Source: Clostridiales bacterium
Lineage (GTDB): Bacteria > Bacillota > Clostridia > Christensenellales > Pumilibacteraceae
DNA length: 57,394 nucleotides
Reading direction: 5' to 3'
Assembly: GCA_029070965.1 (NCBI GenBank)
Contig: JAIEBI010000026.1
Coordinates: forward strand, 1-57,394
The notes below the pieces were generated by a model, which was given only the letters and a program-made list of their open reading frames with translations, was not told where the DNA came from and searched no databases. Below are positions 1-57,394 of the stretch, piece by piece (positions within the stretch are counted from its first letter, which is position 1; each line of letters opens with the position of its first letter). A program made the translations under genes and the position numbers.

Positions 1-1268
1 ATAATAACGTTGCCCATCGACTCGGCTTTTTCGCGCATGTACGGCACGCACATTTCCACTTCGGCGTAGCCGTTGATTACAGCCCACGCCTTTTCACGGC
101 AGGTCGAGTATCCGCACGCGCCGCAGTTAAGCTCGTCGGCTTCGCACTGCTTGCCCGTGCTTGCAAGCACCGCCCTTATTTCGTCCTCGGACGGTACTCG
201 GTCACCAGCTTTTTTGGGCTTGAACATTTTGGATATATCGGGATAATCGGGTACTACGTCGGCGGGTACGCTGCTTACGTAGTTGCGCACCTTGACGTTG
301 GCCTCCACACTGCCGCCCGCACGCCGGATAGAGCACGGACCGTTTACGCACGCGCTCTCGCACGCGTTTATCTCCAAAAATACGTGCTTGACGGACAGCA
401 AATCCTCTATGGCTTGGTCCAGCCTGTTTACGCCGTCCACCGCTATGTATTCGTAGCCGTCGGGGAACTCGTCGAACGACTTGATTATGCCGCGCGATAT
501 GGGATAATACTTGGCTTTGAGCGCGGGCTGCTCGGCAGTAGCCGCAACCTCGGCGGACGCTTTTGCACTCGCCTTTTCCGCCTGCTGTTTGGGCATGGCG
601 GGCGCGGGAGTATCAATTATTTCCACACCCTTTTGCGCGAGTATGGCGGCAAGCTCCTCAAATGTAAGCGCGCCCGATAGCACGCCGCTTTCCTTGGCTT
701 CCCGCTTTTTGGCTATGCACGGTCCAACGAAAACTATATCGGCGCCCTCGTAGCGCTTCTTTAAAATTTTGGCGTGCGCGACCATCGGCGAATCGACGGG
801 CGCGAGGTATTTGAGCGCGTCGTGGTGATACAGCTCGATAGCGCGGTTTACCGCGGGACATGCCGAAGTAATAAAGTTTTCGTACTTGCCCGAAGCGAGC
901 AGCTTTTTGTACTCGGCAGTTACCGCCGCCGCGCCCTCCGACGTTTCGAACGCGTCGTAAAAGCCTATGGCTTTGAGCGCCGCGCGCATCGGCTCGAACG
1001 AGCTAAGCCCGAACGACGCGACGAAAGCGGGCGCGACCGAAGCAATAACCTTATCGCTTTTTTGGAGCAGCCGAAGAATCGCATCCGAATCGTTGTGCAC
1101 GCTTTTTGCGTTTCGCGGACAAGCAACGGTGCAATGCCCGCATAGTATACAACGGCTCTCTATTATCTTGGCTTGACCGCCCTGCGCGTCGATAGCCTTG
1201 ACGGGACAAGCGCGCAAGCACTTGTAGCAATTTTTGCAGTTTGCCTTTTGAAAATCGAGATACAGCAT
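1..1268 (-). CDS. [FeFe]-hydrogenase-like protein, sensory (HydS-like) type, partial
   Basis: The open frame starts at ATG 1268 and runs off the left edge, so the C-terminus is missing. It opens with two 4Fe-4S motifs (C-x2-C-x2-C-x3-C at residues 11-21 and again near 40-51). An H-cluster-type domain follows: TSACP, then GPCIAKKR, then INACESACVNGPC. An Ala/Lys-rich linker separates the second and third motifs. A CGACGYSTC Fe-S domain (PF04060-like) follows near the window edge. Catalytic [FeFe] hydrogenases have TSCCP in the first motif. The TSACP form, with Ala at the proton-relay cysteine, is known from sensory group C/D enzymes, so I infer H2 or redox sensing rather than bulk catalysis. 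The upstream [2Fe-2S] gene ends 4 nt before this start and is probably co-transcribed. Confidence 0.8.
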   Translation of the reverse strand, partial: MLYLDFQKANCKNCYKCLRACPVKAIDAQGGQAKIIESRCILCGHCTVACPRNAKSVHNDSDAILRLLQKSDKVIASVAPAFVASFGLSSFEPMRAALKAIGFYDAFETSEGAAAVTAEYKKLLASGKYENFITSACPAVNRAIELYHHDALKYLAPVDSPMVAHAKILKKRYEGADIVFVGPCIAKKREAKESGVLSGALTFEELAAILAQKGVEIIDTPAPAMPKQQAEKASAKASAEVAATAEQPALKAKYYPISRGIIKSFDEFPDGYEYIAVDGVNRLDQAIEDLLSVKHVFLEINACESACVNGPCSIRRAGGSVEANVKVRNYVSSVPADVVPDYPDISKMFKPKKAGDRVPSEDEIRAVLASTGKQCEADELNCGACGYSTCREKAWAVINGYAEVEMCVPYMREKAESMGNVI

Positions 1269-1272
1269 GGCA

Positions 1273-1518
1273 CTATCCCAATAACGGCAAAATTTCGTCG
1301 TCGAACTTTTGTTCGGCGTTGGCGCCGTTTACGCCAAGTATGTAGTTGCCGTCGGCCTTGACTGCAACGCCGTCGCTGCACCTATTAAGGCAAAAGCAAG
1401 CGCGAAGCTCGATCTTGTCCGCCAAGCCGCGCTCGGCTATGAGCCGCTTGAACGTTTCTATAACGTCGTACGAGCCTTTAAGATGGCAGGAACTGCCTAC
1501 ACAAACACTTAGTATCAT
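1273..1518 (-). CDS. Thioredoxin-like [2Fe-2S] ferredoxin domain protein
   Basis: 81 residues, the size of a stand-alone thioredoxin-fold [2Fe-2S] domain like the C-terminal part of NuoE/HydA-associated proteins. The four expected cysteines are present as CVGSSC near the N-terminus and CFCLNRC in the middle. An SD (AGAGGA) lies before the ATG. It sits directly upstream of the hydrogenase-like gene, so it likely passes electrons to or from that protein. The physiological partner is inferred from position only. Confidence 0.8.
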   Translation of the reverse strand: MILSVCVGSSCHLKGSYDVIETFKRLIAERGLADKIELRACFCLNRCSDGVAVKADGNYILGVNGANAEQKFDDEILPLLG

Positions 1519-1528
1519 AAGAGTCCTC

Positions 1529-1695
1529 TGTAATGAAAGATTAGAATTTAATTCGGAATTATGAATTCGGAATTCGGAATTATTGATTAAAATGAAATTA
1601 CGGATTACGAGATGCGCTTATTAATTTAATAATGGCGCGTCAGCGCAATCCGTAATTCATAATTCTTAATTCTGCATTCTTAATTCTTAATTAGT
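1529..1695. repeat. AT-rich repeat block with inner inverted repeat
   Basis: The 172 bp gap between the [2Fe-2S] gene and the phosphotransferase gene has no gene. Its left part repeats AATTCGGAATT units; its right part carries the AATTCTTAATTCTGCATTC unit found again at about 14.97, 31.44 and 31.58 kb. Between them is a perfect 10-bp inverted repeat, ATTACGGATT / AATCCGTAAT. No clear promoter or terminator is visible. Confidence 0.7.
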
Positions 1696-2437
1696 ACAAG
1701 CAAACGTCCGCCCACTTGGCCAACATCTCGCGTTCCTGCGGTTTGCCCTTGACCATTTGGGACGCCGCGACGATGGGCAGCCAGTTTTGAACGTACTGCA
1801 ACGCAGTGTCCGACTTTTTGCAGAAGTTTTTAAGATAGAACTCCGCCGTTTTGGTGTCGCCCGCGAGCATGAATAACAAGTACGTACGCGCGGTGTCGGC
1901 GGAAGCGTTGCCGATGGTGGCATGCGACCAGTCGATTACGCACGCGTCGCCGCTTTCCGTTATAATAACGTTGGACGGGTTAAAGTCGCCGTGGCACAGC
2001 TTTTTGTGCTTGTGCATGCCGTCCAAGCGCATTTGAAGCTCGTAACGCGTGGTGGCGTCCAGTCCCGACAACTCTATCTTGCGCGTGAACTTGGCGTGCT
2101 GCTTGTTAAGCTCGGGCGCGGTAAGTCTGTGCATGGAAAGCTGAATATCGATGAGTTTAAGGATGTACTCCTCTTTCTTTTCGGGGTTTTCCTCTATCAT
2201 CTTGGCAAGCGACTTGCCCGCTACGTAATCCATTACGATAGCAAGCCTGCCGTCGTCCAAACGCTTTACCTCGTGTACCTTGGGCACGAACAAGCCGGTT
2301 TCCTCGACGCGCGTTTGGTTGAGAACTTCGTTGAATATATCCGACTTTTTGTAGTCGGCGGCAAACACCTTGTAGCAAAGGTCGCCTTCTCTGTAAACCG
2401 TTTTATTGGCACGGGTTGCGATTTCGGTTAATGCCAT
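1691..2437 (-). CDS. Aminoglycoside/choline-type phosphotransferase family protein
   Basis: 248 residues with a protein-kinase-like fold of the APH/ChoK class. It has the catalytic loop HGDFNPSN (residues 150-157) and a metal-binding DWS shortly after. The substrate cannot be told from sequence; relatives act on small molecules such as choline or aminoglycosides, and many are of unknown specificity. The start lies 2 bp past the adhE stop, and its SD (GGAGGG) lies within the last adhE codons, so translation is probably coupled to adhE. Confidence 0.75.
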   Translation of the reverse strand: MALTEIATRANKTVYREGDLCYKVFAADYKKSDIFNEVLNQTRVEETGLFVPKVHEVKRLDDGRLAIVMDYVAGKSLAKMIEENPEKKEEYILKLIDIQLSMHRLTAPELNKQHAKFTRKIELSGLDATTRYELQMRLDGMHKHKKLCHGDFNPSNVIITESGDACVIDWSHATIGNASADTARTYLLFMLAGDTKTAEFYLKNFCKKSDTALQYVQNWLPIVAASQMVKGKPQEREMLAKWADVCLY

Positions 2438-2439
2438 AA

Positions 2440-5040
2440 TTATTTACCCTCCTTTCCGTAGTAAGCGTTAAGATACATTTGCTTGATTTCGGCAATCATC
2501 GGATAGCGCGGGTTGGCGCCTGTGCACTGATCGTCGAATGCGTCGCGGCTCATTTGGTCGAGCGTCTTTAAGAACTGCTCTTCGGGTACGCCTGCGTCCT
2601 TAATGGTTGCGGGCAAGCCCACTTCCTTGCGCAGATCTTCAAGCTTAGTAATAAGCTTTTCAAACTTCTCCTCGTCGGTCTTGCCCTTGATGCCTACCGA
2701 TTCGGCAACGTCGGCATAGCGGCGCAAGCACACGGGGTGATCGTATTGCGGGAAGGTGCCTATCTTGGTGGGAGCCTCGACGGCGTTAAAGCGCATAACC
2801 TCGGGAAGAAGCAACGCGTTTGCCATGCCGTGCGGCAAGTGGTGGAATGAACCGAGCTTGTGCGCCATAGAGTGGCAAATGCCGAGGAAAGCGTTTGCAA
2901 ACGCCATACCCGCCATAGTAGCGGCGTTGGCCATTTTTGCGCGAGCAACCTCGTCCGAGCCGTTTTTGTACGCAGTCGGCAGATAATCGAATATCATCTT
3001 GATAGCTTCCTTGGCAATGCCGTCGGTGTACTCACTGGACATTACGGACGCAATAGCTTCTAACGAGTGGACCATAGCGTCGTAGCCGGAGTTGGCGGTA
3101 AGTCCCTTGGGAATGCTCATCATAAGCGCGGGATCGCAAATAGCCATTTTGGGCAAAAGCTCATAGTCGGCAATCGGGTATTTCATGCCCGTCGATTCGT
3201 CGGTGATAACTGCGAACGGAGTGACCTCGGAGCCGGTACCCGCAGTGGTCGTAATAGCTACAAAGTACGCCTTGTCGCCCATCTTGGGGAACTTGTATAC
3301 GCGCTTTCTGATATCCATAAAGCGCATTGCTAAATCCTCAAAGTCGACCTCGGGATGCTCGTACAGCACCCACATGATCTTGCCCGCGTCAAGCGCCGAG
3401 CCGCCGCCGAGCGCTACGATAGCGTCGGGTTCGAACGAGCGCATAGCCTCCGCGCCCTTCTTTGCCGAAGCGAGCGTCGGGTCGGGCTGAACGTCGCTGA
3501 ACGTGGTGTTTACTATGCCCATCTCGTTGAGCCTGTCGCTTACGAGCTTGGAAAATCCGCTCTTGAACAAGAACTCGTCGGTGACTATAAACACACGTTT
3601 TTTGCCCATTTCTTTAAGCTCTTGCAAAGCGACGGGCATACAGCCTTTTTTGAAGTAAACCTTTTCCGGCGCGCGGAACCACAGCATATTCTCTCTCCTT
3701 TTTGCTACTGTCTTGTAGTTTAACAAGTGCTTGACCGACACGTTTTCCGATACGGAGTTGCCGCCCCACGACCCGCAACCGAGCGTGAGCGACGGAAGAA
3801 GCTTAAAGTTGTAAATATCGCCGATACCGCCTTGCGCCGCGGGCGTGTTTACAAGTATGCGGCAGGTCTTCATCAGGTCGCCGAAGCGCGCAATCTTGTC
3901 CTTAGCCGAATACTCATTGGCGTAAATGACGGACGTATGACCGTAGCCGCCGTCGGCAACGAGCTTTTCCGCCTTTTTGAGCGCGTCTTCAAAGTCCTCC
4001 GCCTTGTACATTGCAAGCACGGGCGAAAGCTTTTCATGCGCAAACGGCTCGGCAAGCTCGACGGACGTTACCTCGCCCACCAATATCCTCGCAGTTTGCG
4101 GTACTTCGAATCCGCAAAGCTTTGCAATCGTCGGCGCGGACTGACCAACTATCTTGGCGTTGACCGAGCCGTTTATAAGTATAGTGCCGCGGACTTTGTC
4201 CGTTTCCTGATCGTTGAGGAAATACGCACCGCGGTATGCCAATTCTTTTTTGAACGCGTCGTATACGTCCTTCATTACGATAACAGACTGCTCGGACGCG
4301 CAAATCATACCGTTGTCGAACGATTTGCTGTGCAGTACGGATGACGCCGCAAGCTCGATATTAGCCGAGCTGTCTATAATGACGGGAGTATTGCCGGGAC
4401 CTACGCCTACCGCGGGCTTGCCGGAGCTGTACGCCGCACTCACCATGCCGGGGCCGCCTGTCGCCAAAATAAGGTCGCAGCCGCCCATGACCGCGCCGGA
4501 CAGCGCAACGCTCGGCACGTCTATCCAGCCGATAATGCCCTCGGGCGCGCCCGCCTTGACGGCAGCGTCAAGTATAACCTTTGCCGCCGCAATCGTGCAG
4601 TTCTTTGCGCGCGGGTGCGGCGAGAATATAAGACCGTTTCTCGTCTTTAACGCGAGAAGCGCTTTGAATATTGCCGTGGACGTAGGATTAGTTGTGGGAA
4701 CGATAGCCGCAATAACGCCTACCGGCTCCGCCAAAACTTCCACTCCGTACGAGTCGTCGCGGCTTACCACGTCACAGGTTTTAATATCGCGGTACGCGTT
4801 GTAAATGTATTCCGCGGCGTAGTGGTTCTTTATAACCTTGTCTTCCACAATGCCCATGCCTGTTTCGGTAACAGCCATTTCCGCAAGGTCGAGCCTTACT
4901 TTGTCGGCGGCGGTAGCGGCGGCCAAAAAGATTTTGTCCACCTGCTCCTGAGTGTACGTGGAGTACTTGACTTGCGCTTCCCTAACGCGCTTGATCAGCG
5001 CTTTAAGCGACTGTTCGTCTTGTACAATGAGTTCGTCCAT
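2440..5040 (-). CDS. adhE: Bifunctional acetaldehyde-CoA / alcohol dehydrogenase
   Basis: 866 residues, the usual AdhE length. The N-terminal half is an acylating aldehyde dehydrogenase that reduces acetyl-CoA to acetaldehyde, with the catalytic Cys in GMICASEQ near residue 245. The C-terminal half, from about residue 450, is an iron-dependent alcohol dehydrogenase with GGGSALDAGK and the metal-binding histidines in CHSMAHKLGSFHHLPHG. It regenerates NAD+ during ethanol fermentation and the family forms filaments (spirosomes). I chose the ATG at 5040 because a strong SD (GGAGGT) lies just before it; an upstream in-frame Met has none. The promoter ahead is fully consensus. Confidence 0.97.
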   Translation of the reverse strand: MDELIVQDEQSLKALIKRVREAQVKYSTYTQEQVDKIFLAAATAADKVRLDLAEMAVTETGMGIVEDKVIKNHYAAEYIYNAYRDIKTCDVVSRDDSYGVEVLAEPVGVIAAIVPTTNPTSTAIFKALLALKTRNGLIFSPHPRAKNCTIAAAKVILDAAVKAGAPEGIIGWIDVPSVALSGAVMGGCDLILATGGPGMVSAAYSSGKPAVGVGPGNTPVIIDSSANIELAASSVLHSKSFDNGMICASEQSVIVMKDVYDAFKKELAYRGAYFLNDQETDKVRGTILINGSVNAKIVGQSAPTIAKLCGFEVPQTARILVGEVTSVELAEPFAHEKLSPVLAMYKAEDFEDALKKAEKLVADGGYGHTSVIYANEYSAKDKIARFGDLMKTCRILVNTPAAQGGIGDIYNFKLLPSLTLGCGSWGGNSVSENVSVKHLLNYKTVAKRRENMLWFRAPEKVYFKKGCMPVALQELKEMGKKRVFIVTDEFLFKSGFSKLVSDRLNEMGIVNTTFSDVQPDPTLASAKKGAEAMRSFEPDAIVALGGGSALDAGKIMWVLYEHPEVDFEDLAMRFMDIRKRVYKFPKMGDKAYFVAITTTAGTGSEVTPFAVITDESTGMKYPIADYELLPKMAICDPALMMSIPKGLTANSGYDAMVHSLEAIASVMSSEYTDGIAKEAIKMIFDYLPTAYKNGSDEVARAKMANAATMAGMAFANAFLGICHSMAHKLGSFHHLPHGMANALLLPEVMRFNAVEAPTKIGTFPQYDHPVCLRRYADVAESVGIKGKTDEEKFEKLITKLEDLRKEVGLPATIKDAGVPEEQFLKTLDQMSRDAFDDQCTGANPRYPMIAEIKQMYLNAYYGKEGK

Positions 5041-5088
5041 AATACCTCCAAAAATGTTTAGCCGTGCAAGCAAAAATCGCACGTATAC

Positions 5089-5117
5089 ATTATATTATAT
5101 TTGCGTTCGCTTGTCAA
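5089..5117 (-). promoter_or_regulatory. Consensus sigma-A promoter of adhE
   Basis: On the minus strand TTGACA (5117-5112), a 17-bp spacer and TATAAT (5094-5089) match the consensus exactly. The leader to the adhE start is about 40 nt. I see no Rex-type palindrome next to it. Confidence 0.9.
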
Positions 5118-5186
5118 GAAGGATTTGGCAACTATTGCAAACAAAAAAATATTTGACAAATCAATTATGTATTTTAATATTTACTA

Positions 5187-5215
5187 TTGCTTTTTGCCCA
5201 CCTTTATGCTACAAT
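5187..5215 (+). promoter_or_regulatory. Promoter giving a leaderless aldo/keto reductase mRNA
   Basis: TTGCTT (5187-5192), 17 bp, then TACAAT (5210-5215) with an upstream TG, an extended -10. The ATG at 5222 is 6 nt past the -10, where transcription should start. No SD is present. A second possible promoter, TTGACA (5153-5158) and TAATAT (5175-5180), would give a 35-nt leader without an SD. Confidence 0.7.
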
Positions 5216-5221
5216 GATTTT

Positions 5222-6157
5222 ATGGATTATAAAAGTATAGGCGGAATAAACTGTTCGTTGCTCGCTTTGGGCAGTATGCGCATTGCAAATAAACTGCCGG
5301 GCGAAAACGAGCGGCTTGTTCGCCTTGCGCTCGATATGGGTATAAACACGTTCGACCACGCCGATATCTACGGCGGCGGCGCGTGCGAGGAAATTTACGG
5401 CAAAATCATAGCGGCAAATAAAGGCATGCGGGATAAAATGGTGCTTCAAACCAAGTGCGGCATTCGCGGCGGTTGGTACGATTTGAGCTATGACCATATT
5501 ATAGAGAGCGTGAACGACTCGCTTAAACGCCTTAACACCGACTATATAGACATTTTGCTACTGCACCGCCCCGACACGCTTATGCGCCCCGAGCAAATCG
5601 CAAAAGCGTTTGACGAGCTGGAAAAATCGGGCAAGGTGCGCGTGTTCGGCGTAAGCAATTTTTCGGCGGCGCAAATAGATTACCTGCAAAGCGCGTTAAG
5701 CCAAAAACTGCAAGTAAATCAGCTGCAAATGAGCGCGGCGTATTGTCCTATCATTGACAGCGGAATAAACGCCAACGTGGCGGGTTCATGCGACCGCGCG
5801 GACGGAATGTTGGAATACTGCCGCAAGAATAACATAACCATTCAGACCTACGGTACAATGCAATGCTCCTTCACCGACGAAACGGGATATTATTACAGCG
5901 GCGCGTTTTTGACCCCGCATGCCAAAAAGAAGTATTTTGCGCTCAACTTTATGTTGGAAGGATTGGCGCAAAAATACAATACAACGCCCGAGGCGGTAGC
6001 TATTGCATGGATACTGCACCACCCCGCAGGTATGCAAGCGGTTATCGGAACCACGCTCGACAAGCACCTAAAACTTTATCAAGGCTGCTGCGACGTGCCG
6101 CTCACCGATTACGAATGGTACAAAATTTACGAATCGGCAGGACACACATTGCCGTAA
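5222..6157 (+). CDS. Aldo/keto reductase
   Basis: 311 residues, standard for the family. NAD(P)H-dependent carbonyl reductase with a TIM-barrel fold. The catalytic set is visible: Asp-Tyr region HADIYGG, Lys in LQTKCG and His in LLLHRPD. The spacing resembles YcsN-type bacterial reductases, and the substrate is unknown. The start is placed at 5222 because the frame upstream overlaps the promoter; initiation looks leaderless. A small membrane protein gene follows 30 bp later. Confidence 0.9.
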   Translation: MDYKSIGGINCSLLALGSMRIANKLPGENERLVRLALDMGINTFDHADIYGGGACEEIYGKIIAANKGMRDKMVLQTKCGIRGGWYDLSYDHIIESVNDSLKRLNTDYIDILLLHRPDTLMRPEQIAKAFDELEKSGKVRVFGVSNFSAAQIDYLQSALSQKLQVNQLQMSAAYCPIIDSGINANVAGSCDRADGMLEYCRKNNITIQTYGTMQCSFTDETGYYYSGAFLTPHAKKKYFALNFMLEGLAQKYNTTPEAVAIAWILHHPAGMQAVIGTTLDKHLKLYQGCCDVPLTDYEWYKIYESAGHTLP

Positions 6158-6187
6158 AGTGTTACCTATAAATACAGGAAAAATATT

Positions 6188-6610
6188 ATGAGTTCGATTG
6201 AATGTGCATTGAGCTGGCTTTCCCTACTGCAAAAGCCGCGCACAAAATTTCAAGATATTTGCGCCCACCCCGACGAAAAAGCGACAACCGCATACTTCGG
6301 AATAAGCGCGATAATAGCAAGCGTGATATCGTGCGGGCTGATTTTGCTGTGCGTATGGGGAATTACCGCGCTTGCCGTCGGCGCAAGCGGCGCGAGCCTA
6401 AACGTAACGTTACGATGGGCGCTTGTCGTACTGCTTGCGATTTGCGCGCTGTTCTTGCTTGCCGAATACATTTTCGGCGGAGGTATGTGCGCGGTGTATC
6501 AAATTCGCTGCAACCGCCGCCCTATCTCCTTTTTAGCGCTAGCGGTGTTTGTTTTGACTACGGGCGCAATGATAGTCGGAATTATATTTATAGTCAAAGC
6601 AACAGCATAA
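6188..6610 (+). CDS. Small membrane protein of unknown function
   Basis: 140 residues. A short cytoplasmic N-terminus is followed by three hydrophobic stretches, at about residues 36-62, 76-96 and 112-137, each long enough to span the membrane. I recognise no family. A modest SD (CAGGAAA) lies before the ATG, and the gene lies 30 bp behind the aldo/keto reductase, so the two probably share a transcript that ends at the hairpin near 6641. Confidence 0.6.
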   Translation: MSSIECALSWLSLLQKPRTKFQDICAHPDEKATTAYFGISAIIASVISCGLILLCVWGITALAVGASGASLNVTLRWALVVLLAICALFLLAEYIFGGGMCAVYQIRCNRRPISFLALAVFVLTTGAMIVGIIFIVKATA

Positions 6611-6640
6611 AACGTAAACAATACATATACGCTCAACATA

Positions 6641-6671
6641 AAACGCCGCGTCACTGTGACACGGCGTTTTT
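6641..6671. terminator. Bidirectional intrinsic terminator
   Basis: Stem AAACGCCGCGTCA / TGACACGGCGTTT with a 3-nt loop and one mismatch, followed by a T-run on both strands. It separates the converging membrane-protein gene (+) and galT (-). Confidence 0.85.
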
Positions 6672-6687
6672 GCTTGCATTATTTATA

Positions 6688-8094
6688 TTACATTTGACGA
6701 ATATCGAGGCTGGTAAGGAATTGCTCCAAGCTGGCGGGATCGATCGATGTGGAAGCGAGGATCTTTTCGCAAACCAAATCCACCTCGTCGTGAATATTGA
6801 GCTTGGCTTCCAGCTTGCTCACAGTGCCGCCCTGCGCTTTTAACAGGCGTTCAACCGTCTTTGCAAGCGGAATTTTGGTTTCCTTGTCGTAGGGCAGCGT
6901 GCCGTTCAAATACAGCTGTGCGGTTTTAAGCTGTTCGGACAATTTGTTAGGCAGTACGAAATAGCCTAAAATGTCGGTTATTGAAAGGGCGTCCGCTTTG
7001 ATTTCCTCGTAGTCTGCGGCCATGCGCGGGCGTTTAAGCCCCGCCGAGCGTAGCACTACGTCAAAGCAGTATTTGCCGTTAAGCTTGCGGCAAACAAGGC
7101 TGACAAAGTTTTTGGTGCCGTCGTTTACTATGCGCTCGTCGGAATAATTTTTCCACGCTGTTATCAGCTTGTCGGCAAACTCCGTAACCTTTTCAAAGTT
7201 GGAGTGCGCAAACCTGATTACCGTGGAATACCAGTCCACCGTGCCCATTTCTAAATACGGATACTCCTGCGATTTAAGTCGCGCCTTGTACCCCTGTTTG
7301 AGCATAGGCGTGGTGCGGAAGCCCGTTTTGAAATGCTCGTGCTTGGTGTTAAGCGCGCCGCCGTTTTCGGAAATAGAATCACAGCCAACAAAGCCGTCCG
7401 CGCCGATAAAGTCGGCAGCGTTGGCTAACTTTCTAACCGTGTCCAAGCCTTCTTTCATCGGAGTATGCTCGGCGTTTACCAGCACGCCGTGCTTGTCGAA
7501 ATATTGGTGACGGGAGTAGCAGTAAGTCCAGTCCTCGCCCGCAATATCGCAAGACACCGTACGCATATTGGCGCGCGCGCCGAATCCCTCGTTTTCGCGG
7601 CACAGCGGGCATTTGGGATACTTGTCCGTCTTTGCCTGTGGCATAACGTTGATGATGATTTCGATTTTGCTTTTAAGCTCTTTAGCTTCCCAGCGGTCGT
7701 TTTTGGCGCACTCGTCGGGATCGACGTACCCGCTCTTTACCGAATAGTCGTACAAAAAGTCGAACGCCTTTTGCTTATTTACCGAATACGTATCGGAAAA
7801 CAGGTCGTTCACCTCGGACGGTTTGAGCATTATAGCGTCCATAATTTCGGCTTTGAGCTGCTGCACTCCGTCCGCGCCGACAATGTTTTGCTCGGTAGCG
7901 TACTGCAACAGCGGCGCGATAAGCTTGTTAGGATTGGTAGCCGCATCAACCTCCTCGGTGGGCTCCGTCGGCATAAAGTCGGCTATTTTGAGAAGCCTGC
8001 AAATGCGCCGCGCCGCCTGTGCGCAATCCAGCTCGTCCAGCAATAGACTGTTTTGTCCGTAAGCCAAAAGATTGGAAATTTCTTGATCTAACAT
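6688..8094 (-). CDS. galT: UDP-glucose--hexose-1-phosphate uridylyltransferase, class II
   Basis: 468 residues, against about 500 in Bacillus GalT. It belongs to the Firmicute class II family, unrelated in length to E. coli GalT. The N-terminal start (LLAYGQNSLL) and the block YPKCPLCRENEGFGAR are family hallmarks, and HEHFKTGFRTTPM matches the conserved HEHF segment. It exchanges UMP between UDP-glucose and galactose-1-phosphate in the Leloir pathway. No galK or galE is in the window. An SD (AAGGAG) precedes the start. It is the last gene of the ileS operon. Confidence 0.88.
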   Translation of the reverse strand: MLDQEISNLLAYGQNSLLLDELDCAQAARRICRLLKIADFMPTEPTEEVDAATNPNKLIAPLLQYATEQNIVGADGVQQLKAEIMDAIMLKPSEVNDLFSDTYSVNKQKAFDFLYDYSVKSGYVDPDECAKNDRWEAKELKSKIEIIINVMPQAKTDKYPKCPLCRENEGFGARANMRTVSCDIAGEDWTYCYSRHQYFDKHGVLVNAEHTPMKEGLDTVRKLANAADFIGADGFVGCDSISENGGALNTKHEHFKTGFRTTPMLKQGYKARLKSQEYPYLEMGTVDWYSTVIRFAHSNFEKVTEFADKLITAWKNYSDERIVNDGTKNFVSLVCRKLNGKYCFDVVLRSAGLKRPRMAADYEEIKADALSITDILGYFVLPNKLSEQLKTAQLYLNGTLPYDKETKIPLAKTVERLLKAQGGTVSKLEAKLNIHDEVDLVCEKILASTSIDPASLEQFLTSLDIRQM

Positions 8095-8135
8095 AATATA
8101 TTTCTCCTTGTTTATTTTAAGGTTGAGTGACTGAT

Positions 8136-8975
8136 TTAAAGCTTGTAATGATTGCCCTGCGGACGGACAATATCTATAAGATTTTCGGTGTCGAACTCAG
8201 TCCACGGGAATTCATCGGGCGGCAGCGCCAAAAACCTGAGCTTTTCGCCCGTTACTGGATGAGCAAAGGTCAGCTTGTACGCCCACAACGCGAGGTGCGG
8301 ACTTTTAACCAGCTTGTCGCCGCCGTACTTGACGTCGCCCACAATAGGACATGACAGCGCCTTTAACTGCACGCGCGCTTGGTGCGACCTGCCGGTAATA
8401 AGGTTGACCGACACAAGCGACAATCCGTCGCGCTCGTCCAATATCTTAATGTCCGACTCGGCCTTTTTAGCGCCTTCCAGCGTCGACGGCACTACCGTTA
8501 CCATATTGGTCTTTTCGTCCTTGGCAAGATAGTGTTCTATTTTGCCCTCGCGGGACGGTCTGCCGTTTACCACGGCAAGATATGTCTTTTCAAACTCGCC
8601 GTCAGTATCGCGTATTTGTTCGCACAGCCGCGACGCCGCCTTGCTCGTTTTTGCAAAAACCATTACGCCGCCGGTAGGTCGGTCGAGGCGGTGAACCATG
8701 CCGAGATACGCGTTGCCCGCTTTGTTGTACTTTTCCACCAAATACTTTTTAAGCATGGTCAGCAAATCGGTATCGCCGCTGCTATCGCCCTGCGTAGGCA
8801 CGTTTTGCGGTTTTAAAACAACCAGCAAATGATTGTCCTCGTACAAAACGGAAACGCCGTCGGGCTCGGCTTGCGCGTCCTCGTCCTTGCGTTTGCGCAC
8901 GACGTCCTTGACGTCCAAGCGCAGTTTGATTTTTGTGGCGGGCTTGCCGCCGTTTTTCGTGTTCTCGTTATCCAC
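8136..8975 (-). CDS. RluA-family pseudouridine synthase
   Basis: 279 residues. It has the RluA motif II HRLDRPTGGVMVFAKT with the catalytic Asp, and the downstream LITGRSHQARVQL block of the family. It isomerises uridine to pseudouridine in rRNA or tRNA; the target is not deducible. The start codon is GTG (8975), preceded by CGGAG. A Lys/Arg-rich N-terminal 45 residues replaces the S4 domain found in many relatives. Confidence 0.9.
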   Translation of the reverse strand: MDNENTKNGGKPATKIKLRLDVKDVVRKRKDEDAQAEPDGVSVLYEDNHLLVVLKPQNVPTQGDSSGDTDLLTMLKKYLVEKYNKAGNAYLGMVHRLDRPTGGVMVFAKTSKAASRLCEQIRDTDGEFEKTYLAVVNGRPSREGKIEHYLAKDEKTNMVTVVPSTLEGAKKAESDIKILDERDGLSLVSVNLITGRSHQARVQLKALSCPIVGDVKYGGDKLVKSPHLALWAYKLTFAHPVTGEKLRFLALPPDEFPWTEFDTENLIDIVRPQGNHYKL

Positions 8976-8990
8976 GGTTTCTCCGAAAAT

Positions 8991-9854
8991 TTAGCTTTTA
9001 ATGTTTGTATATAATCCGCTGCATCCGCACGGCAATGCCACGTTCTTTTGTTCGGTAGGCAAACACACCTCGTAAGCAGAAACGTTACCGCCCTGCAAAT
9101 TGAGCGAGAGTATATTGGATATCGTTTGCGGTTGCAACCCCGTCGTGTAGCTGTTTATCAAAAAGAATATGGGATTGTTCAGCACGCCCACCGTAAGCTT
9201 TACAAGGTCGAAAATATCGTCTTCCATTTTCCAAACCTCGCCGCCCGCGCCTCTGCCGTAGCTGGGCGGGTCCATAATAACCGCGTCGTATGTCTTTCCG
9301 CGCTTTATCTCTCGCGCGACAAACTTTTTGCAGTCGTCTATTATAAAACGAGTGTTGGCGGAGTCCACGCCGTTGAGCTTACAGTTGAGCATTGCCCGCT
9401 CTACCATACCCTTTGCCGCGTCCACGTGCGTTACGTGCGCGCCGTGCTTTGCAAGCACCGCCGTCGACGCGCCTGTGTAAGCAAACAAATTGAGTATCTT
9501 TATTTGCTTGCCGTGCGCCGCATACACGTCCACAATGTCGGACATCTTAGCCCAGTTTACCGCTTGCTCGGGGAACAGACCCGTGTGCTTAAAGCCCGTC
9601 GGCTTTACGTAGAACTTGCAATCCCGCCACGCAATTTGCCACTCGTCGGGCATAGGCTTGTTGACTATCCACCTGCCGCCGCCCGCTCTGTCGCGCTCGT
9701 ACCGCGCGTGCGTGTCGAACTTTTTGTAATCGACTGTGGCGTGCCAAATCGCCTGCGGGTCGGGACGGAGGAGCATTATGTCCTTCCACAGCTCCAATTT
9801 GAGCCCGTCGCCCGTGCCGAGAATTTTATAGTCTTTCCAATCGGGCGCTAACAT
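8991..9854 (-). CDS. Class I SAM-dependent methyltransferase, rRNA type
   Basis: 287 residues of the COG1092/RlmI-like group. SAM-binding motif LNLFAYTGAST near the middle, acidic ribose ligand (HVDAAKG) one strand later and the DPPSYGRG catalytic loop. These enzymes usually methylate a 23S rRNA base. The ATG overlaps the end of ileS by 7 bp, so expression is coupled. The N-terminal PUA domain of RlmI is not obvious, and the exact target is unknown. Confidence 0.82.
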   Translation of the reverse strand: MLAPDWKDYKILGTGDGLKLELWKDIMLLRPDPQAIWHATVDYKKFDTHARYERDRAGGGRWIVNKPMPDEWQIAWRDCKFYVKPTGFKHTGLFPEQAVNWAKMSDIVDVYAAHGKQIKILNLFAYTGASTAVLAKHGAHVTHVDAAKGMVERAMLNCKLNGVDSANTRFIIDDCKKFVAREIKRGKTYDAVIMDPPSYGRGAGGEVWKMEDDIFDLVKLTVGVLNNPIFFLINSYTTGLQPQTISNILSLNLQGGNVSAYEVCLPTEQKNVALPCGCSGLYTNIKS

Positions 9855-12800
9855 TTTTCTACGGCAAACCTCGCGTCGTGTCCGTTTATGTCGGCTTGTT
9901 CGCCGTCGCCCGTAAGCTTATTCACTTCGAGCGCAAGCGTGACCTTGGCTATGCGTTCGCCGTGCGCTTTGAACACGCTCTCTATAAAATCGTCGCCCGC
10001 ATAATAGAGCTTTATCCTGTCGGTTACGTCAAAACCGTTGTTCTTGCGCATTGTCTGTATCTTGGAAATTATTTCGCGCGCACCGCCCTCTTTGAGCAGC
10101 TCGTCGGTGAGCGTTACGTCCAGCGCGACAGTCATGTCTAAATCACTTTCCACAGAATATCCTTCGGCGCCGCGCGTGGCAATGAGCATATCGTCTTTGG
10201 TAAGCTCGACTTTGTTGCCGTCCACCTCGAACGTGTACGTACCGCCCGCAAGCGCAGTTTTTGCCGCTATATCGCCATTGTCAGCCAAATGCGTGCGTAT
10301 AGCGCCCACAAGCTTGCCGTACTTAGGTCCGACCGTTTTAAGTTGCGGCTTGACCTCGTAGCCGGTGAGCTCGCTTGCTCCGCCCGCCACAACGTCTTTT
10401 ACGTTAAGCTCGTCGGCAAGGATATCGGCATACTCGAACGGGAAGTCGCCCGCAACGATTACGCGCGATAAGGTTTGACGGTTTTTAATTCCGCTCTTGT
10501 TGCGCGCCGCTCTGCCCAGCTCCGCCGCTTTGATTACTCTATCCATATCGGCGGAAAGCTTGGCGTCTATCATCTTTTTGTTTACCTTGGGGAAATCGGT
10601 CATATGCACCGAAACGGGCGCAGTGTTATCCACACTGCACGTAATGTTGCGGTAAATTTCCTCGGTTATAAACGGAACGTACGGCGCGGATATGCGGCAC
10701 AGCGTATTGAGCACAGTGTACAGCGTGTAGAACGCCGCCGTCTTGTCCTCGGACATACCGCCCACCCAAAAACGTTCGCGGCAACGGCGCACGTACCAGT
10801 TAGAAAGCTTGTCCGTATAGTCTGCTATCGCGCGCGCCGATTCGTACAGCTTATATCCGTTAAGGTCGCTGTCCACCTTTTGCACAAGCTCGTTAAGCTC
10901 GGAAAGCGCCCACTTGTCCATTAATGAGTATTTGACCTTTTTGCCGTCAATCTTGGTGGGGTCAAAGCTGTCGATATCCGCGTACATTACGTAGAATGCA
11001 TAAGTGTTGTACAGCGTACCCAAAAACTTGTTTTGCGATTCGGTTACCGCACGCATATAAAAGCGGGACGGCAAGTACGGCGCGGAATTGGTATAGTAAT
11101 ACCACCTTACGGCGTCGGCGCCGGTTACGTCAAGCACCGACCACGGGTCTACTACGTTGCCCAAATGCTTGGACTGTTTGCGGCCCTGCTCGTCGGTAAC
11201 ATGTCCGAGCACCAAGCAGTTTTTGAACGGCGCTTTATTAAACAGCAGCGTGGAAATAACGAGCAGCGTGTAAAACCACCCGCGCGTTTGGTCTACCGCC
11301 TCCGAAATGAAATCGGCGGGGAAAGTCTTTTCAAACACGTCCTTATTCTCGAACGGATAGTGATACTGCGCGAACGGCATAGAGCCCGAATCGTACCAGC
11401 AGTCTATAACCTCGGGCGTGCGGTGCATGGTGCCGCCGCACGAGCATTTATAAGTCGCGCCGTCCACGTACGGCTTGTGCAGCTCTATATCGCCTTTTAT
11501 GCCGCACTTTTCTTTGAGCTCGGCTTTGCTGCCTATCGCTTCGGTTTTGCCGCAAGAATCGCACACCCAAATAGGCAGCGGCGTGCCCCAAAATCTGTCG
11601 CGCGACAAGCCCCAATCAATGACGTTTTCCAAAAAGTTACCCATACGTCCGGTGCCGATGCTTTGCGGATACCAGTTGACCGACGCATTGTTTTTGATAA
11701 GCTGATCCTTGACCGCCGTCGTCTTGATAAACCACGTGGATCGCGCGTAATACAGCAGCGGCGTGTTGCAACGCCAACAGAACGGATAGCTGTGCGTGAC
11801 CGACGGCGCCGAAAGCAGCAGTCCGCGCTTTTTGAGGTCGGCTATAATGTCCTTGTCGGCGTCCTTGCAAAACTTGCCTTCAAGCCATTGCGGCTCGGTA
11901 AACCTGCCGCGCTCGTCTATTGTTTGCACAAACGGGAGTCCATTGGTCCTGCCCACCCGCGCGTCGTCCTCGCCGAACGCCGGCGCGATATGGACGATGC
12001 CCGTGCCCTCGGTTAGCATTACGTATCCGTCGGCAACCACCTTGTAGCAATCGGCGTCGCCTGTATACGTTTTGAACAGCGGCTCGTAGTGCACACCCAC
12101 AAGCTCGCCGCCCTTGACCGTTTTAAGCACGGTGTAGTTTTCGAAATGCTTATTAGCCAGCTCTTTTGCCAGCACGTATTTTTGTCCGTCCGCTTCGATT
12201 AACACGTAATCGAATTCGGCGTTTACGCAAAGCGCTACGTTGCTTGGCAACGTCCACGGCGTGGTAGTCCAAGCAAGCAACTTGCAGCCGCCTTCGTAGT
12301 TTGTGTTAAACCCGACAACGGCAGTGCGCTCGGTAACGTCCTTATAACCCTGCGCAACCTCGTGCGAGGAAAGCGCCGTGCCGCAGCGCGGGCAGTACGG
12401 AACGATTTTGTGTCCCTTGTATATAAGGCCTTTGTCGAAAATGGTTTTGAGCGACCACCATACCGATTCGATATAATTGTCGTCGTAGGTTACGTACGGC
12501 TTGTCCATATCCGCCCAGTAGCCGACGCGCTCGCTCATACGCTCCCATTCGGATTTGTATTTCCACACGCTTTGCTTACACTTGGCGATAAACGGTTCTA
12601 CGCCGTACTTTTCTATATCCTGCTTGCCGTCAATGCTGAGCGACTTTTCCACTTCCAGCTCGACGGGCAGACCGTGAGTGTCCCAGCCCGCTTTGCGAAG
12701 AACGTGCTTGCCCTTCATCGTGTGAAAGCGCGGAATAATATCCTTCATTGTGCGCGTAAGAACATGCCCCACGTGCGGCTTGCCGTTTGCCGTGGGCGGG

Positions 12801-12934
12801 CCGTCGTAGAACGAAAACTCGTCGCCGCCCTCGCGTAGCTTTATACTTTTGTTGAAAACGTCGTTTTCCTTCCAGAATTCCAGCACGCGTTTTTCCATGC
12901 CGACCGGATTGTAACCCTCTACCTTTTTGTACAT
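9848..12934 (-). CDS. ileS: Isoleucyl-tRNA synthetase (long, type 2)
   Basis: 1028 residues, matching the eukaryote-like type 2 enzymes rather than the 930-residue type 1 form. It charges tRNA-Ile with isoleucine. HIGH motif: HVGH near residue 50. The KMSKS loop, near residue 600, reads KQSKH, with Gln at the usual Met. Zinc-type cysteine pairs are present (PYCPRCG, CDSCGK). No T-box leader is visible; instead a 44-codon ORF ends 11 bp upstream. The SD is a modest GGTGAG. Confidence 0.96.
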   Translation of the reverse strand: MYKKVEGYNPVGMEKRVLEFWKENDVFNKSIKLREGGDEFSFYDGPPTANGKPHVGHVLTRTMKDIIPRFHTMKGKHVLRKAGWDTHGLPVELEVEKSLSIDGKQDIEKYGVEPFIAKCKQSVWKYKSEWERMSERVGYWADMDKPYVTYDDNYIESVWWSLKTIFDKGLIYKGHKIVPYCPRCGTALSSHEVAQGYKDVTERTAVVGFNTNYEGGCKLLAWTTTPWTLPSNVALCVNAEFDYVLIEADGQKYVLAKELANKHFENYTVLKTVKGGELVGVHYEPLFKTYTGDADCYKVVADGYVMLTEGTGIVHIAPAFGEDDARVGRTNGLPFVQTIDERGRFTEPQWLEGKFCKDADKDIIADLKKRGLLLSAPSVTHSYPFCWRCNTPLLYYARSTWFIKTTAVKDQLIKNNASVNWYPQSIGTGRMGNFLENVIDWGLSRDRFWGTPLPIWVCDSCGKTEAIGSKAELKEKCGIKGDIELHKPYVDGATYKCSCGGTMHRTPEVIDCWYDSGSMPFAQYHYPFENKDVFEKTFPADFISEAVDQTRGWFYTLLVISTLLFNKAPFKNCLVLGHVTDEQGRKQSKHLGNVVDPWSVLDVTGADAVRWYYYTNSAPYLPSRFYMRAVTESQNKFLGTLYNTYAFYVMYADIDSFDPTKIDGKKVKYSLMDKWALSELNELVQKVDSDLNGYKLYESARAIADYTDKLSNWYVRRCRERFWVGGMSEDKTAAFYTLYTVLNTLCRISAPYVPFITEEIYRNITCSVDNTAPVSVHMTDFPKVNKKMIDAKLSADMDRVIKAAELGRAARNKSGIKNRQTLSRVIVAGDFPFEYADILADELNVKDVVAGGASELTGYEVKPQLKTVGPKYGKLVGAIRTHLADNGDIAAKTALAGGTYTFEVDGNKVELTKDDMLIATRGAEGYSVESDLDMTVALDVTLTDELLKEGGAREIISKIQTMRKNNGFDVTDRIKLYYAGDDFIESVFKAHGERIAKVTLALEVNKLTGDGEQADINGHDARFAVEKC

Positions 12935-12945
12935 AATCTCACCAA

Positions 12946-13080
12946 CTAAAAAGTAAATTTCAACGAAAAAACGAGCCCGACAAATGTAACAAATGCGGCA
13001 AACGCATACGTTATGAAATTTGTCGGATTATAAGATAACCTATACGCGCCAAGCGTCTTTGTCACCTTAGTTCCGCTCAT
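12946..13080 (-). CDS. 44-residue single-span membrane peptide (leaderless)
   Basis: This ORF is too short for most gene callers. It encodes a basic N-terminus (MSGTKVTKTLGAYRL) and one hydrophobic helix at about residues 22-40. Its ATG lies 6 nt past a good -10 box, so it should be translated from a leaderless mRNA. The stop lies 11 bp before ileS. It holds a single Ile, so an isoleucine attenuator peptide is unlikely. The function is unknown. Support comes from promoter placement and the clean open frame. Confidence 0.6.
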   Translation of the reverse strand: MSGTKVTKTLGAYRLSYNPTNFITYAFAAFVTFVGLVFSLKFTF

Positions 13081-13086
13081 AACTTT

Positions 13087-13115
13087 ATTTTATCACATAC
13101 GCCTTTTAAGGTCAA
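13087..13115 (-). promoter_or_regulatory. Promoter of the 44-aa peptide-ileS operon
   Basis: Minus strand TTGACC (13115-13110), 17 bp, TAAAAT (13092-13087), then 6 nt to ATG 13080. It faces the kinase promoter about 90 bp away. Confidence 0.8.
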
Positions 13116-13178
13116 TTATTTTTGTAAACTTTATATAAATTTGATAATCAAGTAAATTCAAATTAACCGCTCTATATG

Positions 13179-13207
13179 TTGACAAACAACCGCAATAGCG
13201 GTATAAT
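13179..13207 (+). promoter_or_regulatory. Consensus promoter giving a leaderless kinase mRNA
   Basis: TTGACA (13179-13184), 17 bp, TATAAT (13202-13207), then 7 nt to the ATG at 13215. Both boxes are perfect. The predicted first transcribed base coincides with the start codon. Confidence 0.85.
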
Positions 13208-13214
13208 ATTTACA

Positions 13215-14228
13215 ATGCAAGACACGAGAGATATACGCTCAATATGTATGAACTGCTTTGCCACTCTCGACCCGAGAACGCGGGTTTGCCCGCGGTGCGG
13301 CAAGCGCGGTGACGATCCGTCGCCCATAGGCGCATTGCCGCTGAGGACAATGCTGTCGGGTAGGTATATCGTCGGCGCACCGCTCGGACGTGGCGGTTTC
13401 GGCATAACGTACAAGGCGTACGACATGTACACCTCGTCTTGCGTTGCCATAAAGGAATTCTTCCCCAAGGGCTACACCAACCGCTTGCCCCACTCGAGCG
13501 TGGTGGAGATAGGCACGGGTGAAAACGCAAAGGCGTTCAACTACTGGCTGACGGCTTTCATACAGGAGGCAAAGGTTCTTACCTCCATAAAGCACCTCGA
13601 AGGCATTGTAAGCATTTTGGACTTTTTCCTTACCAACAATACGGCGTATATCGTTATGGAATACCTAAACGGCATGAGCTTGCACCGCTTTATAAACGGT
13701 CGCGGCGGAAAGTTGCACATGACGGAAACGCTCAACATTATGCGCTCGGTGCTGGAAACGCTGCTGCGCCTTCACCAACACGGCGTTATACATAAAGACA
13801 TTTCGCCCGAAAATATTCAAATCGTCGATAATCGTATGATTAAGCTTATTGACTTCGGCGCGGCGTCGATATATACGCAAAACGTACAAAAGCCGTTCTT
13901 CGTGCTCAAAAAGGGTTATTCTCCTTTGGAGCTGTACACGCAGGGCGGCAGCCAAGGCCCGTGGACGGACATATACGAGCTGGGCGCAACCATATACACC
14001 TGTTTGGTCGGCAATCCCCCGCCCGAAGCAACCGAGCGCAGGCTTAACGACAAAATGATACCTCCGTCCGCGCTGGGCGTAAAGATACAGCCTGTGCGCG
14101 AAAAAACGCTGTTAAAGGCACTTGCGGTCTATCCCAAGGACAGATACTCCAATATAGCCGCCTTCCAGCAAATGTTTTACGGCGAGTTTATGCCCAACAC
14201 GTTCGTACACACAAAACCGCAAGGTTAA
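13215..14228 (+). CDS. Soluble Ser/Thr protein kinase with N-terminal zinc ribbon
   Basis: 337 residues. Four cysteines (C11, C14, C25, C28) form a zinc-ribbon-like head. A kinase domain follows from about residue 50: glycine loop GRGGFG, VAIK lysine, catalytic loop HKDISPEN and DFG. The loop has Ser where most kinases have Lys (HRDLKPxN), a form I believe recurs in clostridial kinases. No membrane segment or PASTA domain is present, unlike PrkC. Start 13215 is chosen because it sits at the predicted transcription start; the in-frame Met 39 bp upstream lies before the -35 box. Confidence 0.88.
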   Translation: MQDTRDIRSICMNCFATLDPRTRVCPRCGKRGDDPSPIGALPLRTMLSGRYIVGAPLGRGGFGITYKAYDMYTSSCVAIKEFFPKGYTNRLPHSSVVEIGTGENAKAFNYWLTAFIQEAKVLTSIKHLEGIVSILDFFLTNNTAYIVMEYLNGMSLHRFINGRGGKLHMTETLNIMRSVLETLLRLHQHGVIHKDISPENIQIVDNRMIKLIDFGAASIYTQNVQKPFFVLKKGYSPLELYTQGGSQGPWTDIYELGATIYTCLVGNPPPEATERRLNDKMIPPSALGVKIQPVREKTLLKALAVYPKDRYSNIAAFQQMFYGEFMPNTFVHTKPQG

Positions 14229-14250
14229 TCATAATCCCACCAAAAACAAT

Positions 14251-14285
14251 TAGCCCACTGACTTCGAGCGAAGTACAGTGGGCTA
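14251..14285. terminator. Bidirectional terminator between kinase and lipoprotein
   Basis: Outer stem TAGCCCACTG / CAGTGGGCTA with an inner stem ACTTCG / CGAAGT; T-rich on the + side. It lies between converging genes. Confidence 0.8.
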
Positions 14286-14314
14286 TATTTTAACCATAAA
14301 ACCGTAAAACAAAT

Positions 14315-14875
14315 TTATTTTTCAAGACCGTAACGTATTGACAGAGAACTGATATCATTTTCCTGCATAAAGCCTCTGAATTCCTCTACTTCCAAATATG
14401 TATTGTTTACATGGAATGACGGACCATCGTAATAGTAACCGCCTTTGTTTGAATAGATATAATGCCAAGCGAAGCTGCCATCGGGCCCTTCTTTCAAAAC
14501 GAAACAATTATTGGCGCTTTCCCACTCTACTGTAACGGGCTTAGCGTACACCGTAACATATTTTTCGACCTGTGCATCATAGCGCAGCTTGCGAAATACG
14601 TAATCTTCCGAATTTTTTTCCACCTCGTAACGGTGATTATAATGCTTGTAAACGAGTTTGGAAAGCTCCTTAAGCATTTCGTTTTCATTGTTCTCATAGT
14701 CCACGTCATGGACTTTTCTTGTGCCGTCAGCATAGACAACTTTCATTTGCGTCAAGACGTAAACGCCGAGTATTTCTTTGGGATCTTTTGACGGCGGCTC
14801 ACAACCTGCCAAAACCGCAGTAGCGCAGACCAGCGCCAGACATAATGCGAATAAGCTTAAAATTCTTTTTTTCAT
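14315..14875 (-). CDS. Putative lipoprotein of unknown function
   Basis: 186 residues. The signal peptide ends in the lipobox LAGC (Cys25), so it should be exported and lipid-anchored. The mature part is charged with many aromatic residues and no domain I can name. It has its own promoter and an SD (AAAGGA). It is convergent with the kinase. Confidence 0.7.
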   Translation of the reverse strand: MKKRILSLFALCLALVCATAVLAGCEPPSKDPKEILGVYVLTQMKVVYADGTRKVHDVDYENNENEMLKELSKLVYKHYNHRYEVEKNSEDYVFRKLRYDAQVEKYVTVYAKPVTVEWESANNCFVLKEGPDGSFAWHYIYSNKGGYYYDGPSFHVNNTYLEVEEFRGFMQENDISSLSIRYGLEK

Positions 14876-14923
14876 AGTTAATTCCTTTTGTTATTCTTAT
14901 AAATAACTGTTTATCGTAATTTC

Positions 14924-14952
14924 ATAATAGCAAAACCTCAGAAAAAAAGCAA
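14924..14952 (-). promoter_or_regulatory. Promoter of the lipoprotein gene
   Basis: Minus strand TTGCTT (14952-14947), 17 bp, TATTAT (14929-14924). The leader is about 45 nt with an SD. Confidence 0.65.
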
Positions 14953-14967
14953 GGAAAAATTTTTATT

Positions 14968-15003
14968 TATAATTCTTAATTCTGCATTCTTAATTCTTAA
15001 TTC
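14968..15003. repeat. Copy of the AT-rich AATTCTTAATTCTGCATTC repeat
   Basis: A single copy lies just upstream of the SRP RNA promoter. The core is identical to the copy near 1.66 kb over about 30 bases. Confidence 0.75.
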
Positions 15004-15014
15004 GTAAAAAACGC

Positions 15015-15043
15015 TTGATTTTTGCCCGCAAATGCCGTATAAT
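15015..15043 (+). promoter_or_regulatory. Promoter of the SRP RNA
   Basis: TTGATT (15015-15020), 17 bp, TATAAT (15038-15043). The start is expected near 15050, matching the 5' end of the RNA. Confidence 0.8.
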
Positions 15044-15048
15044 AACTG

Positions 15049-15317
15049 TACTGCGCTAGATGGAGAGGCAGCGGCACTCTGTAACCTACAATCCGCTATA
15101 GATGGGTCGAACGCCGTCCTCGGTTTGCGTATGGGAGGACAGTTGCCGTTAGGTGATGTTGATACTAAGGTCTTGTGCAACGTCTGCTTGCGAACCGTGT
15201 CAGGGCTTGACCGCAGCAGCACTAAACAAGATGTGGCGTGTGCCACAAGGTAGCTTTAGCGGAGTCAACCGACGGAAAAACGCTTCGGTGCGTATTATCA
15301 AAGACGGTGCGCAGTTT
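15049..15317 (+). ncRNA. ffs: Signal recognition particle RNA, long Bacillus type
   Basis: About 270 nt. The 5' part (GGAGAGGCAGCGGCACTCTG and the following AATCCGCTATAG) matches the Alu domain of Bacillus scRNA closely. The helix 8 region (GTGTCAGG ... AGCAGCAC) carries the Ffh-binding internal loop. The ends pair (ACTGCGC with GCGCAGT). The four bases at the tetraloop position (15208-15211) read TGAC, a URRC form, instead of the usual GGAA. It has its own promoter and terminator. With Ffh it targets nascent membrane proteins. Confidence 0.93.
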
Positions 15318-15353
15318 CAAAACCCGACGAACACACATGCTCGTCGGGTTTTG
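15318..15353 (+). terminator. Terminator of the SRP RNA
   Basis: Perfect 13-bp stem CAAAACCCGACGA / TCGTCGGGTTTTG with a 10-nt loop. It also lies near the 3' end of the converging membrane-protein gene. Confidence 0.85.
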
Positions 15354-15383
15354 AATTGCAAAATATTATAAAAAAGGAATTAT

Positions 15384-16592
15384 TTAGTATGTACCGCCAT
15401 ACGTCAGTCTGTCCATTCTATATTCTCTAATCTCGCTCGCAATCGCCGCCATGTTCTCGTTTGCTTTTTCGCGCAACGCGTTGTTCAAACTTACTTGCGA
15501 CCCAAGCTGTTGTACATAATTGCTGTTGTCGTCAACCTTGCTATCGAGCTCCTTTATGCGCCCCGCAACCATATCGCCTTGCCTTACAACAGCGTCGCCA
15601 AGTTTTTGGAATTGTTGCGTCATTGTGCCCTGCAAGTGATGCAGTCCTCCGTTTATCGACTTGCCGATCTCCTTAGCCGCAACTTTAACAGAGCTCACTA
15701 TTTGTGCCGTACGGCGTTCGCTGTCCACAAAACTCAATGCTTCCTTCATATTTTCGGCGCGGCGCGTTTCCAAAGCATAAAGCATTACATCAATATTTTC
15801 CCAGTCTCTTTTGTCAACCATATCGGAAAAAGACTCTTCGACGGCGTTTAACACAGCAAGCCCCGCAATAGCGTGTTCCGTGGCTTTTTTCTTTTCCTTT
15901 GCTATATGCATGTCGGCGGCTTGTATATCGATTATCTTTTGTCTTTTTGCTTTTTCAATACTCTCTTGGGCATTCGCGATAGATTTTTCTTGCATTTTTA
16001 TTCTATTATCGTAATCCGCAATTTGACGCTTTGCCTTTTTTCTATCCGAATAACTGTATGTAAACTGCATTTTAATTTTGCGAGTTACACGGCGCGCAAT
16101 AATAATCAATATTACCGTGGCAGCAATGAATACCACAATAGATAAAAAAGTATTGAACATAGTCCACGTAAACAAAGCGTCAAGCATTGGATTTTTGTCC
16201 CAATTTTTTCCGAAAAAACCACAAAAACAGCAAATATGTGCAGCGCCGTATCCTAACGGCGATATTGCCAATAACCACATAAACACGATAAAGGAATATG
16301 CAAGTATGCGCACAAATAAGCTTTGACTTTCAGCCTTTCTATAAAGATATCCTCTATCTCTTTCCGTAGAATATTTGTTCTTTTTAAGCTGTTCTAAATT
16401 ATTTTCCGCATTCTTAATTCTAATGTCGGCATTTGAAATCTTATTCTTTTTTGCGTTTTCCGCTTGCTGCATTATGCTATCCGCGATTTCCTTTTCCCTC
16501 GCAACAGTGGAAAGGCCGGCGCGCAATGCGTACAAGCGCCCCATCGTTTCCTCTCTTACGCTAAGCCCCGCCTTATCTTTTTTGATAGCCAT
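15384..16592 (-). CDS. Coiled-coil membrane protein controlled by a divergent Xre regulator
   Basis: 402 residues. A Lys-rich helical N-terminus with coiled-coil character (about 30-90) leads into two hydrophobic segments (about 93-115 and 143-168). A second long helical region follows (about 190-240), then a C-terminal helical tail. The segment WENIDVMLYALETRRAENMKEAL is reminiscent of other clostridial membrane proteins, but I cannot name the family. SD GGAGG. Its promoter holds an operator-like palindrome in the spacer, so the adjacent Xre protein is the likely repressor. Confidence 0.7.
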   Translation of the reverse strand: MAIKKDKAGLSVREETMGRLYALRAGLSTVAREKEIADSIMQQAENAKKNKISNADIRIKNAENNLEQLKKNKYSTERDRGYLYRKAESQSLFVRILAYSFIVFMWLLAISPLGYGAAHICCFCGFFGKNWDKNPMLDALFTWTMFNTFLSIVVFIAATVILIIIARRVTRKIKMQFTYSYSDRKKAKRQIADYDNRIKMQEKSIANAQESIEKAKRQKIIDIQAADMHIAKEKKKATEHAIAGLAVLNAVEESFSDMVDKRDWENIDVMLYALETRRAENMKEALSFVDSERRTAQIVSSVKVAAKEIGKSINGGLHHLQGTMTQQFQKLGDAVVRQGDMVAGRIKELDSKVDDNSNYVQQLGSQVSLNNALREKANENMAAIASEIREYRMDRLTYGGTY

Positions 16593-16628
16593 GTTTTCCT
16601 CCGCTTATAAGAAAGCAATCTTTTGTAC

Positions 16629-16684
16629 ATAATATCACACCGATTGGTGTAATGTCAAATAGATTACGCCAAGCGGTGTAAAAT
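16629..16684. promoter_or_regulatory. Divergent promoters with two operators (Xre module 1)
   Basis: For the minus gene: TTGACA (16658-16653), 18 bp, TATTAT (16634-16629). The palindrome ACACCGATTGGTGT (16637-16650) lies wholly inside that spacer. A second, inverted copy with 12 of 14 bases matching (16666-16679) abuts the regulator's -10 TAAAAT (16679-16684), which lies 6 nt before its ATG. The regulator's -35 is weak. Confidence 0.75.
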
Positions 16685-16690
16685 CATTTT

Positions 16691-16903
16691 ATGAAATGTA
16701 ATTATAAACAAAATTTCGCGTACAATTTACGGTTGCTTATAGGCGATATGTCGGTAAACGAATTTTCCAAACAAATAGGAATACCGCAACAAACGTTGTC
16801 GCGGTATTTGTTGTGTCAGCGCGAAATAACGCTGGAAAATTTATGCAAGATTGCCGATTATTTCGACGAGGATATAGACGTTCTTATCGGGCGCAAAAAT
16901 TAA
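16691..16903 (+). CDS. Xre-family HTH regulator 1
   Basis: 70 residues, almost entirely a Cro/CI-type helix-turn-helix (MSVNEFSKQIGIPQQTLSRY is the recognition region). No ligand or oligomerisation domain is present. Its ATG sits 6 nt past the -10 with no SD, so translation looks leaderless. It faces the coiled-coil membrane protein across two matching palindromes and probably represses both genes. A structured element follows its stop. Confidence 0.85.
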   Translation: MKCNYKQNFAYNLRLLIGDMSVNEFSKQIGIPQQTLSRYLLCQREITLENLCKIADYFDEDIDVLIGRKN

Positions 16904-16938
16904 ATATCCTCGGGCAAGCCTTGCAGTAGTGACCAAGC

Positions 16939-17066
16939 CTCGGCGGCGAAGACGCGCGTCAGACGGGCAACAGTTGGCAAGGCGGCGACGGGAGCGTACA
17001 TAGACGTACGTGACCAAGCTGCCGAACCAAACGTAGCCCGTATCACGCGATGAATACGCCGCCGAG
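16939..17066 (+). ncRNA. Structured repeat element, copy A (candidate RNA family)
   Basis: 128 bp between the 3' ends of Xre 1 and the DUF5131 gene. Outer stem CTCGGCGGCG / CGCCGCCGAG. Middle helices ACGGGC / GCCCGT and GGCGGC / GCTGCC. Apical hairpin GCGTAC / GTACGT flanked by CGACGGGA and TGACC. It is homologous to copy B at 39357-39487: same core, spacing within 1 nt on both sides, but different paired bases. The non-Watson-Crick pairs are G-U on the + strand. Function unknown. It could be a 3' UTR structure, a small RNA or a mobile palindromic element. Confidence 0.65.
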
Positions 17067-17068
17067 AA

Positions 17069-17944
17069 TTATTTATAACACCTGCCGCAGTTGGAACAGC
17101 CGTTGCAAATAAGTTTGTTTCCGCAACGCTGACAGTTTGCTCGATAATGCGGAACGTATAACTCGCTCTTTGGAATAGGCAATCCAAACCTATCCGTAAG
17201 CTTAAATTCGATAGGCTTGCCGCTGTGCGACAGTCCTTCCGCGTACGCCATATACGTTTGGCGTATTTTGCTTTTTATAAACTGAGTCTTGCCGTTCTTT
17301 ACGTAATAATTGCCCGTTTCTATAAACGCAAAGGTTACGTCGTACGCCTTGCACTCGTCGGATAGCTTTTTAACCCAATCGTAATGGCACGGTCGCGCTC
17401 CGTCGTAGTTTTCCCCGCCGCAAATCACCTGCTCTATTTGACCTTGCTCCAAATACTTAGCTATCGATATTTCGCCGATTAGCGGCGCGGTCATAATACC
17501 TTTGTGCTTGAACGGTAGATCGTGCAGTATGGGTATGCGCTCGTCGGCACGGCGTTGGTTTTCGCACGTAATGTTGAAGAACACGTTTTCCCAGCCGTCG
17601 CCCCAGTCCTTGGGCAATAGCTTACTTACGCGCTGTGGGCGTTTTGTCAATAGAAAAAACTTGACGTCCGGTCGGTCGTGAATTATATTCCAAACCTCGT
17701 TGCGCCACTCGTCCGCGCCTTCCACAAAAAAGTCGGACGTCATGCATACTCGTATCATCTCCCCGCTTTTTACCTTGTAGCTGCCGTCGCGATTTTTAGC
17801 CAGCGGATAATAAAAGCCGTTTGTCCTCGTAACGACCGAGCTGTCGCCGCCGTTATGCGTTTTGTCGAGATAATACATATAGCAGTGAGCACAGCCCTCG
17901 CTGCATTTTTGACAGCCGTGCCACGGATTCCAAATATCGTGCAT
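17069..17944 (-). CDS. DUF5131 (phage Gp37/Gp68-type) protein, radical-SAM-like
   Basis: 291 residues. The N-terminus has WNPWHGCQKCSEGCAHCY, the cysteine cluster that defines this family and resembles a radical-SAM 4Fe-4S site. The C-terminus has a second cysteine set (CQRCGNKLICNGCSNCGRCY), likely zinc or iron-sulfur binding. The reaction is unknown. The start overlaps the SirTM stop by 1 bp, so it is translated with the ADP-ribosylation genes. Structured element A begins 2 nt past its stop. Confidence 0.8.
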   Translation of the reverse strand: MHDIWNPWHGCQKCSEGCAHCYMYYLDKTHNGGDSSVVTRTNGFYYPLAKNRDGSYKVKSGEMIRVCMTSDFFVEGADEWRNEVWNIIHDRPDVKFFLLTKRPQRVSKLLPKDWGDGWENVFFNITCENQRRADERIPILHDLPFKHKGIMTAPLIGEISIAKYLEQGQIEQVICGGENYDGARPCHYDWVKKLSDECKAYDVTFAFIETGNYYVKNGKTQFIKSKIRQTYMAYAEGLSHSGKPIEFKLTDRFGLPIPKSELYVPHYRANCQRCGNKLICNGCSNCGRCYK

Positions 17945-18801
17945 TATATTTCCCTCTTTATCGCCGACAAAACATTGCCTATATCGTCGTTAATACAAAT
18001 GGAGCGGCTTTCGATTTGCGGCGGACACATCGCTTCGCCGTAGTTTATGCAAGCGTAAGTCGCCTTCGGATTTTGGCTTGTAAGCCGCCAAAACGGATAT
18101 TTGATTATCACGGGCGTGTTGCCACCCACGCCGAGTTCTAAAAACAGTATGCGCGAATCCTTATGCTTGTGGACAAAATCCTCGTACCGCGCGCACGCCT
18201 CGTCCCAGCCGTCGTCCTGCACAAACTTATCGTCGGCGCGCAAGTTCATCGTCATAGGCTTGCCGCAAATGGGACAGCGCGGAATGAGCTCGGTCGGGAT
18301 TTTCATATCCTTTTGTTCGGCGACCATGCGGCGGATAATGTCCTCGTTGTCGTAGGTCTTGTTATGGCAAGGCACAGAGCATTGAAACAAGCCGTAATCG
18401 CCCTGCGTATAGAATAACCGACGTTTATCGAACCCCGCTTTTTGAAAGCAGTGGTCTACGTTGGTTGTAATGACAAAATAGTTCTTGTCCTTTACAAGCT
18501 CGTACAGCTCGTTATACACAGGCTTGGGCGGGTCTTGGTAGCGGTTGATAAGAACGTACCGCGACCAATACGCCCAATGTTCTTCGGGCGTGGAATACGG
18601 ATAAAATCCGCCGCTGTACATATCGTAAAAATTATACTTTTGCTCGAAGTCACCGAAAGTCTTGCGAAAGCGTTCGCCCGAATAGGTAAACCCCGCCGAC
18701 GTGGAAAGTCCCGCGCCCGCGCCGATAATAACATAATCCACACTATCTAACGCGGCTTGCAGTCTTTTAATTTGCGCCGAGCAGTCTTGCGTAAATGTCA
18801 T
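17944..18801 (-). CDS. SirTM-class sirtuin (protein ADP-ribosyltransferase type)
   Basis: 285 residues. NAD-binding GAGAGLSTSAGF at the N-terminus; TTNVDHCFQKAG and TQGDYGLFQC replace the deacetylase His motif. That substitution marks the macrodomain-linked SirTM class, reported to ADP-ribosylate proteins rather than deacetylate them. Two structural-zinc Cys pairs follow (CSVPC, CPICG). I chose ATG 18801 because an SD (AAGGAT) precedes it. It overlaps the macrodomain gene by 35 bp. No GcvH-L or LplA2 partner, as in Staphylococcus and Streptococcus operons, is present. Confidence 0.85.
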   Translation of the reverse strand: MTFTQDCSAQIKRLQAALDSVDYVIIGAGAGLSTSAGFTYSGERFRKTFGDFEQKYNFYDMYSGGFYPYSTPEEHWAYWSRYVLINRYQDPPKPVYNELYELVKDKNYFVITTNVDHCFQKAGFDKRRLFYTQGDYGLFQCSVPCHNKTYDNEDIIRRMVAEQKDMKIPTELIPRCPICGKPMTMNLRADDKFVQDDGWDEACARYEDFVHKHKDSRILFLELGVGGNTPVIIKYPFWRLTSQNPKATYACINYGEAMCPPQIESRSICINDDIGNVLSAIKREI

Positions 18802-19534
18802 AATCGTAATCCTTGAAAACGTTGAAAATAACTTTGATTTTGCTGTGCGTTTTTTGCTTGTATTCGCCAACCGTTGCAATAGCTATCTCGGCGGCGCGGT
18901 CATTAGGAAAGTGAAATTCGCCCGTAGAAATACAGCAAAACGCTATGCTTTGCAAACCGTTTGCATCGGCAAGTTCGAGACAGGAGCGGTAACAGCTTGC
19001 AAGCTGCTCCTCGTGCTTTTTTGTAAGTCCGCCGTAAACTATCGGACCGACGGTATGCAAAACGTACTTGCACGGCAGGTTGTAGCCGCGTGTGATTTTG
19101 GCGCTGCCCGTCGGTTCCGGCTTGCCCTGCGCTTCCATAATTTCCGCGCACTCTTGCCTCAGCTGCACACCCGCAAATGTGTGGATTGCGTTGTCTATAC
19201 AACCGTGATTAGGATGAAAACAGCCGAGCATTTGCGAATTGGCGGCGTTGACTATGCCATCGCATTTGAGCGTGGTTATATCGCCTTGCCCAAGATAAAT
19301 ATCAGGCGAAATCGTCACAGGCGACAGCTCGGCAATACCGATTACGCCTTTAATGCGCAACTGCTCTTGCAGGTATTCGTCTTGAAGCCGCAAAAATTCC
19401 TCGCTTGCCTGCTTTGGCATGCGCACATTTACGAGCGCGCGAAAGTACCTACCCTTTTCCTTTTCGGAAAGAACAGGCACATCTTCACCGCGCTCTGCGC
19501 AAAGTATTTCGATTAAACGGTCTAACTTGGTCAT
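18767..19534 (-). CDS. Macrodomain ADP-ribose hydrolase, SirTM-linked zinc type
   Basis: 255 residues. A helical N-terminal extension (about 90 residues) precedes a macrodomain beginning GDITTLKCDGIVNAANSQMLGC. The insert GCFHPNHGCIDNAIH carries the Cys/His set of zinc-containing macrodomains found beside SirTM. It should remove ADP-ribose from the SirTM target, giving a write-erase pair. Start 19534 lies 2 bp after the cupin stop; a longer in-frame extension upstream overlaps the cupin gene and is less likely. Confidence 0.85.
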   Translation of the reverse strand: MTKLDRLIEILCAERGEDVPVLSEKEKGRYFRALVNVRMPKQASEEFLRLQDEYLQEQLRIKGVIGIAELSPVTISPDIYLGQGDITTLKCDGIVNAANSQMLGCFHPNHGCIDNAIHTFAGVQLRQECAEIMEAQGKPEPTGSAKITRGYNLPCKYVLHTVGPIVYGGLTKKHEEQLASCYRSCLELADANGLQSIAFCCISTGEFHFPNDRAAEIAIATVGEYKQKTHSKIKVIFNVFKDYDYDIYARLLGAN

Positions 19535-19536
19535 TC

Positions 19537-19884
19537 CTACACTACTGCGTCGGTCATTGTGTAACCTTGCAGCGAATTCTCCTTTACTTGTATGCAAATG
19601 TATTTTATACCGGCGTCGTCGGCAGCAAAGAATTGGCGTTTTGCCGCAGGCGGGATGCGCAACCAATCGCCGGCAGTCAAAACTACTTTTTCGCCGTCGA
19701 TTACGGCATAGCCCTTGCCTTCTATAACGGCGTAAATTTCTTCGTTTTGCTTGTGCGAATGAACAAACGGCACGCTCGCACCGGCGGGCAAAGTATTTAT
19801 GCTTATCTCGGCTCCCGTCAGTCCCAATGCGTCATGAAGCTCGATGCGCGGCTCGTTAGTGATAGTGATTTTGTTGTAATTCAT
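19537..19884 (-). CDS. Small single-domain cupin protein
   Basis: 115 residues. Cupin motif 1 (HSHKQNEEIYAVIEGKG) and motif 2 (GDWLRIPPAAKRQF) are visible. The metal-binding His/His/Glu of motif 1 is intact, while motif 2 lacks a clear His. It is the first gene of the macro-SirTM-DUF5131 operon, with a strong SD (GGAGG). It may sense or bind a small ligand; no reaction can be assigned. Confidence 0.85.
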   Translation of the reverse strand: MNYNKITITNEPRIELHDALGLTGAEISINTLPAGASVPFVHSHKQNEEIYAVIEGKGYAVIDGEKVVLTAGDWLRIPPAAKRQFFAADDAGIKYICIQVKENSLQGYTMTDAVV

Positions 19885-19916
19885 AATGCAACCTCCAATG
19901 ATTGTTTGTTGCTCTC

Positions 19917-19945
19917 ATTATATCACTTACAAAAGCGCAATACAA
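19917..19945 (-). promoter_or_regulatory. Promoter of the cupin-macro-SirTM-DUF5131 operon
   Basis: Minus strand TTGTAT (19945-19940), 17 bp, TATAAT (19922-19917). The 60-bp stretch toward the HxlR gene holds two GTTACT copies that could be regulator half-sites. Confidence 0.75.
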
Positions 19946-20004
19946 TACAGTTACTTTTTTATTATTCGGTAATAGATTTGTTACTAAGTTTCTATTTTGA
20001 ACTA

Positions 20005-20033
20005 TTGACTTTTGCGTGGATATTTGCTATAAT
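20005..20033 (+). promoter_or_regulatory. Promoter of the HxlR regulator
   Basis: TTGACT (20005-20010), 17 bp, TATAAT (20028-20033). The short leader carries the SD AAGGAG. Confidence 0.85.
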
Positions 20034-20054
20034 GCGAAAAAAGGAGTGAATACT

Positions 20055-20381
20055 ATGCTGACGCGCGAAGAATTACCCGAATGCCCCGTTGCCACTACCG
20101 TACAGCTTATCGGCAACAAGTGGAAGCTGCTTATAATACGCAATTTGATTTACAACGGCGAACAGCGGTTCAGCGATTTTCCCAAGACCATTCCAGCCAT
20201 AAGCAAAAAGGTTTTAACCGATAATCTTCGCGCTTTGGAAAACGACGGTATAATAAACAGACAGGTTTTTGCCGAAGTGCCGCCGCGCGTGGTGTATTCC
20301 CTGTCCGAGCTGGGCAAAACGTTAAAGCCCGTTTTAGACGCCATGGTAGACTGGGGTACCGAATACAAAAGCAAGCTGTAA
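20055..20381 (+). CDS. HxlR-family transcriptional regulator
   Basis: 108 residues, a single winged-helix HxlR domain (ATTVQLIGNKWKLLIIRNLI; FSDFPKTIPAISKKVLTDNLR). A Cys at residue 10 (PECPV) is at the position used for redox or electrophile sensing in several family members. Start 20055 has an SD (AAGGAG). It is divergent from the cupin-macro-SirTM-DUF5131 operon and likely controls it. Confidence 0.9.
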   Translation: MLTREELPECPVATTVQLIGNKWKLLIIRNLIYNGEQRFSDFPKTIPAISKKVLTDNLRALENDGIINRQVFAEVPPRVVYSLSELGKTLKPVLDAMVDWGTEYKSKL

Positions 20382-20398
20382 TACTTTACTTAAACAAT

Positions 20399-20431
20399 AA
20401 AGCGGGATTGAGTTTTTCAGTCCCGCTTTTT
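20399..20431. terminator. Bidirectional terminator overlapping a coding end
   Basis: Stem AAAGCGGGA / TCCCGCTTT with a 13-nt loop and a T-run on the + side. On the minus strand the stem encodes the last codons (KKRD) of the next gene, whose stop lies in the loop. Confidence 0.8.
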
Positions 20432-20860
20432 ACGTGATAGTATTTCGGTGTTTACTGCTTTTTTTACCGTATTAAACAAATGCATGCTTGTAGCTGTTTT
20501 TAAATAGTATTCCAGCCTATCCGAATATTCGTAAATATAAATATCGTTGTGCGTGCGCGAGGCAAACACCATAGGCAATTCGCCCACCTGCGCGGTAGCC
20601 ACAGGCGACGCGCTTTGTGCATAGGCATAATTTTGCGGCGCGGGCTGAGCATATCCACCTATCGGCGAACTGTTTTGCGCATAGCCGCCGTCGAACCCGT
20701 TGTTTTGCGGCGCAGTCGGCGTATAAGCGTTTTGGTAATTATTATTTTCAGGACTGCCGAAGTCGGTTGGAAACACAGTTTTTTCGCTGTACCCCGTCGA
20801 GTTTTGCTCGCTGTCGTTTTGCCTGCCGAACGCTCTTCTTCTGCCGTTATTTTCAAACAT
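20417..20860 (-). CDS. Small protein with Asn/Gln/Pro-rich N-terminus
   Basis: 147 residues. The first 95 are low-complexity (Asn, Gln, Ala, Tyr) and probably disordered. The last 50 (from GELPMVFASRTHNDIYIYEY) look folded. I recognise no family. A good SD (GAGGT) and the 4-bp distance from the serS stop argue that it is real and co-transcribed with serS. The final codons lie inside the terminator stem. Confidence 0.6.
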   Translation of the reverse strand: MFENNGRRRAFGRQNDSEQNSTGYSEKTVFPTDFGSPENNNYQNAYTPTAPQNNGFDGGYAQNSSPIGGYAQPAPQNYAYAQSASPVATAQVGELPMVFASRTHNDIYIYEYSDRLEYYLKTATSMHLFNTVKKAVNTEILSRKKRD

Positions 20861-20864
20861 AATA

Positions 20865-22139
20865 CTACCTCAAAATATCAGTGCCTAAGAACTCTTGCAA
20901 TACCTTCGGAACGGTGACCGAGCCGTCTTTGTTTTGGTTTTGCTCGACGATTGCGGGCAATACGCGCGAGGTTGCAAGCCCCGATCCGTTGAGCGTATGC
21001 ACGTAGCCGATTTTGCCGTCAGCGCCGCGGTAGCGCGTCATGTTGCGCCGCGCCTGATAGTCGTTGGCGTTGGATACCGAGCTGACCTCTTTGTAAATAC
21101 CCATGGACGGAATCCAAATTTCTATATCGTAGGTGCGCGCCATGGACGCCGAGCAGTCGCCCGCCGCCAGCTTGCTAAGCCTGTAATGAAGTCCCAGACC
21201 TTCCACCAAAGCACACGCCTTGTTTACAAGCTCCTCAAACGCCGCCTTGCTTTGGTCGGGCGTAGTGACCTGAACCATTTCCACCTTGTTGAACTGGTGA
21301 CCGCGAATCATGCCGCGCTCTTCGGCACGGTACGAACCCGCTTCCTTGCGGTAGCACGGAGTGTATGCAAACAGCTTTTTGGGCAGCTCGCTCTCCTGCA
21401 AAATTTCGCCGCGGTAAAGGTTGACAAGCGCGGTTTCCGCCGTAGGCAACATAAACCTGCGCGCCGCGCCGCCCTCGGCGGTTTCCACGCGGTAAACGTC
21501 GTCCTCAAACTTGGGGAACTGCCCCGCGCCAAGCCCGCATTCGTAATTAAGCATATGCGGCGGGAGTATAAAGTTGTAGCCGTCCGCCGTGTGGGTCTTG
21601 ATAAAGTAATTAATCAGCGCCCATTCGAGCAAAGCGCCGCGACCGGTGTACAGCCACGAGCCGTTGCCCGCAAGCTTTACGCCACGCTCGTAGTCGATAA
21701 GGTGCAAGCTCTCGCAAAGCTCAACGTGGTTTTTGATGGGGAAATCAAATTCAGGCTTGTTGCCCCAAACCTTGACCACCGCGTTGTTCTCCTTGCCGCC
21801 CGCAACAACGTCCTCGTCGGGAAGATTGGGAAGACAAAGCAATGCAGTCCTAAGCTCGTCCTCGACTGCTTTTAACTGTTCGTCGTTGCCCGCTATCTCG
21901 TCGCCCAGCTCGCGCATCTTTGCGAATATCGGCTGAACGTCCTTGCCCTCTTTTTTGAGCCGAGGAATGTCCGCGCTCACCTTGTTCTTTTCGGCTTTGA
22001 GCGCTTCGGTCTTGCCGATAATGTCGCGCCGCTTGCCGTCAAGCGCGAGTATAGCCTTTAAGTCGGCGTCACAGCCGCGCTTAGCAAACGCCGCCGCCAC
22101 ACCGTCCGGATTGTTGCGTATAAGGTTGATATCTATCAT
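20865..22139 (-). CDS. serS: Seryl-tRNA synthetase
   Basis: 424 residues. N-terminal helical arm (residues 30-100), then a class II core with TAETALVNLY, motif 2 (CYRKEAGSYRAEERGMIRGHQF) and motif 3 (NGSGLATSRVL). It charges tRNA-Ser and tRNA-Sec. Start 22139 has an SD (AAAGGA); the upstream in-frame start does not. It has its own promoter (TTGCTT, 17 bp, TATAAT) with a short leader that has no room for a T-box. Confidence 0.96.
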   Translation of the reverse strand: MIDINLIRNNPDGVAAAFAKRGCDADLKAILALDGKRRDIIGKTEALKAEKNKVSADIPRLKKEGKDVQPIFAKMRELGDEIAGNDEQLKAVEDELRTALLCLPNLPDEDVVAGGKENNAVVKVWGNKPEFDFPIKNHVELCESLHLIDYERGVKLAGNGSWLYTGRGALLEWALINYFIKTHTADGYNFILPPHMLNYECGLGAGQFPKFEDDVYRVETAEGGAARRFMLPTAETALVNLYRGEILQESELPKKLFAYTPCYRKEAGSYRAEERGMIRGHQFNKVEMVQVTTPDQSKAAFEELVNKACALVEGLGLHYRLSKLAAGDCSASMARTYDIEIWIPSMGIYKEVSSVSNANDYQARRNMTRYRGADGKIGYVHTLNGSGLATSRVLPAIVEQNQNKDGSVTVPKVLQEFLGTDILR

Positions 22140-22189
22140 GTGTTCGTCCTTTGGCTCGGTTGATTTTTTATCCAAGCTTTACCAACTCC

Positions 22190-22218
22190 ATTATATCATT
22201 GAAAGAAGATAAAAGCAA
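22190..22218 (-). promoter_or_regulatory. Promoter of serS
   Basis: Minus strand TTGCTT (22218-22213), 17 bp, TATAAT (22195-22190); about 45 nt of leader. Confidence 0.75.
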
Positions 22219-22248
22219 CAATATGCGCAAATTTATCGGTTTAATTTT

Positions 22249-23877
22249 TTACAAATCTTGTTGCTTTTTGCGCCTGAATTTAAATAAGTGCGTTACCTCC
22301 GATTTTATATTTATCGCGCCGGTAAAGAGTATTCCCAAAGAGTACACTACAACAAACGCCGTCGCCGCGATAATCATTTGCCAAAGGTACGGCATGGCAG
22401 TGTTTTGCAGCGCAACGGCAATTCCCCAAAACGCCAGCCCGCCAAGCGCAGTAAATATGAGCGGCTTGATAAACGCGTTTTTTATGTCCGCGCCGATAGG
22501 TAATTTTTTAGCCGCACTGCGCATAGACAGCGTAGCCGCAACGGCGTAGCACAGCGTGGTGGCAAACGCCGCGCCCGTAATGCCGAACGCACGCACGGTA
22601 AACGGCGTAAGTCCAACCTTGAAGCACGCGCCTATAAGCAAATTGATAACAGGCTTATGTGCCTTGTTATATCCCTGCAACACCGCCGTGGAAAGCTGCA
22701 ATACTCCCACGTAAAATACCGACATGGCTTGCACGCGCAATAGCTGCGACGCAAGCGCCAACTGCTCGGCGGTAAGTCCCTTGCGGTATAGCACGTTGCA
22801 CACGTGCTGCGGAAATACCAAAAACACAGCCGTTATCGGTATTACAAACAGCATTATCCACTTTGCCGCGCTCCTTGTAGGCTCCGCCGCATCCTCGCCC
22901 TTTTCCACTGCGCGAGTGATGGTCGGCAAAAATGCGATAGCCACCGACAGCACTACCACAGTGGGCATATTAATCAGCGTGCCGACAGGCCCGACAAACA
23001 GCCCGAACATTGCGGTAGCGCTTTCACGCCCCGCCCCGCCGTGCATAAGCAGGTTGATTACAAGCACCGAATCTATCATTTGCGTTATCGGCAAAACGAG
23101 CGCGCCCAATGTCACTGACAGCGCAAACGAGAACAATTCTTTAAGTATGGTTTTGTCCGCAACGGGCGGAGCGACTGACAGCTCTTCCGATATTTCGGTT
23201 GCAAGCGCTGGCACTCTGCTAATGCTTACCCGCCTTTTTCCCACCACGGCGTAGCGTATTACCAAATACAATAGCGCGGTAAGCTCGCTTGCCGACACGC
23301 CGATGAGCGCGCCCGCCACCGCGTACTTAACGCCGTACGGCATTAACAGCCTACTCAAATACAAGCCGAGCACGAGCTTGATTATTTGCTCTATCAGCTG
23401 ACTGATGCCGCTCGGGAACATGTGGCATTTGCCTTGGAAATATCCACGCAAAACGTTGATGCCGCCCGCAAACAAAAGGGACGGGCAAAGCGCAAGGTAC
23501 GCAACGCCAGCGTCGGTATTACCCTGCACGCCCGATATTACATTACGAAGTAAAGCCATGCCCGCAGTGCAAACAACCGACATGACAAGCAATGGCACAA
23601 TAGCGATTTTAATACTGCGCTTAGCCGCGCCGTCGTTGCCGAGCGCAGTGTACTTTGCCACCACGCGCGACACCGCGCCCGACATTCCGCTACCGCAAAA
23701 CGCTAACAGCACTGTGTACAGCGGAAAGACCATTTGGTACAAGCCCATGCCTTCCGCGCCCACTATATTTGTGAGCGGCACTCTGTACAGTGCGCCTATA
23801 AGCTTTGCTATCATTCCCATTACGGCAAGCGCGACCGCGCTCCTGCCGAACGACTTTGTTGTGTACTCTTTTTTCAC
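22249..23877 (-). CDS. SpoVB/MurJ-family lipid-linked polysaccharide flippase
   Basis: 542 residues with about 14 hydrophobic helices, of the MVF/MOP exporter group. It starts SFGRSAVALAVMGMIAKLIGALYRVPL, typical of SpoVB/YtgP. Such proteins flip lipid-linked wall precursors; SpoVB is needed for spore cortex. The start is GTG 23877 with no clear SD. It lies 38 bp behind the metallophosphoesterase-HD gene and may share its transcript. Whether it serves vegetative wall or cortex cannot be decided. Confidence 0.85.
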   Translation of the reverse strand: MKKEYTTKSFGRSAVALAVMGMIAKLIGALYRVPLTNIVGAEGMGLYQMVFPLYTVLLAFCGSGMSGAVSRVVAKYTALGNDGAAKRSIKIAIVPLLVMSVVCTAGMALLRNVISGVQGNTDAGVAYLALCPSLLFAGGINVLRGYFQGKCHMFPSGISQLIEQIIKLVLGLYLSRLLMPYGVKYAVAGALIGVSASELTALLYLVIRYAVVGKRRVSISRVPALATEISEELSVAPPVADKTILKELFSFALSVTLGALVLPITQMIDSVLVINLLMHGGAGRESATAMFGLFVGPVGTLINMPTVVVLSVAIAFLPTITRAVEKGEDAAEPTRSAAKWIMLFVIPITAVFLVFPQHVCNVLYRKGLTAEQLALASQLLRVQAMSVFYVGVLQLSTAVLQGYNKAHKPVINLLIGACFKVGLTPFTVRAFGITGAAFATTLCYAVAATLSMRSAAKKLPIGADIKNAFIKPLIFTALGGLAFWGIAVALQNTAMPYLWQMIIAATAFVVVYSLGILFTGAINIKSEVTHLFKFRRKKQQDL

Positions 23878-23915
23878 ACATATAGTATGATTAAAACTAC
23901 ACGGCGTAATGCGCG

Positions 23916-24920
23916 TTACTTACCGTTTAACAAGATTTCTTTTGCCTTTTTGTACTTTTCCAGCCGTTGTAAATCGCGATCGGTAACAGTTTTGAGCCGC
24001 GACAAATCGCTGTTATGTTCTAAGTCCGCAAGCTTGACTGCGCGCGCAAGCGGATTGTCTTTGAGCGCGCGCACGTAGTCGAAGTAGTCCACGTCCTTCG
24101 CGTGCGTCATAAGCTTTACCGCAGTCACCACCTCTTGCGAAAAGTTTTGTTCGAGTAATTTAACATCGATATCGGTGTCCTCTAATATATCGTGCAGCAA
24201 TGCTACGCACCGCGCTTCGTCCGAGGTTTGCTTTTCCGCAACCGCCATCGGGTGTCGCACGTACGGCTTACCTGCCCTATCCGTTTGACCCATGTGATAT
24301 TTGCCCGCCAAAAACATTGCCCTATCCACAGGGCTGCTTAGCGCGGCAAGCTTATACCTTTCGTTATTTGTTATCAGCTCGTCAAATGTAACGGGCGCAT
24401 AGTTGTTTATATCCACGCCCGCGTTTAGAGCGTGCGGAAGCACCCACAACGGCACATACTTTTTGTCTCGGCTGTTGTGGATATGCCCGTGTATCAAATA
24501 TCCGCCGTATTTGCGACTTGCATTCCATTCGAGCATCGGATAATGGCAGAGTGTGACAGCCACACCGTCAAGCGACATTTCGACATACTGCGCGATATTT
24601 ATAAAATACTCGGAATAATCGCGGAATTCGACACGCCCGTCATCCGCCACGATTGCCATGCCATGCCGCTTTAACCACTTGTAATCATGATTGCCTGCTA
24701 TAAGCACTTTTTTGCCGTTAAGGCGCGGCAAATAAGCAAACGGGTCTTTGCTCTCCCACACAAAATCGCCGATAATATACACCGTATCGTCTACCTTTAC
24801 GCGGTTGTTCCAATTATTTATAAGCGTCTCGTCCATTTCCTCGATATCGGTGAACGGGCGCGAACTGATTGTTATACTGTTCTTGTGTCCCAAATGCAAG
24901 TCGGAAGTAAAATAAATCAT
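23916..24920 (-). CDS. Metallophosphoesterase-HD fusion protein
   Basis: 334 residues in two parts. Residues 1-180: calcineurin-type phosphoesterase (SDLHLGHKN, GDFVW, GNHDYKW, CHYPM, HGHIH). Residues 205-334: RelA/SpoT-like HD domain (HPMAVAEK, LLHDILEDT, AVKLADLEHNSD), as in small alarmone hydrolases. Both halves keep their metal ligands. The pairing suggests processing of a nucleotide or phosphorylated signal, possibly (p)ppGpp-like, but the substrate is inferred only. SD GGGGA. Confidence 0.85.
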   Translation of the reverse strand: MIYFTSDLHLGHKNSITISSRPFTDIEEMDETLINNWNNRVKVDDTVYIIGDFVWESKDPFAYLPRLNGKKVLIAGNHDYKWLKRHGMAIVADDGRVEFRDYSEYFINIAQYVEMSLDGVAVTLCHYPMLEWNASRKYGGYLIHGHIHNSRDKKYVPLWVLPHALNAGVDINNYAPVTFDELITNNERYKLAALSSPVDRAMFLAGKYHMGQTDRAGKPYVRHPMAVAEKQTSDEARCVALLHDILEDTDIDVKLLEQNFSQEVVTAVKLMTHAKDVDYFDYVRALKDNPLARAVKLADLEHNSDLSRLKTVTDRDLQRLEKYKKAKEILLNGK

Positions 24921-24949
24921 AATATCCCCTTATGATATTTTTGTATATA

Positions 24950-24985
24950 AAAAATTCGAGCCGCGGAATAGACTGCGACTCGAAT
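24950..24985 (-). terminator. Terminator after the ferredoxin gene
   Basis: Minus strand stem ATTCGAG / CTCGAAT with a GC-rich inner part, then a run of Ts. Confidence 0.75.
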
Positions 24986-25009
24986 ATTTTTACGAAATTA
25001 CCTTATTGA

Positions 25010-25177
25010 TTATTCGGTAATGGCGCCCGTCGGGCATTCCCCCTCGCACGCGCCGCAGTCGATGCAGACGTCCGCATCCACTACGTACTTGCCGTCGCCC
25101 TCGCTGATAGCATTTACGGGGCAAGCCGCTGCGCAAGCGCCGCACGCTACGCATTCATCGGAAATTTTGTGTGCCAT
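25010..25177 (-). CDS. 2[4Fe-4S] ferredoxin
   Basis: 55 residues, the clostridial ferredoxin size. Two C-x2-C-x2-C-x3-CP motifs (CVACGACAAACP and CIDCGACEGECP) bind two clusters. It is a low-potential electron carrier for pyruvate oxidation and hydrogenases. Perfect promoter, SD GGAGG and own terminator make it a single-gene unit. It is too short for common ORF cut-offs. Confidence 0.95.
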   Translation of the reverse strand: MAHKISDECVACGACAAACPVNAISEGDGKYVVDADVCIDCGACEGECPTGAITE

Positions 25178-25205
25178 GGTACAACCTCCATAAATTTATA
25201 CGGTA

Positions 25206-25234
25206 ATTATAGCACAAACCGCGAAACTTGTCAA
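25206..25234 (-). promoter_or_regulatory. Consensus promoter of the ferredoxin gene
   Basis: Minus strand TTGACA (25234-25229), 17 bp, TATAAT (25211-25206). Both boxes match exactly, fitting a highly expressed carrier. Confidence 0.9.
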
Positions 25235-25278
25235 CGCCAAAAAATTATTTTTACGGTTAGCAACTGCGAACAATTATA

Positions 25279-26487
25279 TTACTCTTGCGGAGAGCTTTGC
25301 GGCTTCTGTCCGCCGTTAGAATTTTGCCCGTCTTGCGGCTTGCCGCCGCCACGCTTGTTGCGGTTGAACTTATGCTTTTTCTTTTTGCCGCCGCCGTTAT
25401 TCTGGTTGTTGTCCTGATTGTTGTTTTTGTTATTATTGTTGTTGTTATTATTCTTGTCGGGACGGTTTTGCTTGTTGCCGTTATTATCGGGACGACTGCC
25501 GCCGTTATTATTTTTGTTTTGTCCGTTCCCGCCTTGGCGATTTTTGTTTTTGCCGTGTTTATGTCCGCCGTTATTTTGGTTACCGCCTTGGTTGTTATTG
25601 TTTTGGTTGTTACGCTCCCCACGTTCGGGCGGCGGCTCGACGTCCAATTCGGGTTGCGGCGCGACATTGCCTTTGCCCTCGCCATTGAGCTCATTAAGAG
25701 TGTATTCCACAAACTCGAAATTTTCCTCGTCGCCTACGCGCAGGCGCACCTTTTCGGTGAGCGGCGTGACCGACACTACCGCGCCCCGCCTGCCGTCCGG
25801 ACATGTTACCCACGATCCGACCTTCGGACTGCGGCGGGCAACGTCCTCGTACGTTTTGTTCTCGTACGAAAGGCAGCACAAAAGCCGTCCACACATGCCG
25901 TTAATCTTGTTGGGCGTAAGCGCAAGGTTTTGATTTTTAGCCATCTTAATGGACACGTGTTCGGAATCCGATTCAAACCTGCCGCAGCAGCACGGCATAC
26001 CGCACGCGCCCAGCGAGCCGATAAGCTTACACTCCTCGCGTGCGCCGATTTGCCTTAGATCTATGCGCATATGAAACGCCGAAGCAAGATCGCGCACAAG
26101 CTCGCGGAAATCCACCCGCTGTTCGGCGGTGAAGTACAGCACCAGCTTGCTGTGGTCTACGGTAAATTCGCAGTCCACAATCTTCATTTCCAGTCCGCGC
26201 GCCGCCACCTTTTGCTTGGCGGTGGCTATAATCTCTTGCTTTTGTTTTTCGTCGGCGGAAGCCGCTTCGAGGTCACTCTCCGTAGCAATGCGCAAAACGC
26301 CTTTTAGCGGCGCGACTATCTTGTCCTCCGTCACTTCGGTAACGGGTAATATAACCGTGGCAAGCTCCACGCCGCGCTGGGTTTCCACCACTATCTTTGC
26401 GCCCTTAACGTACTCCTCGCCCTCCGTCGGCGCAAAGTAGTACATTCGCGGCGAAGTGCGGAACCTGACGCCTATCACTTTCGGCAT
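25279..26487 (-). CDS. ricT: RicT (YaaT/PSP1) family protein with Asn-rich tail
   Basis: 402 residues. The first 275 match the PSP1/YaaT family, with the cysteine set CGMPCCCGRF and CGRLLCCLSYE that holds an iron-sulfur cluster in the Bacillus RicA-RicF-RicT complex. That complex supports RNase Y processing, sporulation and competence. The remaining 125 residues are Asn/Gly/Lys-rich, with runs of Asn, and are absent from Bacillus YaaT. Start 26487 has an SD (GGAGGT). It overlaps holB by 13 bp, as part of the tmk-holB-ricT block. Confidence 0.9.
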   Translation of the reverse strand: MPKVIGVRFRTSPRMYYFAPTEGEEYVKGAKIVVETQRGVELATVILPVTEVTEDKIVAPLKGVLRIATESDLEAASADEKQKQEIIATAKQKVAARGLEMKIVDCEFTVDHSKLVLYFTAEQRVDFRELVRDLASAFHMRIDLRQIGAREECKLIGSLGACGMPCCCGRFESDSEHVSIKMAKNQNLALTPNKINGMCGRLLCCLSYENKTYEDVARRSPKVGSWVTCPDGRRGAVVSVTPLTEKVRLRVGDEENFEFVEYTLNELNGEGKGNVAPQPELDVEPPPERGERNNQNNNNQGGNQNNGGHKHGKNKNRQGGNGQNKNNNGGSRPDNNGNKQNRPDKNNNNNNNNKNNNQDNNQNNGGGKKKKHKFNRNKRGGGKPQDGQNSNGGQKPQSSPQE

Positions 26488-27458
26488 TGTGCTTTTACCT
26501 CCATAATCTTTAATATAAGTGTGTCCATAACCGCCTGAGGCATACAATTGGCGGCATTGTGCTTTTTTGCTTCTCGCACCGCCTCGGCAGCGAGCGCGGC
26601 CGATTGCGGCGTATACCCGCCGGATATTTCGGCAATATCTTTACTGTCGAAAACTGTGTCAACGCCTATGCAGTAACGCGCAATATCGTTAAGCAAATAC
26701 TCGACTACACCGAGCAGTCCGTCCACCTTGTCGCGCGACAGCTTTTCGTAAACGGCCGCCGCATGCGCAAACATTTTACTGCCGTTAGACAGTAGCAGCA
26801 GTTTTTTTGCGGCGGCATACGTATCGGCAAAGCTTGCGTCGGCAAGTATGCGCTCGGCAGTGCCAAGATTGCCGCGGCTCGCCTGCGCGGCAAGAGTTAC
26901 GGCTGCGCCGACCTTGTGAAACTTACCGAGCTCGCGTTCCACCACCGCTATATCGAAGGGCGGAAGCTCAATCTTGTTGCAACGCGATTCCACCGTAGGC
27001 AAAAGCTTGCCGCTTGAGCACAATATAAAGCATACGCGCGGCGGCGGTTCTTCCAGCGATTTTAACAATTTATTTTGGCAAATCTCGCTCATGCTCTCGG
27101 CGTTTTCTATAATGTACGCCTTGTTTTTCAGCTCGAACGGCGTGAGGTACAGCGAGTCCAAAATCTCTTTTATGTCGTCCACCGATATTGCGTAGCGCTT
27201 GCTCTTTTCCCCGCCCGATTTGGTCTTGCTCTTTTTTTCGTCAAGCGAACGCGGATAGACTATTATATCGGCGTGTTCGTCGAACGCTTGCTTGTCGCTT
27301 ATTCCGCATAAGCGTGCCGCGACAATGCGCGACAAGACTTTAAGTCCCTCGTCGTCCTCACCACTCAAAAGTATTGCGGAGGCGTCCGCGCTTACGTTTT
27401 TTACGCAGTCCAACCCCGCATAAAGGTATGAGTATTTTTTAAGGCCGAGTTCGCTCAT
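26475..27458 (-). CDS. holB: DNA polymerase III delta-prime subunit
   Basis: 327 residues. Clamp-loader AAA+ protein: ENAESMSEICQNKLLKSLEEPPP and the arginine-finger motif SRCNKIELPPF. The P-loop region (SGEDDEGLKV) is degenerate, as in non-catalytic delta-prime subunits. The zinc-binding Cys cluster seen in many HolB proteins is not evident. Start 27458 overlaps the tmk stop in an ATGA, so translation is coupled. Confidence 0.88.
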   Translation of the reverse strand: MSELGLKKYSYLYAGLDCVKNVSADASAILLSGEDDEGLKVLSRIVAARLCGISDKQAFDEHADIIVYPRSLDEKKSKTKSGGEKSKRYAISVDDIKEILDSLYLTPFELKNKAYIIENAESMSEICQNKLLKSLEEPPPRVCFILCSSGKLLPTVESRCNKIELPPFDIAVVERELGKFHKVGAAVTLAAQASRGNLGTAERILADASFADTYAAAKKLLLLSNGSKMFAHAAAVYEKLSRDKVDGLLGVVEYLLNDIARYCIGVDTVFDSKDIAEISGGYTPQSAALAAEAVREAKKHNAANCMPQAVMDTLILKIMEVKAQCRK

Positions 27459-28066
27459 AGTACGGCGCTTACCGCCTGCCAAATCTTAGCAGCGGACTGT
27501 TCCTTTGTGCCGGAAACGTCTATTGCGGTCAGCTCGCCCGCCTCACACATTTGCTTGAAGCCGGCGTAAACGCGGTTAAAAAACTCCAAGCTTTCGCGTT
27601 CCAGCCTGTCCGCCTTGTCGGCGCCGCCCTTGCGCGCAAATCCCGCTTCGGGCGTAATATCCAAAAATATCCCCAAATCAATTTTGAGCGGGGCTATCGT
27701 TATTTGATTGACGCGGCGGACAAAATTCAAATCCAGCCCACGCCCGTAGCCTTGGTACGCCATTGACGAATATATAAACCTGTCGCACACGACAACCTTG
27801 CCGCTGTCCAGCGCAGGGAAAATAACCTTGTTCAGATGGTCGCGCCGCGCCGCCGAATACAAATACAGCTCGGCTACCGCGTCGGGCGAAAATGCAGGGT
27901 CTAACAATAGACCGCGTATAGCCTCGGCAAGCTTGGCGCCACCCGGTTCGCGCGTTAGTATGGCGGAATATCCCGCCGCGTTAAGCGCGTCGGTAAGCAA
28001 AGCGCACTGCCTGCTTTTGCCTGCGCCTTCCACGCCTTCTATAACTATAAACTTGCCGCCATTCAT
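27455..28066 (-). CDS. tmk: Thymidylate kinase
   Basis: 203 residues. P-loop EGVEGAGKSRQ, LTREPGG and DRFIYSSMAYQG are the three family signatures. It phosphorylates dTMP to dTDP for DNA synthesis. It sits between a decarboxylase-like gene and holB exactly as in Bacillus (yaaO-tmk-holB). SD GGAG. Confidence 0.95.
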   Translation of the reverse strand: MNGGKFIVIEGVEGAGKSRQCALLTDALNAAGYSAILTREPGGAKLAEAIRGLLLDPAFSPDAVAELYLYSAARRDHLNKVIFPALDSGKVVVCDRFIYSSMAYQGYGRGLDLNFVRRVNQITIAPLKIDLGIFLDITPEAGFARKGGADKADRLERESLEFFNRVYAGFKQMCEAGELTAIDVSGTKEQSAAKIWQAVSAVL

Positions 28067-29079
28067 TTTATCTCCTCTAAACCGCCGTGTAACGCCTCGC
28101 TCAGTAACAATACATGCTTGGGCGCGTCCTCGGCGGTAAGTATGAATACTATATATTTGTCCGTCACAAGCTCGGAGTATACGCCCCGCCGCGCGAGTGC
28201 GCTGTTGAGCTTTGACGGCGATATGTCAAGCTTAGAGCAATCCAGCACAAGCCTTGTAAAATCGTCGTTATTCAAAAACGGAAATTCCGTTTTTATGTTT
28301 GTCACCGCGCCGTACAACTGCTTGTATGCCGCGGCGGTTGACTTGTCCGCCGCATCGCTTACCGCGCCGTCTATCGTGGCATACAGTAAATATGACGGGC
28401 TTGTAGAGCCCATAATATCCACGCAATCGCGCAAACGTGCACTGTTATCGTCCGAAAGATTATCCAAAAGCAATGCCGACTGCGTAAGCGATCTAAGCGT
28501 TTTGTGCGTAGACACGTTGCATATATCGGCAACTCGTACGGCGCTTTTGGGCAGCCTGTCCGAAAACCCGAAGTGCGCGCCGTGCGCGCTGTCCGCTATA
28601 AATAAAAGTCCGCGCTTTTTGCAGTAATCGGCAATGCCGTCTATGTCGGCGCAAAACCCGAAATACGTTGGGGTGGTTACAACCACCGCCTGAGTATCCT
28701 TGGTGATTGCACCGTCGATTTGCTTTACGGTTAAGGGACGGGCGCTTCCGCGTTCCCCCGCCGTAACGCACTGCTTGCCCGAAAGCTTAAATCCGTCGAA
28801 CACCGAGCGGTGCGAATTTATATCTACAACGGCGTTGGCACCCGAATAGAATATCGAAGCCTTTACACCCTGCGAGCTTCCGCCGCAAAGATAGTGCGCA
28901 TGCCGTGCGCCGTAAATGTTCGCCGCACGCTTTTCGGCGTCGTGCACGTACTCGGCGGGAAAGCTCCCGTCCGAAAGCTCGGTCAAATCGAATTCGAAAA
29001 CCGACCCCTTATGCCCTGGGGTGTGAAGCCGTAGCTTATCTCCCTCCGCGGCTTTTATTAGTTGATCCGCTAAACTCAA
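28063..29079 (-). CDS. Short Orn/Lys/Arg decarboxylase-like PLP protein (YaaO position)
   Basis: 338 residues against about 480 in YaaO/SpeA-like proteins. The fold-type I PLP core is present: HTPGHKGS, DSAHGAHFG and STHKTL with the PLP-binding Lys. The C-terminal domain is reduced to about 80 residues. It may still be active or may have changed role. The ATG overlaps the lysS stop (ATGA) and the tmk start lies inside its end, so it is tightly coupled in the operon. Confidence 0.82.
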   Translation of the reverse strand: MSLADQLIKAAEGDKLRLHTPGHKGSVFEFDLTELSDGSFPAEYVHDAEKRAANIYGARHAHYLCGGSSQGVKASIFYSGANAVVDINSHRSVFDGFKLSGKQCVTAGERGSARPLTVKQIDGAITKDTQAVVVTTPTYFGFCADIDGIADYCKKRGLLFIADSAHGAHFGFSDRLPKSAVRVADICNVSTHKTLRSLTQSALLLDNLSDDNSARLRDCVDIMGSTSPSYLLYATIDGAVSDAADKSTAAAYKQLYGAVTNIKTEFPFLNNDDFTRLVLDCSKLDISPSKLNSALARRGVYSELVTDKYIVFILTAEDAPKHVLLLSEALHGGLEEIK

Positions 29080-30575
29080 TTTTTTCTCGGTTTCATTGTA
29101 GGGAATAAAATTACGTCCCTAATCGAGGCACTGTCCGTCAAAAGCATAATCATTCTATCAATGCCGATGCCGAGTCCGCCCGTGGGAGGCATGCCGTATT
29201 CCAACGCTTCCACAAAGTCGTCGTCTGCGGCTTGCGCTTCCTCGTTGCCCTTTTTCATCATTGCGCGCTGCGTTTCAAACCGCTTGGCTTGGTCGATAGG
29301 ATCGTTAAGCTCGGAGTAAGCGTTGCCGCCCTCCCAACCGTTTATAAAGAACTCGAAGCGGTACGTAAGTCCGTTGCCGTCTTTTTTGGCAAGCGGTGAA
29401 ATTTCGATGGGATAGCCTGTGACAAACGTAGGCTGTATAAGCGTACTTTCCACAAGCTTGTCAAACGCAACGTACATGCATTCGGCGGCGTTCTTGTCGC
29501 CCTCGGGGTCGAGTCCCAGCCGTTTAAGCTCGGCTTGCGCCTGCTCTTTGGTAAGCGCCATAAAGTCCACGCCTACCGTTTCCTTAACGATATCGCGCAT
29601 GGTAACGCGCCGCCACGGCGTGGAAATGTCTATTTCCTTGCCTTGGTAGGTAATTTTGTTGCCCAGACCGATAGCGTGCGCCGCCGCGAGGTAAATGTCC
29701 TCGGTGCGCTTCATCATGTCCTCGTAATTGCCGTATGCCTGATACAGCTCCATCATAGTAAACTCGGGATTGTGCTTGATGTCCATGCCCTCGTTGCGGA
29801 AGTTCCTGCCCAGCTCGTACACCCGTTCAAGCCCGCCGACTATAAGCCGTTTAAGATACAGCTCGGGCGCAATGCGCATATACATATCGAGGTCGAGGGT
29901 GTTGTGGTGCGTTATAAACGGACGCGCCGCCGCGCCACCCGCTACCGTGTTGAGTATGGGCGTTTCCACTTCCAAAAATCCGTCAGCGTCGAGATAGCTG
30001 CGGATAGCCGTAATTATCTTGCTGCGCTTGATAAACGTATCCTTGACCTCGTTGTTTACGATGAGGTCGAGGTAACGCTTGCGGTAACGGATATCGTTGT
30101 CTTTAAGCCCGTGCCACTTTTCGGGCAGCGGCGTAAGCGATTTGGAAAGAAGAGTGAGCTGCTTTACGGCAACCGACACCTCGCCGCGGTGAGTGACAAA
30201 CACATCGCCCGTCACGCCTATAATATCGCCTATGTCTATTTGCTTTTTGAATCCGTCGTAAGCTTCGAGACCGAGGTTGTCCGACTTAACGTAAATCTGG
30301 ATTTGTCCCGATCTGTCGAGCACGTGGCCGAAGCTCGCCTTGCCCATAACGCGCTTGCTCATAAGCCTGCCCGCTATGGTGACTGTCTTGCCCTCTTGCG
30401 GGTCACTCGTCACGTCTGCGGCATGCGTATCGACGGGAAATTCGGTTATCTTAAACGGATCGGCGTTAGCCTCGCACAGCGCTTGCAGCTTAGCAAGCCG
30501 CACAGCCTTCAACGCGTCAACGTCCTGCTCGACTTCTACGCCGTTATTATTTTGATTATTGTTTTGTTCTGCCAT
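29076..30575 (-). CDS. lysS: Lysyl-tRNA synthetase, class II
   Basis: 499 residues. OB-fold anticodon domain (about 60-170), then a class II core with motif 2 (FRNEGMDIKHNPEFTMME) and motif 3 (GLGIGIDRMIMLL). It charges tRNA-Lys. A poly-Asn-rich N-terminus (NNNQNNN) precedes the domain. SD AAAGGA, 39 bp behind greA, the same order as in Bacillus relatives. Confidence 0.96.
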   Translation of the reverse strand: MAEQNNNQNNNGVEVEQDVDALKAVRLAKLQALCEANADPFKITEFPVDTHAADVTSDPQEGKTVTIAGRLMSKRVMGKASFGHVLDRSGQIQIYVKSDNLGLEAYDGFKKQIDIGDIIGVTGDVFVTHRGEVSVAVKQLTLLSKSLTPLPEKWHGLKDNDIRYRKRYLDLIVNNEVKDTFIKRSKIITAIRSYLDADGFLEVETPILNTVAGGAAARPFITHHNTLDLDMYMRIAPELYLKRLIVGGLERVYELGRNFRNEGMDIKHNPEFTMMELYQAYGNYEDMMKRTEDIYLAAAHAIGLGNKITYQGKEIDISTPWRRVTMRDIVKETVGVDFMALTKEQAQAELKRLGLDPEGDKNAAECMYVAFDKLVESTLIQPTFVTGYPIEISPLAKKDGNGLTYRFEFFINGWEGGNAYSELNDPIDQAKRFETQRAMMKKGNEEAQAADDDFVEALEYGMPPTGGLGIGIDRMIMLLTDSASIRDVILFPTMKPRKN

Positions 30576-30614
30576 AATCCTTTGCCTTTTATCGGTGCAA
30601 TGTAAATTATTGTT

Positions 30615-31367
30615 TTATTTCTTAACCGCTTTCTTATCAACGACTATATCGACGATTTTAAACAACAAATCGCCGACCATGACAACGTCGTTTTCGGCCT
30701 TGCCGAGCAATGCCGAGCCGACGCGTGACTCGTTGGAAATCCTGCCCGCTAAGGCGTCCGCCTCGTGCGAGCCGACAATGGTATAAGTTTTGATTCCTTC
30801 GCATTTGGACTTGTCCAGCTTGCTCGGTTTCATCTTTTCGGAAAGCTCGGCTTCGGTAAAGCCCTTGTCCAAAAGATACTCGCGTTTGTAGCGCTTGGAG
30901 GTAAGAAGCTCACATCCCGCCACTTTAAAGTCCTCTGCGGTAAGCTCGTTAAGAATGCCGCGACGGTAGCGGTCGGCACGCATATCGTTGACCGAAAGGC
31001 GTGTCAAAAATCCCGCAATGATATCGGTGTGAGTAAACCCGCACTTTTCGACTGCGGCAAGACCTTCCTCGACGTCCGCTTCCAGCACTTCCACCGCACA
31101 GCCGATTGATACGATATCGTCGTTAATCGACTTTTCGTCCAAAACCTTGGCGCCGGCAAGCTTCTCGTTGATGGTATCCATCTCGTTTTGAAGCTTGGCT
31201 TGGTTTTCACGCGCTATATGATACTCGGCGTTTTCCGAAAGGTCGCCTTGCGCACGCGCCGAGGCAATTTCATCTATGATTGCGGGCATCTCAACGTTCT
31301 TGATTTGTTCGAGCCGCTCTTCCAGTTCGCGCTTGCCTTGCGCGGTCATAATATATTCTTTGGGCAT
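30615..31367 (-). CDS. greA: Transcription cleavage factor GreA with a large insert
   Basis: 250 residues against about 158 normally. Residues 1-75 form the coiled-coil with the catalytic acidic tip (GDLSENAEYH). The C-terminal FKBP-like domain is split: it begins with IVSIGCAVEVLEAD, is interrupted by about 90 residues, and resumes at TYTIVGSHEADALAGRISNESRVGSALLGK. The insert is charged and probably helical. The protein should still rescue stalled RNA polymerase, since the tip is intact. First gene of the six-gene operon, with SD AAGGAG. Confidence 0.92.
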   Translation of the reverse strand: MPKEYIMTAQGKRELEERLEQIKNVEMPAIIDEIASARAQGDLSENAEYHIARENQAKLQNEMDTINEKLAGAKVLDEKSINDDIVSIGCAVEVLEADVEEGLAAVEKCGFTHTDIIAGFLTRLSVNDMRADRYRRGILNELTAEDFKVAGCELLTSKRYKREYLLDKGFTEAELSEKMKPSKLDKSKCEGIKTYTIVGSHEADALAGRISNESRVGSALLGKAENDVVMVGDLLFKIVDIVVDKKAVKK

Positions 31368-31398
31368 AATAAACTCCTTGCCTATTTATTCAAGATAC

Positions 31399-31427
31399 AT
31401 TATAGACAATTCGTGCCGATTAGTCAA
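31399..31427 (-). promoter_or_regulatory. Promoter of the greA-lysS-tmk-holB-ricT operon
   Basis: Minus strand TTGACT (31427-31422), 17 bp, TATAAT (31404-31399). Confidence 0.85.
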
Positions 31428-31439
31428 GTATTTCGCCAA

Positions 31440-31610
31440 TTCAGAATTAAGAATTAAGAATGCAGAATTATCGGCAGTACAGCTCACCATTTCTATAAGC
31501 GTCGAAATTTGCACAGTTATAAACTGTGTGAATATATTGCAACAATAATTTTTAACCTTAATGCCGCGCAAGCGGCTAATTCTTAATTCTGCATTCATAA
31601 TTCTGCATTG
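31440..31610. repeat. Inverted pair of AT-rich repeats, MITE-like block
   Basis: An AATTAAGAATGCAGAATTA-type unit at 31441-31470 and its inverse at 31577-31610 enclose about 105 bp with no ORF. The unit is the same as that at 1.66 and 14.97 kb. The block fills the space between the greA promoter and the spoIIID promoter. Confidence 0.7.
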
Positions 31611-31616
31611 CTATTG

Positions 31617-31645
31617 TCATATTCTGTCGAAAGCGGTCATACATT
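31617..31645 (+). promoter_or_regulatory. Sigma-E-type sporulation promoter of spoIIID
   Basis: TCATATT (31617-31623), 14 bp, CATACATT (31638-31645). This agrees with the Bacillus sigma-E consensus (ATATT, 14-15 bp, CATACA-T). Transcription of spoIIID by sigma-E is known in Bacillus. Confidence 0.75.
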
Positions 31646-31673
31646 ATACAACCGCTAAAAATTAGGGGGCATT

Positions 31674-31940
31674 ATGACGAACAATGACAGCAAAAACATC
31701 CGCGCCGTAGAACTGGGCAAATACATAGCCGAAAACGAATGCACGGTGCGCGACGCGGCAAAGCGCTTTGAAATGGGCAAGTCCACGGTACACAAGGACG
31801 TGACCGAGCGCCTACCCATACTCGAACCCGAACTATTCGGGCGCGTGCGCAAAATACTCGACTACAACCTTAGCGTGCGCCACCTGCGCGGCGGCGAAGC
31901 CACCAAACAAAAGTGCTTGGACGCACACAAAAATGACTAA
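31674..31940 (+). CDS. spoIIID: Sporulation transcription factor SpoIIID
   Basis: 88 residues, full length. One HTH (TVRDAAKRFEMGKSTVHKDV) and the conserved basic C-terminal part (VRHLRGGEATKQK) match SpoIIID. It acts in the mother cell, adjusting the sigma-E regulon and preparing sigma-K. SD AGGGGG. Its presence with a sigma-E-like promoter is the best evidence here that the organism forms spores. Confidence 0.96.
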   Translation: MTNNDSKNIRAVELGKYIAENECTVRDAAKRFEMGKSTVHKDVTERLPILEPELFGRVRKILDYNLSVRHLRGGEATKQKCLDAHKND

Positions 31941-31982
31941 AAAGACCGTCCCCTATTGATGTAATTTGGGGACGGTCTTTTT
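31939..31982. terminator. Bidirectional terminator after spoIIID
   Basis: Perfect 15-bp stem AAAAAGACCGTCCCC / GGGGACGGTCTTTTT with a 14-nt loop, serving spoIIID (+) and the membrane protein (-). Confidence 0.9.
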
Positions 31983-31992
31983 ATTATTGTTT

Positions 31993-33099
31993 TTACTTTG
32001 CCGTAACAGCTCGTCTATTAATAGAAACTTGCAAAGCAGTAAAAGCTATGTGCAATGTTATTAGCATGAACAATAACGGTAGATATATTTTGCTCACAGC
32101 ATGCAACCATTCGCCAATCATGTACGTTTCAAAAGCCGAACCGTTTATCACCAATATTCTAAAAATCAAATGTCCGGCAGTCAATACGCCTGTTAGCACA
32201 ATGGAAGTTATTATCCTATGCTTTGTTAAAAAATGATATGCCACTGTCGGCTGGATAATTTCATCTAACATAACTATAAAGGTAATTGCTGTTGCTATAA
32301 ACAGTACAGGTTCCACTATATCCGTGTATAAGGAATACACAAGCGCCTCTCCGCCGCCCTCGACGGTAAACACATTGCCGTTAAACATTTTTTGCAAACC
32401 GTACATTAAATCCATAAATGATTCGTTATTCAGTATTGCAACTATTATGCACATCGCAATAAAAGTAAATATATCCTTTGCCGCTATTATCAACGCTGGA
32501 ATTAACTTTCGCTGCACTTTTTCATCAAAAAGCACAATCATTATTTCCCGCAACACAAATACAATTCCAACTAACACAAGAATAGCAATAACTGCTTCGG
32601 TAATTTCGCAAGGCGAAATCAAGCCGGCTACAACAATAAGAACAATTAAAAATCTAAGCGAACTTAAACAATTGTCGTATATTATGCTGGACGCGCCGAA
32701 TATTTCGCATGCATCGCCGTCTTTTTTTATTACTATATGTATACAGCGTGTGATTGAAATTACCAACCATTTTATCATAAAAGCTAACAATACAATATAC
32801 ATGACCGAAGCGCCAACACCGAAAAGCGTCCTATACACTGTTGCACGACTAATTGTAAACAGTTTTATAAGCAACTTTATAGCATAAACAATTGTGATGT
32901 CATGACGATAGTACTGCACCGCACCGCACAATAGCCAAATTACTATCAATGCTTGCACACACGTAGCAAAAACTGCCGATATTTTAATTGCCAGTCGCTT
33001 AAAATTTACGGAATGGCTTTTATCCTGACTGTCGGCTTCCATATTAGTAACAGCCTCTTCTTTGTGCGGTTCTTGCGACAATTCCAAAGTATCTTCCAT
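31993..33099 (-). CDS. Polytopic membrane protein of unknown function
   Basis: 368 residues. A charged N-terminal tail of about 35 residues is followed by about eight hydrophobic segments. I recognise no family. It is more AT-rich than the surrounding housekeeping genes. Its start overlaps the stop of the upstream anchored protein, so the two form one unit under the Xre 2 operators. Confidence 0.65.
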   Translation of the reverse strand: MEDTLELSQEPHKEEAVTNMEADSQDKSHSVNFKRLAIKISAVFATCVQALIVIWLLCGAVQYYRHDITIVYAIKLLIKLFTISRATVYRTLFGVGASVMYIVLLAFMIKWLVISITRCIHIVIKKDGDACEIFGASSIIYDNCLSSLRFLIVLIVVAGLISPCEITEAVIAILVLVGIVFVLREIMIVLFDEKVQRKLIPALIIAAKDIFTFIAMCIIVAILNNESFMDLMYGLQKMFNGNVFTVEGGGEALVYSLYTDIVEPVLFIATAITFIVMLDEIIQPTVAYHFLTKHRIITSIVLTGVLTAGHLIFRILVINGSAFETYMIGEWLHAVSKIYLPLLFMLITLHIAFTALQVSINRRAVTAK

Positions 33100-34184
33100 T
33101 ATTCTCCCTCCGTCATAAGCTCGACATATTCTTTTGCCGATAAAGCGGAAATGCTGTCATACCCTTTTATAACCGTATTGTTAATTGCCGAAAACTCAAA
33201 TTCGTCGTACTCCAAGTAGTCGAATTTCAATGTGACTCCTGTTTGTGATGATGTCACTTTATCTAATTCATACTCGTTTTCGATAGATAAGTACACAACG
33301 GGGTTGGTATCGTCACCCAAATCAACCTCGAATTTTCCTGATAAATCGTCAGAATTCAAATATGACGGACTGCCAACAATAGAGAGCAACGTTGTTGCAA
33401 ACGATTTAAAGGGGCTTTTTTTAAGTGAATATACACTACCCTTTTTATTAAAACTATCGCCGTCATATCCACTTATGCAATTGCCCATAGCGGATAAAAT
33501 CCGAAAATTCATGCTATTTACCGAATTAAATTCCGAAATAATCCTTCTACCTTCCGAAACATCAGCCGTAAAATCACCCCACCTTCCGAGCACTCGCTCA
33601 AACATATAATTGTTTACTCCGTTAACCGCCATATGCGCCTTATTTATCCGTAACATAACGCGGTCTTTAGCTATGAGTATATCTATATTAAGCGATATAT
33701 CGCTATAACTTTTAGATACCTCTGTCTTGTTGTCTTTCTGTGTCGATGTTTCGGCGTCGATTGTAGCAGTACATTCGGAATGATAAAAAGTGGCATTCTC
33801 GGTTATATACACTTGCATAAACCGCTGATATGTAGCTATCGAAAACCCATTGTCGGTCGAATTACTGCTGTAATCCATTTTTACATATGCGGAAGATTCC
33901 TCGCTAAACGTAACACTCTTATACTTACCGACAGACTGTTCAACGTCTTCCTCATCTTCGCTTAATTCAGATATTTCTTCCGAAAAATTATAGCCGTTCA
34001 ATTGAGGCGAGAATGCTTCAAGCATTTCACCCATTTCTTTCATAGACGATATTCGTGCATTAGTTCCGCTACCTTCTCCTACTTTGACAGAATTGAAATC
34101 GTAAAACATTATACACGACACAACGACAAGCACAAGACAAATAGCAATGTATACTATTCTTTTTACCAAAAGCTTCTTTTCCAT
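33099..34184 (-). CDS. Membrane-anchored extracytoplasmic protein of unknown function
   Basis: 361 residues. One N-terminal hydrophobic segment (about residues 9-27) then a large Ser-rich, acidic exterior domain. A Cys lies within the segment but does not form a clean lipobox. Start at the second of two adjacent ATGs (34184), which is better spaced from AAGGAG; 34187 is possible. Codon use is AT-richer than neighbours, which may indicate transfer. It is paired with the polytopic protein. Confidence 0.65.
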   Translation of the reverse strand: MEKKLLVKRIVYIAICLVLVVVSCIMFYDFNSVKVGEGSGTNARISSMKEMGEMLEAFSPQLNGYNFSEEISELSEDEEDVEQSVGKYKSVTFSEESSAYVKMDYSSNSTDNGFSIATYQRFMQVYITENATFYHSECTATIDAETSTQKDNKTEVSKSYSDISLNIDILIAKDRVMLRINKAHMAVNGVNNYMFERVLGRWGDFTADVSEGRRIISEFNSVNSMNFRILSAMGNCISGYDGDSFNKKGSVYSLKKSPFKSFATTLLSIVGSPSYLNSDDLSGKFEVDLGDDTNPVVYLSIENEYELDKVTSSQTGVTLKFDYLEYDEFEFSAINNTVIKGYDSISALSAKEYVELMTEGE

Positions 34185-34243
34185 CATATCTCCTTCTTTC
34201 GTATTACAAACACAATCGTTATTTAATTTTCGATTAGTTTATT

Positions 34244-34321
34244 TTGTTCTCATATAGGAACAAAATAATATTACCACAATAATATAATGGTGTCAAGTGT
34301 TTGCACTTATATAGGTGCAAA
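34244..34321. promoter_or_regulatory. Divergent promoter region with two operators (Xre module 2)
   Basis: Two palindromes share an 8-bp TNATATAG centre but differ in their arms: TTGTTC / GAACAA (34244-34263) and TTTGCAC / GTGCAAA (34300-34321). The minus promoter TTGACA (34296-34291), 17 bp, TAATAT (34273-34268) lies between them; the first palindrome covers its start site. The + promoter is less certain (TTGTTC-TAATAT at 34244-34271, or TTGCAC-TATTAT at 34301-34330). Confidence 0.7.
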
Positions 34322-34341
34322 AAATATTATAAGGAGTTTAT

Positions 34342-34572
34342 ATGAACGCACAAATAGAAACGCGCATAGGCAACAACATTAGGCGACTTAGAGAGAAAGC
34401 GGGATTTACGCAGGACTACGTTGCGACCAAGCTGCAAATAAACGGGTGCGACATAACGCGCAGTGCGGTTGCCAAAATAGAGATTGGCAAACGCCACCTC
34501 TACCCCGACGAAATCATATTGCTTAAACAAATATTAAACGTCGAGTACGACGAAATTTTTGCGCAGGATTAA
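34342..34572 (+). CDS. Xre-family HTH regulator 2
   Basis: 76 residues, a Cro/CI-type HTH (AGFTQDYVATKLQINGCDITRSAVAKIEIG). Unlike the other two Xre genes here it has an SD (AAGGAG). Two palindromic operators lie between it and the divergent pair of membrane protein genes, which it probably controls together with itself. Confidence 0.88.
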   Translation: MNAQIETRIGNNIRRLREKAGFTQDYVATKLQINGCDITRSAVAKIEIGKRHLYPDEIILLKQILNVEYDEIFAQD

Positions 34573-34599
34573 ACTACGGTAGAACCCACACAGCCAACC

Positions 34600-34632
34600 G
34601 AGTAGTATTTTGCCGAAAGGCATATAATACTC
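34600..34632 (+). other. Hairpin downstream of Xre 2
   Basis: GAGTAGTATT pairs with AATACTC around an inner GCC-GAAA-GGC stem-loop. It has no T-run, so it is not a classical terminator. The 154 bp between Xre 2 and prs hold no gene. Confidence 0.4.
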
Positions 34633-34671
34633 ACCTTTTATGACATTACGCGACAAAAAAAACATGCATAT

Positions 34672-34709
34672 AAAAAACTGTCACAAGACTTTACTTGCGA
34701 CAGTTTTTT
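34672..34709. terminator. Bidirectional terminator of prs / Xre 2
   Basis: Stem AAAAAACTGTC / GACAGTTTTTT extended by CAAG / CTTG across one mismatch; T-runs on both sides. Confidence 0.85.
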
Positions 34710-34726
34710 GTTTGCATTATTGTTTT

Positions 34727-35692
34727 TTAATCGTACAGCTTGGACACCGGCATATCGGCGTAGATGCAAGATATTGCGGATGCGAATATGGGCGCTACCG
34801 AAACGGTGATGAACTTGTCCAGCTTCTTTTCGGGCGGAAGCTCTATGGTGTCGAGCATAAACACCTTTTTGATGACCGAGTTTTGCAGCCGCTCTATCGC
34901 GGGACCGGATAGCACGGAGTGCGTGCAGCACGCGTACACGTCGGTCGCGCCGCCCACGTCCACCAGCGCTTGCGCGCCCTGAACGATTGTGCCTGCGGTG
35001 TCTATCATATCGTCGAGTATAAGGCAACGCTTGCCCCTAACGTCGCCGACTATGTTCATAACCTCCATAACGTTGGCTTTGGGTCGGCGTTTATCTACGA
35101 TTGCAAGCATCTTATTGAGCTTTTGCGCCATTTGCCGCGCCCTGCCCACCGAGCCGACGTCTGGCGATACTACTACAAGGTCGTCGCCCGCTTCCTTTAT
35201 AAATTGCTCGCCCGCAATCGCTTTTGCGAGTATGGGCGCGCCCAAAAGGTGATCGACGGGGATATTGAAAAAGCCTTGGATTTGCGGCGCGTGCAAGTCC
35301 ATTGTAAGTACTCTATCCGCGCCTGCGGTGGTTATAAGGTCGGCCACAAGCTTGGCGGTAATGGGGTCGCGCGCGTGCGCTTTCCTGTCCTGCCGCGCAT
35401 AGCCGAAATACGGAATGACGGCTGTAATCCTGCCCGCCGAAGCGCGTTTGAGCGCGTCGATCATTACAAGCAGCTCCATAAGGTTGTCGTTGGTCGGAAT
35501 GGACGTGGACTGTATTACAAACACGTCGCAACCGCGAACGGTCTCGCCTATCGACACCGACGTTTCGCCGTCGCTGAACTGGCCCACTTCCGCTTCGGAA
35601 AGTTTCAAGCACATATTGTCAGCTATCGATTGCGCAAGCTTTCGACACGCGTTGCCGCAAAACAACTTAACCTTATTGCCGTGTGCTATCAT
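34727..35692 (-). CDS. prs: Ribose-phosphate pyrophosphokinase
   Basis: 321 residues. It makes PRPP from ribose-5-phosphate and ATP for nucleotide, His and Trp synthesis. Visible: [18 protein letters not shown], the flexible-loop region and the PRPP signature [21 protein letters not shown]. It follows the glmU-like gene by 36 bp, the conserved glmU-prs order of Firmicutes. Confidence 0.96.
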
Positions 35693-35728
35693 TTGCTGCC
35701 TCCAAAGGATTTATGTTTACTGCGGCAT

Positions 35729-36958
35729 TTAGCCGTTGTAACCGTTGTTGTCGTCGCTGTTTTTCTCGGGCTCAGACTGTTCGGGGCTATTCTCCGTTTC
35801 GCTTGCGGCGCCGTCGATAATTCCTTCCTCGTCCTGAATAAGCCTGTACGGCGAAGGATTTTCGTTACCCACGGGCGGCGCGTACTTATTGCCGGCCCAG
35901 TGCGGAATATTCCGTTGCCGTGCGCGCGCAATCGCCAACGCTTCCGCGGGGACCTCGTCGGTGACGGTAGAACCCGCCGCGATAAACGCATGGTCGGCTA
36001 TATGCACGGGCGAGATTATATTCGAGTTGGAGCCTATAAATACGCGATTGCCGACGATTGATTTGTACTTGTCCTTGCCGTCGTAGTTGGCAAACACCAC
36101 GCCGCAACCGACGTTACATTCGGCGCCCAGCTCGGCGTCGCCGATATACGTAAGATGGCTTACTTTGCAGCCGTCGCCTATTACGCAGCTTTTAAGCTCG
36201 ACAAAGTCGCCGATGCGACATTCCTTGCCTATAACGCTGTTGGGGCGAATGTAAGCAAACGGGCCTACGCGCGTCCCCTCGCCTACAATGCTCGAATAAA
36301 GCCGCGAGCTGTCCACACGCGCGTCCTTGCCGATTATGCAGTTTTCTATATAGTTGTTGGGCATAATGTGCGCATCAGCTTTGATGACCGTTTTGCCCTT
36401 GATAAAGTTGTACGCTTCCACGACCGCGCCGCGCTCTATAACGACGTCGCTGTCGATATACACGTTTTTGTAATCGGTAATAAGCACGCCGTTGCCCGCG
36501 TGGAAATTGAGTATTCTTCGGCGCAACGAATCGGTTATGCGCGACAGGCTTTCGCAGTCGGTGACAGCCTCAAACTCGCCGCTGCCCGTCGGGGCTTGCG
36601 GAAAAAGCGTTTCGGTATTGTAAATATAATCGGTTTTGAACACCGAGCCGCGCGGCAGCTTTACAACGTTCGCGTTTTGCGTAGTCAGCTGGCGGATAGC
36701 ATTTTCCACCGTCTTGGCGGTGATAAGCGGCGTGTCGCAGTAAAGCACCACCGTTATCGGCTTAGTGCGGTCGATAAGCGGCTTGATCTTTTCCGCAATG
36801 TTGATTACAGTGGACGATTCAATAGCTTGACACGGCACGTTGAGCGCACCCGCTACCCACTCCTCCATCGTTTTGCCGAGGACGGGAAGGTTCCACAGAT
36901 CGCCGAGATTGTTGTTCTTTACGCGGAGAATAACTCCGTTTATACCGATATTAACCAT
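35729..36958 (-). CDS. glmU: GlmU-like protein with degenerate uridylyltransferase domain
   Basis: 409 residues against about 455. The C-terminal left-handed beta-helix acetyltransferase domain looks intact (VSHLTYIGDAELG with the catalytic His; ANYDGKDKYKSIVG; AARARQRN-type end). The N-terminal domain is about 165 instead of 230 residues. Where GlmU has LAAGxGTRM...LPK this protein reads ILRVKNNNLGDLWNLP, so the UTP-binding loop is lost. CDTPLIT marks the remnant of the GDxPL motif. Probably only glucosamine-1-phosphate acetylation remains. An acidic, Asn-rich tail of about 30 residues follows. The start is leaderless. Confidence 0.85.
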   Translation of the reverse strand: MVNIGINGVILRVKNNNLGDLWNLPVLGKTMEEWVAGALNVPCQAIESSTVINIAEKIKPLIDRTKPITVVLYCDTPLITAKTVENAIRQLTTQNANVVKLPRGSVFKTDYIYNTETLFPQAPTGSGEFEAVTDCESLSRITDSLRRRILNFHAGNGVLITDYKNVYIDSDVVIERGAVVEAYNFIKGKTVIKADAHIMPNNYIENCIIGKDARVDSSRLYSSIVGEGTRVGPFAYIRPNSVIGKECRIGDFVELKSCVIGDGCKVSHLTYIGDAELGAECNVGCGVVFANYDGKDKYKSIVGNRVFIGSNSNIISPVHIADHAFIAAGSTVTDEVPAEALAIARARQRNIPHWAGNKYAPPVGNENPSPYRLIQDEEGIIDGAASETENSPEQSEPEKNSDDNNGYNG

Positions 36959-36964
36959 ATTTTA

Positions 36965-36993
36965 ATTATACTCTTTTACTTGAAGTTAGTCAA
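36965..36993 (-). promoter_or_regulatory. Promoter giving a leaderless glmU-like mRNA
   Basis: Minus strand TTGACT (36993-36988), 17 bp, TATAAT (36970-36965), then 6 nt to the ATG at 36958. No SD. Confidence 0.85.
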
Positions 36994-37017
36994 CGAAATT
37001 ATATATGTGCTAATGCC

Positions 37018-38595
37018 CTATAACGTTGCAATATATTCGTCGTAAGTCACGGGACGGTCGTACGCCTTGACGCCGTTTTCTATTATGATTATGCGGTTGG
37101 CAACCGACGACATGATTTCCTCGTCCGCCGTGATGAACAGTATGGGCGCTTTAAAATTTATCATGCCCTTATTGAGTGAGGTTATACTCTCCAAATCGAG
37201 GTGGTTGGTCGGCTCGTCAAACATGAGGAAATTGGGCGAAAGCAACATCATACGAGCAAGCATGCACCGCGCCTTTTCGCCGCCCGACAACACGTTTGCC
37301 GGCTTTAACGCCTCATCGCCCGAAAACAGCAATCTACCCAGCCACGAACGCAGGTATTCCTGCTCGTGGTTTTCCGACCACTGGTCTATCCACTTGACAA
37401 GCGACATTGCGCAGCCCTCGAAATACTTGTCGTAGTTTTGCGGCATATACGCGGGCTTAATATTTTTGCCCCATATCACCCTGCCCGAATCGGGCTTGCT
37501 GTCGCCGAATATGCAGTCGAACAGCTCCGCCACCGAGCGGCTGTTGTCAGTCAAAAATCCTATCTTGTCGTCGCGCGAAACGGAGAACGTAACGTTTTCG
37601 AAAAAGCCTTTTTTTGTCAGCTTTTCCACGCGCAGTATGTCATTCCCGGGGTCGCGCTCGAATTTATAATCTATATACGGGTACTTGCGCGACGACGGCT
37701 TGATGTCCTCTACCACTATCTTGTCCAGCTCGCGCTTGCGGCTGGTAGCCTGCTTGGACTTACTGGCGTTTGCCGAGAACCGCGCAATGAATTCGCGCAG
37801 CTCCTTAATACGCTGCTCGGCTTTTTTGTTTGCTTCCTTTTGCTGGCGCAAAATAAGCTGCGACGATTCGTACCAAAAGTCGTAGTTGCCCACGAACATA
37901 TTGATTGCCGAATAGTCCACGTCGCAAATGTGCGTGCAAACTTGGTTGAGAAAGTGACGGTTGTGCGATACGACAAGCACCGTCGCCTGTTCGAGCGATT
38001 TGATGTATTCCTGCAACCATCTAACCGTCTTTATATCGAGGTTGTTGGTAGGCTCGTCCAAAAGCAAAATGTCGGGCTGACCGAAAAGGCATTGTGCAAT
38101 AAGCACTTTAACTTTCAGCTTAGGCTCGATATCGCGCATTTCCACGTCAAACAATTCTTGCGGTATACCAATGCTGTTAAGCAGCGTTTCGGCGTCGATT
38201 TCGCACTCATACCCGCCAAGCTCGCCGTACTTGGTTTCCAGCTCGGCGGCTATATTGCCGTCCTCCTCCGAAAAATCCTCTTTGGCATAAAGGATTTCGC
38301 GCTTGCGCCGAATTTCGCTCAGCTGCTTGTGTCCGCAAATGACCGCCTCGCGTACGGTGTAATCGTCGTACGCGTTTTGGTTCTGTTCGAGAACGGACAT
38401 ACGCTCGCCCTTGCCTATTATAATCTCGCCCTTGCTCGGCTCGATTTTACCGGACAACAGTTTGAGAAATGTGGACTTGCCCGCGCCGTTCGCGCCGATA
38501 ATGCCGTAGCAGTTGCCGCCGGTAAATTTGATACTGACGTTTTCAAACAGCACGCGCGCGCCGAATTGAAGCTTTACGTTTGATACGTTAATCAT
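37018..38595 (-). CDS. ABC-F ATPase (YbiT-like) with one degenerate ATP site
   Basis: 525 residues, two ATPase domains joined by a charged linker, no membrane segments. ABC-F proteins act on the ribosome. NBD1 keeps Walker A (GANGAGKST), Walker B (LLLDEPT) and the His switch (VSHNRH), but its signature LSGGE is replaced by IEPKL. NBD2 keeps signature LSGGEKAR and Walker B, but Walker A reads FLTDNSRS and the switch His is gone (ITADEE). Because each site joins Walker A of one half with the signature of the other, all losses fall in one site. Close in layout to YbiT. Confidence 0.9.
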   Translation of the reverse strand: MINVSNVKLQFGARVLFENVSIKFTGGNCYGIIGANGAGKSTFLKLLSGKIEPSKGEIIIGKGERMSVLEQNQNAYDDYTVREAVICGHKQLSEIRRKREILYAKEDFSEEDGNIAAELETKYGELGGYECEIDAETLLNSIGIPQELFDVEMRDIEPKLKVKVLIAQCLFGQPDILLLDEPTNNLDIKTVRWLQEYIKSLEQATVLVVSHNRHFLNQVCTHICDVDYSAINMFVGNYDFWYESSQLILRQQKEANKKAEQRIKELREFIARFSANASKSKQATSRKRELDKIVVEDIKPSSRKYPYIDYKFERDPGNDILRVEKLTKKGFFENVTFSVSRDDKIGFLTDNSRSVAELFDCIFGDSKPDSGRVIWGKNIKPAYMPQNYDKYFEGCAMSLVKWIDQWSENHEQEYLRSWLGRLLFSGDEALKPANVLSGGEKARCMLARMMLLSPNFLMFDEPTNHLDLESITSLNKGMINFKAPILFITADEEIMSSVANRIIIIENGVKAYDRPVTYDEYIATL

Positions 38596-38624
38596 TAAAT
38601 ATGTTTCCTATTCCGATTATTAAC

Positions 38625-38640
38625 GTATGTATTATAGCAT
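38625..38640 (-). promoter_or_regulatory. Probable extended -10 promoter of the ABC-F gene
   Basis: On the minus strand an ATGCTATAAT-type extended -10 lies about 30 nt before the ABC-F start. No good -35 is visible. Confidence 0.55.
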
Positions 38641-38707
38641 GTTAAAAAATAAAAGTACACTGTTTTGACCGCAATAATTCGCAAAGTCAAATATCGTAAA
38701 TAACCGA

Positions 38708-38971
38708 TTATGTTAAACACTCCATAGCCAAAAGCAATCCCGTCCTTAACCCCTCCTTAAAATGCGCAGTATCTGCCTCAGAACAAACCGCTGTTGCCGT
38801 ATCAACATATTCCTTAAAAATCTTTTTCTGTTCGTCGTTTAAGATATCGAACAGTTGCATATACAATTTATGTGCCTTGTCGGCTTTTTTCTTATATTCT
38901 TCGCTGAATACGACTTTCTTGCCCAATCTTTCGTTATTCAATAAGCATTCATCTATAATAGAATTTTCCAT
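38708..38971 (-). CDS. Small DUF6809-like protein, target of Xre 3
   Basis: 87 residues, all helical and soluble (FKEYVDTATAVCSEADTAHFKEGLRTGLLLAMECL). The C-terminal pattern resembles small DUF6809-type proteins often found in clostridial mobile elements; this is a weak match from memory. SD AGGAG. Its promoter is fully consensus, with an operator filling the spacer. Confidence 0.65.
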   Translation of the reverse strand: MENSIIDECLLNNERLGKKVVFSEEYKKKADKAHKLYMQLFDILNDEQKKIFKEYVDTATAVCSEADTAHFKEGLRTGLLLAMECLT

Positions 38972-38990
38972 TAAATTACTCTCCTATTAC

Positions 38991-39082
38991 ATCTATATCA
39001 TAGATAATTGCATTATAAATCTATGACATAGATATGTCAAGACTTTCCAAATAAAAATCAGTAAAATATCTATATGATAGAA
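38991..39082. promoter_or_regulatory. Divergent promoters with three operators (Xre module 3)
   Basis: Three copies of ATCTAT-N3-ATAGAT: 38991-39005, 39019-39033 and 39068-39082 (last one 14 of 15 bases). The minus promoter TTGACA (39040-39035), 17 bp, TATAAT (39017-39012) has the middle operator exactly within its spacer; the first covers its start site. The third spans the regulator's start codon, whose ATG (39074-39076) is the operator's 3-bp centre. The regulator's -10 is TAAAAT (39062-39067). Confidence 0.85.
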
Positions 39083-39292
39083 ATCAATATCAAAGAGCTT
39101 GGTGAGCGAATAAAAGATTTGCGGTTGGAACTCGGACTATCTCAAAAGCAGTTAGCCGATAAGATAGGCGCGGCAGCAAACACCGTTTCTCAATACGAAA
39201 GCGGTAAATCCAGAACAAGCATTGATATTTTGGCAAACTTAGCCGTAGCACTGAACACAACAACCGATTATCTTTTAGGATTAGAACAATAA
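39074..39292 (+). CDS. Xre-family HTH regulator 3
   Basis: 72 residues, a Cro/CI HTH (LGLSQKQLADKIGAAANTVSQYESGKSRTSIDILANLA) close to phage-type repressors, no other domain. The ATG is 6 nt past the -10 and has no SD, so initiation is leaderless. Autoregulation is likely because an operator covers its own start codon. A terminator follows its stop directly. Confidence 0.9.
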   Translation: MIEINIKELGERIKDLRLELGLSQKQLADKIGAAANTVSQYESGKSRTSIDILANLAVALNTTTDYLLGLEQ

Positions 39293-39323
39293 AAAGACCC
39301 TGCATTGTTTGCAAGGTCTTTTT
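39291..39323 (+). terminator. Terminator of Xre 3
   Basis: Stem AAAAAGACC / GGTCTTTTT with an inner TGCA / TGCA pairing across one mismatch; starts inside the stop codon. Confidence 0.85.
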
Positions 39324-39356
39324 GATTTTTGACTGTTACTTGTTGTTTAGAATGAA

Positions 39357-39487
39357 CTTTTATGGCGCAGGCGCGCGCAAGAGAAGAAAGTCCGTTTTGC
39401 CGACCGACGGGAGTTTACTTTATCGGTAAATGACCGAGGGCGGCAAAGCGGCTGACGCACTATTGAGCGATGCATCCGCCATAAAAG
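39357..39487 (+). ncRNA. Structured repeat element, copy B (candidate RNA family)
   Basis: 131 bp that starts 33 bp past the Xre 3 terminator and ends 3 nt before the rpsR stop codon. Outer stem CTTTTATGGCG / CGCCATAAAAG (perfect). Middle helix GTTTTGCCG / CGGCAAAGC, extended by AGtCC / GGCT. Apical hairpin GTTTAC / GTAAAT. Unpaired CGACGGGA and TGACC are identical to copy A, while the paired bases differ. The near-pairs are again G-U on the + strand. No clear promoter lies in the 33 bp before it. Confidence 0.65.
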
Positions 39488-39490
39488 GTA

Positions 39491-39766
39491 TTATTCGCCG
39501 CGGAAAGGCAACAACGCCATGACGCGGGCGCGCTTGATAGCGGTTGTTACGTCGCGTTGGTGTTCTGCGCAAAGTCCGGTTGCACGGCGCGGCAAAATTT
39601 TGCCGTTTTCGGCAATATACTTTTTAAGACGCTCTACGTCCTTGTAGTCCACGCGTTCGATATGGCCTTGGCAGTATTCGCACACGCGCTTTTTGGCGGG
39701 ACGGCGGGTCTTGCGAATCTTGTCGTCGCCGTCATTGGGTTTTACTCTATTTTTGTTCTTGTCCAT
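39491..39766 (-). CDS. rpsR: 30S ribosomal protein S18, zinc-binding form
   Basis: 91 residues. The CEYC pair with the later LCAEH makes this the C+ zinc form. Core block [26 protein letters not shown] is typical. A Lys/Asp-rich 20-residue N-terminus precedes it. Last gene of rpsF-ssb-rpsR; structured element B starts directly after it. Confidence 0.96.
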
Positions 39767-39787
39767 GACAATTATCTCCTTATGAAA

Positions 39788-40213
39788 TTAGAATGGTAAA
39801 TCGTCGTTGTCGACGGGCTGCATATCCGAAATCGGATGCGGTTCTTCGGGCGCATATCCGCCGCCTTGAATATTGTCGCGGCTGCCGCCCGTGGTGCTAC
39901 GCGGGGTCAAAAACTCGACTTCGTCGGCAACAACGTCGAACGACGTGCGCTTAATTCCGTCGCGGTCCTCGTACTGTCTACGCTGAACGTAGCCGTTGAC
40001 GCCTACCTTGCTACCCTTAAACAAGTACTTTGCACAACGCTCGGCAAGCTGACGCCAGCAAATTATATCAAAGTAATCGGCTACGCGCTCGCCCGCACTG
40101 TTGGTAAACGGACGGTTGACGGCGATAGTAAACCGAGTGAAGTTTACTCCGCCCTGAGTGCTGCCCGATTCGGGGTCGCGGGTAAGGTTGCCAATGAGTA
40201 TAATTTTGTTCAT
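39788..40213 (-). CDS. ssb: Single-stranded DNA-binding protein
   Basis: 141 residues. N-terminal OB fold (LIGNLTRDPE ... DYFDIICWRQLAE), a glycine-rich linker and the acidic DDLPF tip that recruits replication and repair partners. It lies between rpsF and rpsR, the usual Firmicute order. Confidence 0.96.
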   Translation of the reverse strand: MNKIILIGNLTRDPESGSTQGGVNFTRFTIAVNRPFTNSAGERVADYFDIICWRQLAERCAKYLFKGSKVGVNGYVQRRQYEDRDGIKRTSFDVVADEVEFLTPRSTTGGSRDNIQGGGYAPEEPHPISDMQPVDNDDLPF

Positions 40214-40223
40214 TTAGCCACCC

Positions 40224-40520
40224 CTATACCCTTTCGATCATCCAGCGCAAAACGTCGTCGCTGATGCGCATTTGGCGCTCGATCTCCGCGGGAATTTCAG
40301 GCGGTGCCGAAAACTTCATAAGCACGTAGTAGCCGGTAGAATGCTTACCGGAAATTTTGGTCTGAATGGGATATTCGAGCTTGCGCGAGCCGCCGCCCCA
40401 CTCCTCTGCCGTGACCTCGCCGTACGGCGCGACCAAGGCCTTGAAACGCTCCACCAACGCTGTCTTGGCGTCGGCATCCTGCTTGTCGGACAGAATATAA
40501 AGGATTTCGTAATTGTTCAT
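40224..40520 (-). CDS. rpsF: 30S ribosomal protein S6
   Basis: 98 residues, YEILYILSDKQD start and GSRKLEYPIQTKISGKHSTGYYVLMKF core. Start 40520 has an SD (GGAGGG); the longer frame has none. The leader carries a hairpin that looks like the S6:S18 autoregulatory site. Confidence 0.95.
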   Translation of the reverse strand: MNNYEILYILSDKQDADAKTALVERFKALVAPYGEVTAEEWGGGSRKLEYPIQTKISGKHSTGYYVLMKFSAPPEIPAEIERQMRISDDVLRWMIERV

Positions 40521-40591
40521 ATACCCTCCTTGCGGTCTATGACCCACCCTTTCGGTGAGTAAGGATTGTGACCATAGTAGATTTAGCCACA
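40521..40591 (-). promoter_or_regulatory. Candidate S6:S18 leader RNA of rpsF
   Basis: On the minus strand an outer pairing CTATG / CATAG encloses a hairpin with CACCGAAAGGGTG. The CCG in this hairpin fits the known rpsF leader motif bound by the S6:S18 complex. The SD follows immediately. Confidence 0.6.
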
Positions 40592-40597
40592 GCTGTT

Positions 40598-40626
40598 ATT
40601 ATATCATTAAATATTATCTTTGGCAA
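40598..40626 (-). promoter_or_regulatory. Promoter of rpsF-ssb-rpsR
   Basis: Minus strand TTGCCA (40626-40621), 17 bp, TATAAT (40603-40598); start near 40591. Confidence 0.8.
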
Positions 40627-40632
40627 GTAAAA

Positions 40633-40663
40633 AACGCTACTTATTTCCAAAAGCAGTAGCGTT
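40633..40663 (-). terminator. Terminator of the dnaA-DUF1934 unit
   Basis: Stem AACGCTACT / AGTAGCGTT with a 13-nt loop; T-run on the minus strand. Confidence 0.8.
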
Positions 40664-40679
40664 AATTATATTTTATCGA

Positions 40680-41069
40680 TTAAAAGTTTACCGTAATGTC
40701 CACCTTGCGCATCATATCGCCCACGCCGTCGGCGGATAGGACGTAAGATAGCAGCATACGTATTATCCTTTCGGTAACGCATACGTGCCGCATCTCGGTC
40801 TTAACATTAAACTTGACCATGCCAAACGGCGTGGCAAGCACTGTCGTAGTATTGTCGCCGCACAAGATAATATCGTACGACATAACGCCCTCGGCTTTTA
40901 CCTCGGTTTGAGTTTCGCAGTGCGTAACTATAAACTTGTCCGTACCCATCGAAAATTGCAATATAAACCCGTCGGCGGTTTTTGTATAAACGCCGTTTAC
41001 CGTAGTCGGTTCGGTTTCGGTTGCGACCGTTAGCGTGACCGGAATATTTTCGCCTATTTTTTGCTCCAT
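40680..41069 (-). CDS. DUF1934 (YwiB-like) protein
   Basis: 129 residues, beta-rich calycin-like fold. A beta-strand pattern ending in LSYVLSADGVGDMMRKVDITVNF fits the DUF1934 family. The function is unknown. It starts 6 bp after dnaA and ends at a terminator, so it is transcribed with dnaA. Confidence 0.75.
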   Translation of the reverse strand: MEQKIGENIPVTLTVATETEPTTVNGVYTKTADGFILQFSMGTDKFIVTHCETQTEVKAEGVMSYDIILCGDNTTTVLATPFGMVKFNVKTEMRHVCVTERIIRMLLSYVLSADGVGDMMRKVDITVNF

Positions 41070-41075
41070 AGCCCG

Positions 41076-42428
41076 CTATTTCCTCAGCACCATTGCTTTT
41101 ATGTCGTTTACTGCCGTTTTGATTTTGTTGTCGGTGGTCATAAGCGAAGCGACCTTATCCCGCGAATACATTATCGTCGTATGTTCCTTGCCGCCGAAAT
41201 ATTTGCCTATCGAGCTTAGCGGAATGTTCGTCATTTCGTTTATCAAATATATGGCGACCTGACGGGGAATTACAACGTCCTTGTTCTTGCGCTTGCCAAC
41301 CACGTCAGACTTTTGCACGTCGTAATACTTGCAGGTGCAGTCTATAATCTCGTCCACCGATATGTCCTCGCTGCCTTGCGCAAGATAGTCCTTTAACGCT
41401 TCCTTGCACATTTCAAGGTCGACCTTGCGGTCGTACAGCGACGAAAGGAACAGCACCTTTGTAAGCACACCCTCCATGTCGCGCACACTGCCCGTAACGC
41501 GCTCGGCTATGTAAGTTATTGCTTCGAGCGATATGCTCTTTTTTTCGGACTGCGATTTGTTTTGAAGAATTGCAATGCGCGTTTCCAATGCCGGCGGCTG
41601 GATATCCACTATCATACTGGACGAAAAGCGCGAACGCACACGGTCATCAAGATCGGGAATGTCCTGCGGCCGACGGTCGGAGGTAAACACCATTTGCTTG
41701 CCCGCGTTCTTTAACGCCTCGAACGTGTGGAACAGCTCCTCCTGCGTGCTCGGCTTTCCGCTCAAAAACTGAACGTCGTCTATCATTAATAAATCGAGAT
41801 TGCGGTACTTGTCACGGAACGCTTGACTGTTGATGCCGTGCAAGCCGCGTATGGACGCGATAAACTCGTTTATAAACGTATCCATAGACACATAAAGCAT
41901 TTTTGTATGTGGACGGGACACTCGCAGGTCGTTGCCTATCGCCTGCATAATATGCGTCTTTCCCAATCCGACGTCGCCGTAAATGAACAGCGGGTTGAAC
42001 TTGGTGCCAAGCTCCGCTTCCGCTACGGCAAACGCGCTGTGGTACGCCAATTTGTTGGAATCGCCCACGACGAATTCGGCAAAGTTGTATTTGGGATTGA
42101 GCTTATTTATTTCCGGACGGGCTGCGGAAGTTTCCTGCTGTCTGTCCACATGCACCGATTCCGCAACAGGCTGCGGCACCTCATCGTCCGACACCAACAC
42201 CAGTTCGGACGGCGCTTCTTCTATTTCGCGCAATGCGCGTTTGAGTAACGGCAAATATCTTGCCGCCACCTCGCTTTTTGCCGCCGCGCTCGGCGCGCAA
42301 AGAGTAAGCATGTCGCCCTCAACCTTTATAGGGCGCAGCGGCCTAATCCAAACGTCAAAGCCCAAGGAATGGGTTTCGACCTCCATTATGCTAAGCATTT
42401 CCTGCCATACGGCGTTTATATCTTTCAT
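41076..42428 (-). CDS. dnaA: Chromosomal replication initiator DnaA
   Basis: 450 residues, all four domains. Domain III: Walker A GDVGLGKTH, Walker B LLMIDDVQFL; domain IV DNA-binding signature SLSSIGKYFGGKEHTTIMYS-like stretch near residue 400. It opens oriC. Here it is not next to dnaN, rpmH or a cluster of DnaA boxes; rsmI lies upstream and a DUF1934 gene downstream. SD GAGGAT. Confidence 0.97.
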   Translation of the reverse strand: MKDINAVWQEMLSIMEVETHSLGFDVWIRPLRPIKVEGDMLTLCAPSAAAKSEVAARYLPLLKRALREIEEAPSELVLVSDDEVPQPVAESVHVDRQQETSAARPEINKLNPKYNFAEFVVGDSNKLAYHSAFAVAEAELGTKFNPLFIYGDVGLGKTHIMQAIGNDLRVSRPHTKMLYVSMDTFINEFIASIRGLHGINSQAFRDKYRNLDLLMIDDVQFLSGKPSTQEELFHTFEALKNAGKQMVFTSDRRPQDIPDLDDRVRSRFSSSMIVDIQPPALETRIAILQNKSQSEKKSISLEAITYIAERVTGSVRDMEGVLTKVLFLSSLYDRKVDLEMCKEALKDYLAQGSEDISVDEIIDCTCKYYDVQKSDVVGKRKNKDVVIPRQVAIYLINEMTNIPLSSIGKYFGGKEHTTIMYSRDKVASLMTTDNKIKTAVNDIKAMVLRK

Positions 42429-42446
42429 TCGTTATCCTCTAAGTTA

Positions 42447-42475
42447 ATTATACAACAGTCGGCGCGTAAAATCAA
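42447..42475 (-). promoter_or_regulatory. Promoter of dnaA
   Basis: Minus strand TTGATT (42475-42470), 17 bp, TATAAT (42452-42447); leader about 13-20 nt with an SD. No DnaA box lies in this 66-bp gap. Confidence 0.8.
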
Positions 42476-42494
42476 GTACTTATTTTAAAATGCG

Positions 42495-43304
42495 TTACTC
42501 ACCCTCTTTCATTTCGACTGCGACTTTATAAATTTCGCTTTTAGCGACATGTCGATCCTGCGCAACCTTTTTTACCGCATCCTTCATTTGTTCGCCACCT
42601 TCTATATAGTGCTTGATATGCTGTTCGATAGTAAGCTCGCAAAGCGGATTGCTTGTTATACCCTCCACCACTATTACGAACTCGCCTTTTTCAGTAATGT
42701 CCAAATCCTCGCCGAGAACGCCGCGCGTAACCGTTTCATACAGCTTGGTCATTTCGCGGCATACAGCAACCTTGCGTGCGCCAAGCTGCTCATACAAAAA
42801 CTGCAAGTCCTTTTTTATGTCATGCACGGCGCTGTAAAATATAAGCGTACACGGCAGATTTTTGTACGGCTCGACAAAGCGCACTCTGTCTATATTCTTT
42901 TCGGGCAAAAAGCCGAGCAGCGTAAACGCGCGGGTATCCAGTCCCGAAAGCACAAGTGCGTCAATGCCCGCACATGCGCCGCTGACTACCGTAAACGGAA
43001 TATTCTTTTCTATAACCGCGTCGATAAGCACATGCCCGGGGTCTGACACTGTGGGAGTACCCGCGTCGGACACAACAGCTATATCCTTGCCCGCTTGCAA
43101 CAGCTCGATAAGCCCGTCCACCGCGCTTTTTTCGTTAAACTTGTGGTAAGCCACGGTGCGCGTTTTTATGCCGTACTTATTGAGCAGTATAGCCGTATGC
43201 CGCGTGTCCTCCGCCGCGATTAAATGCACGCTTCTAAGCACGTCCAGCGCGCGCAGCGTTATTTCGTCAAGATTGCCGATAGGCGTTGCTACAATGTACA
43301 GCAT
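42495..43304 (-). CDS. rsmI: 16S rRNA 2'-O-methyltransferase RsmI
   Basis: 269 residues. VATPIGNLDEITLRAL, AAEDTRHTAILL and VVSDAGTPTVSDPG are diagnostic. It methylates C1402 ribose in 16S rRNA. SD AAGGAG inside the end of the preceding methyltransferase gene. The tilS-yabB-yabC-like order matches the Bacillus neighbourhood partly. Confidence 0.96.
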   Translation of the reverse strand: MLYIVATPIGNLDEITLRALDVLRSVHLIAAEDTRHTAILLNKYGIKTRTVAYHKFNEKSAVDGLIELLQAGKDIAVVSDAGTPTVSDPGHVLIDAVIEKNIPFTVVSGACAGIDALVLSGLDTRAFTLLGFLPEKNIDRVRFVEPYKNLPCTLIFYSAVHDIKKDLQFLYEQLGARKVAVCREMTKLYETVTRGVLGEDLDITEKGEFVIVVEGITSNPLCELTIEQHIKHYIEGGEQMKDAVKKVAQDRHVAKSEIYKVAVEMKEGE

Positions 43305-43973
43305 TTAAAACTCCTTAACTTTGACAGTCATTCCCTGTTTGCCGCCGCGCACGGCGCGAAGCATAAACGTTTTGCCGTTGGGATTGACAATCAATTCTTT
43401 TGGCGAAAGTCCGTTGCGGTTGCACTCGATAAGCACCTCGTCCAGCCGCGACGATATATGCACAATACACAGCGCACCGCCTACTTTTAGCAGCCGCTTT
43501 GCCGTCGATATAACATCCGCAAGATTTACGGTAAGCTCGCTGTTCGCCTGCGGCGCAACGGACGACGGCTTAGAGTCCGCTTTATAGTACGGCGGATTGC
43601 ACACCACCAAATCGTACCCCGCGGCGGTAAACATATCCGCATTTCTTATATCGGCATTTACAAACTTTACATCGTCCAAATCGTTTAGCGCACACGAGCG
43701 ATTACTCATATCGCAAAGCGTACCGTCTATTTCCGCGCCATCTATGGTGCAGCCGTTTGAAATTGCAAGCATAATTCCGATTATGCCGCAACCCGAACAC
43801 AAATCGAATACGCGGCTGTTTTTGCTAACAAACCCGCTTGCATAGTGAGCAAGCGCTACCGCGTCGCTACCGAACCTGTATCCGTTTTCGCTTTGAATAA
43901 TATAGTAACCGTCGCCCAGCGGCTCGGCCTTTTCGCCGTCACGAACGTACTGTAAAAACCTTTCGTCCGTCAT
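43305..43973 (-). CDS. TrmN6/YabB-type methyltransferase
   Basis: 222 residues. SAM motif VFDLCSGCGIIGIML and catalytic NPPYYK mark the tRNA1(Val) adenine-N6 methyltransferase family. The tRNA target is likely but not proven. SD GAGGT within the tilS end; the start lies 1 bp after the tilS stop. Confidence 0.88.
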   Translation of the reverse strand: MTDERFLQYVRDGEKAEPLGDGYYIIQSENGYRFGSDAVALAHYASGFVSKNSRVFDLCSGCGIIGIMLAISNGCTIDGAEIDGTLCDMSNRSCALNDLDDVKFVNADIRNADMFTAAGYDLVVCNPPYYKADSKPSSVAPQANSELTVNLADVISTAKRLLKVGGALCIVHISSRLDEVLIECNRNGLSPKELIVNPNGKTFMLRAVRGGKQGMTVKVKEF

Positions 43974-43974
43974 A

Positions 43975-45279
43975 TTACCACCTCGGCGAAACAGTGCCTT
44001 TGTTGACGGTTTTGTCCGTTTGCTTTACACTGTCGGCAATTTGCATACCCACGATTACCAGCACTTCGTTACCGCGACAAATAAGCGGTATTCTATCGCG
44101 TAAACGTTTGGGAACTTTATTGTCTATAAAGTACTGTTTAAGTTTTTTCTTTCCCCCGCCGAACGGCGTGAACGTATCGCCGTCCCGCCTAAACCGCAGA
44201 ACCGCACCGTTTAACTTGTCCAAATCCACGCACCGCCCAATCGCGTCACGCGGAGCAATCGCACTGCGCTCGATATCCACGGCAAGCCCGTCAATAAGGT
44301 TTGCGCCCAATTTAATCGGTGTTTCGCCGTCATACGGAATGCGCGGAATATACAGCGCCACACCGCCGTATTCCTTTTCCGCCTCTATGCCGCCCGTCAA
44401 CTGCACAACTGCGCCAGTGCGCATATGCGCAAGCTCCGTCACCCGAGCTATTTGTTCGCGTGTAATATCGGTAAGCGTAAAGTATTCGAGCGCACGTCGC
44501 ACGTACCGCGCGGCAAGCGGCGTGGATAGCGCCCGCTCATTTATAAGCACCGAGCCGCAGTCGTGCGTAATTAAAGACAAATCAAGCGTGCTGTCCAAAT
44601 AATCGCACACGCCGTCGCATTCTTTGGCAAATTCGTTTACCGCACGCACTACGCCGCCGTAACGCTGTTCTATAAGCGGAATGACGTTGAGCCGAATAAA
44701 ATTCCTGTCCGCGTCGTCCATCAAATTAGTTTCGTCGACAACAAATTTTATGCCGTTTGCTTTGACGTATTCGTCCAGCTCGTCGGGATATACGTTAAGT
44801 AGCGGGCGCACCGTTTTTTCACGCTCCGCCATGCCACGCACGCCGTCCAGTCCCGCGCCGCGAAACAAATGCATAAGCACGGACTCGGCGTTGTCAAGCG
44901 CGTGGTGCGCCGTTAAAATGACGTCAGCCCTGCCCGATTTAATCAAGTCGAAAAACACACCGTAGCGCAAGTCGCGCGCCGCCTGCTCAATTGTAAGCCC
45001 GTTTGCGGCGGCATATGCGTTTACGTCCACGCGTTTTGCCGTAAACTCGACGTTGTTTTGCTTGCAGTATTCGCGCACAAACGCTTCGTCATTGTCCGCC
45101 GTTTCGCGCAAGCAATGGTTCACGTGAACGACCGTTATATTCTCTTTTTTAACGACGCCGCAATGTAACACGGCATGCAAAAGGCACATGGAATCCCGCC
45201 CGCCGGACACGCCCACCGCGAGCTTTTTTCCCGAATGTTCCGCCAATACTTCGGCGACCTTTTGCAATAAATCTTTCAC
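43975..45279 (-). CDS. tilS: tRNA(Ile)-lysidine synthetase
   Basis: 434 residues from GTG 45279. The ATP-pyrophosphatase loop SGGRDS is at residue 25. HHALDNAESVLMHLFRG follows, and the C-terminal domain has FTPFGGGKKKLKQYF. It converts C34 to lysidine in tRNA-Ile(CAU). The GTG lies 6 nt past a TATAAT box with no SD, so I place the start there; the longer open frame upstream includes the promoter itself. Confidence 0.93.
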   Translation of the reverse strand: MKDLLQKVAEVLAEHSGKKLAVGVSGGRDSMCLLHAVLHCGVVKKENITVVHVNHCLRETADNDEAFVREYCKQNNVEFTAKRVDVNAYAAANGLTIEQAARDLRYGVFFDLIKSGRADVILTAHHALDNAESVLMHLFRGAGLDGVRGMAEREKTVRPLLNVYPDELDEYVKANGIKFVVDETNLMDDADRNFIRLNVIPLIEQRYGGVVRAVNEFAKECDGVCDYLDSTLDLSLITHDCGSVLINERALSTPLAARYVRRALEYFTLTDITREQIARVTELAHMRTGAVVQLTGGIEAEKEYGGVALYIPRIPYDGETPIKLGANLIDGLAVDIERSAIAPRDAIGRCVDLDKLNGAVLRFRRDGDTFTPFGGGKKKLKQYFIDNKVPKRLRDRIPLICRGNEVLVIVGMQIADSVKQTDKTVNKGTVSPRW

Positions 45280-45285
45280 AAAACG

Positions 45286-45314
45286 ATTATACCCTATTAC
45301 GGAAAAAAAGTCAA
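45286..45314 (-). promoter_or_regulatory. Promoter giving a leaderless tilS mRNA with GTG start
   Basis: Minus strand TTGACT (45314-45309), 17 bp, TATAAT (45291-45286), 6 nt, then GTG. The -35 abuts the preceding terminator. Confidence 0.85.
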
Positions 45315-45348
45315 CACAAAAGCCCGACGGCATATCGGGCTTTTGTGT
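45314..45348 (-). terminator. Terminator of the VWA lipoprotein gene
   Basis: Perfect 14-bp stem ACACAAAAGCCCGA / TCGGGCTTTTGTGT with a 7-nt loop. Confidence 0.85.
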
Positions 45349-45373
45349 AACTGTTATTTGCGGTAATATTACC

Positions 45374-46870
45374 TTAGTACAATTTTTCAGCTTTTTTAAC
45401 TATATCCAAGAACTCGGCTTTAAAGCTGTCGCCGTCCGTATTTGCGCATTCAAGCGCGGCAAGTCGTAACGACACGTTGTGTATATCGGCATTGCCCTTG
45501 TACTTGGATTCGCGGAGTATCAGTCCATACTCTGCGACGCAACCTATAAACATGCAATCCTCGTCTGGCGTTGATGTATAGTCGGTTGTCATTACCGTCG
45601 TGGATATAGACTTGCCCTCGTCCGTTTCGGGCGCTTTGAACCGCACCTCGCAAGTGGCAATCGCGCCGTACGCGTCTTGCTTTAATTCCAACTCGTACAA
45701 CGCTGTAACGGTATGACCGGATCCGATTTCGCCCGCGTCCTTTTTGTCGTCGTCAAACTCCTCTTGCGACATCATTTTGCTTTCGTATCCGAGCAGTCTG
45801 TATTTGTCTACCGTGTCCGCGTTGAACGTTACGCCCATTTTAGCGTCCTTTGCCACAACGTTGAACGTGCCGCCCAACTCCTCCACCAAAACCTTACGCG
45901 CTTCCGCTACACTGTCCAAATACGCGTAATTGCCGTTGCCATTTTCGGCAAGCGTCTTCATTGTATTGTCGTTAGTGTTGTACATACCCACGCCCAACAC
46001 CGACAGATAAATGCCGCTTTCGCGTTTTTGACTGATAAGGGTTTTTAACGCGCTCGTGCTTGAAGCGCCCACATTAAAGTCGCCGTCGGTTGCGAGTATA
46101 ACGCGGTTGTTCTTTTCCGCCGAATAATATTGCTGTGCAAGAGCGTACGCCTTTTGTATGCCGCCCTGTCCGTTGGTAGAACCACGCGCTTCGAGATCTT
46201 GCAAAACATTGCATATTTTCGTTTTGTTTTGTCCGCTCTCGCCGCTGAGCGCCACGCGGCTGTCGCCCGCATACGTTACTATGGAAACGGTATCGTCCTC
46301 GCCCAGACTCTCCGCGAGCATGGAAAAAGACTGCTGTATGAGTCCCAGCCTATCGTCGCCGTACATAGAACCGGAAGTGTCGATCAAAAACACTATATTG
46401 TTGGGTTTTGCAGAATACGTTATTTCTTCCGCCGCTACGCCTATACTGAGTAGCTTGTGCTGTTCATTCCACGGGCAGTCAAATAGATTGCTCGACACAG
46501 CCAATGCGTTGCCGTCCGTCGGTCTGTCGTAATCGTACGAAAAATAGTTGATGTACTCTTCCAACCGAACGGATCCCGCCGAAACCTTTCGTCCCTCGTT
46601 GATTATTCTGCGCATATACGAATACGAGGCAGTGTTACGATCGAGCGAAAAATACGAATCGGGCGTCATTGCAGCGCTTACAAAATTGCGCTCGACAATA
46701 TTGGTTGTTTGATAGTTTTCCAATTCGCCGACATTGGGCGTAATCATACCCGCCGAAGGCTTGCCGGCGGACGCAGAGCCATACCCGTCGGGCGGGGCGC
46801 CGCACGCGGCAAGCGTACAGCCCGCTATTACCGTTGCGCATATCGCAGTTAAAATCTTTTTGATTTTCAT
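45374..46870 (-). CDS. Lipoprotein with von Willebrand factor A domain
   Basis: 498 residues. Signal peptide with lipobox LAAC (Cys23). N-terminal VWA-associated region, then a VWA domain (about 155-330) with the MIDAS motif DTSGSM and a second site ATDGDF, then a DUF3520-like C-terminal region, as in YfbK. Probably a metal-dependent adhesion or scaffold protein on the cell surface. It lies downstream of an ECF sigma and an anti-sigma-like gene and is the likely output of that module. SD AAGGAG. Confidence 0.85.
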   Translation of the reverse strand: MKIKKILTAICATVIAGCTLAACGAPPDGYGSASAGKPSAGMITPNVGELENYQTTNIVERNFVSAAMTPDSYFSLDRNTASYSYMRRIINEGRKVSAGSVRLEEYINYFSYDYDRPTDGNALAVSSNLFDCPWNEQHKLLSIGVAAEEITYSAKPNNIVFLIDTSGSMYGDDRLGLIQQSFSMLAESLGEDDTVSIVTYAGDSRVALSGESGQNKTKICNVLQDLEARGSTNGQGGIQKAYALAQQYYSAEKNNRVILATDGDFNVGASSTSALKTLISQKRESGIYLSVLGVGMYNTNDNTMKTLAENGNGNYAYLDSVAEARKVLVEELGGTFNVVAKDAKMGVTFNADTVDKYRLLGYESKMMSQEEFDDDKKDAGEIGSGHTVTALYELELKQDAYGAIATCEVRFKAPETDEGKSISTTVMTTDYTSTPDEDCMFIGCVAEYGLILRESKYKGNADIHNVSLRLAALECANTDGDSFKAEFLDIVKKAEKLY

Positions 46871-46947
46871 ATCGACTCCTTTACTTGGTGTATTTACAAC
46901 TACAACACCACTATTCTGCCTTTTGTCCCGAAATTCTTAAAATATTT

Positions 46948-47649
46948 TTACTCCGATTTTACTACGCTTTGCGCCAATTCTTTTCCGCCGTCGGCGTTGC
47001 CCACCGTAGTAACGTAATATTTGTAATCGTCCTTTGCGCAGTATGAGACGGTTACGTACTCACCGTTTATATACTGCGTATAACTATTGTACCCCGTTCC
47101 GTTCATTACGTGCTTATACTCCGTTGCAAGCTCGTCGCCCGCATAATCGGACTTTTCGGCGACTACGCTCATTTGAATATTGCCGCCGTTATAGCTGACT
47201 CCCAGTACTGCCCTCAGATACGCAAACTCGTCCGTTTCCTTAATGTAACAAGCGTAATAATTCTCGCTGAAAATGTTCGCGCCTGCGGGCAACTCCGTGC
47301 TTATATACTGCTTGGCAAAGTCGGCGTTTACACTACTTGCACGCACCTCGCTAATGCTATAATGCTGAACTTCGGGCGCCGAAGGAACCGGAAAAACAGG
47401 TTTAGACGCATTATTCGTCCAGCCGCCCGCTTTGTCGCTGCTAAAAAACGGTGCGGCAATCAACACCGTCGTTACAACGACGGCGCACGTTGCAGCAACG
47501 CCTATCAACCAAGCGCGACGTTTGGTCGGCCGCTCGGTAGACTTACGCATTTTTTGCCGCGCTTTATCCGCAAGGCGGGTGTTCGGCTCAAGCGTAGATG
47601 CGTAATTATCGAACAACCGTTCTATTTGTTTGTCCTTTTCGTCCATCAC
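46948..47649 (-). CDS. Anti-sigma-factor-like single-span membrane protein
   Basis: 233 residues. Cytoplasmic N-terminus (about 45 residues, basic end), one membrane helix (46-68) and an exterior domain. Position and topology fit an anti-sigma factor for the ECF sigma just upstream; the N-terminus lacks a recognisable zinc-binding HxxxCxxC. Start GTG 47649 (spacing from AAAGGG favours it) or ATG 47646. Confidence 0.7.
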   Translation of the reverse strand: MMDEKDKQIERLFDNYASTLEPNTRLADKARQKMRKSTERPTKRRAWLIGVAATCAVVVTTVLIAAPFFSSDKAGGWTNNASKPVFPVPSAPEVQHYSISEVRASSVNADFAKQYISTELPAGANIFSENYYACYIKETDEFAYLRAVLGVSYNGGNIQMSVVAEKSDYAGDELATEYKHVMNGTGYNSYTQYINGEYVTVSYCAKDDYKYYVTTVGNADGGKELAQSVVKSE

Positions 47650-47668
47650 TGTTACAACCCTTTATTAG

Positions 47669-48211
47669 TCATTGTTGTCCCGCGCCAGTCATATACTTGC
47701 GCATTTTTTCCTCGGCTTCCGCTATTTTGCGCGCCACCGTCGACTTGCTTAAACCCATGGCCTTGGCGCTGTCGCGCACGGTAAAGTCCATAAAGTACTT
47801 TTGGTATATCAACTGTTTTTCTTGCTCGCTTAACACGCTCATAGCCTGCTCTACCGCGAGCGATTGCGCCGAAGCCTCCGCAACGTCGGCAGACGCGGCA
47901 ATATCGTAAAACTCGTCTATATCGGCGGTCGGCTTGGTCTTCCTTAGCATGTTCAGTGCGGTGTTATGCACGATTTTGCATATCCAAGCATAACCGTTAG
48001 TATCGGGTTTAAACCTGTGCGCCTTGTCCACTATTTTGATAAAGCTTTCCTGTACAACGTCCTCGGCAAGCGCGCGATCGCGCACAATAGAACGTGCGAC
48101 AGATAACATACGTGCGGAAATAAGCCACGCCAATTCGTTTAGCGCAGCCTCATTACCACGTGCAATGCCCGCGATGAGATTATTTATTCTATTCCTCATC
48201 TCGTCCGTCAT
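47669..48211 (-). CDS. ECF-type RNA polymerase sigma factor
   Basis: 180 residues. Region 2 (RSIVRDRALAEDVVQESFIKIVD) and region 4 (LSEQEKQLIYQKYFMDFTVRDSAKAMGLSKSTVARKI). It directs transcription of a small regulon, probably including the two genes behind it. The ATG lies 7 nt past the -10, so its mRNA is probably leaderless; TTAGGGT before the ATG is at most a weak SD. Confidence 0.92.
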   Translation of the reverse strand: MTDEMRNRINNLIAGIARGNEAALNELAWLISARMLSVARSIVRDRALAEDVVQESFIKIVDKAHRFKPDTNGYAWICKIVHNTALNMLRKTKPTADIDEFYDIAASADVAEASAQSLAVEQAMSVLSEQEKQLIYQKYFMDFTVRDSAKAMGLSKSTVARKIAEAEEKMRKYMTGAGQQ

Positions 48212-48218
48212 ACCCTAA

Positions 48219-48247
48219 AGTATATAGCCAAAATCTTTATTTGTCAA
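48219..48247 (-). promoter_or_regulatory. Promoter of the ECF sigma operon
   Basis: Minus strand TTGACA (48247-48242), 17 bp, TATACT (48224-48219), then 7 nt to the ATG. It looks like a housekeeping rather than an ECF promoter. Confidence 0.8.
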
Positions 48248-48253
48248 CAGCAA

Positions 48254-48283
48254 AAACCCCGTCGCATTATTGCAACGGGGTTT
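48254..48283 (-). terminator. Terminator of rpoBC
   Basis: Stem AAACCCCGT / ACGGGGTTT with a 12-nt loop and T-run; located just past the rpoC stop and before the ECF sigma promoter. Confidence 0.85.
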
Positions 48284-48307
48284 GTCTATGCTTATATTGA
48301 TTATGGT

Positions 48308-51300
48308 TTACACCGCTTCGCCGTCGGAGTCTGCCGAGTACACAGTGTCGTCAGCAGGCGCTGCAGCGCGCTCTATGGGATAGACGTTGCGGTACTTGCG
48401 CACGCCCGTACCCGCGGGAATGAGCTTACCGATAATGACGTTTTCTTTAAGACCGATCAACGGGTCTACCTTGCTCTTGATAGCCGCTTCGGTAAGAACC
48501 CTTGCCGTTTCCTGGAAGGACGCGGCGGACAGGAAGCTGTCGGTAGCGAGTGCCGCTCTCGTAATACCGAGCAACGTGTGCTTGGCTATACCGGGGCGAC
48601 CGTAGTTCTCTCTCGCCTTGCTTGACGCTTCGTCGAATACGGCAAGGTCGACCATTTCGCCGGGGATCAAGTCGGTATCGCCGCTGTTTTCCACGCGTAC
48701 CTTTTTGAGCATTTGCCTGACGATAACCTCGATGTGCTTATCGTTAATCGCAACGCCCTGCGAACGGTAAACGGACTGGACTTCCTTGACTATATATTCC
48801 TGAACGTCGTTTCTACCCTTGGTGCGCAAAATGTCGCTCGGGTTTAACGGACCTTCGGTAATGGCGTCGCCCGCCTTGATTACTGCGCCGTTACTGATAT
48901 ACGGTTTAAGCCTTGCGCCGTGCGGAATGGAATACGAGCTTTCGTCGCCGTCCTCGCGCTTGACGATAACGTCGCGCTTGCCGTCCTTTTCCACAAGCCG
49001 CACCTTTCCGCCGTGTTCGGCAAGAACGGCACAGCCCTTGGGCTTGCGAGCTTCGAACAACTCTTCTACACGCGGCAAACCTTGCGTAATATCGTCCGCC
49101 GAAGCAACACCGCCCATGTGGAAGGTACGGAGCGTAAGCTGAGTACCGGGCTCGCCTATACTTTGAGCGGCTATAATGCCTACCGCTTCGCCGATACGAA
49201 CGGGCGTCGACGCCGCCATATCTCTGCCGTAGCACTTGGCGCAAACGCCATGCTTGCTCTTGCAGGTGAGCACTGTTCTTATCTTAACGTGGGTTATGCC
49301 CGCCGCAACGATGTTCTTTGCGGTCTGCTCGCTGATAAGCTCGTTTACGTCGCAAAGCACTTCTTTGGGATTCTTGGGATTGACAACCTTTTCCGCACAG
49401 TATCTGCCGACCAAGCGGTCCTCGAGTTTTTCGATAACCTTTTTGCCGTCGCCTTCGGTTATAGCATAGGTGTCGATGCCCTTAGGCGCGCCGTCGGGAC
49501 AGCAGTCTTCCTCGCGCACGATAACGTCCTGAGCGACGTCGACAAGCCTACGGGTAAGATAACCGGAGTCAGCCGTCTTTAACGCGGTATCGGCAAGACC
49601 TTTACGTCCGCCGTGGGTGGAAATAAAGTATTCCAAAACGGTCATGCCTTCGCGGAATGAGCTACGAATAGGAACGTCCAGCGTTTTACCTTGCGGGTTA
49701 ATCATTAGACCACGCATACCGGAAAGCTGAGCAATCTGCTTCATACTACCACGCGCGCCCGAAGCCGCCATAAGGTTGATGGGGTTGTAAGCATCCAACG
49801 TGCGTTGAAGCTCTGCCGTAACCTGTTCGTTAGCCTTGCTCCAAATTTTGATAACGGCGTTGTAACGCTCGTCCTCGGTGACGAAGCCGCGGTCGTAAAG
49901 CTTGTCGATTTTGACTACTTCCGCTTCCGCGTCATCGAGTATCTTGAACTTCTCTTGCGGAATGTGCATATCGAATACCGACGTCGTAATAGAACCGATA
50001 GTCGCGTACTTGAAGCCCAAGTCCTTGATTGCGTCCAGTACCTCGACGGTGATAGACGCACCCTTCTTTTTGAAGGTGGTGTTGATTATGCTTTCGATTA
50101 TCTTTTTGTCAACGGTAAAGTTGATTTCCGGCTCAAACATTTTTTCGTACGTGTCGCGTACGGCAAAACCGAGGTCTTGCGGAATGGGCTCGTTGAAGAT
50201 AATCCTGCCGACGGTGGTCGTAACTACGTGACGGTAGTTTTTGCCGTCGGGCGAAACAGCATTGGCGGGAATTGCCACGCCGCTGTTTTTAATCATTTCT
50301 ACGGGACGCTCCACACGCACCTTGATTTGCGATTGCAATTCTATAAGGTGGTTGAAATACGCCATTTTGGCTTCGTCGGCGTCTGCAAATACCATGCCCT
50401 CGCCTTTCGACCCAGGTTTGTCCATGGTAAGGTAGTAGCTACCCATGACCATGTCCTGCGACGGAGTACATACGGGCGAACCGGACGAAAGCTTCAATAT
50501 ATTGTTGGGAGCGAGCATGAGCACGCGCGCTTCAACCTGCGCTTCTACCGACAGCGGTACGTGTATAGCCATTTGGTCACCGTCGAAGTCGGCGTTGAAC
50601 GCGCCGCAGGCAAGCGGGTGGAGCTTGATAGCTCTGCCGTCGACAAGCACCGGCTCGAACGCCTGAATACCCAATCTGTGCAGCGTGGGTGCACGGTTCA
50701 AAAGCACGGGGTGGTCTTTAATAACCTTTTCGAGCACGTTCCAAACGTCGGCGTCGGCACGCTCGGCTATACGCTTTGCCGTCTTGGCGTTGTGCGTTTT
50801 GCCTTGCGCGACGAGTTCCTTAATTACAAACGGCTTAAACAGCTCGAGCGCCATTTCCTTAGGCACGCCGCACTGATAGAATTTCAGTTCGGGACCTACG
50901 ACTATAACCGAACGACCGGAATAGTCTACGCGTTTACCCAAAAGGTTTTGACGGAAACGGCCTTGCTTACCACGAAGCAATCCGGACAAGCTTTTCAGCT
51001 CGCGGTTGCTTGCACCGTTAATCGCCTTGCCGCGTCTGCCGTTATCAATAAGCGAGTCAACAGCTTCCTGCAACATACGCTTTTCGTTGCGAATGATTAT
51101 GTCGGGCGCGCCCAAATCAATAAGGCGGCGCAAACGGTTGTTACGGTTGATTACTCTACGGTACAAATCGTTAAGGTCGCTGGTTGCAAACCTGCCGCCG
51201 TCCAGCGGTACCATGGGACGAAGCTCAGGCGGCAGTACGGGTAATGCTTCCAATACCATCCAACTCGGCTCGGCGCCCGATTTCATAAACGCGTCCAAAA

Positions 51301-51937
51301 TATCCAAACGCTTTATTTCACGCAGTTTCTTTTGACCGGACGACTTTTCAACGATTTCGCGTGATTTTTCGTATTCTTCCTTGACGTCTATGTCCTTCAA
51401 AAGCTGACGGATAGCTTCCGCGCCCATGCCGACCTTAAACGCCTTGGGACCGTACTGCTCCTGATACTGGCGCAGCTTGTCGTCGGTTATTATCTCTTTG
51501 TACTGCAAATCGGTAATGCCCGGATCGAGTACAATATAGTTGACAAAGTAAACTACCTGCTCCAACTGTTTGAGCTGTAAGCCGAGTATAAGACCGATAC
51601 GGCTGGGTACGCCGCGGAAATACCAAATGTGCGTGACGGGCGCGGCAAGCTCGATATGGCCCATACGCTCACGCCTTACTTTGCTTGTGGTAACCTCAAC
51701 GCCGCACTTGTCGCAAATAACGCCTTTGTAGCGTATGCGCTTGTACTTACCGCAGTAACATTCCCAATCCTTGGTCGGTCCGAAAATACGTTCGGAGAAC
51801 AAGCCGTCCTTTTCGGGCTTTTGTGTGCGATAGTTTATCGTTTCCGGCTTGGTAACCTCGCCGTACGACCATTCCCGAATTTTGTCGGGGCTGGCAAGCT
51901 GAATTTGCATTGAATCGAAATTGTTAAGTTCAAACAT
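48308..51937 (-). CDS. rpoC: RNA polymerase beta-prime subunit
   Basis: 1209 residues, normal for Firmicutes. Zinc finger CYCGKYK...CDKCG near residue 60; catalytic [10 protein letters not shown] near 455; second zinc site with [13 protein letters not shown]. It starts 14 bp after rpoB with SD GGAG. Catalytic subunit of RNA polymerase. Confidence 0.98.
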
Positions 51938-51951
51938 ATCGCCGCTCTCCT

Positions 51952-54900
51952 TTAATCTTCCTTGTCGTCGTCAAAGTCGCCGTCCGCAAACGGGTCCGCA
52001 ACCTCGACCTCTTCTTCGAACAAGCTGCCGTCCTCGGCAATGTCGTCATCGTCGTCGTCGCCGTAATCGTCAAGCCCGCCCAAAATATCCGATTCCATAG
52101 ACATATCGTCGTCCTCGGCAAACATGCTGCTATCGGAATGATTGGGCGTAGGCTCGGCGGCGTAAAGCACCGGATCGTCGTCCATAAGCTCTTTTATGCC
52201 TATTTCCTCTTTGTCCTCGGTGAGCACCTTTACGTCAAGCGCAAGTGCCTGCAATTCCTTGATGAGAACCTTGAACGATTCGGGAATACCCGGTTCGGAC
52301 ACGTCCATGCCGCGAATAATGCTGTCGTACGTTTTGGACCGACCCGCAATGTCGTCCGACTTGACGGTCATAATCTCTTGCAGCACGTTTGCCGCACCGT
52401 ACGCATACAACGCCCAAACCTCCATCTCACCGAAACGCTGACCGCCGTTTTGCGCTTTGCCGCCGAGCGGTTGCTGCGTGACAAGCGAGTACGGGCCTGT
52501 GGAACGCGCGTGCATCTTGTCGTCGACAAGGTGGATAAGTTTAAGCATATACATATATCCAACCGTAGCGCGGTTTTCAAACGGTTCGCCCGTTCTGCCG
52601 TCGTACATTTGGATTTTGCCGTCTACCTCGCCGTCGGGCGATACGTAGCCGTTGTCTTTGAGCAGTTTTTGAATATCGGACTCGATTGCGCCGTCGAATA
52701 CAGGCGTTGCAACCTTCCAGCCCAGCGCCTTGGCAACCAAACCTAAGTGAACCTCGAGCACCTGTCCGATGTTCATACGGCTGGGAACGCCGAGCGGGTT
52801 AAGCACGATTTGCAACGGCGTGCCGTCCGCCATAAACGGCATGTCCTCCTCGGGCAAAACGCGGGAAATAACACCCTTGTTACCGTGACGGCCTGCCATC
52901 TTGTCGCCTACCGAAATCTTGCGCTTTTGCGCAATGTATACGCGGACAAGCTTGTTTACCCCAGGTTTCATCTCGTCGCGGTTGGCTCTGGTGAATACCT
53001 TGACGTCTACTACTATACCGCCCTCGCCGTGCGGAACTTTGAGCGAGGTGTCGCGCACCTCTCTCGCCTTGTCGCCGAATATGGCGCGCAGCAAGCGTTC
53101 CTCGGGCGTAAGGTCGGTTTCGCCCTTGGGCGTGACCTTACCTACAAGTATGTCGCCCGAATCGACCTCCGCGCCTACGCGGATAATGCCGTCCTCGTCG
53201 AGGTTTTTCAGCGCTTCGGGGCTGACGTTGGGAATATCTCTCGTTATTTCCTCAGCGCCGAGCTTGGTGTCGCGCGCTTCGGTTTCATGCTTGTTGATAT
53301 GAATAGATGTGAATACGTCGTCTTTGGCGATGCGTTCGCTTATAAGTATAGCGTCCTCGTAGTTATAGCCTTCCCAGCCCATAAAGCCTACAAGCACGTT
53401 CTTGCCGAGAGCAAGCTCCGCCTGCGAGGTGGAATGGCCGTCTGCAAGCACTTGACCGGCCTTGACGCGGTCGCCCTTGGCGATGATAGCACGTTGGTTG
53501 ATGCATGTGCCTTGGTTGGAGCCGACAAACTTTTTGAGAATATACATTTGACGGTTGCCGTCGTCCTCGTTGACGATAATGCGCTCGGCGTCTACGTAGT
53601 CCACAACGCCGTCCTTGCGCGCTATCACCATAACGCCGGAGTCGTACGCAATCTTATGCTCTATACCCGTACCGACGATAGGCGCTTCGGTGCGAAGCAG
53701 AGGAACTGCCTGACGCTGCATGTTGGACGCCATCAGTGCACGGTGCGAGTCGTCGTTTTCAAGGAAGGGAATAAGCGCGGTAGCAACCGAAACCATTTGG
53801 CGGGGCGACACGTCGATATAATCGATACGGTCGCGCGATACCTCGCCTATTTGGTCGCGGTAGCGCATCATTACACGCTCTTTTACGAAATGATTATTCT
53901 CGTCGAGCGGTTCGCTCGCTTGAGCTATCATGTAACGGTCTTCCTCGTCCGCGGGCAAGTAGTCGACAATGTCGGTTACTTGGTGAGTGGTCTTGTCCAC
54001 TCTGCGGTACGGCGCCTCGATATAGCCGTACTGGTTGATACGCGCGTACGACGAAAGCGAGGAAATAAGACCTATGTTTTGACCTTCGGGCGTCTCTATC
54101 GGGCACATACGCGAATAGTGCGTGTAGTGAACGTCGCGAACCTCGAAGGTAACGTGTTCGCGGTTAAGACCGCCGGGACCGAGCGCGGACAGCTTGCGGC
54201 GGTGCGTAAGCTCGGCTATGGGGTTGGTTTCGTCCATGAACTGCGAAAGCTGGGACGAACCGAAAAACTCCTTGATAGCGCTGGACACCGGACGGATATT
54301 TATAAGCGTCTGCGGCGAAAGCTCGGACTCGGTCTGAATTTGCATACGCTCGCGCACGACGCGTTCAAGACGGGACATGCCGATGCGGAACTGGTTTTGC
54401 AAAAGTTCGCCTACGCTGCGTACGCGACGGTTGCCGAGGTGGTCGATATTGTCGCACGAGCCGAAGCCGCGGTGCAAGCCCATAATGTAGTTGACGGTGG
54501 AAATTACGTCCTCGACAACCAAGTGCTTGACGATAAGGTCGTCCACATGCTTGGAGCAAAGCTCGGCAAGCTTTTCGCGGTTGCCGCCAGCCTCCTCCAT
54601 AAGCTGTTTGAGCATGGGATAGTAAACCATTTCGTTAATGCCTATGGACAGCGGATCTACGTCGATATAGCCTGCCAAATCAACATGGTTGTTGCCGATA
54701 ATGTTAAACTCTTTGCCGTCGTCGGCAAGCACCCAAATCTCGTTGATACCTGCGTTTTGGATTTGGACGGCAAGCTCCTCGGTAAGAACGTCCGCCGAGG
54801 TGTGCGTTTGCTTGTTTTCGGCGCGGGCGTAAACAACGCCGTCCTCGTCGATAATATCGCGCGCGACGCGTTTGCCCGCCGCACGGTAGCGCAACGCCAT

Positions 54901-55800
54901 CTTTTTGTTGTACTTGTATCTGCCGACGCGCGACAAATCGTACTTGCGGCGGTCGAAGAACATGCCCGAAATAAACGTCTTGATAGAATCGATAGTGGGA
55001 GTTTCGCCGCTTCTAAGCTTGTGGTTAAGCTCCAAAAGCGCGCGCTCCTCGCTAAGCTCATGCTTGTCGTCCTTGTCGCCGTAGCGGGCGCAAGTGACCT
55101 CTATCATCGGATCGTTGTTGAAAATCTTTTTAAGCGCTTCCTCGGTGCCGAAGCCGCTTTCGGTAACTGCAGATAAGCAGCTTAAAAGAACGGTGGCAAG
55201 CACCTTCTTTTGCCTGTCGACGCGCACCCACAGCACACCCGACTGGTCCTCGTCGAATTCCAGCCATGCGCCGCGCGACGGAATGTTGGTCGCGCTGTAA
55301 TGGGCTTGTCCGGTCTTGACGTCCTTTTGGTAAGAGAAGTATGCGCCCGGTGAACGAACAAGCTGGCTTATGACAACACGCTCGGCGCCGTTAATGATGA
55401 ACGAGCCGGTGGGCGTCATGCGCGGCATATCGCCCATGTACACCTCGGAACGAGTGCTTTCGTCAGTTTCGATATTGTGCAAACGAACTTTAACGTACAT
55501 AGGCACTGCAAATGTAGCGTCGCGATCCTTGCACTCTTTTTCGGTGTAGTTGCGCTTTTGATTGTTGCCGTCGCGGTAACCCAGCGAGTAATCCTCAAAG
55601 TACAAAGCGAGCCGTCCGGAATAATCGGTAATGGGCGAAACATCGCGCAAAACCTCACGAATGCCGTTGTCGACAAAATCGTAATAGGACGTCTTTTGCA
55701 CTTCGACCAAATCCGGCATATCGATAGCTTCGTGGATTTGGGCGAAGCTCATACGTTCGGTATTGCCGTATTTAACCTTTGAAATTTTTCTTTCAGCCAT
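51952..55800 (-). CDS. rpoB: RNA polymerase beta subunit with acidic tail
   Basis: 1282 residues. Standard beta blocks are present: [33 protein letters not shown] (rifampicin pocket), [21 protein letters not shown] and the [21 protein letters not shown] end. After this core come about 100 residues, of which the last 55 are strongly acidic with Asp runs ([15 protein letters not shown]). SD AGGAG. No rplJ-rplL genes precede it within the window; a long leader does. Confidence 0.98.
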
Positions 55801-56002
55801 ACAAACTCCTAAAAAGGTTATTTCTCAATTCGATTGCGCCGATATATAAGGCATGTTCACCTACAAAAAAGCGCACAAAAGCGGAGCAGGACCTTGCCTA
55901 CACCGCAAAAAACTATTTCAGTAAAGGAACTATGATTGCCAATCGCCGCTCTCTTTAATGTTTTATTACGCCCTATGGGTCCAAAACGGCACAATAAGGC
56001 AT
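55801..56002 (-). promoter_or_regulatory. Long rpoB leader with terminator-like hairpin
   Basis: About 200 nt between the predicted start and rpoB. A 9-bp hairpin, GCGG-U-GTAGG / CCTGC-U-CCGC (55906-55881), is followed on the minus strand by TTTTGTGCGCTTTTTT. This could act as an intrinsic attenuator. I see no L10-binding leader motif. No ORF of note lies in the leader. Confidence 0.55.
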
Positions 56003-56008
56003 TTTCGT

Positions 56009-56037
56009 ATTATATCACGACATGTCAAAGATGTCAA
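56009..56037 (-). promoter_or_regulatory. Consensus promoter of rpoBC
   Basis: Minus strand TTGACA (56037-56032), 17 bp, TATAAT (56014-56009). A second TTGACA occurs inside the spacer. Confidence 0.85.
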
Positions 56038-56068
56038 ACAAAATAATATGATATTTTTAAAATATTTT

Positions 56069-56092
56069 TAATTCGGAATTCGGAATTTTCTG
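56069..56092. repeat. AATTCGGAATT repeat unit
   Basis: Two tandem AATTCGGAATT-type units upstream of the rpoB promoter, the same as at 1.55 kb. Confidence 0.6.
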
Positions 56093-56098
56093 CACGAC

Positions 56099-56123
56099 AA
56101 AGCCCGACGGAAACCGTCGGGCT
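56099..56123 (-). terminator. Terminator after the Ig-like lipoprotein gene
   Basis: Stem AGCCCGACGG / CCGTCGGGCT with a 3-nt loop and a short T-run on the minus strand. Confidence 0.8.
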
Positions 56124-56153
56124 GAAAGTCTGTTTAACTATATTGCGTTAGAA

Positions 56154-57305
56154 TTATTCAGCGTCTGCCGCAGCAGTGAACGAATTGAACAAAATGTTCG
56201 TGATTTTACCGTCAGCATCAAGCGTAATCGTTACGTTGTAGGTGCCGGCTGCCGTGCAAGCTGCATTGTCGCCCGCATTTTTCGTAATCGTGGTAACGCC
56301 TTCCGCAAGGGTAATCTGATCGGAATTGAACCAGCCGACTTGGTCGCCGTTGGCCATAGTCTTTACACCAAAGCCACTCGCCTCTTGAAGCTCGATATCC
56401 GCAGTGGCGGTCAAATGATCTTTATCGAACGTCGCTGTGCCGAAATTAACAGTGTTCCACTCACCGCCGCCCCAGCTACCATGGAAACCAACGGTGTAGG
56501 ACCAAGCTACGGGATCGGTAGCGCCAACCTTTTTGTAGGAAAGCTCGGGAGCGTCGCCGCTCAAATCCAACGTGATTTCGTATTTGCCTTCGGCCGATAC
56601 TTTGAAATTGGGGGGATTGCCACCACCAAGCTTGGAGGAAGGCAACACCGTCTTTTCTTCGTTGGCAACAACCGTAAGGTCAGTCTCTGTAACGCCTTCT
56701 TCCTCGCTGCCACCTAACTGAGTCGCCCAGTGATTGTCGGCAGCCGCATCCGTAAGCTTGCAGATTTTGAATTGATCGCCTGCAAACAAGTCGATCGTGG
56801 TAGAGAAAACCTTTTCATTGCTGCCTTCGACAGGTTTCAACACGCGAGCAGCGGTAATGTCGTCTTCTCTGGAATAGTTGTTCCAGTTGAAGTACGCAGC
56901 ACCGGAACCACCAGCAATGAAATAGTACGGCGTGATATGCTCGGTTACGGTAACAACGCAGGTAGCGCTATACTTGCCTGCAGTTGCCGTAATAGTAGCC
57001 TCACCTGCCGCAATTGCGTCAATCTTAGCCACACCGTTGTTAAGACCTTGGGTCGAAACGGTAGCTATGGTAGCGGCACTGGTTTTCCAAGTAACCGTCG
57101 TGGTTGCGTCGAACGGATCGACGATAGCGGTAAGGACGGTGCTTTGTCCGATTTCCAATGCGCGCGTGGGAGCAAGGGTAATGCCGGTCGCTTCCACAGT
57201 GTTGTTGTTATTGCCCTTGTTGTCGTCGTTTCCGCCGCAAGCTACGAACACGGAAAGGCCGAGAACCAAGCACATAACAAGAATGAGCCATTTGAGTTTC
57301 TTCAT
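56154..57305 (-). CDS. Lipoprotein with BIG2 Ig-like and SusE/F-like domains
   Basis: 383 residues. Signal peptide with lipobox FVAC (Cys23), an Asn-rich spacer, then a BIG2 Ig-like domain (about 40-128: TGITLAPTRALEIGQSTVL ... ATITATAGKYSATCVVTV). Two further beta-rich parts (about 130-265 and 270-383) resemble starch-binding SusE/F modules (YYFIAGG, YTVGFHGSW). Probably a surface glycan-binding protein. Start 57305 has SD GGAGG; the upstream in-frame ATG overlaps the SD. Confidence 0.8.
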   Translation of the reverse strand: MKKLKWLILVMCLVLGLSVFVACGGNDDNKGNNNNTVEATGITLAPTRALEIGQSTVLTAIVDPFDATTTVTWKTSAATIATVSTQGLNNGVAKIDAIAAGEATITATAGKYSATCVVTVTEHITPYYFIAGGSGAAYFNWNNYSREDDITAARVLKPVEGSNEKVFSTTIDLFAGDQFKICKLTDAAADNHWATQLGGSEEEGVTETDLTVVANEEKTVLPSSKLGGGNPPNFKVSAEGKYEITLDLSGDAPELSYKKVGATDPVAWSYTVGFHGSWGGGEWNTVNFGTATFDKDHLTATADIELQEASGFGVKTMANGDQVGWFNSDQITLAEGVTTITKNAGDNAACTAAGTYNVTITLDADGKITNILFNSFTAAADAE

Positions 57306-57343
57306 CAAGTTTACCTCCATATAAACTTTTTCGGCGCTTATTT

Positions 57344-57386
57344 TTGTACAATCGTACTACGCCTTATTCTTGTAAAGATTGTACAA
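57344..57386. promoter_or_regulatory. Two TTGTACAA palindromes upstream of the lipoprotein gene
   Basis: TTGTACAA occurs at 57344-57351 and 57379-57386, 35 bp apart. They could be a regulator's half-site pair. A convincing -35/-10 pair is not visible before the window ends. Confidence 0.5.
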
Positions 57387-57394
57387 TATTTACT

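Follow-up and report, generated by a model that had tools for sequence, protein, structure and literature searches.

Integron attC sites are imperfect hairpins close behind a stop codon, and their working form is the gene's antisense strand in its folded state. Their outer ends are conserved, with end boxes RYYYAAC and GTTRRRY, and their tip is variable. Smaller hairpins are known from the REP and BIME elements of the GTAG and CGTC super-families, which are 20-40 bp long and are tagged at one end with GTAG or CGTC. Excerpts of the REP literature describe most conv-REPs as lying no more than 20 bp from gene 3' ends, uni-REPs as close to the end of the upstream gene, and GTAG termini as supplying stop codons; CGTC REPs are there said to have no dedicated transposase, an open question in the REP literature (PMC3733652). 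Rickettsia palindromic elements (RPE) are long stem-loops of 105-146 bp dispersed in one genome, with ORFs fused in frame in protein genes, and passages that describe them name no mobiliser (PMC2229807). ERIC, RU-1 and other MITE-like repeats are represented, in the relevant extracts, by multi-copy intergenic inverted-repeat elements of 127 bp, which have defined terminal inverted repeats and duplicate a TA target (PMC2229807, PMC2759123).

Two hairpins in the window

The window, by which we mean the whole 57,394-nucleotide stretch of DNA analysed here, had been described in a preliminary description as containing two look-alike elements with common sequence blocks, and both are present where that description placed them. 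Copy 1 (type A) at 16934..17067 and copy 2 (type B) at 39353..39487, both on the + strand, match positions 1-132 of our covariance model R1 in full, with 138.9 and 114.9 bits respectively, scores that come from sequences which are each among the 11 used to build R1. Each copy folds as a single hairpin of ~128 nt. The apical core, composed of GACGGGAG, a variable stem-loop and TGACC, lies at 16987..17015 (+) in copy 1 and at 39406..39435 (+) in copy 2, and the core pattern has two matches in the window against none in 100 shuffles. The outer left (distal) arm is CTCGGCGGCG at 16939..16948 (+) in copy 1 and CTTTTATGGCG at 39357..39367 (+) in copy 2, and the outer right (gene-side) arms at 17057..17066 (+) and 39477..39487 (+) are their exact complements; outer arms that differ between copies yet remain complementary had been proposed together with the apical stems and the common blocks, and all are real in both copies. 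The outer arm of copy 1 ends, as had been noted, 2 nt from the stop codon (17069-17071) of a minus-strand DUF5131 gene (PF07505; 17069..17944), and that of copy 2 ends 3 nt from the stop (39491-39493) of minus-strand rpsR, encoding ribosomal protein S18 (PF01084; 39491..39766). This adjacency is the most striking property of the whole element family.

A small + strand ORF (16691-16903) precedes copy 1, and an ordinary terminator lies at 39291-39323, outside copy 2. The placement of the elements just past an Xre gene holds for copy 2 (HTH_3, 39074-39292) but not as a family trait, and a link with Xre genes was rejected since other copies have different left neighbours and the ORF that precedes copy 1 is still there at the corresponding empty site in genome G004.

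Both strands of both copies fold better than all of 200 shuffles, and the + strand folds best, with z-scores of -10.95 and -7.54 compared with -6.10 and -5.20 for the - strand. Covariation in the family is overwhelming: 94.6% of pairing cells pair as against 71.4% when shuffled, and 89.4% as against 58.5% for 123 distinct sequences in an alignment fitted to the covariance model. These fold scores and this covariation uphold the proposal of a structured element with compensatory changes. Elements are usually about 120-130 bp long, with a conserved apical core and variable outer ends. The core combines GACGGGAG / TGACC with one G-U pair and tandem G-A mismatches, and its mismatches persist unrepaired across phyla; in the outer left arm conservation stays below 50% in every column more than 30 nt away from the core, and the outermost base pairs each occur as at least four pair types. 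Our pattern-based collections require GACGGGAG...TGACC (one collection also TA...TA), and as such these letters are fixed by data selection and our claims of covariation rest on the other columns.

The comparison with Rfam suggested earlier gave no family match for the element. At the gathering score Rfam 15 identified only a large SRP RNA in the window, elsewhere than the elements, only weak unrelated matches at E up to 10 for both copies, and only tmRNA and SRP at 18 other loci. Skipping-rope RNA was dropped as a candidate, having neither an Rfam match nor informative literature.

Distribution and dispersal of the family

At least 11 copies occur in the window's own genome, and R1 was built only from the 11 own-genome copies. 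The covariance-model search of other genomes that the preliminary description had proposed found relatives in several phyla, in Clostridia, Verrucomicrobia, Bacteroidetes, Proteobacteria and Staphylococcus, with most cross-phylum loci coming from metagenome bins, which may contain misplaced contigs. The element is also carried by named strains, of Acetobacterium wieringae and Staphylococcus petrasii, and one 1.3-Mb Verrucomicrobia genome has 39 pattern matches. Pattern matches in 37 of 398 genomes of a Bacillota sample are similar in number to those of a reversed control pattern, and the matches listed outside the own genome look chance-like by eye. Viral contigs gave 0 matches to the strict pattern and 7 to a looser one, among which L413 fits the model over its full length and L411 over a part; plasmids and phages gave no match to one Clostridia copy and one Staphylococcus copy. 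The original observation is confirmed as a small part of something larger. What it missed is that the element is dispersed, occurs in multiple copies and in several phyla, and has a fixed position and orientation at stop codons.

Dispersal is evident from empty sites at two loci, from near-identical copies (95%) with unrelated flanks and from variable presence: the same gene end in congeners carries different subtypes, relics or nothing. Inspection by eye of two empty/filled pairs showed no target-site duplication, and no transposase was found beside the elements. When the 60 largest gene clusters and those spanning several lineages were looked through by eye for a recurrent partner gene, only housekeeping clusters were seen. 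In 12 element-bearing genomes, drafts among which may miss genes, Y1 transposase (PF01797) was absent from 10, the reverse transcriptase RVT_1 (PF00078) from 9, and both from 8. A resident RAYT or reverse transcriptase was rejected as the means of spread, these enzymes being missing from most of the 12 genomes.

Stop-codon placement and the folding strand

In our collected, mainly Clostridial set, the element's end lies at most 10 nt from an opposite-strand gene's stop codon in 77 of 149 copies, compared with 2.5% of 5788 random intergenic points, an enrichment that may be overstated up to ~2-fold because random points fall on the intergenic side only and observed ends on both sides. The mirror arrangement occurs in 0 of 143. 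The minus-strand stop is more than 30 nt away in 39 of the 149 copies, a + gene lies on the right in 23, and copies beyond the main set are less tightly anchored (23/61, a raw count). The 149 remain from 187 instances after removal of 31 that were truncated or had under 15 pairs and of 7 more that lacked a called gene on the right, gene calls being those of a custom codon-usage ORF script; copies are related by descent, and simple p-values would overstate significance. Copies in Clostridia lie behind rpsR, rpsE, rplJ, rpsG, guaA, purH and queA, and overlaps between element and gene are at gene ends. The host stop codon often falls within the outer stem. The far arm is similar in sequence to the host gene's 3' end, with a fit of 7.06 to the own host end and 4.65 to the ends of others (sd 0.09). 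In one clean empty/filled pair the host end is not the source of the arms, and snap-back copying at insertion was rejected on this basis as their general origin.

Exact placement and orientation are also in favour of a cis-acting 3'-end element serving the host gene, for instance by making the 3' end of the mRNA more stable, curbing read-through or keeping antisense transcription off the gene, as are six queA-linked copies in which the arms still pair while the host ends change, and a second, unrelated palindrome that occupies the same places. However, presence is very variable (behind rpsE, genome G004, 98% identical to G000, carries another element than G000 does, and many congeners have none), the 97 genes next to copies form 73 clusters without an evident shared function, and the strand under selection is the one opposite to the mRNA. 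The T-run expected of an intrinsic terminator is also missing: T-runs directly after the stem, in 16/235 (+) and 27/235 (-), are no commoner than further out (14 and 24), and a terminator was rejected. We regard a cis-acting role as unlikely.

The assignment of G-U pairs to + and A-C pairs to - holds family-wide: isolated transition mismatches number 129 G-U and 41 A-C on + in 142 elements, a count that left out truncated, poorly paired, N-bearing and duplicate elements. Inner arms on + are T-poor and A-rich, with unpaired A's in the internal loops. The G-U pairs and unpaired A's identify the folding strand as that antisense to the host gene, and fold scores and covariation likewise back + as this strand. 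The G-U bias, A-rich loops, tandem G-A motif and covariation would suit a transcribed antisense-strand non-coding RNA with a function in trans, near the preliminary view, but no corresponding promoter signal was found. Promoter-like scores of at least 8 bits occur upstream of 24/144 elements on + and 21/144 on the other strand, not exceeding controls, a promoter search at both window copies found none, and 92 of 156 copies are in antisense orientation between two co-directional genes. Such an RNA is quite improbable, and the earlier interpretation is partly supported, namely in structure, + folding strand and lack of an Rfam match. Neutral palindromes whose arms are equalised by template-switch repair of quasi-palindromes, with neither strand selected, would fit arms that match host flanks of many different sequences and relics that keep paired arms around a deleted inside, but the 129:41 asymmetry, A-rich loops on one strand and core mismatches left unrepaired across phyla make them highly improbable.

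A probable mobile hairpin and its closest parallels

It is probable that both sequences belong to one family of dispersed non-autonomous mobile hairpins of ~125 bp, REP/RPE-like, that act as antisense-strand RNA or ssDNA. The 11 own-genome copies, the 39 Verrucomicrobia matches, covariation, empty sites and subtype turnover argue for mobile hairpins, as do stop-codon placement, strand bias and host-fitting arms. Against them stand the failure to find a mobilising gene, to observe transposition or to find a promoter for a + transcript, the distant stops (39/149), right-hand + genes (23/149) and looser anchoring outside the main set (23/61), the arms not host-derived in the clean pair, and cross-phylum loci mostly in metagenome bins. 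In the Clostridia studied, insertion would occur at, or a few nt behind, a stop codon, with the structured (+) strand antisense to the host gene. The part recognised may be the apical core (GACGGGAG / TGACC, tandem G-A, G-U) with the A-rich internal loops, and the conserved core could be a bait for a binding or mobilising protein. The remaining stem would need only pairing, and its sequence would as such drift by compensatory change, the outermost arm probably following the host gene 3' end in many copies. We infer that the working form is the + strand folded single-stranded, as RNA or as ssDNA at replication, and that mobility depends on recognition by a trans-acting factor, which would be encoded away from the element. 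A trans-phylum mobile element selected as a folded hairpin of antisense-strand RNA or ssDNA, targeting stop codons in a single orientation, drawing its outer arm from the 3' end of the host gene and having neither reverse transcriptase nor Y1 transposase at its disposal in most host genomes tested, is a tentative and on balance doubtful extension; if true, it would be a mode of movement not described for REPs, MITEs or retroelements. The family is large and structured, absent from Rfam, scattered in essential operons of Clostridia and recurrent in distant phyla, and placement to within a few nt in one orientation makes the question of what marks the stop codon for insertion directly testable.

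With attC sites the family shares a hairpin close to a stop codon that would work as the folded antisense strand. Unlike attC sites, it is conserved at the apical core and variable at the outer ends, and its core-anchored composition table has no conserved end columns. The hairpins resemble ERIC and RU-1 in the format of a ~127-bp intergenic inverted repeat in many copies (PMC2229807, PMC2759123), but their outer arms vary from copy to copy and lack the conserved terminal inverted repeats of those elements, as excerpted, and of DDE MITEs. They resemble Rickettsia palindromic elements as long stem-loops dispersed in a genome and probably differ in that copies adjoin gene ends (PMC2229807). Compared with REPs as the excerpts of PMC3733652 present them, the family is longer (~125 bp) and fixed in one orientation, its conserved core is not the same, and Y1 transposase is missing from 10 of 12 hairpin-bearing genomes. 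Neither REP tag is enriched in its outer parts: anywhere in the 30-nt outer stretches of 235 elements, GTAG is present in 8 on the left and 14 on the right, and CGTC in 11 and 32. Like REPs, these are dispersed palindromes, patchy across phyla and mostly behind genes, and the question of their mobiliser is the same as that posed, in those excerpts, by the CGTC REPs (PMC3733652).

Two hairpins in the window and their relatives

The two elements in the window, at 16934-17067 (copy 1) and 39353-39487 (copy 2) on the + strand, each form a single unbranched hairpin. Both strands of each outfold all 200 shuffles, with the + strand best (z of -10.95 and -7.54 for copies 1 and 2, against -6.10 and -5.20 on the minus strand), and the core pattern, present twice in the window, is missing from all 100 shuffled windows. 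This upholds the preliminary description of two structured copies, as does their placement, with the outer arm of copy 1 ending 2 nt short of the stop codon in a minus-strand DUF5131 gene and that of copy 2 ending 3 nt short of the minus-strand rpsR stop codon. The window also holds a bacterial large signal recognition particle RNA (15051-15314, + strand). The compensatory changes proposed from the two copies are confirmed by an alignment of 11 copies from their own genome, where 17 pattern matches include the hairpin core in 11: 94.6% of cells pair versus 71.4% in shuffles, pairing drops to 23-40% in slid controls, and both sides change in 29 of 39 pairs.

In a scan of 60 relatives, with the table judged by reading, 17 of 19 congeners had at least one hairpin-type match each, and pattern matches reached 27 in one genome, a few of these lacking the hairpin. 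Pattern matches have identical coordinates in G016 and in G074, the genome with the Anaerocaecibacter muris locus (L128; Clostridia), a hint that the window comes from the genus of A. muris. Public genomes gave at least 112 stretches with the pattern, mostly from uncultured Clostridia, and the matches listed also included Verrucomicrobia (39 pattern matches in one 1.3-Mb genome), Bacteroidales, Alpha- and Deltaproteobacteria, with Acetobacterium wieringae and Staphylococcus petrasii among the named hosts. When 94 chosen sources from these phyla were searched with a covariance model from the 11 own-genome copies alone, it found 127 matches, most covering the full model. The cross-phylum alignment of these matches, itself fitted to the model, has pairing in 89.4% of cells versus 58.5% when shuffled, with both sides varying at 35 of the 39 pairs. 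Among 235 elements, 219 have Watson-Crick pairing at both of the variable apical pairs, with six combinations represented, and the G beside the tandem G-A mismatches lies opposite U in 115 of 122 sequences. Folding of 27 copies from chosen loci gave a long hairpin in most and the inner part only in some. Two or three elements can also follow one another in tandem arrays (L147:5375-5821, L099:1179-1655 and L090:5638-5940). In a Bacillota sample 37 of 398 genomes had a pattern match, and since among the matches listed only those of the own genome looked hairpin-like by eye, distribution is patchy.

Dispersal, and placement near the 3' ends of genes

The element family disperses. Locus L012 is empty in the congener G015, where TAATTC leads straight into downstream sequence, and filled in the own genome, where the element precedes GGCTTGGT; the copy 1 site reads TAATTGG in G004 versus TAATT plus element in the own genome. 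At the L012 locus in G004 and G008 (L294 and L295), the element is absent and another inverted repeat, CCTACTTCTTTGAAAAGAAGTAGG, stands behind the stop codon in question. G000 and G006 carry the element behind rpsR; in G015 (L200) some 280 bp of additional DNA lie between it and rpsR, which it directly follows in the own genome, G008 retains a relic without the element's inside, and G012 and G004 (rpsR 94% and 93% identical) have no element directly behind the gene and one model match each on its other side. Behind rpsE, one element is common to G000 and G015, another subtype with other arms occupies the same place in G004 (98% identical to the G000 rpsE query), further different elements occur in G009, G005 and the more divergent G003, and several congeners have none. 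Behind rplJ, six genomes carry elements of two subtypes, two more show relics by eye, and others have no element. In the 1.3-Mb Verrucomicrobia genome two copies are 95% identical in unrelated flanks.

No recurrent non-housekeeping neighbour gene was seen. Among 12 element-bearing genomes tested, RVT_1 was absent from nine, Y1_Tnp from ten and both from eight (G000, G006, G011, G015, G033, G062, G069 and G070). Draft assemblies can lack genes, but these counts speak against a resident enzyme of either kind as the mobiliser. Two query copies had no match in collections of plasmids and phages; a full element is present on one viral contig.

Placement was assessed for 187 instances from 198 loci, of which 156 passed filters and 149 had a called gene on the right. 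This gene was on the opposite strand in 126, and its stop codon, often within the outer stem, lay within 10 nt of the nominal end in 77 of the 149 and within 30 nt in 87; for 5788 intergenic points chosen at random the shares were 2.5% and 6.9%. In the mirror arrangement a + gene would end at the element's left end: of 143 cases, none did so within 10 nt and four did within 30 nt. Counter to anchoring, the minus-strand stop was more than 30 nt away in 39 of 149, and a + gene lay on the right in 23. The 97 adjacent genes form 73 clusters, only the largest of which (eight genes, QueA-like by sequence) exceeds three members. Anchoring was looser beyond the main set, where 23 of 61 elements had an ORF of 80 aa or more ending within 30 nt, a count without a null. 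Another palindrome, unrelated to this family and absent from the window, has the core TCGACGTAGCGCTGCTACGA and likewise stands behind stop codons in congeners, at L224 and L237 (rpsE), L207 and L214 (rpsR) and L067; hairpin elements in general thus seem to find a niche at gene 3' ends.

Folding strand and host-matched arms

The preliminary description noted imperfect pairs that were G-U on the + strand and A-C on the minus strand, and this holds family-wide: when 142 elements were aligned strand-symmetrically, 129 of the isolated transition mismatches read G-U on + and 41 read A-C (59:16 in the outer and 70:25 in the inner stem), with G-U in excess in 76 elements and A-C in 19. Both inner arms are A-rich and T-poor on + (149 elements), as expected for the unpaired A's of a folded RNA. 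The + strand, antisense to the host gene, is therefore borne out as the folding strand; its proposed transcription is not, as no promoter signal exceeded controls. No T-run beyond background follows the stem. What folds could be an RNA, made by transcription that is still unmapped, or single-stranded DNA.

The distal arm, the outer left arm far from the host gene, resembles the 3' end of its own neighbour (mean ungapped score 7.06 over 235 elements, at least 10 in 40) more than the gene ends of other copies (mean 4.65, sd 0.09, 20 permutations). Alignments were made for 23 elements from 22 chosen loci. At six queA-linked loci (L026, L059, L083, L112, L121 and L134) the arm repeats the last 11-13 nt of coding sequence ahead of the stop, the copied letters differing in most; the L066 arm matches at 12 of 16 positions and the L148 arm needs gaps to match, and L078 has no alignment at the stop codon. 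In the clean empty/filled site pair the arms are not host-derived, so a match can also arise later. Matched arms could come from template-switch repair or from selection, and the strand asymmetry favours selection.

Comparison with known elements

These hairpin elements are a real dispersed family. It is not in Rfam, where a match had been named beforehand as counting against the elements, and no description was found in searches of open-access literature, outside which most subscription papers lie. Defining features were found for none of the families tested for membership. The combination of a cross-phylum core, antisense-strand selection, stop anchoring in one orientation and host-matched arms, without a known mobiliser, is unusual. 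The family probably works like REP/RPE elements, and the stop-codon niche has precedent, since REPs are reported to lie no more than 20 bp from the 3' ends of genes and some to supply stop codons (PMC3733652). Compared with those REPs, the hairpin family differs by its fixed orientation, its size and its core.
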